Positions 1 through 64,000 of a stretch of DNA of 64,000 nucleotides are shown here, in pieces (positions within the stretch are counted from its first letter, which is position 1; every line of letters starts with the position of its first letter). The notes under the pieces were generated by a model. That model was not told where the DNA came from, ran no database searches, and worked only from the letters and a program-made list of their open reading frames with translations. Location of the stretch: positions 558,001 through 622,000 of the forward strand of contig JAALGY010000034.1 of NCBI GenBank assembly GCA_032358165.1, written 5' to 3'. Made by a program: the position numbers and the translations under genes. The DNA comes from Diplosphaera chodatii (Eukaryota > Chlorophyta > Trebouxiophyceae > Prasiolales > Stichococcaceae).

Positions 1-2877
1 GACGGCAAAGTCGATGGGGGGCAGGGCGTGCTGCGCGGAAAAGTCTTGGCCGGTGCCGGAGGCCCAGTTCTGGGGCGGGCAAGACCGAGCCCAGGGGTTG
101 AAGCGAACCCAGGGGCTGCCCTGCGGCCAGAAGCCCTCCTCCCCTGTGGTGACCTGAGCATGCAGCACGCCTGCGCTCACGCATGTGCCACGCCCAACAT
201 ATTGTGTAAATCCTGTCATTTGGCACATCACACATCCTAATCAGGCCTTCACGTACGTGAAATCGTGCTACAGGCTATTTCGCAGGCGGTTGGTATCAGT
301 ATTGTTCAGGCGTGGCGCTTGCACAGCTCGTGCATGTGCAGGAACACTCTCGAGTATAGGTGTCAGCCAAAGCCTAATTGCTGTCAGACACTGCAGGACG
401 CTGTATCACCAGATGGAAGGGGTCGATGTTCTTGATGTGAGTGGCAATTGTCTGATAAAATGCGGTGACTTCCGCTGGAAATCCTGCAGACAGCATGAGC
501 ATAGCCCGGCATGCATCTGCCTTTTGCTCTGCCAAGACAAGCATTAACTTTGCGCCATACTAGAACAATTCAAGTCGTGCGCCACAATGTGTGCTACTGG
601 CTGCAGTATCGGTGCAAGTGAACACTAGCATGCCCCTGCACCTGGAGCAGCTTGACTTGCTGGATTTCGTGGCTCGTTGAGGATATTCCATGCAAAGATG
701 GCCGGCTCGGCACTGTATCTGTTGCCATTGAAAACATTCACCCGGTTCAACACCTGCAATGGAATTCAGGCAAACTATAAGACACAACAGATTCTGATAC
801 TCTCTTCCATAGCTGGACAAAACCGTTCGCAGCAAGCAGCCCGATGTGCAGCAAGCGACCTTCGTGATGTGGGCCTTCATGACGGCAGTTCCTCTGGTTG
901 AATTGAAGAAGTCATCCTTGCTGCTGATGTCGGCCCAGTTAATGTACTGATTGTACAAATATCTGGTAAGGGGTTAGGGGGTTCTGAAGCAAAATGTTGC
1001 TGCAAACACAAGCATTTGCTAACAGGTCGTGCACAGCCACTGCACAAACATGATGATAAAGCAGCCTATATATGTGCGCAGGAGAATGGAGCTTCGCACA
1101 TCCCCGAGGCTGTCTTGGTAGTCCCAATAGCCGCTGAGTGCCACAATGACCTTGATGCCAAAACGCCCTGCCTGGGCGATGGTGTAGTCCAGCCCCCTGA
1201 AGATGTCCTCATTGAAAATCCCTGCACAGAAGCACTTTCAGAATTTCAGCGTGCTTGGATGTGAGGCAGGGCACAATGAAGCACCTGGGGTGTAGGCAGG
1301 CCCAGCTCTAGGGTTCGGGCACCACACACACTCCTTGTGTGGCACACCCCACAGAGCGGTTAGTAAGTGAGTAACCCACAATGCAACAGACGGTGTGGAT
1401 CAAGCCGCAGATGCGCTCGCTGAGCTGTTCTCATCGGCTGACTCATTGCCAGATGTGAGCCTTCTCGTATAGCACACGAACTGCTTTCACGACTTGACGT
1501 GGAAACGTTTTGTTGACGCACCTGGGCTAGTCTCGAGACCCTTGCCTTCGCCCTCGCCCCCGCTGGCAAAGATGCGGACTGTGTTCAGCCCGTTATTGAC
1601 TGCGTCCCTGTAGCGCTTGGTGACGTAGTCGTCCTGGCTGGCCAGCGCTCCAGGCCCGCTGCCCTGTACATACCTCCCCGCCAGGACTAGATCGTTGTAC
1701 CTGCATTGACGGCACATGCTATCAGTGCATTTCTCACGTCAATACAGCTTTGGTTTGGGCTGGTGCAAGTTGCCTCTCAGCACATTGCCGGCACAAGTCG
1801 CCGCGGGTGATTCTATCGATGCCCCCTAATCGCCAGCACCCTCAAGCTTGACGTCAACAGGCAAGACATCGCGTGGCAAACTGCAACGTTGCAACGCTGC
1901 ATACGTGTTCCAACCAGCGGGCAGGAACTCGTGGCAGGCGTCATCCACGAACTTGAGGCCAGACACGCGGATTAGGCCGGCCGGTCTGTTTGCCGGCGCT
2001 GGTCCAGCCTGCACAACGAGGAACTATAGTCCATGAGCGCTCAAGGGCAAGACAGGACCTCTCATCTCGTGATGTGGTAATTCTGATGCCGTTTAGCGAC
2101 ATGGGAACGCAATAATGGTAACAGCAGTATAGGTGACCCAACCAATAGAAGAGTGCAGCTGTTGCTTGTCATGCTGCACCTGAAACACCGGAGGAACGGG
2201 GGCCGGCACAAGCTTGGGCGGCGCTGGGATGCCCGCTGGCAGGTCATAGCGCGGCACCGGCACCTGCTTCGTTGGAGCATCCGCCCTGCATTGCACGGTA
2301 TACACTATATAAAGTCCACAGCAGCTGAGCGGGCGATACAACCGAAAGGTGCATCTGCAGCAGCTGACCGGCGCCCGGGACACATAGCACGTGTAATTGT
2401 GCAGGCTGGTTTGGAGCAGCAACGGATGCTGTTGCCAGGCCTGCTTCAGCAAGGCACCTATCTGTTTGACAGGCATGTGCGGATCATGACGTGTTCCTGC
2501 CTAATTATTTAATATGCACAATGACACCCGGAGCGTGAACCACATTGTTGTATCAATGGTAGGTTGCAAACTGTTGACACACCGACCTACTACCACCCAA
2601 GGAGCTTGAACGAAGACACAGTGCAACACCATTTCTACATCAGCAGCACTGCTGATGATCTGGAGCAACGCATGTGGTCGGCTGAGAGCCACTCTGCTGT
2701 GTCACACAGTGTGTACACCCGAAATCCTGTCAATAGCACTGCTAATGTTGACAGGGTCCAAAGTGAACCGGCGTACATGCACAACCCAGCGCACCTGCCT
2801 GCTGCTGTGACTCCTTGGCCAACCACTGCTGAACAGCTTATCAGCATCGAGACCAGCAGGACCTGGTGATGAGCCAT
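1..2877 (-). CDS. Secreted GH5 endo-beta-1,4-mannanase, copy 1 (3' end beyond window)
   Basis: Hydrolyses beta-1,4-mannan backbones outside the cell (glycoside hydrolase family 5, plant subfamily 7 type). Nine exons join with closed phase: 2795-2877, 2180-2285, 1905-2008, 1522-1700, 1100-1221, 860-946, 642-753, 410-483 and 1-153, giving 340 residues before the window edge. Residues 1-27 (MAHHQVLLVSMLISCSAVVG) are a signal peptide; a short Pro-rich linker follows (VPAPVPPVF). The fold starts at FVDDACHEFLPAGWNTY; NTVRIFASGGEG, DYINWADISSKDDFF and the acid/base motif AWNILNEPRNP (Glu of NEP) follow, then VTTGEEGFW. The nucleophile exon lies off the left edge. A tandem paralog lies just upstream at 3600-9362. 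Family assignment is firm; natural substrate (wall mannan or storage mannan) is inference. Confidence 0.92.
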
Positions 2878-3599
2878 TGTGCAATCAGATGGCGAGTCCA
2901 GTTGCGGGCAGAATAAGCACTTTCTGTGGATTTCTGGCGGGCAACTGGCTGGGGCGGTTTATCTGGTGATAAATTGAGCAGGGCAACTCTACATACTCAG
3001 GCGGATCAGGATGTGCACCAGGGTTATGTTCGTGAGAGCATGTTGCAACACGCATGCTGCATTCTCTGCATTCATTACGACTAGCGACCCTGATCTGCTG
3101 TGTCGGACATGCAAGCGAACACATGGCCCAGAACGGTTGCCTGATGGCCTGATGGCATCCATGGGCCGTCGTGCAGGCCGGACACAAGCCCAGGGCCAAG
3201 AAATAGTATATATGCTCTTGATGTGTGATAATGTGAACCGGAAGCTGCAAGTGCCTTAGGCAGATTTCGTTGCTGCTTGGCGCACTTCAGTATAGTTATG
3301 AAGGCCAGATACAGGCATTCACATCGCAGTAGATGTCAGGCCAGAGCTGCATAACAATTTGACTAATTCACCATGCTGATAGATAGTAGCATAATAGGGC
3401 ACCATTGGCGCCAGATACCTCTTCCCCACCGGCCGTGCCTGCCTGCTGCGTTTTAGCCCTATTGCCTACTTCCGATCTGGATGTCGTAGTGCACACGGCC
3501 TTGACCCATCAGTTTTGCTGCCTGCAGCAAGCAATAATCCGCCCCGCAGGACTGCAGCATATATGCCGTCTCAGCCCGGTAGCGCAGCTGGCGCAGCCA
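2878..3599. other. Intergenic stretch between the two mannanase genes
   Basis: No coding exon supported on either strand. It must hold the 3' flank of the upstream mannanase and the promoter of the downstream one. I saw no convincing TATA box or repeat. Confidence 0.5.
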
Positions 3600-6500
3600 T
3601 CAGCGCCATGATGCATGCTGCTCAGCCCGCTGCTGCATTGGAGGAATCTGCTGCCACCGGCGCAGATAGCGGTGCAGATGCCGGCGAGCCTCGCGGCACA
3701 CATCCTGGGACTGCAATGCGCGGTCGACTTGCAAGGTATTGCGCATGAGGATACACGATGTCCCTGCAGGCCAAGGTTTGCAGCTGTCAGCGTGTCATCA
3801 TATGGCACGAACAATTCCAGCATGACCTCCTGTAGAGGTGCTGTTGTGAGACCTTGGGAATTCATGCCACATGCAGAATGAGATGCAAATGTCAAGCGCT
3901 GTGATGCAGACAGCACAAGGAAAGGGTGGCTCTCGGCTATCACATCTGTATCCGTATATCTGTACACCAAGCAGAGCGCTATTACTCGGAAGCAAAAGAT
4001 AACCATTCAACACTGTGCTGCTAACAGCAGCGGCGGATCCAATGTTTGTGGATATCTGTGGCTGCCCATGGCTCTGCCCAGGTTCGAGCTGACGAGCGGC
4101 AGGAGTTTGAGGGTCGAAGGCGCACTGGAAGGCGGTGTCGTTGGTCTCAACGCCCCGCTCGGTGCGCGCCGCCCCCGGGAACAGCCACTCCCAAAACAGG
4201 GCACTGCGCAGCGGGCCGCCGCTGGCAATGCTGGCATTGACGGCGGAGTACACCCGCCTGCAGTGAAAGTGCAGAGCATCATTGAGCGCAGAGCGCGGGC
4301 AGCACCTCAGCTTTGCAAAATGAGCTGCACCCACCCAGGTTCACGAATGTCAGACCTGGTGGCTGTGCAAATGCGACAGAGGCCTGCTTATGGTGATCGT
4401 GGTGAATGTCCTCCTGAGCAGACCACTTGCGGAGGCAAAGTGCACACGAACAGTGCGGCTTGCCTGTAGTAGGGGTCGCGGTCTCGTTTCAGGCGGTTGC
4501 TGGTCTGACTATCAACAGTCACCTGCAGTGAGGGCAGCACCAACACGATTGACAGAGCTGTGCCTCTTGCCATTTGCTGGGTTGGCGTCACTTCCAATAA
4601 TGCTGTAACACGTCAGTCCGGCAGTGTGGGTTGGGTCAGGGAAAATGCTACACACTGTCTGATGACAGAGGATGAGGAAAGTGGCTCACATTATAATATG
4701 TCTTGCCCGGAATGGGCACAGCAGAGCCCACTTTGCCAAACTCCTCGAGCACCAGCGGCTTGTTGGGCAGCCTTTCTCGCATCGCCTTCTCGTGGCCACT
4801 GATCCAGAGTGGCACGAAGCGCAAGTCTGCAATCAGATGTGCACCACACGAATTAAGTTCCATTGCTGGCAGACGCTGCCTGAACACCCAGCTGACAATC
4901 CCCGTAACACACTTGTACCCAGGGAGGGATCGAGTACTCACCCAGAGTGTTGAAGTTGTCCGGCCACATGTGGAATGCTGCATAGTCGATGTTGGGGCTG
5001 GCGCTTTGCGGCACAAAGTCCTGCACAGCAGCAGAGCTGCATTTGTGTGCCTGTCACCAAAGCTGGCATTGGCATCTCTTGCCGATCCTCCTTGCCTGCC
5101 TATGTCGAGCAGCATGTGCTCTCTTGCTGTATGTTCTGGCGCTGGATTCAATGAGACAGCAGAGTCGGCCGATGTGATGTTTGGTATGAAGCTTGCTTAA
5201 AGTACGCCAGCGTGTCCCAAAGTTGATTGCAGACAATGTTCGACGGTCTGCCAACCTGCCCAATGCGCTGCGACCAGCCGGGCAGCACGTTGCCGGGGGT
5301 GCCGAAGGGGTTGTACGGCGTGTAGGGGCTGCCCTGTGCAAAGAAGCCCTCCTCTCCCAGGGTCACCTGTTCATGCAGGTGCACCAGCAGTACGTTGGAG
5401 CTGCCACAAGTAGCTGCACCGGTAGAACACGGTCACGACGTCCAGATATGGCAAGCTGCAAGCCAGCCAGGCGGCTGCTGTAAAATAGTGATGCAAGACA
5501 AGCACCGTAGGGTTTGTTTGCCACGCAAGGGTGCCATGCAGGCGTCAAATTCATTGCATCAACCAGGTGATAACAATGAATTGGACACTGTGCAGTCAAT
5601 CTACACCAGTACCACCAGTACGGTGCTGTCGAGCAACTGCTGTGTCCCACCAGGTGGTTGGGGTCAATGCTCTTGGCGAATGCCGCCATCTGGTTCGTCC
5701 AGGCTGTGACCGGCCCGGGTTTACCTGTGCAGGCAAACTGCCACTGCATCTGCATCTGTGCTGAAGCTGCACAGACATGCAGTTTCTTGATGCACACGGG
5801 GACACGGCGCCACTAGTCGAGCAGGCAGAAGCCTTGTCAGGCTGATGGATGCTGTTACATGCTCAGATGGTATGTCAGCGGGTACTCCCTAGGGCCTGCT
5901 TCAAGCGCTCTGTCACCTGGGCCTACTTGCGCATAGGGGTTCCGTGGCTCGTTGTACAGGTTCCAGCTGAAGATGGCTGGATCGTTCTGCAACCGAGAAG
6001 CATGTGCGTGAGCATATACTAATTCGCAACAGGGTGTCCAGCCAGCTGCCACTAGTATACACTAGCACATGCTCATGCTATCATGCACTCACAAATGCCA
6101 AGGCAAGTATGAAATGTCGGATCAAATGAGAGTTGGGCCAGTTGGGGTTGCACCATCAAGTTGATGTCACCAACCTTATACAGCAGCCCGGTGTAGACAT
6201 TGCGGCGGTTGAAGAGTGTGCGCACATGGTTCATGTACAGCTGCTTCACACGAGGGCTCGTCCAGAACTTATCCGCATCTGTGGTTGGATCCAGCCCAGC
6301 CCACTTAAGATACTGCATGCATAGGAAAGCTGTGTGAATGCTGAGAGCCTACCGCATGTTACACTCTGGCCATGGTAAGCTTAGCGATTAGATGTGCAGC
6401 ATCCGACTCCTCAAGTGCGAGACTGTCCTGTTGTGATTGTACTTGCACCAACCGATATATATGTCATCACCGTAGTGCACACCACTCACAAACATGGACA

Positions 6501-9362
6501 TTCTGATATTCAAGGGAAAGCCAGCACAGCGCACCGCTCCCCTGTTGTCAGGGATTTGCCAGTTGTCAATGATGCTGAGTACTGCCTGCAACAAAACATT
6601 CCGTTTGACTATAAGTATGTGGATGCGATTCGGGCTCCTGCGTGCCTTGCGATGTCATCTGGCAAGCAGCCACTACCCCAGTTGGCAAGATGCCGCTCGC
6701 ATGCAATTAGGTTCTCTGCCTTCACATGCTATCATGTGTGACCTGCTGCCAGAACTCAACACCTTGAGACCATAATTGCCGGCTTGGGCGAGCATGTAGT
6801 CGATCGCCTTGAACACTGTCTCATTGTAGCGCCCTGCACACAGCAGAGGAAACACGGCCATGCACGACGAGCTGCGTGAAGAGGACATATTGGAACCCAG
6901 GGGTGCTCGTGTTGTCAGAACCGGCAAGCCTGTGGCATGTTCGCAAGGGCTTTCGCAGCTCTGTATTGGATGTGCACTCACCTGGGCCGGGCTGAAGGAT
7001 GAATCCGGAGAACTCCCCGCCAGTGGCAAACACACGGAAGACCGAGAGGCCATACCGCTTTGCTTCCTGCACAGGGAAGGCAGGCGTACGACTGAGGAAA
7101 AAGTCATACATTACAGAGAGTAATCAGCTCCTTATTGTCAGCTGCGTGCTTCACCTGGAAGCGGCGGGTTGCCACATCGTCTTGGGCATCCAGGTACGCC
7201 TGCGCGCGGCTCAGAGGCGGCGGCGCTGGCTTGCTGGTGCCCGTCAGCACCAGCTCATTGTACTGCAAGCACAGCAGGGTTGCACGATCTCATGATCTAA
7301 CGTTGCTGATGGCCTGGTGTGAACATGCGCTGCAAACCCCAGCCCAGTAATATAAATCCACCATGTCGTCATGCGGCAGTCGTTGCAACACTCACACACC
7401 TTCAACTGTAACTTCACAAACTTTATTGGCTGACAAATCTGAGCAGTAAGGTCTGATTGAGAGTCAAGCAGGATGCACACTCACAGAGTTCCACCCAGAG
7501 TATAGGTATTCTGTGCAGTCATCTGCCACGAAGTGCGGGCCAGCGGCGCGGATGATGCTCGCCTTGGCAACTGGCCCAAATATGCCTGTGCTTCCTCACA
7601 TTGCCAGCATCAGCATCTATCAGTCAGCAATGGGTCAAGGCACAGTTGACGTCGCAAAGGCACGGCGCTGGGCCCATCGAATCATCAGGCAGTCCTGCAT
7701 ATACAATCAGTCTCCAGGGAATACTTCTCCAATTGGTTGAGCTACGTCAGTGAGCCCTTGGGAGCCACCTGTTGATGATGAGGGTGCGGGTGCTGCAGGC
7801 GCTGGCGCAACTGTTTCCACCTCAGGCGCAGGCGCCGGCTCAGGCACAGGCTCAAAGGCAGGCGCAGCCTTTGGCAGCGGCGCAGGCACAGGCGCAGGCA
7901 CAGGCTCGGGCAATGGGGCTGGCTCAGGGGCCGGGACTGCCAGCTTTGGCACTGGAGCTGAGACCGCCCCTTTTGGTGGAGCTGTTGGCTCTGCTGTCAC
8001 TTTGGCCTGAACGACTGTCGCTGGGAGGAGCTGCGCAACCGGCACGGAGGCCGGCTCAGGCGCGGGCGCCAGCAGCGATTCGACCGCCTGCAGGACAGAC
8101 GGTGCAGCCGCGGGCAGCTTGGGGGCAGCGGTGGGCTTCGGGGTGGGCGCCACCACAGGTGCTGGGGCTGGCACAGGCGCCGGCTCCGCCACAGGCGCTG
8201 GCTGCAGTGTTGACGGCAGCTTTGCTGCGACCAGCGGGGGCCTCGCTTCGATGGCCGGTGCCAGTACTGGTTCGGGTGCCGGTGCTGGTGCCGGCGCCGG
8301 TTCTGGTGCTGGGGCTGGTACTGGGGCTGGGACTGGCTCTGGTGCAGGTACAGGGCGAACGAACCCCAGTTCTGCACTCGCACAATATGTAGGACTGTAG
8401 TCACGGCTGCAGGGTGGATGGCACTGCAGCATGGGCGCAGTGGGGTGTGCGATTGTTTGCACAGGGATCACTGCTGTATGGTGTGCAGCGCGCAGTGACA
8501 TGCATCACATCTTGGGTCACCTCCTGTCGCCCCAGCTGGTGCGTTCTGCACAGACCAGCTGCAAATCCTCAGCTGACGGATACAACCATGCAGCATCAGC
8601 ATCAGGCGGTCAGGCAAATCTCTGATTGACAGGGCAACCGACATGCTGTCTAGGTGCAGGCAGGCAAGCAGGGTGTGGGTTTGCACCTGGCCTACAAGCA
8701 CCGGCCCAGGCAGTGAAGTTTGCTTTGGAGCCGGCTTTGGCGGCGGAGGGGAGTTGGCGACGAAGCTGAAGCCCGGCAAGTTGAGCGCCGGCAACGGCGG
8801 CACGCGCAGGACGAAGGGCTCGGCAGCGGGCGCAGGCGCAGGCGCAGCGAAGGTCAGTGGGAACCCCGGAATTGCGCCGTCCGCGGCCTGGCTGTCCTGC
8901 ACCTGCTTGGGCAGGATGCCTCCCGGCGGCGGCGGTGGAGGCGACGGCGGCGGCCAGTCAGTCTTTGCGGGCACCGGTGGTGGCGGTGGCGGTGGCATCT
9001 TGGCATCTGTGAGGAGAACACATCCAAACATCTCGTGATGAGCTGTTCAATCGGGTGAGTTCCACCAACGTCCCATGCATGACACGATGCGCACGCTGTG
9101 GCAGCAGTCAGGTGCCTTGCACAGTCCTGCATATCTCACAGGCTGATACAACATGGGTTCATGGCATCAGGACATCGTGTCGTGCACCTGATGTGGGTTG
9201 AGCTGCAGCGAAAGCCGTGGTGGGCAGCTGTTGTCTCAGGCTGCCACGGGTGTTGCTCCGAACCTGCCTGCCGATCTGTGCCGGGGTCAGCAGCAGAGTG
9301 ACAACCAGAGCCAGCTGCATCAGGGGCCGGCAGCCGGTGGGCATACGGGGGCTGCCGAACAT
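3600..9362 (-). CDS. Secreted GH5 endo-beta-1,4-mannanase, copy 2, with long Pro-rich N-terminal region
   Basis: Same enzyme family as the gene at 1-2877. Seventeen exons join in phase: 9188-9362, 8687-9006, 7769-8423, 7485-7585, 7155-7262, 6982-7066, 6763-6833, 6535-6585, 6175-6312, 5917-5986, 5651-5724, 5256-5366, 4942-5020, 4690-4826, 4464-4504, 4014-4257, 3600-3710; about 856 residues, twice the usual mannanase size. The start gives a signal peptide (hydrophobic LMQLALVVTLLLTPA). Two Pro-rich blocks follow, one with PPPPPPP/PPPSPPPPPP runs and one of some 200 residues of PAPAPEP-like repeats, separated by a small Cys cluster (CHPPCSRDYSPTYC). The catalytic domain runs from GPHFVADDCTEYLYSGWNS through SWNLYNEPRNP (acid/base Glu) and PLVLEEFGKVG (nucleophile Glu) to GPLRSALFWEWLF. 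The intron at 4258-4463 has a GC donor. The last two exons are less certain. Confidence 0.9.
4258..4463 (-). other. GC-AG intron in mannanase copy 2
   Basis: The exon ends TACTACAG and the intron begins GCAAGC, a perfect GC-type donor; the acceptor CTGCAG precedes GCGGGTGTAC. Only this join restores the family sequence (RDPYYRRVYSAV). No GT donor nearby gives the right phase. Confidence 0.8.
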
Positions 9363-9996
9363 GCTTGCCTTCGTAGTGAGCACCAGCGCCACGTACGGCG
9401 AGTGAGTGCTATCGCCTGCGACCAACGGCAAACGAACGGAAAGCTCAGCAGCAGGACGGTTGGAGGCTGCTGAATCAAGAGCACAGCATCAGCAGATAGC
9501 TGCGATAAGAGCATGACCGAAGGACGTCAGCAGAAGAGTTTGTGCGGCTGACAGCCGACGGCCAAAGCTGCGATGCTGGGACTGACACAGGTCAAATTCA
9601 AGATCCATGTGACCTCCTAGGCTGCTGCCACCTGGCCGCTGGTAAATCTCACTACGGCAACATCATACGTCTTGCCGCAAGATCGTCCTTCGCGCACCCA
9701 CACGTTCTCAGAACACTCATGTGCAGCAACTGATATAGGACAACGAACTCATCATCCGCACGCTCACACTGTAGCTGCCTGCCCATGCAAATGCATGCTT
9801 GCAACCGCTATGCCAACAAACCAACACACACGCATGCGCAAATGGCATTGTGGAAATTGTGACCACTGTGGCTGTTGGTGTTTTCCCAACAAGTAACAGC
9901 CCGGTGCATCACATGGAGGACAGCTGGCCTGACCCAACGCAATGCAGCAGATATGCGCCACACACAGAGCCGTCCGCTCACTTCAGCATGCACCAC
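9363..9996. other. Intergenic stretch, mannanase promoter and methyltransferase 3' flank
   Basis: No exon supported. Both flanking genes are on the minus strand, so this holds the promoter of the mannanase (start at 9362) and the 3' UTR of the methyltransferase (stop at 9997). Confidence 0.5.
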
Positions 9997-12664
9997 TCAA
10001 CAGGGCCGCTTCCGCAGCGTCAGCCGCGCCTCGGCGATCTTGAAGTGTGTGGAGTTGGGCAGCGCTGTGCGCAGCTGCTGCCACACCTGCGAGCCCAGCA
10101 AGATTCACCCTCTCTCTGCCGCAGAACACCCTAGATGCCGGTTCTGCTTTACACTGATTGTGTGTTGCCAAGCGTCCGAGGAAACTTTGTCAAAGGCTCA
10201 ATAGTATGCTGCACCTGTGCGGTCAGCTCAGGCAGGCCAAACTCGGGGGTGACGTCCACTCGCAGGAATTTCAGGGATGGTATCGATTTCAGGATGTCTG
10301 TGGTTTCCTCATATGTCTTCCGGTTCAGGTCAGGGTTTCTGCAAATAAACATCGGTCAGCGGGTATCAACTTCACGGAGTCAACTGCCTTCAGCCGCCAG
10401 AAACAATACGTAGTTACTATCCCGCCTGCAACATTCCAAGGACACTCGTCGAAATTTGAGCAGCACAGGAAGGTGTGAGGGTTCCTCACCTGTACACGTA
10501 ATCAGCTACTTCTTCTGACAGGCTGCTGCAAGCGTGGAAGGCTGTTGTGTGCAGGTGGGCAATGAACTGCTCCTTGGAAAGCAACAGATGCGCCCAGTCT
10601 GGTATGACGCTGCATGGCATGATGACGCAGGACTTGGGTTACAGAGCATTTGCCAGTGTTGGCTGTCAAGTTGCTTTGATTGTCGCATCACGTGGCCAAA
10701 GCTCAGCAAAACGACCCTCTGGCAGTCCACCTGCCGTCATGTGCATATGCCACAGGGCTGCAGTTCAGCTTCTTAGTCATGCTTTCGACCTGCATATTGC
10801 ACCACATATGCATCCGGACCACCAACAACCAGAGGAGCACATCGGCGTTGAATTGATGATACTTCACTGTGAGGGTGCAGCGTTTTGCTAGCGAGCACCG
10901 CCTCAGAGTGAAATTGCAACAGACAATCACCACATCAGGATGTATGTGGTGGCCCCGTGCGCTCTGCCAGCTGGGATACCAGGAAACGTACATGTAGCCG
11001 CCAGGACGCAGCACCCGTGTGGCTTCTGACAGGTATAACTGCAAATCGGAAGAGCAAAACAGTGATGGAATTTATCAGGATGCAGTTCCTGGGGTTCACA
11101 CTCAGCTGCGTCATTGGTAATCCAGATGTGGCAAACGCCGTTTTCTGTGTTGCACATGCTGAGGTGTTGTACTGTGCCACTACCGTTCATTACCTGCAAG
11201 TCCTGCACATGCTCCAGTATGTTCATGCTAAGGACAGTGTCGAAAGTTGCGTCCGCAAAGGGCAGCCGATCATGCGGGTGGCCAAACACAAAGGCGGTGC
11301 TGTTGCTGCCGCCCTTGGCCAGGAATTCTTCTGGCGAGCCCACGACGTTGAACCCCACCTTGAACCCGCGGGTGTATCGTTGCAGCTGTACCAGCTGGGC
11401 CCCTGCAGCTCAAAAGACCACATGAGCATGCACGCGCTGTGAAGCTGTTGGCAAAGTGGTCAAACAGGCATGCTGTCATGATGCCAAGCATCACGCAACC
11501 ATCGATGCTTCAGCACCCATGCATCGCATATTGTAAATGGCTAGCACACTTGCCTGAAGGGTCTGCACCATAATCAAGGACGTTGCCGAGGTCGATGGGA
11601 TTATGCAGGATTTCATCCACCATGCCAGCCTGATCTATCATGCAGTCGACACCGGAGGCAAAGACTGGGCAGATGCTGGCCCAGGACCAGTCCTTTTCGC
11701 GAGCACTCTGCAACACATGCAGACCACCTTGAAGGCGCACGCTTCATCAGCTGAAGGCCATAAGGGTCCCATGTTCCTATGCAGTGGGCTCACGCACCTT
11801 CAGGATCATGAGCACGTTGCGGATGTTCATCCTCTGGTAGTCGGCGAGAACCTCCGACTTGGGCATTTGCGCTGCAGGCTGCTGTGTGGCGGCCACAGCC
11901 TGCATGTTGTCCGAGATGCGCAAGACTCCTGTGCATTGGGAACACATGGCATGGCGTCGTTCAGGGCATGTACATCATGCACGTGGCAGAGTGTAGGAGG
12001 CACACACGCATGGCCAACTCTACCTGTCAATATTGCACGGTCTACATCTGCGGGAGAAAGTTGACCAATGCTGCAGCTGCTCTGTGTCGTCAGCAGCGAG
12101 GGTACCAGGTACACCGACCTTGCTGCTGAGCCGCCGAGGTGATGTATGGGCCCAGTGCACGCCACAGGATCATTTGCGGCTGGCGTACCCTGCTGGGCCT
12201 TGGCATCTGCGCCGCACGGTCCGGACGAATCAGCTGACGGTGGTGCTCCATACTGCCGCCCGTTCAGCAGCATGCGTGCTGGACGAAGCTAGCTACTCTT
12301 CAATATGTTCCGCAAGATTCAGAATCTATTCAACGCTGAGGCTGAGGCAACAGTGGCGGCCAGACGGACGGTCGTGATGGCTATCATGTGGCCATGGCAT
12401 GTAGCGCACCATGCTTGGGCGCAGCAGCGTCTCCTAATGACGTGGCAGGCAATGAGCGGCCTGTATGCAGGATATCTTCACCTTTGCACCCACACAGAAA
12501 GGATCGCACACCATTGAGTGTGCATACACCGACGAAGAATCAGCGCAGACAATGGGTGCGTGAGCAACAAGATGGGCTGCACAGATTGCACCATGATAAG
12601 CAATTAGAACCGCAGCCAGCAGTGCTGTGCATAGAGCGACCGCCCACAGCTTCAACTGCTTCAT
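9997..12664 (-). CDS. Membrane-anchored class I SAM-dependent methyltransferase, copy 1
   Basis: Predicted to transfer a methyl group from S-adenosylmethionine; the acceptor is unknown. Ten exons close in phase: 12530-12664, 12024-12252, 11798-11928, 11554-11707, 11194-11402, 10931-11038, 10731-10789, 10490-10609, 10215-10338, 9997-10086; about 452 residues. Residues 1-27 (MKQLKLWAVALCTALLAAVL) form a short basic start plus one membrane segment, as in type II Golgi proteins. The Methyltransf_11-like core reads GNVLDYGADPSG (motif I variant, normally VLDxGxGxG), DRLPFADATFDTVLSMNILE and ATRVLRPGGYMYVSWYPSWQ. The C-terminal part has SVIPDWAHLLLSKEQF. The first residue of the second exon is tentative. 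A paralog follows upstream. A wall-sugar O-methylation role is inference from anchoring and neighbours only. Confidence 0.85.
11403..11553 (-). other. GC-AG intron in methyltransferase copy 1
   Basis: Exon end GACCCTTCAG is followed by GCAAGTGTGC; the acceptor is GAGCTGCAG before GGGCCCAGC. The junction rebuilds DPSGAQLVQ. The paralog uses a GT donor (GACAG|GTATTC) at the same codon. Confidence 0.82.
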
Positions 12665-13305
12665 CGCTGCAGGTGCTCCCTGATGAATACGTCCGATGCA
12701 ACACTCCCCTGCCTATTGCATCTGCTGTGGCTCCATCTCCCAACCCTATGTGCATTTTCTCACGTGCATGCCAATGACACCGCAAGCTCAGATACAATAC
12801 AGACGCTGCTAGAGCATCGAAGTGCAATAGTTGGCACCAGCAATCAGGGGTCAAGCGTCTGGGACTGGTCCAAGGATCCGAGATGCCGCCAGTAAATGGC
12901 CATATGGGGTGGTGATGTGATCAGCAGGGCACTGTGCGTGCGTGGATAATCTGGTCCCACTGTATCTCTGATGATGTCAGGTGGATGCGTGCACCTCACG
13001 TCCGTCGAAACCTAACAATCAGTAGTTCAGGATTGTGCACCAACATTGGTGCTGTATGCTGCCCAATAACAGTGAGATATAAACTTGGGCGCACCGCCAC
13101 CACCTCTTGATATCAATGGTAAAGTTGTTGCAATTTTGTGAGGTTGGAAACCAACCAAACTCATGGTCTTTAATGGCCCAGTAAGCAGTAGTCAACATTC
13201 GTCCCAAGCCCTCGCTTGAAAGTTGACATGTCTGAGACTAGATGACCTGTCTCAGGGTTTCGCACGATCCAGCATGTGCGCTGAACATGTTCCCATGTGC
13301 CGCCC
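12665..13305. other. Intergenic stretch between the two methyltransferase genes
   Basis: No supported exon; promoter of copy 1 and 3' flank of copy 2. Nothing else recognised. Confidence 0.5.
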
Positions 13306-16089
13306 TTAGCTGGCGACACGCTTCCTCAACACCAGCTTTGCCTCAGAGATCTTGAAGTGCGTCGATGCAGGCTGCACAGCCCGCAGACGTTGCCACATCT
13401 GTGTCATTCAAGCATTGAGGCATCAGTGGAATCGGCTGACATTGCACAGGAAAGGGTGTCCGTCCACCGAGTGTGTTAAGCTGCAACCATGCACAAGCGT
13501 ATGTGTTCTTATGTGATGTGTTTTACAGGACGGGCGGCACACATGCCGCACCTTCGCATCCAGCTTTACGTCCAGCTGAGGTGAGACATCCACGCGGACA
13601 AGGTTCAGGGCGGCGGTCGACCTCAGGATGCTTGTGACGCTTTCGTATGTCCTCCTGTTCAGGTCCGACCAGCTGCACGCATGGCGAGAGGATGTTGACC
13701 CTGACTCCTCGGTCTGAGCAATTGATGCTCTGTGCCAATAATTGCCATGCTCATGATGAAGTGAAGTCGAGCATGTGAAGTGCCTACTGATTGTGCACAG
13801 CAGTGAATATGGTTGTCAGCGCTCCAAGCACAGCCATCTGCACAAACGTATGTACCTGTATACATACTCTCCAACGTGCTCCGAGAGGCCAGGGCACCGC
13901 CTAAGTGTAGTGTTTCGTAGAGCGCTCACAAAGTCGTCCTTAGACAGCAGCAAATGTCCCCAGTCTGGTATGATGCTGTGAACATGGATACAAGTGTCAT
14001 GAAGCTTTGCTGCATGATTACGTTTCTTGTGGCACACATGGCTGACATCTCTGAGGGGCACATGTCGCGGCTGTGTTCTTGCCTGCCGTCATTGTTGTAG
14101 ACAGGCTGGCTGCAGTTTAGCTCTCGTGCCCAACCAGCAACCTACAGCTACAGAGAAGGGACAGTTCGAATTGATGTGCAAGGACGGCATCAATGAAGTA
14201 CATTCTCACGACGACTGCAGGCAGCAGGCAAGGAGAATGTCAGGGTGCTGACACCATATCAGGATGTAAATGGTGCCCGCGGCTGCTCTGCCAGCTGGGG
14301 TACCAGGAGATGTAGAAGAGTCCACCGTGACGCAGCAGCCGCGCAGCTTCTGACACGTACAGCTGCATGGCAAGGGTGCCATAGTAGCACAAGCCTGACA
14401 CATGTCGCCATAGTCAAAAGCAAGGCTTTCGTCATGCGGCGTGGTGTGCTGACTACTGCCTATACAAATAAACTGGTTGACATCACCTCACTTCCAGATC
14501 CAGCACATGTTCCAGTATGTTCATGCTGACGACTGTGTTGAAACTTTCGTCCGGAAATGGAAGGCGATCTTGGCCAGAGCCGAACACAAAGGCCGTGTTG
14601 TTGCTTGTGACATAGTCCGCTGGCTTCCCGACGACGTTGAACCCAGTGATGAACCCCTTTGCATAGCGTCCGATCTGTATCATCTGAGCACCTACATATT
14701 AACACCATCCAGCGTTGCTCAAGCCCTGGCAGAGTAACTGTGCTGCGCTTGAGACGATCTACGCACACAAAGCATCAGCCTTGCTGTCGAATACCTGTCG
14801 GATCTCCTCCATAGTCCAGTACATTGCCAAGCGGCAGCCGGTCTGCCAACAGGTCGTCGACTGTGGCGCCGCCGTCTGTGAGGCAGTCGATGCCGCTGTG
14901 CCAGTGTCTGGGGATGCCCTGGCCGTGAGCCGGGTAGCGCCACTGGCAGCAGGGGCAGATGTCCGACCAAGTTGGGTCGTCGTCATAAACAGCCTGCACC
15001 CAGCACACCGGCTGCGGACCAGGTTACAATCAGTGAGATTGGCACAGCGCATGCAGCAAATTACCTGAGCCATCGAGTGCAAGCAAACTCCTGTTGAATG
15101 GCTGTTATCAGCCGCTATGCAAAAGTACAGAGTAAGCAGACCTTCATCAGCATCAGGAAGTTTCTGAGGTTCAGCCGCTGGTAGGTGGCCAGAGCTTCTG
15201 ACGTTGCAGGACCTGAGTGGGGTTGCTGGACAGCAGCCACAGCCTGGAGGGTTTTCGAAACATGCAGGACGCCTGCAACACAGAGGGGCCGGCACAAACT
15301 TATGGCTGCACAACCATTGTATTATGACATGTGAAACTACGTACCAGCCTGCACAGCCACATACGACAGAAGGGTCGCCACGCAGAAGCGGGTGGTTACT
15401 TACCATCTGCGGGTGCGGCCTTAATGCGATGGTTGGTGATGCCAGTGGCCTTGCAGGTCGCCTTTGCTGATGTCAGGGCTGGCACAAGGTAGACCGGTGG
15501 CGCATCCGCTGTGCCGCCCAGCAGGTATGCAGGACCAGGGCAGGTGGCGGATTGCGGCACCTTGCCTGCTGCAAGTAACATACATGAATTTGAGGCCGAA
15601 GAATAATTTGGCCACAGTTTGCAGTGTTGCTGTGTCTGTTGTAGGGCTACGCCTATCGCTGTGCTGTACAGGAGTTTTTGACAGAATCGACACTGTGCCA
15701 GGCGCACCTGTCCCCGCTGTGCGATTGCTTGCGCCACCACTGACCGCAGCCCCCTCTGGCATTGGCTGCTGGTCGTGCGGTGCGATAGGTAGCAAGTCTG
15801 CAGGCACCAACCTGAAAAGCATCATGGCTGCAATGACATTGCGTTGTGCACAGGAACTATAAGAGACACCCTATGATTGCGTGCAACAACATTGGCAAAG
15901 CTGCTCTGGCAGCGCAACCGAGCCAGCAATGGAATCCCGCGCACAGTGTACTGCAGACCACGCTATCGAGGCACAAGCAATGCACAGGACCAGCTGAGCG
16001 ACCGCGGACTGTCTGGTGAAGTGCTGGTACGATCTCAAGCTTATGCCCCTCAGCCTACTGGCAACTGCATGCATGTGCTGCTGCATCAC
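13306..16089 (-). CDS. Membrane-anchored class I SAM-dependent methyltransferase, copy 2
   Basis: Tandem paralog of the gene at 9997-12664 with parallel exon boundaries. N-terminal exon near 15.9-16.09 kb encodes a basic stretch then a hydrophobic segment (SAVAQLVLCIACASIAWSAV), a probable signal anchor; several in-frame Met make the exact start uncertain. The stem has GPAYLLGGTADAPPVYLVPA, matching the shared stem of copy 1. The core reads WSDICPCCQWRYP, GNVLDYGGDPTG (motif I variant), DRLPFPDESFNTVVSMNILE and AARLLRHGGLFYISWYPSWQ. The C-terminal half reads SIIPDWGHLLLSKDDF and ends FKISEAKLVLRKRVAS then TAA. The ICPCC insertion is richer in Cys than copy 1. The intron at 13976-14082 has a GC donor. 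Substrate unknown. It diverges from the cellulase-like gene downstream of 16.8 kb. Confidence 0.83.
13976..14082 (-). other. GC-AG intron in methyltransferase copy 2
   Basis: Exon end AATGACGGCAG is followed by GCAAGAAC; the acceptor TTCACAG precedes CATCATACCAG, giving NNDGSIIPDW. In copy 1 the same junction has a normal donor (GACGGCAG|GTGGAC). Confidence 0.8.
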
Positions 16090-16831
16090 AGCAGGCCCGC
16101 CAGCAGTTTAACTACCAGCCAGTGCTGTCAGTGCTCTGAGCTTTGAGTGATCAGCGTGAACCAGCACATAAAAGCAGCAACATGAACTATGGCTCGCAAA
16201 GCATAAACACTGTCACAGGCTGGACGGCTGGCTAGCTCTGAAGATGATTACATTAATTGTGCGCATGTCGTCACTGCAATGGTCTGCAGAACCATGCATG
16301 TGCGTGTATGCAGCGACAGCTCTTTCAGACGTTGGTTCACACGATTTATGCATGATAAGGCAGGCATTTTTGGGTGGCCCACGGTAACGCTTTGTGCATT
16401 GTAGACATGATCTTCGTCCGACATGAGCCAGGTCAGACATGAGCCAGTCATCAGCAGCAGAAGCACCCACCTCGTAGTCAATCGCTCAATCCTGATGATG
16501 CTCAACACTATTACAACTGCACGCAAGCATAAATATACCATCGCTGCTATGCTGCTGTGTCGCTGGGTGTGTTGCATGGAAACGTATGAGCTCACTCCCC
16601 GCTGGATGCTGTACATTTTATGAGGCACCCTGCAGCAGTCTGGGCCCGTTCGTACCCTGGGACGTAGCGAGCTTGTAGCATTGAAGCGTGCCATGCGTTC
16701 CTGAGCAATGCAAACCCCACCAAGGACGACACACTGATCAGTAGCTTGCATTTAGAAGGCGCAGCAGCATTGGGTTGCCAAACGGCGGGCAAATCGGCGG
16801 ATGGTCGGTCACCAATACTGTCTACCAGGCA
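16090..16831. other. Divergent intergenic region (methyltransferase copy 2 / cellulase-like gene)
   Basis: About 740 bases between a minus-strand and a plus-strand start, so it probably carries both promoters. I found no coding exon and no motif I can name. If the cellulase-like gene starts later than 16832 this region is longer. Confidence 0.4.
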
Positions 16832-19800
16832 ATGCAGCAGCTGCGCAGGGGATGCCATGTGCTGCTGGTTTGCTGTTACCTCATCCTCACTGTGGTCGTC
16901 TGCCAGGTGCGGACATCGCTGAAAAGTCAGTGCCGCCTGCTGCAGTTGTTATCGGCCACTGGTACCGCGCACATGTGTGGGATCCCTGCACAGCCTGCTG
17001 CCACACAGTAACCACTGCTTACCACGTAGATACGAATGGTCTCTCAGAAACGTGCCGTTGATGCGTTCAGGAAGGAAGTGGCGGCGGCGCACCTGAGAGT
17101 GCCATGTGCGCGCATGAGCCTGACGCCTGCGCCATGCTGCCGATCGCCATCTGCGCAGACGGTGGGTGCAGCACATGAAGACCCCATGCCCATGCACAAC
17201 GGTCCAGTATCCCCACGCACATACTCAACATGGTGCTGCTGAGCACGTGCTCAGCAATGTGAGCACCTGGTACAGGTGATACTTATCACTTATTCGATAT
17301 CTATTTTTTTTAACATTAAAGTATATTTCATATGAAACTCAAAACCGACACCAGGTTCATGGCTGTGGGTCGTCGTGCCGGCAGCATGTGCATTGTGCCG
17401 ACCAACGTGTGGGTTTGTCATAGGCGTATCCCTATGCGTGGGCGGCCAGCGGCGCCTGCTCACTGGCGTCAACTACTTCGGCTTCGAGGTGAGGTCACAT
17501 GATTTGGCTGATGGCGGCTGCCATTGGGCAGCAGTCATATTCAACCGAGCATGTGCAATGCCCCGTGTGGCTGTTCCTCTCTGCCGCATTCTGGCTGCAG
17601 CTTTCACCTGGAAGGATGCTGTCAGTGGCTGCCTGCAGCTGCCGTGGTCCACCATGGTCGATGGCTTCTATGCCGGGCCAACGGCACTATCACTGGGTGG
17701 GCACATTGCATGCCGTCGCCCCTTCATGCATTATACAATCACAGTTACATGTGCAAGGGGTTCACAACATGACACACGGGATCGTTCAATGCCATGCTGC
17801 AGACTTTGTGAACATCATCCGCCGCGTCAAGCTGCTAGGCTTCAACGCTATAAGGCTACCGTTCTCCATGAAGGTCCGCTACTTCCACAATGCTGGAAGA
17901 CTTTGCAGTTCTGCCCTGAGCTGCTTATATGCAGCGCACACCCTGGTACTGCTGTCTGCCCAGGCCATGTTTGACTCGGAGCCCAAGAACTACAACACCT
18001 GGTGCCCCTACTTCCCTGACCGCTACTCCAATCCGACAGTGGACGACATCCTGCGCAGCGTTACGCCCCCCGGCATGGAGGTGTCCAAAGGTGGGCGTGA
18101 CACCAGCACTGGCTAATGGACTGCTGCTGCTGGCAAGCCGCTCACAAACTTGAGCGCCAAGGCCAGCAGTCTGGATTTCTTTTCGGTTGATCTTACACGC
18201 TCATGCCTGCACATGCATGCTGGCCTCCAATGTGTTATCTCATTGTGTCTGAGGCTGCGCACACTTCTCACATTCGACCGAAATTCATCAACTTTCTATT
18301 GGACTGTTAATCAGCATAGAGATGTACAATGAAAATGCAAGCATTTGTATTTTCGTTAGGACTTTGCTGTTCCCACGGCAGAGGTAGTAGCAGGCGCTGC
18401 TTGGTTTATTTTCCTGCCTGTGCACTGCAGGGGTGATCAACGGTACACAGGTGCGGCTGCCATATGAGCCGCCGGGCGCGCTGCTGCCCGACGGCTCATC
18501 CGGCGTGTGCAATGCGTACCTGCCCCACAAAGTGAACGGTGGGTGGTCACTTGGTCCGATTGACTTGGTGGCTGGCATAGCCAGTGCGTGCACAACCAAT
18601 GTTGCTACTGCTGAACCTGTTACTGTGCAAAAGGCTAGGCGGCCTGCTGATAATCCGCACATTGCCTCCACCAGCAGACCGCCAACTTCTGGACTTTAGC
18701 AGTATGATCATGTTGAATGCTTTGCCGGTCATGCAGGCAGCGACACGCTGGACCGCTTCATCTGGGTGCTGAGCTTCCTGGCGCGCAACGACTTTGTCAT
18801 CGTCCCGGTGGACCAGCTACAGTACGACGATGGTGTGCTCGTGGACCGGCACCTGTGGGGCAAGGTGGGCGACACTCCGTGTTGTCGAAAGGCAAGGCTG
18901 CGTCTGCAATGCATGACTTTAGATTGGTAGCGTGACTGTTGAGGCTTGCATGCCAGCTGCAAGCCTGGTGCCAGCTACGTCCGGATATGAAATTGGTGCT
19001 GGAACGCAGGCAAGCTTGTGTCGGTTGAGAAATGCAGAGGTGGTCCACGATCATGGAGCGGGTGGCGGCGGACCCCTGGGCCCGCAAGCGCGTCATGTTC
19101 GACATCCTGAACGAGCCCGACGCCAGGTTCATGCACGTGAGCTTCCCGTTCAGCCAGCTGCTTGCACATACAGGCATTTGCAGGTTGCATCATGTGTGCC
19201 TGGCGCAGCACCACGCAGTCTATGTGGCATCTGAACGTGTGCTCCATGCATACGCATGCTGACTCAGGCCTGGTTGCGGTTTGCTGCCTGTGAGCAGAGT
19301 CGGGAACATGTTGCATTTGTTGGATGCATTCTCTTGCAGTGGATGGCGTACAACGACCGAAATGGCACCTATGTGCCGTCCATTGGGGAGGTGTACCACA
19401 CCATCATGCGGCGCGGCCACGATATCAATTCAGGTGACAACATAAGTTATTTGTTTTGCCTTGTTGATAACAAACCGACAGCTGCACTGAACCTGGACTG
19501 GGCAGGAGAGGGCATCATTAGGTAAGATAATTGTTGTCAGTCCGTGTCCAAAACGGTGTGGCCGAAGCAAACGCATCGGCTACATAGCGCTAGCCTGGGG
19601 TGCCGCTGAGTCACACCACCACCGGCTGCTGCTGGCTATCCAACCCCCTCAGCTGACGGTGTGCATGTTTTGCGACTACAGAGGCGCTGTACCTGATAGA
19701 GGGCGCCGGGCAGGTGGGCCTGGGCCTCAGCTGGGGCGACGGCTACGCGCACCACCGTGCGCTGCTGGACTCGGCCAAGGCCATCAGCGACCCCTCCGAC

Positions 19801-22097
19801 TTCTTCGACAGCCTGGTGGGGTTGCAGCAAGCCGATACTGACAGTGCTGATCCTGTCACTGCAAAGGCCTTGCTAGAGTGCATCCTGCAGCTGGGTCAAC
19901 TTTCGTGGTTCGCAGTCCCAGGACAACAGCACAACCTGCCGTTGCTAGCCAGTGGTTGTTGAGTACCTGCCAGCTGCCCGATCAAGACTGGTATTCATGA
20001 GAGGGGGCAGGTGGGACCAGATGCACCGCCGTATGCCGGCAACATCATTCTGTCGCCGCATGTGTACCCCGCCAGCGTCATACCCCGCGGCTGCACGGGC
20101 AAGGGCCTGTGCAACAGGCTGTCCAACTCCTGGGGCCACCTCTCCGTCAAGGTAGAGCGGATCAACACTTCAGTGCTGCACTGATACTGCTGGAACCGTT
20201 CAGAGGATGAGCGTGTCGCAGGGTCACAGGCTGCTTGACGAGACTAGTGTAGCAGGCGCCAATGTAATCCGTGAATAGCTACACTCTTTCACAGGGCTAC
20301 TGCAAGAATGGCCACTGCCGCCGCTTCCCGGTGCTGGTCGGCGAGATCGGCAGCCGGCTGCGGGACTGCCGCAACCCCTGCAACAACCGGGAGCCAACGT
20401 GCATGGAGCTGGAGCTGCAGGCAGGCAGATTGACCGTAGCATGTGACGTGGTAGAGTCACAGGACAACGACGACCAGGCTTCAAGCCAACTGCCTGAGAT
20501 GGCCATGCCCAGCACTGCTGCAGCTGCGGAGGGTTGATGCCCTGGTCCCACCCTCACACCTCAAATGATTGTACGATTGGCGGTCTTTCCGATGAATGGT
20601 ACTGTCGCATTCTGCGCATTCGTGGCTTGCCAACATCACGCACCATGACAGCTTTGGTCCACTCAATGCGCAGACGATGGAGGACCTGGCGAGCTACCTG
20701 ATGACGGACGACTATTGGCACGCCGCGGTGGCCGGCTGGATGTGGTGGGCCTGGAACCCCAACAGCATTGACACCGGCGGCATTGTGAGGCACCCCTGTC
20801 ATCCATGCCTATTAGGGAGGAGCGGCATCTGATGCATGTCCAGTTGCCGTCACACCCAGCCTGCTTGAGCGTCACCATGTGCAGCAAGCGCTGACAATAG
20901 CAGTAGACATTTAAGCAGACTGTGCGCTGATCCTCATCAAGGTTGCTGCCTGCAGTTGGAGGACGAGTGGAGCAGCATCCACTGGGAGAAGGTGGAGTAC
21001 ATGACGCGCATCGGCCTGCGCCCCTGGTGGGTGATGAGCTTGCGCTTGCCTCATTCTGGACATCTGTTTTGCGCTTCATTTATTGTGTTGGGCTACCGAG
21101 CAGTTTTACGCTGAGCGGCAGCGTGACTTATTAGCATGGCTGCGTGGGTGAACTATTTTTTAGTAAAAAAGTTTGAAAAATATTGTTAGAATAAGTTTCA
21201 AGCATACAAATCTATAAGAGATTTGACAATGCTAATCAAATAATAATAATAATAATAATAATAATAATCAACACGACTGGCTCGCATCCTCTGGGTCCAG
21301 GTACTCGGCATCGTGCGCTGGCGGCGTCTGCCCCGCGGCGCCGCTGGACACCAGTCCCCTACAGGGCTGCCGCACCTGCAGGTGGTCTGCGGGCGCCAAA
21401 ACATATACTGAGTGCCTCCTCTCGCCTAGCTGCATGGCCTGGCCAGCACCATGGAAATGATGGAGGACGTGTTAGCTATGGCCTTCGTGGGCCACCACGC
21501 CGCACTGGACACGCCTGCACCAAAGTCGTCTGCGCTTCTGGCGTGCAACGTCATGGCATTTTGCCCCAAGGCAACTGCGGGTTTGCACGTGCAGCGCCGA
21601 GGAGCTGTCGGTGGCCATAGACAACACGGAGACGCCCTTTGGGCGGCTGCCATGGACAGAGGAGCGCTGCCCCTACGTGTCCGACCACAAATGCTGCTTC
21701 CAGCCCTTGGATGTGCGCACCACTGGAGGCTGCTTCAGCCGCAGCCAGCTGGATTGCAATGAGGATACTCCGATTCCAAGCAGTGGCACACATATATGAT
21801 GCCTTGCCAGATACAAGTGGATGTTGCTGCAAAAGACGCTGGACTGCCAGCACATGACAGGCTTCGTGTTCTGGCCTGCAGTGCGACGGCATCTGCGAGC
21901 CCAACTCGGCTTGCCCTGTGCCCGTGTTTCCGGCGCGGCCGCCGCTGCCGCCGTACAAGCTGGAGGTGCAACGACTGCCCCGCCTTGCTGAGATTCCGCA
22001 GCAGGCAGCGGCCAGCTCTGCTATGTGCTTTGCATTTGGTGCAATCACGGCTGCAGCGAGTGCGGCTGCTGTAATACTGGTGGTTGAACTGCTATAA
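16832..22097 (+). CDS. GH5 cellulase-like enzyme with Cys-rich C-terminal domain and hydrophobic tail
   Basis: Glycoside hydrolase family 5, endoglucanase-like: retaining cleavage of beta-glucan. Recognised exons in order carry RRLLTGVNYFGFE (about 17450-17489), MVDGFYAGPTALSLG, LLGFNAIRLPFSMK (to 17873), YPHKVNG-type loop, FLARNDFVIVPVDQLQYDDG, VMFDILNEPDARFM (acid/base Glu, about 19110), LSWGDGYAH, NIILSPHVYPASVIP, FPVLVGEIGSRL (nucleophile Glu, about 20340), AVAGWMWWAWNPNSIDTGG and LEDEWSSIHWEKV. A Cys-rich module follows (CAGGVCPAAP, RCPYVSDHKCC, CDGICEPNSACPV) and the protein ends in a hydrophobic stretch (AAASAAAVILVVELL) before TAA, so it is probably anchored by its tail. The first exon (MQQLRRGCHVLLVCCYLIL, signal-like) is a tentative start; how it joins the 17.45 kb exon is unresolved. 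The donor after 20430 appears to be GC (CTGCAG|GCAGGC). Confidence 0.82.
17285..17345. other. AT-rich patch upstream of a cellulase exon
   Basis: A short, strongly AT-rich run with a stretch of eight or nine T, in contrast to the GC-rich surroundings. It lies before the exon carrying GVNYFGFE, so it is either promoter or intron. It resembles in composition the AT-rich island at 21150-21270. Confidence 0.5.
21150..21268. repeat. AT-rich island with (AAT)10 microsatellite in an intron of the cellulase-like gene
   Basis: Ten perfect AAT units at 21239-21268 preceded by about 90 bases of AT-rich sequence with A and T runs. It lies between the exon ending RIGLRPWW and the Cys-rich exon, so it is intronic. 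Confidence 0.85.
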
Positions 22098-22593
22098 TCT
22101 CGCCATAGCGACTTTAAGTCTCATGGCACAATGCTAGATGCAACATGATTAGTGAGCAGTGACGCTGGTGGCGGTGATAGAACACACGCACGGGATTTCG
22201 GATAATTTGCGCATCATGACATGTACAGATGCCCAAGTCGTGCATTGCATCCACTTATTTTAGTCCGATCGATCCTGACCAGTCTCAGCAAACGGATGCG
22301 TGGCCCTTAGTCAGACAGAATGACAGATGACGTCCCAGGCTGCATAGGGAGTCAATCTTACAAGCAGATCCAGCACGGGTTGGTGTTGTCCCAGTCAAGT
22401 TTGAAAACGGTGTTGACGAGGCCCTGCAGCATCAAGCATGCCCTGCATCGTCACCCTGAAGCTCTTGTCACCAGGAAAGTTGCATACCCTGCACCAACCA
22501 TCGGACATCATGGCATGCGTGTTGGAACGCCTGCGTGTCATAAGACTGCAAGCAACCCGCTGTTAGCAATCCTAGCAAAAAGTCCTTTCAACG
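22098..22593. other. Intergenic stretch before the first GT77-like gene
   Basis: An open stretch from 22320 exists but has no recognisable protein and no splice link to the next gene, so I read this as 3' flank plus promoter. Confidence 0.45.
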
Positions 22594-24542
22594 ATGAACT
22601 CGGTGCCGTCAAAGGGCTGCGTGATGGGCACGGCTGTTGCCACCCTGCTGTGCGTTGCGCTGATCACCACTGCACGGTGGATGGCACCAGAAGTGCTGCC
22701 GCAGCTGCATCTCGCAGGCCAGTTGCTGCCCAGGAGCCTCCCGACCCCGCTGCAGCCTGCACCGCCTATCCAGCACGAGCTGCTGCAGGCCGTACGGCAC
22801 GCAGCATCACCAGCAGGCGGCGTCTTCCTAGCAGTGAGTCCCCTGCATGTGCGGCAGCAAGAGCGCAGTAGTGCATGCCCTTGCTTCCAGCATGTCACCG
22901 TGCTTCCCAGCACTGGCCATGCAAGCAACAGCACTCCTGGTCCAGGCTCATCAGCAGTTGTTCGATGTTGAGATGCTCAACAAGCATGCGGCACTTCTTA
23001 CTGCTGTGCAGGCGGGCGGGAAGTCCAACGTGATGTACGAGCTGCCGCTGCTGGTGCGCAGCATGCGGCTGGTGGAGAGCGCCGACCTGTCAAAGCACCT
23101 GGTGGTGGTGTGCAACAACGACGCGGCGCTCAGCGCGTGCCGCCGCCTGCACGGCAACTGCCTGGTGGACGACTGGGCCACCACAGCCAGCGCGGCGCTC
23201 GTGGTGACGGACGACGAGCACCACAGCTGGTCGACGGCGGGCTTCAACAAGGCCAACTGGCGGCGGCGGGAGCTGCTGAACGACATCGTTCAGCAGGTGT
23301 GCATGTTTCGTGCTGCTGCAGCTGTCGAGCTGCAAGCCTCAAGTCCCTTGAAGCACCACCACTGCTGTTCCAGATTTTGTTGACGCAGCATGCACATGCA
23401 GCCGTGCGAATGGTTCCGAGCCTCTGCTAGCTGTGTATGCAGGGGTTCAGGGTCGTATCTCTGGACATGGGTGCGTGGCTGCCTTCATGACCTGATGCTT
23501 CCTGCTCATCCATCAAGCCAGCGTGTCTATCGCCTGCTGCTGCCACTTCCTTCTGCTGCATGCGGCACCACTTTGCCAGCTCTCGGTACACATTTTGACA
23601 CATGTGGCTGCATTGCTGCAGACATTGTCCTGTTCAGAGACCCTATGAACCCTGCCAACAATCCACTGGCAGAAGCCGACGTCTACATGTCCATAGATGC
23701 TGCGCCTGGTCGGAACGCACCAGCTGGAAACGTGAACACTGGCATGATAGGCATGCGGGACGGGCCTGCGGTGAGCTACATTGGTCAGCTGGGCGACCGC
23801 ATGCAGGCTGTGAGGATATTTGTGTATGTTGTGTCCTTGGTCTCTATCTGCTGCAAAGTGCTGCAAAGGTAGCCTGCTATGTCGTCACGTGCACAGTTTC
23901 CTTTTTTGCAGTGCCCCAAGATTGCACCTTCTTATCAGTTCTCCAGGGCTGCTATGCACCGTGCAGGCCAGAGCGTTCATGGATGCTTGGCTTGGCGGCC
24001 TGACCAATTTGACAGCAGACGATGCAGTGCCCTGGGAACAGCAAGCAGCAACTATGCTTCTGAATAGCAGGGCAGATCTGCGTGCGTCCGTGAGGTTGCT
24101 CAACGCCAGCTACCTCCCCAGTCTGTGAGTGCCACTTATTGGCCTACTTGTGGCATAGTCCTGCACTGCTATGTGTTATTGTCGACCAATCAACCAAAGG
24201 AGCCTGATTCAGCACCAGCATGCACTCTCCAGTGCTCCAACATAGGATGCTTGTTTGCAAGGTCACTTCATGATCAGGTTGCCAATTGTGGTCTCTCTAC
24301 GTGCCTTGCACAGGTGCAACGTAGACTACGGCACACGACAAGGGTTGCCCAGCCAAGACGCCTTCGAGGATGCTTTTGCTGCCAAGAGTACAGGCAACGG
24401 CGCATGGGACACTGTGCTGGGCTTTCATGTGCCATGTTGCATCAACACACGGCCGACGCCAAACACTTGCAAGCGGTATGTAGAGGGTGCGCTCAATGCT
24501 TGGCTTCATCACTGTAACATCACACGGTGGCAGCCACCATAG
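22594..24542 (+). CDS. Type II membrane GT77-like glycosyltransferase (PF03407 type), copy 1
   Basis: Nucleotide-sugar transferase of the PF03407 type used by GT77 enzymes, which in plants include extensin arabinosyltransferases; expected in the Golgi. The start gives a short N-terminus then one membrane segment (GTAVATLLCVALITTA). The second exon begins AGGKSNVMYELPLLVRSM and carries HLVVVCNND and FNKANWRRRELLNDIVQQ. A 28-base microexon (23443-23470) encodes GFRVVSLDM; its last base joins the next exon to make DMDIVLFRDP, the metal-binding DxD motif. Next come VNTGMIGMRDGP and WEQQAATMLL, and the C-terminus has CNVDYG, LGFHVPCCINTRP and RWQPP then TAG. Copy 2 at 32010-34158 is close in sequence and exon plan. 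Donor sugar is inferred, not shown. Confidence 0.88.
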
Positions 24543-24556
24543 CAGTGGTCACCGTC

Positions 24557-24561
24557 TGTAA
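24557..24561 (+). terminator. Putative polyadenylation signal TGTAA
   Basis: TGTAA, the usual green-algal polyadenylation element, lies 15 bases after the stop of the first GT77-like gene. That is very close, so it is a candidate only. Confidence 0.35.
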
Positions 24562-24651
24562 TACAACAAGGAAGCGCCTTGCAGAAGCTTACATCCATGC
24601 AGCTTGATGCCAAAGCTGCTTGACGTTGCAACTTGCCAAGTGCAATGTCCG

Positions 24652-26342
24652 CAGTTGGAAAACGAGCGAAGCAACATCCAATGGAAGCAAACGTACGTTC
24701 ATTACTGTATAGTATCATCTGACAGCACGTGTAAATAAGTGAAGTTTGAGATGTCTTTATGGCTACAGATGCTCACAGCCAATGTTTTGTTGCTGAGCTA
24801 ACGTCATATTCAAGAAACAACATACCAAAATGCAAGCAGTTGAAATTTTTAGAATACCCCGCCGCGAGCGAGCAATTGGTAAACTATTGCACAAAGTCGA
24901 TGTTGTCATCCCCCATTAGCGGACCGTCTGAGCCACAGGACCCAATGGCCAATACCACTGCAGAGTGCTGCCGGCAGTGCGCTGTTGTTGTAGCAACTCG
25001 ATGCCCATGACACTGTCCCCACCATATCGCTATCAAATATGGTGAGATCAAATACAAAAGATATAGAAGATCAAATATATGTGCAAGGGCTATCAACATG
25101 CACACACATATCAAACTAAATTACATCTCGTAAGTTGTGACGTTTGTGTTGCCAAGCGCATGGTGCTTTTTGGCAGACGTGCCGTTTCATGATATGGGCA
25201 AACCGGCACATGAGGCCGACCCCGGCGTGCAGTTGTTGCTGCGGTGTGTAGGCGGGCCAGCTTGCGCAAGCTGCAATGTGCAATGTGCTCAGTCACATGA
25301 GGCGAAACAATAGTCCCCATTTTGGTACGAACAGTACGACCCTGCCGGGCACTCTGCTTGGCTGTTGCCAGTGGTGAGGGGGTGATAATATTGGTCGTTT
25401 TGTGGGCGGCGTTTACCCTCGTGGTCGATGGTGCAATAAGGGCATGCCATGTTCGTAGTGTCCGCGTTGCTGGCGTAGCATATCTGGGTGTTAGCTGGTG
25501 CGCCACAGTGTAGAAGCACCGTACTGCCGAAGTCGCACGTCGCCCGGCAGGCCCTGGGCTCACGTAGATCACACAGCCTGCTGTCGCAGTCGGCGTCCGT
25601 GGTACATACATGGCTGGCCGTTGTTTGCCGCGGGCGGTGGCGGAGGGCTGCACATCATCCACATCACAAGTCGGCTGCCAAGTGTGAAGTGAACCCAGTA
25701 TTTGGTTGAATGTCTTGTGCATCCTTAGCATGCTGTCAACGGACGGAGATGACACATACCGAGACAAAATGCACTCGTGACATCAAGTATACATGGAATG
25801 GTCTCCATGCTTCACACACAGGTAAGAGGGTCATAGGTCTCGCTGTGAGTGATGATTGGAATGCTGATGCTTGGAACCTTACCTTTGGGGTGGTAGGTGG
25901 TCGGTCTTGGGGGTGGCAGACTAGTTTGCGGCCCCTGGATCTGGAGCGAGGTGCGCACAACATGTTGTGCATTCACAAATTCATGTCACGGTCAGCAAGC
26001 AAGGCCCCGTGGTTTGATGCTGACCTGGCAGCGCATCGGCTGTGCTTGCTTTTGGCAGCTGAGCATGAGTGCAGCGTGCCGCTGGATGACACCGTGCGCG
26101 ATGCCACTTGATCAACTGGCATCTCTGGCAGGCGTGTAGTACAATGGCATCATTGCAGTGCTATGGTATCTGCGAGCCGACCTCACTACACCATGTGGTG
26201 TATGCCCCTCTCTGGTGTTCGATGGTGCTGCCGCCATGCAACGTGGAGGTGCAGCGGCTGCCATGTTTTGCTGAGGTTGCGCCACAGGGGGCGCCCAGCA
26301 GCTCAGCAATGCCGGCGCATTCGTGCAACATATTGTAGTGAC
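24652..26342 (+). pseudogene. Decayed copy of the cellulase 3' region
   Basis: At about 24652 the plus strand reads QLENERSNIQWKQTY, matching QLEDEWSSIHWEKVEY of the intact cellulase-like gene (about 20955). At 26160-26340 it reads CYGICEPTS, then VEVQRLPCFAEVAP and SSSAM, matching CDGICEPNS, LEVQRLPRLAEIP and SSAM at its C-terminus. The catalytic exons are absent, the hydrophobic tail is lost (the frame ends after CNIL) and the Cys-rich exons between are not recognisable. The fragments are in the same order and strand as in the parent, so this is a duplicated 3' end that has decayed. A minus-strand remnant of the HRGP last exon lies inside it. Confidence 0.7.
25289..25647 (-). pseudogene. 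Frameshifted copy of the HRGP gene's last, Cys-rich exon
   Basis: The acceptor (GTGCAG|CCCTCCGCC at 25647) and the start PPPPPAANNGQPC match the HRGP last exon at 27346. Near 25600-25612 a net change of reading frame occurs; in the new frame the Cys pattern resumes (DADCDSRLCDLREPRAC, ATCDFGSTVLLHC, CPYCTIDHEGKRRP, CPAGSYCSYQNGDYCFASCD) to a stop at 25289. It is 359 bases against 340 in the intact exon. No signal-peptide, repeat or upstream exons are present on this side, so it is an orphan exon copy and probably dead. Cys spacing is still well kept, so decay is recent. Confidence 0.72.
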
Positions 26343-27006
26343 GCTGGCAGTCATACCGCACGCACAAGACCGCTCCTGCCGCACTCACAGTCGGGGTGCT
26401 GCAGGGAATAATGCTGCACGTGGCTGTGTCAGATGGTTCTACGAGTACCATCTTGCATGAGCACTGCAAAACAGCTGAAGGTTGAGTTCGTGCCATAACA
26501 ACATGTTACAGCCATCGCCTTTCTGCTTAGCCAGTGTTTTGACTAGCAAATGAAAGAAAGCAGAACGGGTCTCAGCCGACCCTCATGTTCAACAAAAGCA
26601 TATCAGAAAGCAAGCCATTAGCAAATCCGCTGGCAACTGCTGTACTCAAAACGAGATGCGGTTGCAGTCATGTCCGCTTAACAAACTGTAATCCGAGCTG
26701 TTGATCACTTCACCAATAGCATGCACTGCAGAGCGCTTCCGGAAGAGCAATGAGGAAAACTAGCAGACTCGATCCCCACGATACTGCCCCTCACCACATC
26801 GATCGATGTCCACAATGACAGGATAGCAAGAGCTGCCAGCATGTTGCACGTACGCACATGTGAAAGCTAAACCAACAGCGTCATTGGGCTAGATAAATGC
26901 GCCACTGTGCTTTCATAATATGTGCAGACAGGCGCACAAGGCCCCGGCTGCTGTTGCGGTGTGTAGGCAGGGCAGCTTCATCCGTATGCTGCAGCAAGTG
27001 TGCGCT
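26343..27006. other. Intergenic stretch downstream of the HRGP gene
   Basis: No exon supported on either strand. It contains the 3' flank of the HRGP gene (stop at 27007). Confidence 0.45.
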
Positions 27007-30000
27007 TCAAGGGCATAAGGCGAAACAGCCATCGCCATTTCGGTATGAACAGTACGACCCTGCCGGGCAGACAGCCTCGCTGTTGCAAGGAGTGTAGGGA
27101 ATAGCATAACTGCCAGTGTGCGGGCGCCGGTGACCATCATGGTCAAGGGTGCAGTACTGACATGATGGGCTGCCAGCGGCATTGTCGGCATAGCACGTCT
27201 GGCCGTTGGGACAATTCCCGAACACAGTGCTGCCGAACTCGCACGTCGGCGCGCAAGTCCTGGGCTGGCGCATGTCGCACACGTTGCTGGCGCATTCGGC
27301 GTCCGCAGCGCACGGCTCGCCATTGGCCGCGGGCAGCGGCGGAGGGCTGCACGATATCGAAACCATAGGTCAATCGCCTCACTAGTTGTATCATCCTAGC
27401 CTTTGGATGAGTGGTGTAAATTGTGCAGTGTGTGTTTGACATACTGCCAGCACCACAGAAGGCGAGAGCGGACGAGGCCAGATGCGCTCATGCCGTGGAA
27501 GCTTGTATGCAGTTGTTGATTCCCAGGCTTCCACACATGCATAGGTGTTGCTGCCAGAGTTGAGTAAAACCTCATTGTTGGGGCCCCACCTGGGAGGTGG
27601 TGCAGGAGGCGGGCTCGGAGGTGGGGCAGGCGGCGGACTTGGTGGCGGAGCAGGCGGCGGACTGGGTGGCGGCGCAGGCGGCGGACTTGGTGGCGGCGCA
27701 GGCGGAGGACTTGGTGGCGGCGCAGGCGGAGGACTGGGGGGCGGGGCAGGCGGCGTGCTGGGTGGTGGGGCAGGCGGAGGACTGGGTGGTGGGGCAGGCG
27801 GAGGACTGGGTGGCGGGGCAGGCGGCGGACTTGGTGGCGGAGCAGGCGGCGGACTGGGTGGCGGCGCAGGCGGCGGACTTGGTGGCGACGTAGGTGGCGG
27901 GCTCGGTGGTGGTGCAGGCGGCGGACTGGGGGGCGGCGCAGGCGGCGGACTGGGGGGCGGCGCAGGCGGCGGGCTTGGTGGCGGCGCAGGCGGCGGGCTG
28001 GGTGGCGGCGCAGGCGGCGAGCTTGGTGGCGGCGCAGGCGGCGGGCTGAGTAGTGGGGCAGGCGGCGGACTTCGTGGCAGCGCAGGCGGCGGGCTGGGTG
28101 GTGGTGCAGGCGGCGGACTTGGTGGCAGCGCAGGCGGCGGGCTGGGTGGTGGGGCAGGCGGTGGGCTGAGTGGCGGCGCAGGTGGCGGGCTGGGAGGTGG
28201 GTTGGACGGCGGGCTCAAGCCCGCCACCTGACCCACCCCCACGTTTGGGAGTGGTGCAGGTGGCGGGCTGGGTGGTGGGACAGGCGGCGGGCTGGGTGGT
28301 GGTGCAGGCGGCGGGCTTGGAGGCGGTGCAGGTGGAGGATTCGGGGGCGGTGCCGGCGGTGGGCTGAGCTGTAAATTGGGCGGCGGGCTGAGAGGTGGAT
28401 TGGACGGTGGGCTCGGGGGTGGTGCTGACGGCAGGCTGGGAGTGGGGCAGGCGGCGGTGCTGGCGGAGGACTGGGGGCTCTCGGGCTTGAGCGCGACGCA
28501 GGCGGCGGCCTGGGTGGCGGTGGCTTCGGCAACTTGGGGCGAGGCGATGGTGGCGGGCGTGTTGGCGGTGGTGGTGGCGGCGGCGGCGGCGGGCGGCTGG
28601 GTCGTCGCTTGGGTGCTGCAACAGATTCATGCATGCAACGTTAAATGCCAGCCAGATTGGTGCCGACCAACCTCATGCAGGCTTGTCTGAACGTCTTGGT
28701 TGATAATGCTACGACGAAATAATCCAGCATGTAAGCTACGTGGTCGACATTGGACACTGCTATTGCAGTGCTCACCGGTGCAGGATGCGCGCGCCTTGTT
28801 TATGGTGGAACCACGTGCGCAACTCCTGCCAACGCAAACCCAACATCATACAACCAGTTTGCCGCTTTTTTACATGGGCTCGGGTGACAATGCAAACACG
28901 CAGATGCGTCTGCACGCTGACCACATTCACACATGCAGCATACATGTTCACCGACAGCTGGAGGCGCCAGTTTGCGGTGTCCAACCCCGCCCAGAGCACA
29001 TCACACACCTGCACTCAAACAACTCAAACACCTGCGTTTCCTGAGGTCGAATGTTTCGTGCAACCACCAAATAGCGCCAGGATGCACATCTGCAATCCGA
29101 GGCAAGCGGAAAGGAAAAGGCTGCATCGGTCTGGCCAGACTTGACACCGTGTGTGGTGTGGCGCATACAACCATAAGCAAGAGAAGGTACGTACTTGAAG
29201 TTGCCGACACCACGCTTGGCGAACCCAGGCCGGCACTTGCGTGCATTGTGCTTCGTGAAACCAGCCAATGGCTCGACACCCGAGCGGCACACTGCACCAC
29301 AAATCAATACAGTCGCCAACCGCTCAAGTGGTGTGGTACGAGGTGCACTGACAGCCGCATGTGCAGATGATGCATCACACTGTGAGCCACTATACTGCAC
29401 TTGCACACAAGCACAGCAACATTGCACCCGTCCTGTGGATGCGTTGTATTGTGCAAGGGCACACTCCTTGCAGAGCGATAGCCTAGTACTCACCGGCTTC
29501 GCCATCCTTCAGAACGAACAATGCGGGGCTGCGGACCTGAGTACACGTGGAGCCTCGCGGCGTGCTGTCTTTTGCCTTGTCAATAGTGCAGCGCAAGCAC
29601 CGCCAGTTATGCGCCTGGAAAAGGTCGTGCGTGTCAGCTATTGCATTATTAGCGGGCATGTGCATCATGTGCATGGCTTCAGGCCGGCGTATGGCGGCTG
29701 TTTGAAAGCACACGCATACAAAAATCTTCACATGAATGCGGGTGCATGTCATCACAAGTTAGCTCATCATCAGTGGCTGGCAGAGTCATCAGTGACTCAC
29801 CGTGACGCACTTCGCCTGCAACAGCAGCCAGATCGACCGTCAGGATGTGGAACACTTGCAGTACTAGTACTACTACTCCGTCCTATCGATGCTGCAAGAC
29901 CCATGTCGCTGAGCAGCATCATAGCGGTAGGTTCACATGTTCAACATCGCGCATCCACAGGAACCGGCCTTGCAACAGAGGAGTACTCACGATATAGGCC

Positions 30001-30672
30001 TCAATGAGGCTGCACTTGCCGCGGGCTTTGCCGGTCTTCGGGTGCTTGGCACAGCGCCGCAGCAGGTCAATTGCCTGCAAATTCGAATCAAATAGTGTAA
30101 CGTAGGGGACAATGTGTATGGAGGTCATCAGCCAAACAGCAGGCCTAGGCCTCGTTGAATATGCAGCCCGAGGTGCCTGCAACTGCGCATGTGGCTGAGT
30201 CATGTCTTCAACGTGTGGAGACGCTGCATGCCAACTGGAAGTGGAACTGCTTGTTGCACAAGCAGCAGATTCTGACTGCCACTGGGATGACCGCCTGGCA
30301 AGTGGCAGGCCGGCATGCTCATCCGTCGATGCTAGAACATGGACAGTAGTGACACACAACAATGGACCGCCACTGCTGCATGGCAATTCTGCCTTGGGCC
30401 GCAGGTGCGTGGGAATGCTGCTGCCGCACATGCACCTCAACAGACAGCCTCTGCACTGCTTTTGGCCAATGACAAACATGCACCACGCTCCCTCGGACAT
30501 ACAGGGCCACAGATCCTTACATCTTTGTCGCTGCGGCCGTGCAAGCTGGCCGTGGAAACCGTTGTCACCTTAGCTTACCCGCCGCCGTGCCCACCCAGCA
30601 GCACAGCGCGAGCAGCGCCAGCGGCAAGGCTACCGCTTTGCGCGGGACGCAGGTACCCTGCATGACGTTCAT
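27007..30672 (-). CDS. Secreted hydroxyproline-rich glycoprotein with Cys-rich N- and C-terminal domains
   Basis: Probable structural wall or matrix protein. First exon 30579-30672 encodes a signal peptide (VALPLALLALCCWVGTAA). One or two short exons between 30075 and 30578 are unresolved. Then exons 29991-30074 (LLRRCAKHPKTGKARGKC), 29494-29614 (NWRCLRCTIDKAKDSTPRG), 29195-29291 (VEPLAGFTKHNARKCRPGF), 27590-28615 and 27007-27346 join in closed phase to the TGA. The 342-codon exon opens with a Thr/Ala/Pro-rich stretch and continues as octads of SPPPAPPP, the kind of Ser-Pro motif that is hydroxylated and O-glycosylated in extensins and algal pherophorins. The last exon is Cys-rich (EPCAADAECASNVC, CQYCTLDHDGHRRP, CPAGSYCSYRNGDGC). 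I do not recognise the Cys domains as a named family. It lies between two GT77-like genes. Confidence 0.82.
27590..28440 (-). repeat. 24-base tandem repeat coding for SPPPAPPP octads
   Basis: Degenerate 24-base units (minus strand, AGCCCGCCGCCTGCACCACC core) fill most of one exon. Variants include SPPPALPP, STPPAPPP and SPPPTSPP, and one unit is interrupted by LPNVGVGQVAGL near 28235. Confidence 0.9.
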
Positions 30673-32009
30673 AGGTATCAGAAGTGCAGCGGCTGATGTA
30701 CAGCCCTGCAGGCCACCAGTGCAAAAGCACCAATTATGTGAGGCTGTACCGCCGCAATTGCATTACTCGCTGACAGCGTGTGTGCGCGCGATATCGGTGT
30801 CACCGTTGCCTGCAGAAAGGTTTTAGCATGCTGCAGCTTATGTTCAGGCTGCATGCCCGCGAACACCATGTCAGATGGCGAGATCGTCAGCGATCAGACA
30901 GGGACGGTCACGCATATCAACGCAGGAATCAGCGATCAGCAGCTGTTTCGTCTTCCAACAGGCAGGTTCCTCATTGCACGAAATAGTAGTACAAGCAAAT
31001 GAAAGCCCAAAGCGGACCGCGCATATGCGCCACAGGAGCACATCGCTGGAGCCTCCACCTGCGCGGTCACCATGGGTCAGCAGGCCACAGCTCCTGCGGC
31101 TGCAGCCGCTGTTGCGAAGCGGCGCTTTCGTGCTGGAACAGAAACGACTGTTTAGCATACAGTGCAGAAAGCGGCGAACATGCGTATGAGCAAGTGAAGC
31201 AACTGCAGCTGAACAAGTCAGCAGGCAGTACATATGTACATATGTTTCAAGATGCATCTAAATCTGATCAAGCCCTAAAGCGATGTGGTGTTGTGGAAAT
31301 TGTACATCGTGTGAGAGCTCAATGTACCGGGTTCTACATGACACGATGAATGTGCTGTCAACTGCACGGTTGCACCGACCGCCAAACCTGTGCTGGCACT
31401 CTACCGCTGGCATATCTATCATATCTCAGCTCAGAGCTCAGGTGCTCAGCGTCATCATGCACGCCGACAACGAAGCGCATGCCGTGACAGAGTCATGGAC
31501 CGTGCGGTGTGCAACATGCTGACGTGAGCGCCCGCAAGTGGTCCCATGCAAAGCTCGCGCCTCCACGCATTCTTGTGCACAAATCTGTTTAAACTTTGCT
31601 GCCATGAAACCGACTCTCCTTCACTGTGTCACAAATCATCCTGGTGGACACCCTGTGATCAATGAGCAGATTGCTGCTGCGCTCAACAGCATGGGACTTG
31701 GCACGTGCGCGCAGTCGGGTGCACGTGCTGCTGCGGTACGCTTGATCTGGTCTTGCGGTACAAAGATCTTGTCTCGACTATGACTGTTGGCATCCTAGTT
31801 GAACATGCGACGCCCAGCTTTTGCACATCTTGTTGTGGATATACCTTTAGAACCTGAGATGCCAAAGGGTGCCTGTCGCCTGCCAGGGAGCGCCGTGAAA
31901 CGCGCTGTTGTCTGGTTGCAAGAGCAGGACTTTGATGGATGTGCAGACGCAGCTTTGACTGCCTCCAATCAGTCGAACGCGTTCTTGATCTAGATCAGAG
32001 CTTGAAGCC
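30673..32009. other. Divergent intergenic region (HRGP / second GT77-like gene)
   Basis: About 1.3 kb between a minus-strand and a plus-strand start. Short open stretches at 31538-31783 and 31799-31993 on the plus strand have no recognisable protein. Likely a shared promoter region. Confidence 0.4.
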
Positions 32010-34158
32010 ATGATTGGGGAAGCGTTGTTGTCCGATTGCGGTCGTGCACATACGCACAGGCAAGGTCACACACGTGCGCCTGCAAAGTTCGCACTGAAGC
32101 ACAGACTACCTCATCAAATAAAGCTACCGCAGAAGAGCAGCTGCCTGGTAGCTGCGGTGGTCGCCGCGCTACTGTGTGCAGCGCTCGTGGTCTCATCGCC
32201 ATGGACCATGCCGGCGCTGCTGCCGCCGCTGCTGCAGCTTCTGGGCTGCACCCCGCCCCACGGCCTGCGGATTCATCTGCAGCCGCCCAGCTGGCCCATT
32301 CAACTGGAGCTGCTGCAGGCTGCGCAGCGCGCTGCGTCGCCGGACAATGGTCTCTTCCTGGCGGTGAGTACCCATGCCATGGCGAACAGCTTTACTCGGG
32401 TTCACATGGTCTTGGAAGATGGTCGTGATTGTCACTCCAGAAGTACTGCTCACCGACCATTTCGCCGCTGTGATCATGAAGTCTGGGCACCAATTCTGCT
32501 GGTTGGCCAACACCAGCGTGGGATCTGCACAGCGGTACATGCCCTACAGATTCTTGTGAGATCCCCGGATCGATACCCGAGAACGTGTCTGAGCATGCTG
32601 CGCAGGTCGGCGGCAGGGCCAACATGATGTACGAGCTGCCGCTGCTGGTGCGCAGCATGCGGCTGGTGGAGAGCGCCGATCTCTCAAAGCACCTGGTGGT
32701 GGTGTGCAACAACGCCGCGGCGCTCAGCGCGTGCCGCCGGTTGCACAGCGACTGCCTGGTGGACGACTGGGCCACGGCCGGCAGCGCGGCGCTGATGGTG
32801 GGTGACAGCGCCCGTCACGTCTGGTCCAGCGAAGGGTTCAACAAAATCAACTGGCGGCGGCGGGAGCTCATGAACGACATCGTTCAGCAGGTGTGAATGT
32901 ACTTTCCTCTGTTGTGCACCCCCGCTTAGCAGCCGCCGTTGGCAACTGCAAACAGGCATGAGCCCTACCTGCAGCCCGCTTGCCGGTGCATGATGATCAG
33001 GTTGAGATAGATGGCAGAGGATGGTCGTGGTTAACGAGACCCTGTCATGCATGCAGGGCTTCAGGGTTGTGTCCTTGGACATGGGTGCGCACAACACAGC
33101 CTTCTGCTTGATTGCTCCCTGCCACTGTCGTAGATGCCAACCTTTTGTATGGAATGCCCATCGATCGTCGATCGCCCTTTGCGCTTGCTGAAAACATGCG
33201 AGGCAGAACGAGCGCACTCGCTAGTGTATTTGCTGTGCTTTGCTGCAGATGTGGTGCTGTTCAGAAACCCGCTGGACCCGGCCGTCAACCCGCTGGCAGA
33301 TGCAGAACTTTACATGTCCGAGGACGTGGCCTACACCGCCACCTCGCTGGGAGCCGTGAACACCGGCATCATCGGCATGCGGGAGGGCCCAAAGGTGAAC
33401 GATGCTGCAGCCACACTGCAGGCGAACCTGCAGGACCCTCTTGCGGTGAAAACGACTCAGTCAGTGCTGGCACTTTGCCACGGCATTGGTGTCAAGACGG
33501 GCAACAGGACATGTGCTTGAAGCAGCATGTCCCATATGTGGGAGGCGTCTCCAGGCGGCCCGATTTGCTTGTGCCGCACGCTGCAGAGCCGGGCCTTCAT
33601 GGGCGCCTGGCTCGGCAGCCTGGCGAACCTGACGGCAGCCGACCCAGTGCCCTGGGAGCAGGCGGCGGCGACGGAGCTTGTAAACACCAGGCCCGAGCTG
33701 CGGGCAGCCGTGAGCTTCCTCAACGCCACCTATCTCCCCAGCCTGTGAGTGCGCCTGCTGCCTGCTGGCTGCCTCACTCCCACATCCGGCATCCCGTTCG
33801 TGCACTGTCCATTGCAAGGGTGGGAGCCGTGGTGCCGCAGCCTGCTGAGAGCACACACCGCTCAGGTCACGCCATGCATCCACGGCTGAGCAGCGCTGCC
33901 GTTGCCTGAGATGGTAAGGTGCTGCACGGTGACAGGTGCAACGTGGACTGGGGACCGAGAGGCGCCGACCAGGACGCCTTCGAGGACTCGTTCGCCAACA
34001 GGAGCAATGTTGCGCATGCATGGGCCACCATGCTGGGCTTCCATGTGCCATGCTGTGTGAATGAGCGGCCGGCGCTCAACACGTGCAAGCGCTATGTGGA
34101 GTCTGCGTTGAACGCGTGGCTCCACCAGCGGAACATCACAGAGTGGCAGCCACAATAG
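32010..34158 (+). CDS. Type II membrane GT77-like glycosyltransferase (PF03407 type), copy 2
   Basis: Paralog of the gene at 22594-24542 with the same exon plan. From the Met at 32010 a basic 45-residue leader precedes one membrane segment (CLVAAVVAALLCAALVV); a later start cannot be excluded. The second exon reads GGRANMMYELPLLVRSM and FNKINWRRRELMNDIVQQ. The 28-base microexon at 33057-33084 encodes GFRVVSLDM and the next exon completes DMDVVLFRNP (DxD). VNTGIIGMREGP, WEQAAATELVNTRPELRAAV and LGFHVPCCVNERPALNTCKR follow; the protein ends TEWQPQ then TAG. The block from YELPLLVRSM to CNN is almost identical to copy 1, whereas leader and introns differ, which indicates a fairly recent duplication under coding constraint. 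Likely Golgi; donor sugar inferred only. Confidence 0.87.
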
Positions 34159-35166
34159 CAGCATTGTTGGGACAGGCATCATTGTTGCGGTGATCATATG
34201 GCCACAGCATGATGGGAGGCGAGTGCTGGCAGAGTGGCAGTGAAGAACATGGCAGGTTCAGATACGTCAGCAGCAATGAAATCCAGATCTGGTAGCCATG
34301 CAGGTAGCAACTTAGCCGATGATGACCTGTCAGATATCAGATGATCTGCTATGCTAGCTATTCTGGTGACCGTGACAGAGCAATGCTGATGAACTTGATA
34401 CGAAGCAAAGTGCAATACGGATACAGTGCCAAAGCAGGCACCTGCTGTGCCTCAATAGTTTGTGGCCAGTTGCGCAAAGCATCGCGCTCGCTGACACACA
34501 CATCACCTGTCTTGACGCTGCCATCATTGGCACAGCAGATAGCAACACATCGTGTCCTGCCTCGATCACATATACCTTGCCACTGCACTTGCTCCCGAGC
34601 TTTGGAGCCGCCTATGACACTGACCACAGACGCAGCCCTTCCTCATCATCCATTTAGTGCAACGCCGCTGCTGCCCAGACTGACTGCTGCATGTGTAGGT
34701 CTGCCTAGGTGCCTCAAGAGCAGTGTGCACGATGATCCTGATTACCCGCCGTCTGCCTATCGTGAGAATACCGACAACCCGGTCTGACTGGCATGCTCAA
34801 ACTGCCTGCGCTGGATCACCCCTGTAGTGCAGCGGGGTGCCCTCCTGCTGGCAGCAAAGACGGCACGTCAGTAGCATGCACACTGCGAAGTGCTGGCGCA
34901 GACAAAACTCCACCAGCGCCAGCGCCCAAAATGCAGTCGCAGCTCCACGTGTGCAGTGGTTTACACTGCACTGTGGGGCTGGAAAAAAATTTGCCAAAAA
35001 CTGCTGTTGTGTTGTTGCTATCGTTGCCCATGCAAGGCTGCAGCATGGCATACCTCGGTTGCGCCTGATGCAGAGTCGCCACGGTAGTTGCCACTAGCAG
35101 CCCCCTTAATGCCGGTGTAGGGTGGGAGTGTATCCTACAAATCAGAAAGCTTGATCGCATCGTCTG
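34159..35166. other. Convergent intergenic region
   Basis: Lies between the 3' ends of the second GT77-like gene (plus) and the first aquaporin (minus). No exon supported; nothing else recognised. Confidence 0.45.
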
Positions 35167-38100
35167 CTAACAACAGTTCCAGCAGGTTTCGTTGCACCAT
35201 TCTCCAATAGGTGTGCCTCTGATGTTATCTGTCCTCGCGCTACATCTGCATGTGTCCAGATGTAGCGCATCTGGACACATGCAGCAGCCTAGCTCCCCTG
35301 CCATTGGCAGCACCAGTACGGTGGCTTCGTCTTGCCTGCTGTTGAATGCCTCCCGGGAGGACCTGTGCACCAGGTCCCGTAACCTACGCATGGCCTGCTT
35401 GCTCACCTCGTCTGCATTCGGTACAGCGTGGTCATCGCGCCCCTTGAAGCCGGAGAACTCGGCCAGGTGGGCGGTGTGGGCATCGTGCGCATGCGGCTGC
35501 GACTCAGACGCAGCGCTGTACAGCGCCAGCTCCTGCCGGCATTGTGCACATCAGCGATTAACTGGCATGTTCGTTGGCAGCGCTTGCGCTGAGGGTATGA
35601 AAGGCTCAGCAGATCCCCAAAAGTGAGCTGCAGGTGCACAGTTGTTGGGGAAGACCGGGCAACGCAGTAAGTAAGTGAGTCTGATTATCCAAAGCGACTT
35701 TGACGTCGCAGTAGCACACCGTTTTGCGGGTCAGGCGGAAGAACAGCTCGTACAGCACAGCACCCAGGAGGCCGCCTGCAAGCCATCAGGTCATTCTGTC
35801 ACCAGGCTCAGACCTGAAGTCTACATGATTCTTTCATCGCAGGCCGTAAACTCCATTACTGTGCCAAGTCGATCCATTGACAACCGTCAAGACACCATGA
35901 CAGCATGCAAGGACATGTGACGCACCACACATAGGGCCGACCCTGCGAAATATCGACAGATTTGGTCATTGGACGGATCGCACCAGCAGCAGTCCTCGCA
36001 ACACAGCGTCACTTGAGCAATGTGACAAAAGATACTCCAGATACGCAGCACTATGATCAGACAGGATGTCGCACCAGAAGATCCACTGGTTCTTCCTGCA
36101 GGGCAGCGAGGCAATGATCACCATGTGTCAATCAGGAAGGAGCAAACACCCACATAAAGCTGTACAGGACTAACAATGACAAGCTGGTGTGAGACCTGAT
36201 TAGCAGCTGATGACATGAACAGTTCTGCATGCCAGCTGAAACTCACCACAGGCCGCCGATGACGGCTGGTCCAAAGGAGCGGGCCGCTGCAGTGGATCAG
36301 CCGGCCAGATTAAGTTCATTCGATGTGCAGGGTGAATGAATTGTATTGAGATGCTCTTATTGTTGCTCAGCTGTGACAGGTGGGCTGAAAGAGCTGAGCA
36401 TGGCTGCACAGCAGTGCTGAAGCCCTCTCACGGTTGATGGAGCAGCCGTCGATGGGCACTGCGATCAGGTGGCAGATGAAGACGGTGAAGCCGATCGCGA
36501 AAGGCGCCAAGACCTGCAGCCAGGTGCTGCACGTGTCATCTTTAACTAGATGGCAAGTGCATCTAAATCAACTGCAACACGTGGGCCAGCTTCCTGTGCC
36601 ATTGCGGAAGCTCGTAGGACCATCATCGATACACAACACTCTCATGACCTGCACGCTCCCCGCTCGAGCATCACATCTGAGGAGTGGTCAAAGGCGCCCC
36701 GCTAGTGCTGGACCCTCGAGCACTCACCGGCAGGTGTGGGCCAACTGCGCTGCGCTTGGAGTCTGTGGCGGCAAACACGACAAAGACCAGGACCTGCACA
36801 ACAGGAGAGGCACAACACCTTGTCCACACACATTGTGCTGACTGGCGTCGTCTGCAATAATAATGCACCGGCTGGAGCCATCTCATACGATAGAAATGCT
36901 GCATGATAGGCTGGCTGCCATGATACTGCGTGCTCTTTGGAGGATGAGAAGTGGCGCGCACGGCTGTCAGCAGGGCTTCCATGCCCCAGACCGCGCTCTC
37001 GTGCAGGGTGGCGATGCCGATGCCATTGGCGCCGCCGCCAGCCGCGTGCCACGCCACGCGGTCAATCTGGCCGCATGTCACAAGTGTTGGTTCGATCAAT
37101 CTTGTCGTACACGCCTGCCAGCCTTACCAGCTGCTGTGCATATGTGGCATGTCTCCACACTGAGAACAGCAAGTGACATTGCCAATTCTTCCAGTGGGAC
37201 CGATGCCATCAGGAGCGGGTGGGACGGGCATGGTGATGTGGAAAGTCACGAGTCAGGTGCGCACCAGCCATGGGAACAGGCTGCCGAATATGGCACCCAG
37301 CATCTGCAGCAGCAAAGGGCTGAGGAGTAAATCCTTCTGTATCATCTGACTGGGGGTGGTCGGTGCAGCTCCATGGCAATATCAAACTGCACTGCGAGGC
37401 CATCGATAGCAAGGCCAGGAAAAAGGTGCAAAGTGCGAAACCTGAGCGATCCAGTAGCAGAAGGCGCGCTGCAGCGTGATCTTCTTTGCCACCAGGAAGC
37501 CCAGTGTCACTGCAGGTAAACACAGTTTGATGGGGATGTCACAGCCGTGCAGGTGGCATGTGCAGTCCTTGGTTGCGCTCAAGCAGGGCAGAAACCAATT
37601 CAGACACAGTGCCATCAACCTGCGGGGTTCAGATGTCCGCCTGCATACAGGCAACAGCTCCATCAGGAAGCTGCTGTACATGTGCCCAACGAAAAGCGGA
37701 TCATGTTGTTTCAGTCGAAGCCGGCAACATGAGAGCATCCCTGTGAAACCGTATCATGTGTAGCGCAGCAACAGTGGCAATGCAGTGCACCTGAGAAGCT
37801 GGCAGTGGCGTACACCAGGGCCCCAATCGAGAGGCCAAACACGGTGGCAATGCTCAGCAGGCGGGCGTCGGTCAGCAGGCACGAGGTGGGGTCCGCTGCA
37901 CGGGGAAGATCTAACGATCATGCCTCACCCCGTCTGGCAGCTAGCATGCAGATGCAACGAAGGTGCAGCTGAGTGTTTCTGATATGGGAGCTGCAATATG
38001 TCATTGCTGGGCACTGGAGGGTGCAGTAGTCAAGTGTCTCTGCGCTTCACACACATGTACACAACGGGAGCGTGGCTCACCCACTTCACCGCCGGTGATT

Positions 38101-38612
38101 GGTGCGCCGAGGCCCACATTGCTCGCGTGGCAACTGAAGGTGACGTGGCCGATCGTGATCAGCAGGAACGCCGTCATCCCTGCACAAGCAGGAGGGCAGC
38201 TTGCTGCTTTAGCTTGCGCAGCCTCTGATGTGCACACCTACTGGAAGTGGGTGTTAGCGCTACATACACTGATGTCAATACTCAGGTGAGACGCTGCGCA
38301 CGATCGACACGCTTACCCATAAACTCTGCCAGGATCGCCTGCAGTGCCGCAGGGCCCGAAGTTCAGTGAACAGAATGTCACGTCTCCGGCGTCAGAGCCG
38401 AGGTGCACTGGCAGTAGTGGCACCGAGCAGTGATGAGCGTCCACAACAGCAGGTGAGCCAGCGCGCTGCACCTTGATGAAGGAGCCGTTGAGCGGCTCCC
38501 AGCATGGGAACTTGAGGCCGAGCTGCGGCGCGGGGATGGGTCCCACCCAGAAAGGGGTGCTCTTGCTGCGGGGCTGGCCGCCCCGGCCATCCGCCACCGG
38601 CGCCTCCCCCAT
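35167..38612 (-). CDS. Aquaporin (MIP family), copy 1
   Basis: Six-helix membrane channel, most likely for water. Recognised exons: 38472-38612, 38317-38338, 38081-38179, 37791-37895, 37620-37640, 37442-37509, 37265-37303, 36962-37066, 36728-36793, 36432-36513, 36247-36286, 36075-36095, one ending at 35775, and one from 35532 down. Motifs: TAFLLITIGHVTFSC (H2), SGGHLNPAVTLGFL (first NPA), AVWGMEALLTA, VLVFVVFAATD, CHLIAVPIDGCSINPARSFG (second NPA) and YELFFRLT. His in CHLIAVP, Cys before SINPAR and the Arg fit a water-type selectivity filter (inference). The junction after NQWIFW does not close in phase. The C-terminal exon reads TAHLAEFSGFKGRDDHA and stays open to 35167; it could instead be spliced after NADE. 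The start Met is the first in the exon; an upstream exon is possible. Confidence 0.85.
35237..35284. repeat. Two overlapping, mutually exclusive perfect inverted repeats
   Basis: Arms CTGCATGTGTCCAGATG (35246-35262) and CATCTGGACACATGCAG (35268-35284) form a 17-base perfect stem with a 5-base loop. Arms GCGCTACATCT (35237-35247) and AGATGTAGCGC (35258-35268) form an 11-base perfect stem with a 10-base loop. The two stems share bases, so only one can form. They lie at the 3' end of the aquaporin transcript. Confidence 0.85.
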
Positions 38613-41542
38613 GCTGGGCCTGCAGGCAGCAACAACTGGGAGGGTCAGTAAGAGCAGAATGCGGATGGCACACTCGAGCAACGGGGCAAGTCAAAACCTT
38701 GCACCACATGCATGGCAAGGCCGAGCTGCCATCATGGCAGCTGCCGCCAGGCGTGGACTGCTGCAAACGAGTACATCATGCCACACATCAGTCGCTTGGC
38801 TCACGGCCCCATGCCGCGAGCGCAGCCCGGTGAGGACCTTGTCCACTGTTCCCTTTGTTGAGTACGAGGAGGGGTCGTTCTGTTTCCCCCAGACAGGTCA
38901 ATTTGGTGACTCTTCTAGCTAGTCTTCATGCAGCGGAGGTGCGCGGCTGGGGCGGATCTACCCTTGAGGCGCCGTCGAAGGAGCGGCTCGGGCCTCGATC
39001 AGCCCGCCCGGGAGTCTCTGATACACCATGTCGCAGACCCTTCGTACCACGCTGCTTGGAGGCCATCAGAATCGGACCACCGACGTCACACGCTGGCAGT
39101 GATCCATGCCACGCAGTGACCTGGTGTGGCCGAACTTTACCACTTCGAAGGGCAGCGTCACGCGAAACTGTTGGAAACCTAGTTTGAAGGCATTTGAGAC
39201 TGATCTGCCGAGTTGAAGAGCCGCTGTGGGAGCGGCAAACTAGTACGAGAGCCCAGTGTCGCATCCTGCCCTTCTGAGGCCCCCGGGTGGGCAAAACAGA
39301 CAGGTGTGGGTCCAGAAAGCCATTAGCACAAACAAAAGTGGCAAATGTTGCCTCTCCGCAGTGATAAGACGCCAGCGGAGTGGTTTCGGCTGTCGCCGCG
39401 CACAATTGTCTAGTTGCCCCCGATCCCAGGCACAGGCTTTCGACGGCCGCTGCACTCTTTGGTCCCAGAGAAAGTAGTTTTTAGCGCTTACAATGGAGTG
39501 TTGATCTATGCATGCACGCCACTTTGCACCGCGCAGTCGTTGAAGGTTTTGATGCGACGAGAACCTACTCACCGCTCAGGGCAGGCCCAGGGCGGCTCGT
39601 GTCCAGGTTCAAGGCAGATATGGCCCGTCGGAGCCTCTAATGAACCTGAAAAGGATAAATACAGAGCTACACCGAACGGAGCTCGTCTGCCGACACCGAG
39701 TTCTGCACTGTACAGCCCACAGTCGTCGTGCCACTATGCCGAAATCGCACAACTCTCCGCCAGATCTGGCAGGCTTGTGGCGCAGCCGAGCGTTGATCGC
39801 AAGCAAGCACAGCGGCGGAAAGAGCTAGACACCTCATCTGGGGCAGTGACGGCAGCAATCAAGCTGACAACAGCCCCGTCTGTGAACTTGGGACGCTCAC
39901 CCCTGACCGTTGGCTTGGCGCTGTTCGTTTGCTGCGCCTCCACACCGGACGCCTGCTCTCGGTTTGCTGGCAATCAATGTGCTTGAACACCAAGCAACGC
40001 TGCGGATAGTCGGCAGGCTGTCGGGCGCGTTCAGGACCTTGGCACCTGGCACTGACGTGGCGACAGTGTGGCAGTACAGCCAGGGTGTAAAATATCTGGA
40101 CGCCCTCCGCCTGGCGCGGGCTCTCGTGAAACCCTGAGACGCCTAACGTGGCACTGGACGATCCAGGCAGGCGTACAACGCAAGATGTGCAGCATGAAGG
40201 GGACATGTGTGCTCACAGTGGATGGGCTTAAGCGTGCCTACGCCTAGTATACATCATCGCATGCGAGTGGTCATTGTGTCACGGATTACCCGCCTGCTTA
40301 CAAGCCACCGCAGTGCTCGATCTGTCGCTGACGTATGCATGACCGTCATGCCCTGACGTCTGTGTTGCGGACGTCATCACATCTGATCCACAAGTGATTC
40401 GAGGCCGGCTTGATGGAGATGCATGCATTCGACAGTACCAGGGCAGTATTACACAGTGCCTGCGGCCTGAGGCGAAGGCAGTGTGCAGCAGACTACTACC
40501 GTCGACAATTTGTATGTGAGGCAGCATCAAGTGCGACTCATGCGCTGCCGTGCCATTCGTCAGTGAACTTAGGTGCTGTTGCTGGCGTGTTGCCTCACCC
40601 CAGATGCTGGCTGCGGCCATGCACAGCTGCAACATAGGCCAGCTGCTGCTACGCCTAGCAGCCAAGCGGCCCCGCAGTGGTGACTGCCTAAGGTCAGGGC
40701 ACGCCAGCCTCACCCGCAGTGCCAACTTCGTCAAGCATTGGCAGCGGCAGGCGGCAGCGGCACAGACCCTGGGCCGGGCTGCTGGTGCTAGCCTCAGGGA
40801 GGAAAACCGAGGCTGCTCCTTGACGTATCAAATGCGATATCAAAAGCTCGCAAAGCTGGGTGGCGGCTGTGGCAGGGTGCGGCCGCGGAAGGAGTGGGGT
40901 GTCGGCTCCGGCATCAGACCCTGCGCACAGCAGGGAACTGAGCTTTGGTTCAGGCCATGACCAGCTGGCGGGCTTGTGGCACTAATGTGCAGCAGTGACG
41001 CAGGTTTGCGTGCCCAAAGATGTGGAAGGAGAGCATGTTTGCCAGGCAGGTCGCAGCTCAGCTAGCGTGAGATGCGGCTGCCGACATTCGAGACCGAGCA
41101 GATGCCGTGGACCACACCGCACCTGCAGCTCAGGGGGCGCTGGGGTGGTGTGCCTGCCACGGGGTGGGCCGCTGGGGGCTGTGCTACCACAGGGTGGATC
41201 GCGGCGTGCGTGTTGTGGCGGCCGCTCCCGGCGCCCTGCAGCCCGCCAAATGGCGGCAGCAGCATCTGTGCGCAGCACATCTGATGAACTCCAGGCCAAC
41301 AGAAACCCACCCACATTGCACATGCACATCAATCCAGCATGCATCGAGCGGTTCACCTGACGACACAGACCCAAGCGCCTGTCAGTGTATGGCTCGCTGT
41401 AGCACACGCTCTCTTTGGCAAGGTGACTACATGCCCAGGGTTGTGCGGAGCATATGCACGTACTTGCAGATGGGTGCGGTGCCACAGATGTGCATGGCTC
41501 CAAACACTGGCAAAAGCTGGGGACGCTACCATAGTGTCTCTA
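38613..41542. other. Long inter-aquaporin region with a compositionally distinct stretch
   Basis: No gene recognised. Roughly 38860-40150 lacks the TGCA/CAGCAG texture of the neighbouring intergenic DNA; its largest open stretches (39414-39986 plus, 39734-39973 minus, 38926-39405 minus) overlap and resemble nothing I know. It may be a decayed insertion. 40280-41540 looks like ordinary intergenic sequence and may include a 3' exon of the second aquaporin near 41060-41280. Confidence 0.4.
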
Positions 41543-44500
41543 CTAGTCTATAGTATTGTGGGCACCTCGCACCTCGTCCGTGCCCGGCTGATCGTGGTTC
41601 TTGTGGCCGCTGAAGCCCGAAAAGTCGGCCAGGTGCTTTGCGGCCTCCTCATCGGGCGGCGGCTGTGGCGCCTTGTCATCGCCGTCGCCGTTGCTGTCGT
41701 CCTGTGACAGGACATTATTCTAGGCAATGTGGGCTTGTCGCATCTGGTATAATTCCGTTGCGTACATATATAGATGCTGAGCCAGTGATGCTTTGCGGGT
41801 CAAGTTGGAAGCAACCAAAGTAGGGCAAACAGTGGTGACATCGGCGACCTTGGGAAGGACTGGGGTCGGCTGCACTGGGGATGAGCAGGGACCATGGTCA
41901 GCTCACCTCGTCACGGCTCAGGCGGAAGAACACCTCGTATACAAGAGCACCAAAGATGCCACCTGCAGATTGGTCATATGACGTATCCAGGTGCCAGTGG
42001 CTGCTCTCAGAATGCGCTCAACAGGCAGCTGACCTGTGCGCCGGCATGCTCCACTCAGACGTCACTCTGGATTTCCCCAAAACTCACCGCTGAGAGGTCC
42101 TACCCTGCAATACAGTAGCCACGCACATGTGTGCACGAGCCTGTCTGATCGCTCTGACCTTGTGCTGTGCTGCTGTGGCTCTGCTACCATAGGTATTCTG
42201 TGGTGCACAGTTTCGGGCATCTCACTATGCAGTGCGCTCACCAGAAGATCCACTGGTCCGTCCTGGGATGACAAAGCACCATTGCAAGAATCAGCCCAGT
42301 GGAGCAGGCCCATGCAGGACATGGCACAGCACGCCCAGAAGGGTGTCCGTGGGTCAGACGCACAGTGCCACTGCAGCAGCCCATGCGCACCAGATGCCGC
42401 TGACGACTGCCGGCCCAAAGGAGCGCGCCGCTGTAGACACAATTGTAGGGTCGTGTCGAAGAACATGATGAGCTGGCAAGGGACTGGTCGGACTCGAAAT
42501 GAGCAGTGTGTGTCCAGAAGGGCGCAGCAATGTCAGCGTGCCATCATGGCTCACGGTTGATGGAGCAGCCGTCGATGGGAACGGCCACCAGGTGGCACAC
42601 GAACACCGCGAAGCCGATGGCGAAGGGCGCCAGCACCTGCAGCGCAGTCATCGGGCACCATTGTCGAGTCGTGGGTACAGTCTGCTTCGTACATGAAACA
42701 GTCAAGCCCTGACGAAGGGAGGCACCTTACTGTTCAGGATGCGCTGCAGCAAGCCAGATTGGAAGCTGCACTGAGTGCACCGGTCATGCACGATCATGAG
42801 CAAGTGAGCAGCAATCTGCAAGCTCACTGGGATGTGGGCTTCGAGGGAGGCGCGGCGCGCATCGGTGGCGGCAAACACCACGAAGACGAGCACCTGCATT
42901 GTCACATACACAGCACCTCCTGACACCTTCCGAGCTGCTTGGGCTGCCCAAGGTAGAGATGCTCGCCACTGCCCTAGCTTGGTGCACTTACTCTCTTCAT
43001 TGAGCGCCTGCATGTTGCCATCATATCAAGGTTGAGGTCTGAGCAAGCAATCACCTACCGCGGTCAGCAGGGCCTCCATGGCCCACACAGCGCTGTCGTG
43101 CATGCCCGGCACCGCGGTGTTGGAGTTGGTGCCGCCCTTTGCAGCGTGCCATGCATCCCGGTCGATCTGTGCAGAGCGAACAGCAGCTGCTGCCAGAGGG
43201 ACAGCATGCTGTGGAGGTTGTCAGCTGTCGGGCACACCCTCACCCACTGGTATGGTACGGTATGTGGATGAGACGTGTGGTGCTTTCAAAGCGCTGCTGG
43301 GTAAGGTCACTCACCAGGTATGGGAACAAGCTGCCCAGTATGGCACCGCTGATCTGCAACAGACACAGCATGATCAGGTGGAAGGAGCTGTCCGCATCCA
43401 GCACCGCAAAGCGATGCGGCTTGTCCTTGTTAATGTGTTCTCTTCCATTGCTGCAAGCTATGCTCTTGCAAGACGTGCCAGCTCAAGCTGATGCGAGGCC
43501 CAGAGATGGTCACCTGAGCCACCCAGTACCACAACGCACGCTGCGCTGTCACCTTCTTCGTGCACAGGCACCCCATGGTGATGGCCGGGTTCAGGTGCCC
43601 GCCTGCAATTAGCGGACAACAGCAGCTGTCACCGTTGGCGACAGGCGGCGAGCTGGGTTCACACCCTCCTCATGCATCTTTCCTGATACCACCAGCCATG
43701 TTTGACACAAGTGCAACAAGCTACATACTGAGCTGACAGGCTGTCGAAAACGGCTGGTGAGCAGAACACTTGGGCTTACAGGCCTCACTGGGCACCGGGA
43801 AGTCTGCCGCTCAAAGCCTGACGCACCTGAGAAGGATGCGGACGCGTATACCAGGACGCCAATGGTCAGGCCGAACACCGTAGCAATGCTGAGGATGCGC
43901 GCGTCAGTCAGCAGGCATGACGTCGGGTCACCTGCACAGAGCAGTGGCAACCAATGCTCAGCCAAAGTGCTTGTGTCCCCACATCGCTGACAATACATGT
44001 GGACTGCAGTGTTTGACAATGTGTGCGGGTCAGCATCTGACACCATTGGGATGTGCCAGCACCTCGTTGACAGGTTTCACACCCGACAGTAGTGTCAGAG
44101 TCCACATGGAAACGCACTGAATTGCGTCTAGTCACAGACTTGGCTAGAGGTGACGCACCGACTTCACCGCCGACCACGCCGTTGCCCTGCCCAACATTGC
44201 TAGCATGGCAGCTGAAGGTGAGGTGTCCGATGACGATAAACAGGAAGGCTGTGGTGCATATGAACTCCACGACTACCGCCTGTTATCACACGCCCAATAT
44301 TTGGGGTCAGACTGAGGCTCGGTTTTCGGATCTATTTCAAGCATGCCACTCAGCAGGTAGCTGTGGATCCTTACGGTTCCTGGCAGCTGCAGCAATACAC
44401 ATCCGATCCACAACATCGACAACCGGTGTGTTTCAGCTGGACGGTGATGCAAATGCATGCCAGCAGGTGGCAGCAGTACATCGATCAGGCTGGTGCAGTT

Positions 44501-44761
44501 CGTAGCGACGATGCCACATTGGCACGGCAAGCGACAGGCGGGTATGCACTTCAGGATATTGAAAGGCGGCACCTTGATGAAGCTCCCGGTGAGCGGCTCC
44601 CACGGCGGCCACTTTGGGCCGATCTGCGGCAGCGGCAGACGGCTCGGCTGCGGGGAGGTCATGTTGCTACTGCCACCGCCAATTTTCCCGCCGTCGACGC
44701 TGCTGTCCGCATTGCCTGCCAGCAGGCCACTTGGAGCGTCCAGCGAGTGTTCTTGGCTCAT
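41543..44761 (-). CDS. Aquaporin (MIP family), copy 2
   Basis: Tandem paralog of the aquaporin at 35167-38612. From MSQEHSLDAPSG (44761) it shares the pre-helix motif WPPWEPLTGSFIK with WEPLNGSFIK of copy 1. Next: VEFICTTAFLFIVIGHLTFS, GDPTSCLLTDARILSIATVF, GGHLNPAITMGCLCTKKV (first NPA), WHAAKGGTNSNTAVPGMHD, VLVFVVFAATDARRASLEAH, CHLVAVPIDGCSINPARSFG (second NPA), DQWIFW and GALVYEVFFRLSRDE. The tail is DDSNGDGDDKAPQPPPDEEA then LADFSGFSGHKNHDQPGTDE. If read through, it stops at TAG 41543; splicing after TDE to an exon near 41.2 kb is an alternative. An upstream in-frame Met at 44845 would add 28 residues containing CQRCGKPH. Compared with copy 1 it lacks two introns. Confidence 0.83.
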
Positions 44762-44845
44762 GTGGACAACCAGGCAATAGCTGTGGTGAGGTTTGCCGCA
44801 TCTCTGGCAGGTTTTATTCTTTGCAGGGTCCATCTCGATCTCCAT

Positions 44846-45134
44846 GAATGGGCACTAACCATTGCACGGAGCCTTGTACTCTTTCCATCCGAACAGCAAG
44901 ATGCACGTTGCCACTGTTTGCTCGCAGCGTGCTGATCGAAAGCAAACCGAAAGCCAAGCCGATGGTACTGCAGGGTTTAGGCATCCAGCCCTGCATCTCA
45001 CGCTTCTGCGCCATGCAAGGCAGCAAGAAACACATTCCTAAGCCCTCACAGCGGAAGCCACTGAGGCTTGCACCTGCCAATCCGAACCCTGAAACCACGA
45101 TGCTACTAAGCTTGGTCCTGAAAGCAAGAGTGGA
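44846..45134. other. Short intergenic stretch
   Basis: Promoter of aquaporin copy 2 and 3' flank of the zinc-ribbon gene. No exon supported. Confidence 0.45.
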
Positions 45135-48100
45135 TCATGCGCCGCCCGAGTCGGCTGCCTGCCCGGGACTGGACCCCGGGGAGCTGTACGGCCGGAAGGC
45201 GCCCTGGTCTGACACCTGCACAGCAGCAACCACGAGCCACTTTTAACCCTTGAGAGCATAGCATGCGCACTAATGTGCGGCAGCAGTAAGGCAACAACAA
45301 AACACTCGCATCCTGAGCAGAGCCCAGCAGGGGGTCTGTCTCAAGCGGACGCCGCCATCACGTGTTGCAGTGGGTCAGTCTGGTCAACAGGGGGCACCTT
45401 GAAGCTTCCGGAGGCTTTGGGGCTGAGGCCGCCTAGCGCAGCGACATCAGCATCCTGCGCTGTGGCTGCAACACCGTCGCCCTGCTGCCGCTGCCAGTCA
45501 CGGTGACGCGCCGCCGCCTGCAGCACATCATGGATGTAGTTGAATTGACGGGGCCAGTAGCTTATGCATCAAGAACCGTGGCGCTGCAGCTGACCACCAG
45601 TCATACCTGCCGACACAGCAGGCAAGCAATGCAGGCAATCGTTATTTCTGGTGTTCTAGGCGGCATAAGGATTCCAGATGATTTATGCTCGACTGCCTGG
45701 AGTGTGGCACAGGCACCTATTGGACATCAGCAAGTGTGGCACCTTCTCGAATGCTGAGATGGGCCGCCGGCCGACCTGCTCACCCCACGCCTCGTCTGCT
45801 GGATCCACGGCCATTGGCACAGCCTCGTTGGGTGAAGCCGCTGTATTTGGAAGAGCACCTTGCGGCGCTTCGGTGGCTGCAGCCGGTGGAGCCTGTGGCA
45901 CCTGCTCCGCTGCAGCCGCAGCTGCATCTGCCCGTGGCGGCGCCTCAGCTTCCTCCGCATCGTGGTGCTCATCTGCAGATGGTCAGACGACCCACTCAGG
46001 CCGCTGTTGGCACAGCAGGAGCAGCCAACAGAGACGCAGTAGGCTGCTGCCCGCAAGCCGTCAGCTCACCGGCAATGGAGAATGGAAAGTGGTGATGCCC
46101 TCAAGACGCCCTGACATGGGAACATTTGCCCGAGTGTTCTGGTGACAGGACAGGGCACCTGCTGCGTGGTGCCCGTGGTTCTCGTCCGGCGAGTTGCTGC
46201 TGCCGCCGCTGCCGCTGTGCTGCTGCCCGTCCGCCCGCGCCCCACCCCGTGGCGTTTTGGCGCCCGCCGCCACCGGTTCGCCCTGCTGCGTGTCCCCTGG
46301 GGCTTCGGCACCGGGCTGCCGCGCACTGGCTGCTGCATGCACGTCCCCCTGCTGCCCCTGCTCCTGCTGCGCCGGCGCAGCCTCGCGTGCGCCCATGGCG
46401 GGCGCCGCCGCCTCCGACACAGGCGGCAGCCGGCCGCTGCCCTCGCCGCCGCCATTTCCAGTTCCGCCCCCTGGAGCTGCGCCCCAAAACCCTGAGCTGG
46501 CCGGCGCCGTGCTGCGCGGGATGCTACGTGCTGTGTCCCCGCCATTGCCATTGCCGTTGCCGTTCCCATTCCGCCCCAGGGCATTGCCCCCGTGCACGCT
46601 GCCGCCGTTGCTGCCGTGGCCGTTGCCGTTGCCGCCGCCGCCATTGGAGTGGTTGGAGTGCAGCGAGGTGGTTGGGTCCAGGCGCGCGATGTCGAGCGTC
46701 GGCCGCGGCTGGGGCGCCGCCACTGCGCACAGGTCCGCCGAGCTCAGGCTGCCCAGGCGACCCGTCGGCGGCAAGCTGGGCGCCGTTGACGTCCTGGAGT
46801 CAAAAGTTCAAGAACCATTGTAACGGGTTGCAGAGCTTGCCATAGGTGCAACAGGTGCTGCAACAACATGATTGCTGCTCAAAGCTCAAAGTCACTGCTG
46901 TAAGGCAGCTGACCTGTTACTGCTGCTGCGCATGGGGCACAGGGATTGACAAGCATCGCACCGTTCCAGTCTAGCATGTGATGCACACTGCAATTTTGAA
47001 GCTGGGTGTTCACACACCGCAGGCACTCAACAAAGCGGGGAGAAGGTATTGCCTTTGCAACTTGAAAACGGTCACAATCAAAGCGCTAGACCCAGGCACA
47101 CCGCAGGCGCTTGGCGGAGGGGGAGGTGACGTCGCCATTTCGACATTTGATGTCAACATATTGGTCACGCTAAGCCCTGAACATACTCAGGCGCACCGCA
47201 GGCGCTTGGCGGAGGGGGAGGAGACGTCGCCGCGGGACGTGTCCAGCTGCCCGCCGCGCGTCTCGATCACGCCGCACGCCGCCAGGCTGTCGGAGCTGCC
47301 CCCGGGGACGGGCGACATGCCGCGCACCCCCGTCAGCTCGGAGGTGGTGCTGCCCAGCTCCAGCCGCTCCAGGTCCCCGGAGCCGCCTGGGGAATATGAG
47401 GGAAGGGTGGTGAGGTTTAAGGGGGCAGCAGTGCTTTGCAGGTCATGGTGGTGCTGCCCAGCTCCAGCCGCTCCAGGTCCCCGGAGCCGCCTAGGGAATA
47501 AGGGCAGGGTGGTGAGGTTTAAGGGGGCAGCAGTAGTGGTGCTGCCCAGCTCCAGCCGCTCCAGGTCCCCGGAGCCGCCTGGAAAATAGGGAGGGCTGCA
47601 GGTGGAGCATAGGGACAGCAGTACTTCGTGACACCCCAAACCCTGCCAGTTCCAGCCGCTCCAGGTCCCCGGAGCCGTCTGGGGGGAGAGTCTTGCTTGG
47701 GAGCCATTTTTCCTAGTGCATATTTTCACTTTTGGTAGTCACTTCTGGCAGGCACGACTCTTGGGATTGGGCAGATGTGAGGCAATGCCTAAATCATCCT
47801 TGTCACATTCCAATGTCTAAAACGACTCTTGCTTGCAACGCTCATCGTCATCAGGCACTTTGTTTCGAGGCAGGGCTGTGAGCTGGTTGTTGCCAAAGCT
47901 CACAGCGCATATGGCTCCGATCTGGACAGGAAGATAATTTGCAGATCAGGGACACAATACAATGGTTGGGGCAACGCAAGCACCTCGGATGAAGGAGGTG
48001 GCGCCGTTGTTGCGGGGGGCGGTGGCGGCGGCGGCGCCCCCGGGAAACTGCCCGCCCCAGAAGGCAGCGATAGGGTCTGACTGGCCTGCAGCAGGCAGCC

Positions 48101-51100
48101 CACATGCTTCAGCGCGGCTGCCCGACAACACGACGAGGTAATGTCAGACGGCTGTCCCCTGATGGGCTGGTGTTACATCTTGAGGGTGGCAGAGCATGCA
48201 CAGACACGCCTCCCGAAACTCTACATCGGTCAGCATGAGCTACGATGCCAGGAGGCCATGGCGAGCTCAGGAAGCAGGAAGCAGGAAGGGGCTGCGGGGC
48301 GCACCGGCGGGGCCGGGAAAGGTGCCGCTGGGGCCGCGAAACCCATGCGGGGAACCCCCCTGTAGCGATGATAGTGTCAGTGGTTGCCCAAACGACCCGC
48401 CGGCCGCCCCCAGCCCGCTGCGAAACATGACATAAGCCTACTGAGTGGTTACGTCAGCATGACTTTAGCGTACCACGCCAGACACTGGGCCTGCTGCTGA
48501 TACCACGCCAGACACTGGGCCTGCTGCTGATACCACTAACCTGTGCAAGACCTCCCCAATGGTTAGCACTGTCGCCGCTACCAGCACATCAACGCCAAGT
48601 TGGTCGAAACCTAGCTGACCAACATTCGTTGCTGCTGTGTGGCTGCAAGACGCAGAGTGGCAGCAGCGTAATTCGGACAGAGCACGCAGACAGGCAAAAG
48701 GCGGCACCTGTACCAGCGGGCATCGAAGTCCTTGTCCCACGACGGTGGGCTGCCTCCCCGCACATTGCCTGATACCCCACTGGGCTCCAGCAGCCTGCAG
48801 ATCAATGTAGCAGTTGTATTGACACCGCTTTGGGTAGACGACACCCAGACCACCGCAGCACATCCCTGTCAAAACTTGGAACCACAACACATGGGGAATG
48901 ATGTGAGAACTTTGCGGCTTCGCTCACGTGCGCCACCAGTCGTCGCCGCTGCCGCCGCTCAGGTTGGAGCGCGAGGGCAGCGGCAGCGGCGGCAGGCTGC
49001 CGAGGCCGCTGCCCAGGCTGCGCCGCGGCTCGGGGGACTGCGAGCGGCGCCCCGTCGAGATTGGCGCCAGCCCCACTGCCTGCGCCGCCTCCGCCTGTGG
49101 TCAAGGGGGCCGTCAGGGTGTTCGTTGTTGGCATCAGTGCCGCCACAGGAAGCATGGTATGCAGCCTTGGACAGTCGAGAACCCTTGCTTCCAAGGAGCA
49201 GTCCACAAGGAACCACCAAGATCTGGAAGCAGTCTCCAGAGACGGCGCGTCAGCTCGACTGCAAGCAACAAAACAGGAGGCCTGTATGCTCACCAGGCGG
49301 CCGGCCAGCGCCTGCTGGTTGGCGTGCTGCTGCGCCGCTGCAGCAAATGCCGCCGCACTGCCGCCGTCGTTCAGGGCCGGAGCCGCCATTGCCGCCGCTG
49401 CAGGCGCAGCAGCCGTCGCAGGCGGCTGTGCAAACAGCGCGGGCGCCGACCGCGGCAGCCTGCACATCAGACAATGCATTCGTCTTGTGCCCCTGCTTGC
49501 GGCATGCTGCTGACAGTTGGCTCTGGCTGACTGCTCTTGATACAGTTCGCACTGACATCACCATTGCTTCTGGTGCCATGTCCATTGCCACATGGCAGAT
49601 ACTCATGCTATGCATCATGTTGTCATTGCCACGCAAACTCACCCTGGCCAGGCCGCAGCCTGCTCCTCGCGCTGCAGGTGGGCAAAGCCGTCACGCAGGG
49701 AGGGCAGCCCCGGGGGGGACCGGCCACGGGGCGGCGCAGCCATCGCGATGGCGTGCCTGCCATACCCCTCGTCCGCGGCCGTCTTCGCCTGCAGCACAAA
49801 GCGGTAGCATCTGAAGGGAGCCCAGTTTGCATGGGTGTTGGATCTGCAAGCATGCTCTCGCAAGTGTTGAGGCTGCAATCACATGGCATTTACTGACTTG
49901 CGCACGCACCAACATTGGGCTCCTGCCCTTGACAAAGCATCCCAAAATACGTCGCTGCGACATCGTTCAAAACGACCAGATGGCGCACATGAGCGCTGCC
50001 ATCAGGGTCATGCGCCAATGACAGCAGGCACGCACAGCAGCCTGGCAGCAGCACGCACTGCTGCAACGCCACGCATGGCAGCTCAGTAACATATCGTAGC
50101 GCTGCGGCAGCACTCGCAGAGGGTCTAGGGCTTTAAACCCTGGCACGCACCGCGCCAACGGCGGCCAGGGCGTCCAGCGGGCCGGTGGATGGCCCGGCAA
50201 AGTAGTCGGGGTCATCGTCCTCCTCCGCGTAGGCCGCGCGACGGCGCGAGGCCGCAGCCCGCCGGGGCCGCCCGTCGCGGGAGCGCTTCGCCGGCGTCGC
50301 CGCCGCCGCCTCCCGGGCCTGCAATGAGTGCAGTCGCCACGGTCACGGCATGGTTAGCGAGGTTGGACTGCAGCGTGTGAGGCGCTGCGCTCCAGCTGCG
50401 GCCTGCGGCCTTGCACGCCCCCTGCATGCAGGCCGTCTATAAATGGGTGGATGCTGCAGCTGAGCAGGCCAGCTGAGCACTGCTGAAACCCAGCGCCCAC
50501 CTGCTGGCTGGCTGCAGCCTCGGCTGCTGCGGCCGCCGCTGCCGCGCGCCCCGCCTTGCGCTGCAGCTTGTACTCGCTGGCGCAGAACACGCAGTAGCTG
50601 CACAGCGGATGGCAGTCAGATCAGTATTTTGGCAGGAAGTCGAGTGCTTGTGGAAAGACTGGACAGTTCTGCAGGCACTTGTCACCCCCACAGTTTTGAG
50701 GGTGCTACGGACAGGCATAGCAGCGAGATGTGTGTCGCGTCGCTGGTGGGCAGGCTCCCTGAGAGGCGGCGAGCAGGGCACCTGTACAGGCCGTCAGGAC
50801 GGCTGAGCTGGCGGTGGAACTCTGTCGTGGGGCGCTCCACCGCGCACCGGCGGCACACCTTGGTGGGGCCCGCCGCCGCCGCCTCGCCTGCAGCCACAGG
50901 TTGATGAGTATGAATCACACGCTCACGAAGGAGGTTCAGTCCTCATGTGAGGCATCACGACCACTGCCCGCAGGCAACGTTGATCTGCAGAAGCAAGCAG
51001 CCGCTGCAGAAGAGGCTACAGCACAGAAGACCCTCTGGTCGGCAACACTGTGTGGTTCAACTATACCCTGCAGAAAAGTGGAGAGATGCCACACCTGTGG

Positions 51101-54100
51101 AGCCGCGTGCCGAGGCGAGCTGCGCGGTCCTGCAGGGCTGGCACACATCCCGCAGCCCGTCCAGCTTGCGCGCGTCGGCAGCAAATACACTCAGCGGGCG
51201 TGCCTCCTGCAATGGCACTGGCTCACAGTCGACTCCTCACGTCTGAGCAGCATAGCAGCCACAGGCAGAGTGCTCCTAGCGTCAGCCCCGCCACACCATC
51301 TTAAGAGGGCAGCCTGCCTGCTGCTCGGACTGCTCCACACAGCCCTCTGGGAATGAGGCTCACAGCTATCTTGCAGGAGTGCTGTAGCAAGAGCGCACAT
51401 CGGCAGTGTCGCAGCTCACCAGCTGTCCTGGACAGAGCTGCATTGCCGGCACTTATCAGGCGCCAGCCTGTGCAATCCAAGGAACACATGGAAACCCTGA
51501 CCTGGCACTCGATGCAGGTCTTGAGCGGCACGGCCGCAGCAGCGGCGGCAGCAGCAGCCGCGCCCCCATTGCCGCCGCCCAGACGGCCGCCGATTGCAGG
51601 CAGCGGCGCCGAGGACCGCTCGCCGTTCCCGCCGCTGCTGCCGCCAGAGTCCCCGCTCCAGGAGGCGCCCCCCGGGGTGCCGCCCCGGCTCACGCCGCCC
51701 GCCGCAGCGCGCGCCGCGCTGTTGGCCTGGTTCCGGCATGCCTGCATACGAACACACGCCTCGGGGCTCAGCGTACAGCTGTCAAGTCTACCATCATGCA
51801 GGATTCGCTCGCCCACCTGGACAGCTGTCTCAGGCGCTATCTGGCAAGTGGTACATGAGATATGCCCCAGAGTATAAGACAGGCTCTCCTTTCCTTACGT
51901 TGCATTTCACATAAGCTGACGGGCTCACAGGCGGTGCCCCACCTTGCAGGAGGAGGACAGGCCGTCGGAGCGGGTGCGGGTGCGGTGGAAGTCGGCCGCC
52001 TTCTTGCGCCGCCGGCACCGCCCGCACACCTGCAGTTGAGGGTTTGGCTTCAGTAGGGTGCAGCAGGCAGCAATTGAATACATTAGGCGGTCCAGCTCCC
52101 AATGATGTTGCTATTGAAACGATGAGTACGCGGCCCCTTTTGCGCCTGTGAGTTGCATCATGGCACCCAGACATGCAGCACACCTTGAAGGCCACGGTGG
52201 GCTCGTGCACCAGCGCCTTCTGCTTCTTGCGCTCCGCCGCCGCCGCAGCGATGCACTCCTGAAGGCGCGGGTGTAGCAGCGTTAGACTGTGGGCTCTGCA
52301 CACGCACGAGAGTCCTCATCCAGGCAGCCATTGGATTGACGGCCTGCCGTCAGCGTCTTCACAGCTGGGCACCGCACCTTGCAGTGGCTGGTCAGCCCGG
52401 AGGACGTGGTCTTGTTGATGTTGAAGTCGGAGGCGGGCTTGGTGGACCCGCACCGGCTGCACGCCTTGGCCGGCACCGTGGGCGCCGCCACCTGCGCCAC
52501 AGCCGCCTCGGGGGTAAGCGCCTCAAGTACATTTGTTCAAGTCGACGTTTCGGCAGCAGTGCATGGCAGCCAAGACCATGCCCTGCGGCTGCAGCTGCTC
52601 TGGGTCTGCTGAGCTGCGCAGGCATGAAGGTGCATCTGCAGACATGGACAGTGCGGCGCTGTGTCGATGCCCCTTTGAGAGCTCTTCCAGCGCAGCAAGC
52701 AGGGCTGCAGGCAGCAGGCAGCAAGCGTCACCAGGGGCTTGGCGCGGCGGGCGGCGGCGGCGGCGCAGCACGCCCGGCACTGCCCGAACAGCCCGTCCTT
52801 GTACGAGCGCGAGCGGTGGAACTCGCTCGAAGGCTTCTCCTGCAGCGCACGACCATGTGTACCACTCTTCAGTCACACATTCCTTTGTGTCGCACTGCAA
52901 AGCTACGGGAAACAACAGCAGCAACAGGCGTCCAGCCACCAGAGCTCCTCTGACACATGGCCCCTGAACTGACAGGTTGCAAGCTGCATTCCCTCCGGCC
53001 GCCAAGATCAGATCAGCGTCAGCAGACGCACCTGCTGGCAGTGGGAGCAGACTTTGGCGGCAGTGCTGGGCGAGCCAGTCGCGGGGCGCTTCGCGCGCCG
53101 CTCGGCGGCCGCCGCCGCGTTGCACGGCTTGCAGTAGGAGCACAGCCCGTCGGGCGCCACCTGCAACCGCAGGAATCGAGGTCAGCAGTTCCAGAAGGAG
53201 CACAGCTCGCACCGACTGACACCAAGTAGGTGCGAGTAGCTGCATGATCTCCCTCGCAGGGTCTGCAACTGCCCATGGTTGCCGCCCGATGCTGCTCAGT
53301 GCCCAGGGGCACCAGCCGCTCCGAAGGCAGCCGCACAGCAGCGTGGCTGTCAGTCAGACCGCACCTTGTTCGCATTGAACTCCGCGGCGGGCTTGGTCTC
53401 CCCGCACCGGCTGCACGTCTTGGCGGCCACTGCACGACAGGCCAGCACCCTGTCATGCTCCGTGCTGCCATGCACCGCTGTCGCCGCTGCTTCAGGATGC
53501 AGCGCCAGCTTGACATTGCCCAAGTGCTATGTCCATTGCACATGTGCACACCCACCTGTGGGCTCCATCACGGGGGCCTTGGCCTTGAGGCGGGAGGAGA
53601 CCATGCGAGCGGTGCAGCGCTTGCACCGGTTGTCGCGGCCGTCCAGGCGGCGCCGGTTGCGCGGAAAGTCCTCGATCGCCTGACCGCAGGCAGACATCAG
53701 CACATTAGGAGGGCGCGGACCAGGGCTTTGCAGCTGCGGGTGTGCTGCCCCTCAGGCGCCTACTGCGGCGGCGGGCCGCAGCTGACACCTCGTCACCAGG
53801 ACGTGCTGCTGCATCATCAGCCACCCTGGCCGTCCAACATGCTCATGCCGAGTGCAACCAGCTGACTGCAGACAATGGCCAGGACGCTTATCTGGGCTCC
53901 CTCCGGTGCTCTCCCCCAGTGCAGCAGAAGGCAATTTCATAGAGGCTCACCTTCTCCTCGCCGCACTCCATGCACTCCTTGGTGGTACCGCTGGGAGCGC
54001 CCTCCTCTACCATGTCTGCTTCCGCATGGTCTGCTTCCTCGCCATCCTCCGCTGCGCCCGAGTCCGGCGATGCGCCGCCGGCATCATCTCCCGCCGCACC

Positions 54101-54178
54101 GGCCGCCGCCTGCCGCTGGGCAGCCTCGTGGTGCGCGGCCGCCGCGGCCTCCTCAGCATCTGCTGCGGCGGCATCCAT
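45135..54178 (-). CDS. Large protein with seven tandem zinc ribbons and a low-complexity tail
   Basis: Not a family I can name. Start MDAAAADAEEAAAAAHHEAA in good context. Modules follow the pattern C-x2-C-x3-K-x4-F...DGL-x3-C-x2-C: ECMECGEEK..DGRDNRCKRC; CSRCGETKPAAEFNANK..DGLCSYCKPC; VCSHCQQEKPSSEFHRS..DGLFGQCRAC; CSRCGSTKPASDFNINK..GLTSHCKEC; VCGRCRRRKKAADFHRT..DGLSSSCKAC; TCIECQ..LDGLRDVCQPC; VCRRCAVERPTTEFHRQ..DGLYSYCVFC. Each module is split by an intron. Then a basic patch KRSRDGRPRRAAASRRR (possible nuclear signal), an acidic DDDPDYFAGPSTGPLDALAA, Ala/Gln-rich stretches, RSNLSGGSGDDWWRTLLEPS, NVRGGSPPSWDKDFDARWYR, an exon reading LERLELGST, an Asn/Gly-rich run, and the C-terminus VSDQGAFRPYSSPGSSPGQA to TGA at 45135. 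Junctions between about 48700 and 47400 and around 46.1 kb are not fully resolved; two genes rather than one cannot be excluded. A nucleic-acid-binding role is inference. Confidence 0.68.
47093..47231 (-). repeat. Duplicated exon 3' end with splice donor
   Basis: The 44 bases at 47188-47231 and 47093-47136 differ at two positions. The first holds the end of the exon reading SPSAKRLR and its donor (CTGCG|GTGCGCC); the second, 95 bases into the following intron, repeats the coding end and a usable donor (CTGCG|GTGTGCC). Confidence 0.8.
47343..47690 (-). repeat. Four copies of an exon 5' end with its splice acceptor
   Basis: The sequence coding GGSGDLERLELGS occurs at about 47343-47390, 47447-47494, 47536-47582 and 47648-47683, each preceded (minus strand) by an AG acceptor (CCCCAG, CCCTAG, TTCCAG, CCCCAG). 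Spacing is about 90-110 bases. The copy nearest the exon body (47343-47390) is the one in frame with the rest of the exon. Confidence 0.85.
48471..48536. repeat. 30-base direct repeat, 2.2 copies
   Basis: Two identical adjacent 30-base units (48471-48500, 48501-48530) plus the first six bases of a third, inside an intron of the zinc-ribbon gene. Confidence 0.9.
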
Positions 54179-55760
54179 TGCGCCGCTTCCAGCTGCCGCC
54201 AAGGCGCTGCAGGCGCATCGTGCCACTGGTCAATCACTGCTGAAGCATGCCGAGTGGCTGCACAAACTAAGTGCAGCATGAGACACGCCTATGCGCAGGG
54301 GCAACCCTCAGCAGAGAGGGCACCACGAGCAGTACAGGAGTGTGAGCTGGATGTCTTGTTCGGTAAGATGCAGCAGGGCACAGCGGCATCCCGTGCCGAC
54401 CGAGGAGTCCCTATAGATTCACAAGACGGATGCAATGTGATCGGCAGGGGCGGGCTGCCGCAGCGTCGGTTTCAGAGCGGTGGCATATGCCACTTCCGAA
54501 GGAGCGAATATGTGTTGAAACCGCTGGGTGCCGGTCTGCTGGTCCGTGATCACCAAACGGGCTCGCATCAGGAGCCCCGATGATCGCGATTGGGCATCTG
54601 CAGCCGACTGGCTGCTGCGATGTTTGCTGGGTGCCGAGCTGGGTTTGCCAAACCAGCGGTCCAGACCAGCCATGAACGACGCTAGTGTTGGTCTACGGCA
54701 GCCAGAAGGATTGCTGCAAGCATGCCTGATCACCTGCTGCTCTATGATGCTGCCACATGCTTCAATTGCAGCGTTGCGCGCGGGCTTGCAGAGAAAAGGC
54801 ATCCACCATGGCTACCAATCCGGCTGTCGAAACGCTTGAGATCTGCACTCACCCGGCACACACAAGCAACGGCGACGGCAGCTCACCTTGACACTGACCA
54901 GCCTCGCAAGCCGTCAGACGACTGCCGCTGCGCCAAGTGCCTGTCGACTGCAGTGTGCTCGGTGCACGTGAAGCAAGGCACAACGAACTGGGATCGATGT
55001 GCAGGCGTCGACAAACGCCGCCAAATGCAGTTTGGCACCCGTCTGAGGCCGCTGCGCACCAGGGGTATGATGCGTGCCCAGTCTGCACGCTGCCTTGGCC
55101 CAGCAGAAGCTGCGGGTCGGCCGAAAGCATCTTGCATTGGTTGATTCCTCGCAACGGGGGGAGGAGGCGTGACTTCCCCTGCTGCGTCAGCTTGCCCAGT
55201 GTAGGGTGCGGCACCCTAGGGATGGCATTTCACAGTTGGGTGCCTCTTCCCTCTTGTGAAAGTTGACAAGCACCGGTGTCAGCAACAGAGGCGCAGGCAG
55301 GGCTGGGCCACTCTTGAACACACGCTGGCTTTGAGGAGAGACATCTTCCAGCGTGTCACAGGTTGCAGCCGCTGGATGCGTCGCTGCATCCCAGGTATAG
55401 CCACACAAGTAGCAACGTTACACACGGCATGGAGTGAAGATGCTCAAATCTGCATACACAGTATGCAAAGATAGGGCAAGTGCCGCCGCTGCCGCCCCCG
55501 ACCCTGCATCGCTGGCATATAGCAAAGCGCCGTGCGCCAGTGCTGTTGTCGTGAAGCCCAAACCAATGGCATGTGCATGGGCGGTGGCACCAGGCTGATT
55601 TTGGAAGTGCCGATACAATGGCTGCTGCCATTGCTGCTGCTGCTGTCTCGGCATCTGCTGCTGCCACTACTGTGCCTGCTGCCGCCGCCGCCGCCTCTGC
55701 TGCTGCTCTAGCAACTGTGCCGCTTCCATCAGACCAGAGCCACCACTGCTCGCATGCCCC
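54179..55760. other. Intergenic region between zinc-ribbon gene and lysyl-tRNA synthetase
   Basis: Both neighbours are on the minus strand. A 127-codon minus-strand open stretch at 54419-54802 (LASFMAGLDRWFGKP) is unsupported by splicing or homology. A GCT/GCC-rich trinucleotide run lies at about 55619-55712. A TGTAA element on the minus strand near 55417 could end the synthetase transcript. Confidence 0.4.
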
Positions 55761-60961
<5,201 letters not shown>

Positions 60962-62628
60962 CCCTATTCACTGGACAGCCGTTGAGTAAAATCGTATGCC
61001 TTCTTTGTGGAGAATCGCCATGCACTGGCAAGTCCACCTTGCATCACTTTACTGCATATCTTCGGTCACCTGCTGGCCTGTGCCTCGCTTGGCTGCTGGG
61101 CTCGCCAGTTCGACCTTACTAACAGGTTGCTATGCCTGGTTGCACTGCAATGATCGCAGGTGCCGCTTGGGAGCAGCTGCGGCTTTGACGGCGACTGCAG
61201 AAGTGCGCTTGCCTGAGTGGCAGCAAGGTCTCACCTCGCAGCAACGGGGAATTGCACATGTGTGTATGTGTATAGATGGCTGCCCTTATACTTAAGTGGC
61301 AGAGATTGAAGGATCGACTAGATATGCTGTGTGGCTGCACTGCTGCAGGTGCGGATCTGCTGTGCGACCCAGTGAGCGGCTGCACTCTGGCTGAGAACAG
61401 GATCTGCAGTGTGGACTTGGGTGGGCTGCTCCCTAGTACATACTGCTCACTAGTACATACAGCCTGTTGGCCACATATTGCCTGTATGCAGCGCTATGGT
61501 ACAGTAACAAGGCCTGAATGTAGACGGCCATCGCAGGTTTTCTTGGCACCAGCTGTTACGAGAAATCCAGTTGCAAGTGTACATCGAACAAGCATGTATG
61601 GACATGCGGATGCTTGTCAGTTCCGATGTTGCCTGCTGTGCAGACTGCTTTGGGCCATACGTGTGCCTGACGGACACAACCACTCGACCTGGCACCTCCA
61701 CCTGCCGCTGCTGCGGACCGCACCTGGCGGTGCTGCACCCTGATGACGTCCGCTTCGGGTGACGACTCAGCAGACCAGCGTGTGAGACACCATCAAGGAG
61801 CGAGATGGCCGTGTCATGGCATAGCGTTGATGGTGTGTCAAGCGGTACAGTATTAGAGGCGTGCAGCAGTGAAGCCACATAGCTGTAACGTTTGTAGCTC
61901 AACTTGCGTCAGTGAGCACAAGGAATGCAAGGCTGCTTTGCTTCATTTGTGACCTGCGCATGACCATGGAGGTTTGCACTTTCGATTGAGTGCACTGCCT
62001 GCTTGGTTTCGTCTACTGCAAGATACACCATGAGTACTACGGCAGCTGGATGCCATCCAGACGTGGAGATCGTAGGCTAGATACATGTTACAGTTGCACA
62101 GCTACCATTGACAGAGAAGGCAACTACGGTGCACGAGTGCGCCAGACTCATCAGCACTGGACAGCTTCACGTCAGAAACATGCTTGGTAACACACATGGC
62201 TTCTGCAAGAACCACCTTCTCGGTGGTGCTGTGAGTGGTGCAGACATTTCAGAACCTGCGGTGTGCGGCTATCATCCCGTACACTGGTCTCGTATAGGTG
62301 GTTTCACTGCCTTGCATACAGTACAGTTCAGCTTGAAGCGCAGCAGACGACGGCTGCGACGACATCCTGTAAAGCTGTTTTAGCAAACATCTCGACTTGG
62401 CCTGCTCAGCTGTTGCGCTGTTGCTCTCCATGTGTGCGGCCACTGCTGCTCGTTCTTGAAGAGGGCTCTGCCAGAAAACGACTGCAAGTGACAGGTTTGC
62501 TCATCAGCACAAGTGGCATGGCTGCTGCACACACTTGCACAGCTTGTGCACACATCAGTTTGCCGCTGCCTTGCCATGCAGGTTCCACGGCCATATGTGA
62601 GGTACCTGCCCAAGGACGACCATGTAGT
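60962..62628. other. Intergenic region upstream of lysyl-tRNA synthetase
   Basis: No exon I can support. Plus-strand open stretches at 61276-61743 and 61571-61762 overlap in different frames with a few Cys but no known motif. A minus-strand TGTAA near 62090 may end the transcript of the gene to the right. Confidence 0.4.
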
Positions 62629-64000
62629 TCAGCGCTGTCGGCGTCTGCCCCAGCGTGGGATGTCCGGTTGTGCCGCTGCTGCCTGCTGGGCGTCATCATC
62701 CTGTGAGGCACACCAGTTCGTAGTCTTGTTCACTGCAGTCTGGTTCACATCGACTTGGAGAGTCTGTGACCTGCACTCTAATGTATGTATGCAACATCAT
62801 CTGCGTGGCACAAGTCCCATCAGCCAGAGTTGATGGAGCTTGTCATTACGATCGAGTCGGCCCAGTTTACCTGGTCAGCTGCCACAGCCTGCAGCACAGC
62901 GGCGCTGTGCTTCCTGACACGGTCCATCACGCTGCTGGGTAGCGCGTCGTCGGGGGACCCTTCCGCCAGCTGCACGGCCTCGCGGATGTAGCGAGGCGAG
63001 TCCAGGCCGGCAAAAGTGGCGTCCTGCAGCGCAGGGGACCCGTGTCAGCTAGCCTGCATGCACATCCTGATTGGCCTGCTGCACGCTCCGGCAGAATGCA
63101 TCATGGTCCTGATGTTTATGTCGATGGTGAAGCGCATTGAAATATGTGCTGTCATACAGGGATGCAAGGATTGCCGTTGCAAGTGCATGCAGGTGCTATC
63201 ACAGCAACACAGCCTCAGGTCGTGGTCACACCTTCAGCTTGTCGAGCTGGGCTGCCTGCAGGTCGTTTTTGGGCTTCACTCGGCACAGGAACTTTGAGGT
63301 CTCACTGGCTGCAGCGCGCAGAGCTTGGCTCGTCTCCTCTGAAACCGGCTTTGGCGGCACCCTCAATTTGCTGTCTTCTGGTATGCTTGCCAGTGGCGGA
63401 TTGGCCGTGGCGGCGGCTCTTGCGCCCATTTGTGGAGGGCCAGCCGGCAGTTCCTGTGGCACCAAGCAACCCATTAGCAAAGTGTAGCACCGCAGACTAG
63501 TGCAACATGCAGCAGCAGCACATACAAGGATGCTGAGCATCGACCGGAGATGGAGTACTGCAGGCCCACCTTGATGGTCTGCAGCCTTTGTCCAAATGCA
63601 TGGGACGGTGCGGCTTTGGCCACACACCTGCTGCGTGTGCGGAGCAGAATATGTGTGCACATGTGATGCTTGTCTGGTGTGCAGGTCGGAGGTCACCGTG
63701 CATGCGTGCAGCTGGGAGAGTCGTCAAGGTGCTCAGGTGCAGGAAGGCTACGGCAGCAAGCTCTGCCCTGGGGCAAGCTCTGCTCAGATGCACCTGGGGC
63801 AGGGCCTGCATTATGGGCTCCCATGCGCTGTGCAAGCACCCGCTGTGCTGTAGGATGTGAGGGTTTGTTTGCATGCTGCTGTGCCGAAGTTGCATGCTTG
63901 GGCTTTGCTGCTGCCGGGGCTGCTGCTGGTGGTGGTGGTGATGCTCCTGCTGGCGCTGCTGCTGTTGCAGTGACTGCTGTCCTGATGCCTGGGTCGCCGG
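62629..64000 (-). CDS. Unrecognised protein, 3' part only
   Basis: Three exons are clear on the minus strand. About 63230-63452 reads ELPAGPPQMGARAAATANPP, then PVSEETSQALRAAASETSKF and CRVKPKNDLQAAQLDKLK. About 62851-63024 reads DATFAGLDSPRYIREAVQLA and SSVMDRVRKHSAAVLQAVAA. The last exon reads DDDAQQAAAAQPDIPRWGRR and stops with TGA at 62629. A further exon near 63580-63625 (SHAFGQRLQTIK) and Gln/His- or Ala/Pro-rich sequence near 63.9 kb probably belong to it. The protein looks helical and charged with low-complexity N-terminal parts. I do not recognise a domain; the 5' end is outside the window. Confidence 0.6.

What the first reader, a model, noticed from the sequence alone, without database searches (positions are those of the whole stretch)
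1..34158. A clustered cell-wall gene neighbourhood in a green alga
Within 34 kb lie two secreted beta-mannanases, two membrane-anchored methyltransferases, a tail-anchored GH5 cellulase-like enzyme, two GT77-like transferases and an HRGP. All are secreted or membrane-anchored and all but the methyltransferases have direct wall roles in their families. Algal walls contain mannans, O-methylated sugars and arabinosylated HRGPs, so the set could be a functional cluster for wall assembly or remodelling. Such clusters are well known in bacteria but not, to my knowledge, described in green algae.
Basis: partly seen in the sequence, partly recalled or inferred. Interest (0 to 1): 0.75.

Follow-up and report, generated by a model that had tools for sequence, protein, structure and literature searches.

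The report
Algal cell-wall gene neighbourhood, two copies
In a green alga, about ten genes for loosening, cutting and decorating the cell wall sit side by side, and a diverged second copy of the region elsewhere in the same genome shows that most of this grouping is old, although nothing yet shows that the genes work as one unit.

Summary
Window 1-34158 holds two GH5_7-type mannanases, two methyltransferases with likely membrane anchors, a GH5 endoglucanase-like enzyme, two GT77-type transferases (PF03407) and an HRGP. Just left lie an expansin and an expansin-FAS1 fusion: ten wall or secretory genes in about 43 kb. Eight of ten genes keep their order; the five wall genes measured have dN/dS 0.12-0.30. 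One GT77 and the HRGP have no counterpart in place; C30 has a GT exon relic and a different HRGP elsewhere in the set. But flanking non-wall genes are equally collinear, so conserved order does not show selection for clustering. The set reduces to about six founders enlarged by tandem duplication; elsewhere these families were not found within 50 kb of each other (by eye 57, 58). Divergent expansin/expansin-FAS1 pairs recur (six places, four close). A functional wall cluster is plausible, not shown; expression data are missing.

The parts
1..2290 (-). beta-mannanase-like gene 1 (GH5_7 type), 3' part outside the window (to about C28:557330); possible further 5' signal exon at 3658-3703
   Evidence: model; its C30 counterpart is 38.7% identical to mannanase 2 and scores PF00150 E 7e-9; the partial window model itself gave no Pfam match
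4126..9362 (-). beta-mannanase gene 2 with weakly hydrophobic N terminus and long Pro/Ala-rich linker; NEP and EEFGK motifs present (roles recalled)
   Evidence: dS 0.55, dN/dS 0.17; best PDB relatives 9m20 and 1rh9; PF00150 below cut-off (14.9 bits, cut-off 23.5)
9997..12664 (-). methyltransferase 1, N-terminal membrane anchor exon at 12578-12664
   Evidence: PF08241 E 2e-12; anchor stretch 96% identical over 25 residues in C30; dN/dS 0.18
13306..15825 (-). methyltransferase 2, tandem relative of methyltransferase 1; possible N-terminal hydrophobic exon near 15886-16008
   Evidence: PF08241 E 2e-10; 39.6% aa identity to MT1; dN/dS 0.16; candidate N exon 81% identical over 27 residues in C30; 3' end read from the sequence
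16832..22097 (+). GH5 endoglucanase-like enzyme with N-terminal hydrophobic stretch and C-terminal hydrophobic tail
   Evidence: PF00150 E 5e-9; endocellulases in PDB, best E 4e-11; dN/dS 0.12; 3' end read from the sequence
22594..24542 (+). GT77-type glycosyltransferase 1 (N-terminal membrane anchor)
   Evidence: PF03407 E 2e-16; no collinear counterpart in C30 apart from a last-exon relic, which is closer to GT2
25301..25720 (-). decayed copy of the HRGP C-terminal Cys-rich domain
   Evidence: two TGA inside
26144..26311 (+). relic of the last exon of a second GH5 gene
   Evidence: 51-53% aa identity to the GH5 C terminus
26981..30672 (-). HRGP: signal peptide, Cys-rich N domain, (SPPPAPPP)n, Cys-rich C domain
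   Evidence: not found at this place in C30
32010..34158 (+). GT77-type glycosyltransferase 2 (N-terminal membrane anchor)
   Evidence: PF03407 E 2e-14; C30 counterpart 1186579-1188726; dN/dS 0.30
34742..38612 (-). aquaporin-type channel 1; right-hand neighbour of the wall set
   Evidence: model, read as a relative of the channel below; not itself scanned against Pfam
41123..44761 (-). aquaporin-type MIP channel 2
   Evidence: PF00230 E 3e-41

Best explanation
A real, ancestral neighbourhood of wall-loosening and wall-decorating genes, enlarged by tandem duplication and eroded by gene loss, in which parts are probably co-used but which is not shown to be one selected unit. Proposed working: the expansin pair loosens contacts between wall polymers; the secreted GH5_7 mannanases cut the beta-mannan matrix; the membrane-held GH5 endoglucanase trims glucan at the cell surface; in the Golgi, the GT77 enzymes add sugars (probably arabinose) to hydroxyprolines of HRGPs and the anchored methyltransferases O-methylate wall sugars. 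Such a set would serve wall remodelling during daughter-cell growth and release. Shown: gene identities by family match, conservation, collinearity, duplication and decay, and purifying selection on the five wall genes measured. Inferred: substrates, place of action, timing and any co-regulation.
For: Gene models with splice sites mostly conserved across two diverged genome copies; dN/dS 0.12-0.30 for mannanase 2, MT1, MT2, GH5 and GT2. Pfam and PDB family matches. Expansin and expansin-FAS1 next to the window. Clear borders: of 10 flanking proteins that I chose for scanning, none had a wall-family match; 2 of the 10 had no match at all. GH5, HRGP and GT relics show duplication and loss. Expansin and expansin-FAS1 lie in divergent orientation at all six places found (three on C28, three on C30); in four the gap is at most about 3 kb, in two it is 4-8 kb and was not read.
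Against: Collinearity covers the non-wall flanks as well, so clustering may be passive. HRGP relatives are numerous in this genome (103 exon matches), so one nearby means little. dN/dS of the wall genes is not distinct from that of the aquaporins (0.21, 0.26), though mostly lower than the other controls (0.30, 0.32, and 0.46 for a model with poor exons). No 10-mer is shared by 3 or more of 7 upstream regions. Substrate of the methyltransferases unknown.
Confidence: 0.55

Rival explanations
1. Selected functional cluster: the genes are kept together because shared chromatin or shared divergent promoters give joint expression at one cell-cycle stage (autospore wall assembly or mother-wall release), with the aquaporins supplying water for turgor-driven expansion.
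For: Six founding families in 43 kb; five non-HRGP families within 50 kb in 0 of 20000 random placements; three head-to-head pairs by the models (expansin-FAS1|expansin, MT2|GH5, HRGP|GT2); an HRGP sits inside the wall set in both genome copies, at different sites; more 8- and 9-mers shared between 7 upstream regions (5 and 6) than in block shuffles (means 0.5 and 0.9, maxima 5 and 5 of 100).
Against: Families were chosen after the fact; flanks equally collinear; other loci of the families were not found within 50 kb of each other (by eye); the shuffle was crude and no upstream regions of non-wall genes were run as control; no co-expression data.
Confidence: 0.25
2. Chance adjacency of tandem arrays: secreted-protein families expand locally, and a few such arrays happen to abut here.
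For: Mannanases, methyltransferases, GTs and aquaporins are tandem pairs; around a mannanase array on C50 the 19 kb read showed, by eye, no other wall family, apart from a Pro-rich reading frame at C50:75091-76641 (models not scanned against Pfam); expected runs of six reach 0.45 per genome copy if 20% of genes are of wall or secreted type.
Against: At f = 0.10 only about 0.008 such runs are expected; 0 of 10 scanned flanking proteins matched a wall family.
Confidence: 0.17
3. The methyltransferases, and perhaps the GT77s, are not wall enzymes but modify another secretory product, so the 'cluster' is two unrelated neighbourhoods.
For: MT2 has only weak, motif-limited PDB matches (best a D-glucose O-methyltransferase, E 1.5e-5, query residues 136-188) and few relatives (5 at E <= 0.001).
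Against: Conserved N-terminal hydrophobic exons fit the Golgi; GT77 enzymes of plants act on wall glycans (recalled).
Confidence: 0.2

Closest known systems
Conserved gene neighbourhoods of green algae (PMC7826186; abstract and passages seen)
   Same: Groups of neighbouring, non-homologous genes in green algae, some with a joint function (nitrate metabolism, urea assimilation, arsenic detoxification).
   Different: Those were defined by conservation across genomes of at least two taxonomic classes; this one is tested only between two copies in one assembly. 'Cell wall' does not occur in that main text.
Endo-beta-mannanases of family GH5 (PDB 9m20, 1rh9)
   Same: Best solved relatives of mannanase 2 over about 310 residues.
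   Different: Long Pro/Ala-rich N-terminal linker.
GT77 transferases (PF03407; plant and algal members recalled)
   Same: Family match far above cut-off; N-terminal membrane anchor.
   Different: No relative at E <= 0.001 among the 7995 candidates scored in the protein search, only a chance match in PDB; donor sugar unknown.
Expansins (PDB 2hcz, 7wvr) and fasciclin-domain proteins
   Same: DPBB domain and HFDLS stretch in the small gene; fasciclin domain in the fusion.
   Different: Expansin-type domains and FAS1 occur in one predicted protein; sequence matches to solved expansins are weak (E about 0.002).

Membership tests
GH5_7 beta-mannanase | sequence relation to solved mannanases and two catalytic glutamates | tested here: met
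   (E 3e-44); NEP and EEFGK motifs in the model (roles and subfamily number recalled). PF00150 is below cut-off for mannanase 2 and above it for C30 mannanase 1
GH5_7 beta-mannanase | activity on mannan | not testable with these tools
   needs an enzyme assay
GT77 | PF03407 domain above curated cut-off | tested here: met
   60.9 and 54.9 bits against 22
GT77 | metal-binding DxD-type motif and sugar donor | tested here: inconclusive
   LDMD stretch in both models (role recalled); donor not testable
Wall-sugar O-methyltransferase | SAM-type methyltransferase domain with N-terminal anchor | tested here: met
   PF08241 above cut-off in both; N-terminal hydrophobic exons conserved, the joining of that exon in MT2 not verified
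Wall-sugar O-methyltransferase | methylates a wall sugar | not testable with these tools
   weak PDB matches only
Eukaryotic functional gene cluster | several non-homologous genes of one process adjacent | tested here: met
   by family assignment only
Eukaryotic functional gene cluster | order conserved more than that of surrounding genes | tested here: not met
   flanks equally collinear; the two structural differences over about 4 kb among matches above 120 bits lie inside the wall set
Eukaryotic functional gene cluster | co-expression | not testable with these tools
   no expression data
Expansin | DPBB domain plus C-terminal expansin domain | tested here: inconclusive
   DPBB_1 above cut-off for the small gene (32.5 bits, cut-off 28.8); the fusion is below cut-off for Expansin_C (21.8 of 24.6) and DPBB_1 (20.9 of 28.8) but above for Fasciclin (59.1 of 22)

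The most novel reading that the evidence does not exclude
A green alga keeps a wall-loosening module as a physical gene cluster: paired expansins, mannanases, an endoglucanase, HRGP-glycosylating and sugar-methylating enzymes and two aquaporins, jointly expressed for daughter-cell expansion and release, with HRGP genes recruited into it independently in two lineages that now share one genome.
Probability: 0.2. Interest if true: 0.75.

Novelty: new member of a known kind. Interest (0 to 1): 0.42.

Why it matters
If the grouping is functional, unknown wall enzymes (the methyltransferases, the GT77s) could be read off from their neighbours, and the way an alga opens and rebuilds its wall could be studied from one locus, with use for cell disruption and transformation. 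Even if it is passive, the paired genome copies give an internal control for testing whether gene neighbourhoods in algae are selected.

Tried and rejected
A search of the genome with the PF00150 profile found nothing, probably because exons are short; protein queries worked (on). A single-pass gene prediction over the whole window fused genes and was replaced by region-wise runs. A shared promoter motif was sought: 8- and 9-mers shared between upstream regions equal or exceed the maximum of 100 crude block shuffles, but no 10-mer is shared by three regions and no control set of non-wall upstream regions was run, so I draw nothing from it. The GT77 query gave no relatives in the protein database and only a chance match in PDB, so origin and donor stay open. 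A second mixed grouping was looked for around a mannanase array on C50 and near two other expansin loci on C28: the expansin pair recurs at C28:640-644k, and a Pro-rich reading frame lies at C50:75091-76641; nothing else wall-like was seen by eye. Horizontal transfer of the mannanases was not tested; no tree was built. The genome's name was not established; two searches for hybrid green algae gave listings, and one paper (PMC12633428) was seen in passages: there the two parental species differ by about 2.7-2.8% on one chromosome, far less than here.
Full report
What was checked. The window is G000:C28:558001-622000 of an 85.6-Mb, 55-contig genome. Genes there have many short introns. I built a small gene finder trained on exons read by eye and judged its models by comparison with a second genome copy.

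Genes found. From left: mannanase 1 (-, cut by the window start), mannanase 2 (-), methyltransferases 1 and 2 (-), GH5 enzyme (+), GT77-type 1 (+), HRGP (-), GT77-type 2 (+), then two aquaporin-type genes (-), an unknown gene (-), a zinc-finger-like gene (-) and a lysyl-tRNA synthetase (-). Family evidence: mannanase 2 is closest to solved mannan endo-1,4-beta-mannosidases (9m20 E 3e-44; 1rh9 E 3e-36), although its Pfam PF00150 score is below cut-off; the GH5 enzyme resembles endocellulases (E 4e-11); both GTs match PF03407 and both MTs PF08241 well above cut-off. Hydrophobic N termini are seen in MT1, both GTs and the HRGP, weaker in mannanase 2, several of them conserved in the second copy. 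The two Cys-rich HRGP domains match no Pfam family above cut-off.

Beyond the window. To the left lie an expansin (+, about C28:554066-556600) with an HFDLS stretch and a Pro-rich reading frame at its end, and, head to head with it, a gene (-, about C28:549298-553362) joining expansin-type domains to a fasciclin domain. Next come LSM12 and a PWI-domain gene. I scanned ten flanking proteins of my choice, seven from the left flank and three from the right part of the window; matches were to CDC20, Kelch, G-patch, pyridine nucleotide oxidoreductase, PWI, LSM12/AD, DUF6510/Stc1 and lysyl-type tRNA synthetase domains, two of the ten gave no match, and none matched a wall family. Thus about ten wall or secretory genes occupy about 43 kb.

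A second copy of the region. Searching the genome with mannanase 2 revealed the same pair on C30. C28:514-620k and C30:1159-1260k are collinear, inverted, over about 105 kb. Well-modelled exons are mostly 80-97% identical, whole gene regions 64-73%; dS by a Nei-Gojobori count is 0.30-0.61 (model errors distort some values, notably lysyl-tRNA synthetase). In some searches and 20 other loci also fall in contig pairs by eye (for example C33/C50, C26/C27, C12/C32, C35/C38, C46/C49); two loci on C22 and one on C13 had no visible partner. The assembly therefore looks like two diverged sets: a hybrid, an old duplication, or two mixed organisms; I could not tell which. In each case the copy serves as a sister-lineage test.

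Result of that test. Expansin-FAS1, expansin, both mannanases, both methyltransferases, GH5 and GT2 are present in the same order in C30. dN/dS was computed for five of these eight: mannanase 2 0.17, MT1 0.18, MT2 0.16, GH5 0.12, GT2 0.30; controls: aquaporins 0.21 and 0.26, unknown 0.32, zinc-finger 0.30, lysyl-tRNA synthetase 0.46 with poor exons. Window 22.0-31.9k (GT1 and HRGP) has no collinear counterpart, apart from a last-exon GT relic at C30:1189691-1189768, itself closer to GT2. C30 instead has a 5-kb stretch (1212479-1217551) absent from C28, with a different HRGP. Among matches above 120 bits these are the two structural differences over about 4 kb, and both lie inside the wall set. 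A further GT copy at C30:1107k is broken. But the non-wall flanks are collinear as well, so conserved order is background and does not prove selection for clustering.

Elsewhere in the genome. Methyltransferases of this kind: two here per copy and one distant pair on C46/C49. Expansin-FAS1 matches at E <= 0.001 lie only on C28 and C30, at three places each. Each has expansin matches on the divergent side: close, within about 3 kb, at four of the six (C28:549-556k and 640-646k, C30:969-975k and 1218-1224k), and 4-8 kb off at the other two, where the stretch between was not read and, on C30, the matches spread over 12 kb. Outside the present locus no two of the six families tabulated lie within 50 kb; the later matches, checked by eye, add none, the nearest being expansins about 61 kb from the C50 mannanase array. 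HRGP relatives are very numerous (103 exon matches), so HRGP neighbours are weak evidence. Search tables list only the best candidates, so counts are lower bounds.

Chance. Random placement of five non-HRGP families never put four or five within 50 kb in 20000 trials; with HRGP at 35 loci, four met in 10 of 20000 and five or six in none. This overstates the case, because the families were picked from the cluster. The run estimate is fairer: 0.008 expected runs of six at f = 0.10, 0.084 at 0.15, 0.45 at 0.20; f was not measured, and 8700 genes per copy is my assumption.

Reading. I favour an old wall-gene neighbourhood built from about six founders by tandem duplication with later loss, of which the expansin pair is the best candidate for joint control. 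In print: conserved and functional gene neighbourhoods in green algae are known (PMC7826186, abstract and passages); a cell-wall one was not seen in the listings of searches, which cover only open-licence papers. An expansin-fasciclin fusion was not seen in the listing of one search; one of its papers (PMC3191482) was seen in passages. A review of the green-algal matrix mentions mannanases in streptophyte algae and expansin in streptophyte algae and ulvophytes (PMC10762512, passages), and proteins with expansin signatures were found in mother walls of Scenedesmus (PMC11839794, passages), which fits a role in daughter release.

Mended: dN/dS is now claimed only for the five wall genes measured, and the expansin pairing is given as six divergent, four close; the omitted lysyl-tRNA synthetase value, the promoter-word counts and the Pro-rich frame on C50 were added. 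None of these moves the odds, which are unchanged.

Noticed in passing
C28:514235-619772 against C30:1159100-1259905: The assembly carries two diverged, collinear sets of contigs (dS about 0.3-0.6 for the genes measured), as in a wide hybrid, an old duplication or a mixed culture.
   Followed up: partly
C28:430-442k, 549-556k, 640-646k and C30:968-975k, 1218-1224k, 1332-1352k: Expansin and expansin-FAS1 matches in divergent orientation at three places in each genome copy, close together at four of the six.
   Followed up: partly
window 34742-44761: Two aquaporin-type genes in tandem directly beside the wall genes.
   Followed up: partly
C30:1105562-1109057: A broken duplicate of the C30 GT2 together with an aquaporin exon, about 80 kb from its likely source.
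   Followed up: yes
C8:1344-1533k, C36:141-288k, C44:152-212k, C3:761-808k: Many matches to Cys-rich HRGP relatives in groups.
   Followed up: no
window 49890-54568: Predicted protein with repeated CxxC modules (DUF6510 and Stc1 matches).
   Followed up: no
window 60822-62991, + strand: Possible secreted Cys-containing protein overlapping the 5' part of the lysyl-tRNA synthetase model on the other strand; at least one of the two models is probably wrong there.
   Followed up: no
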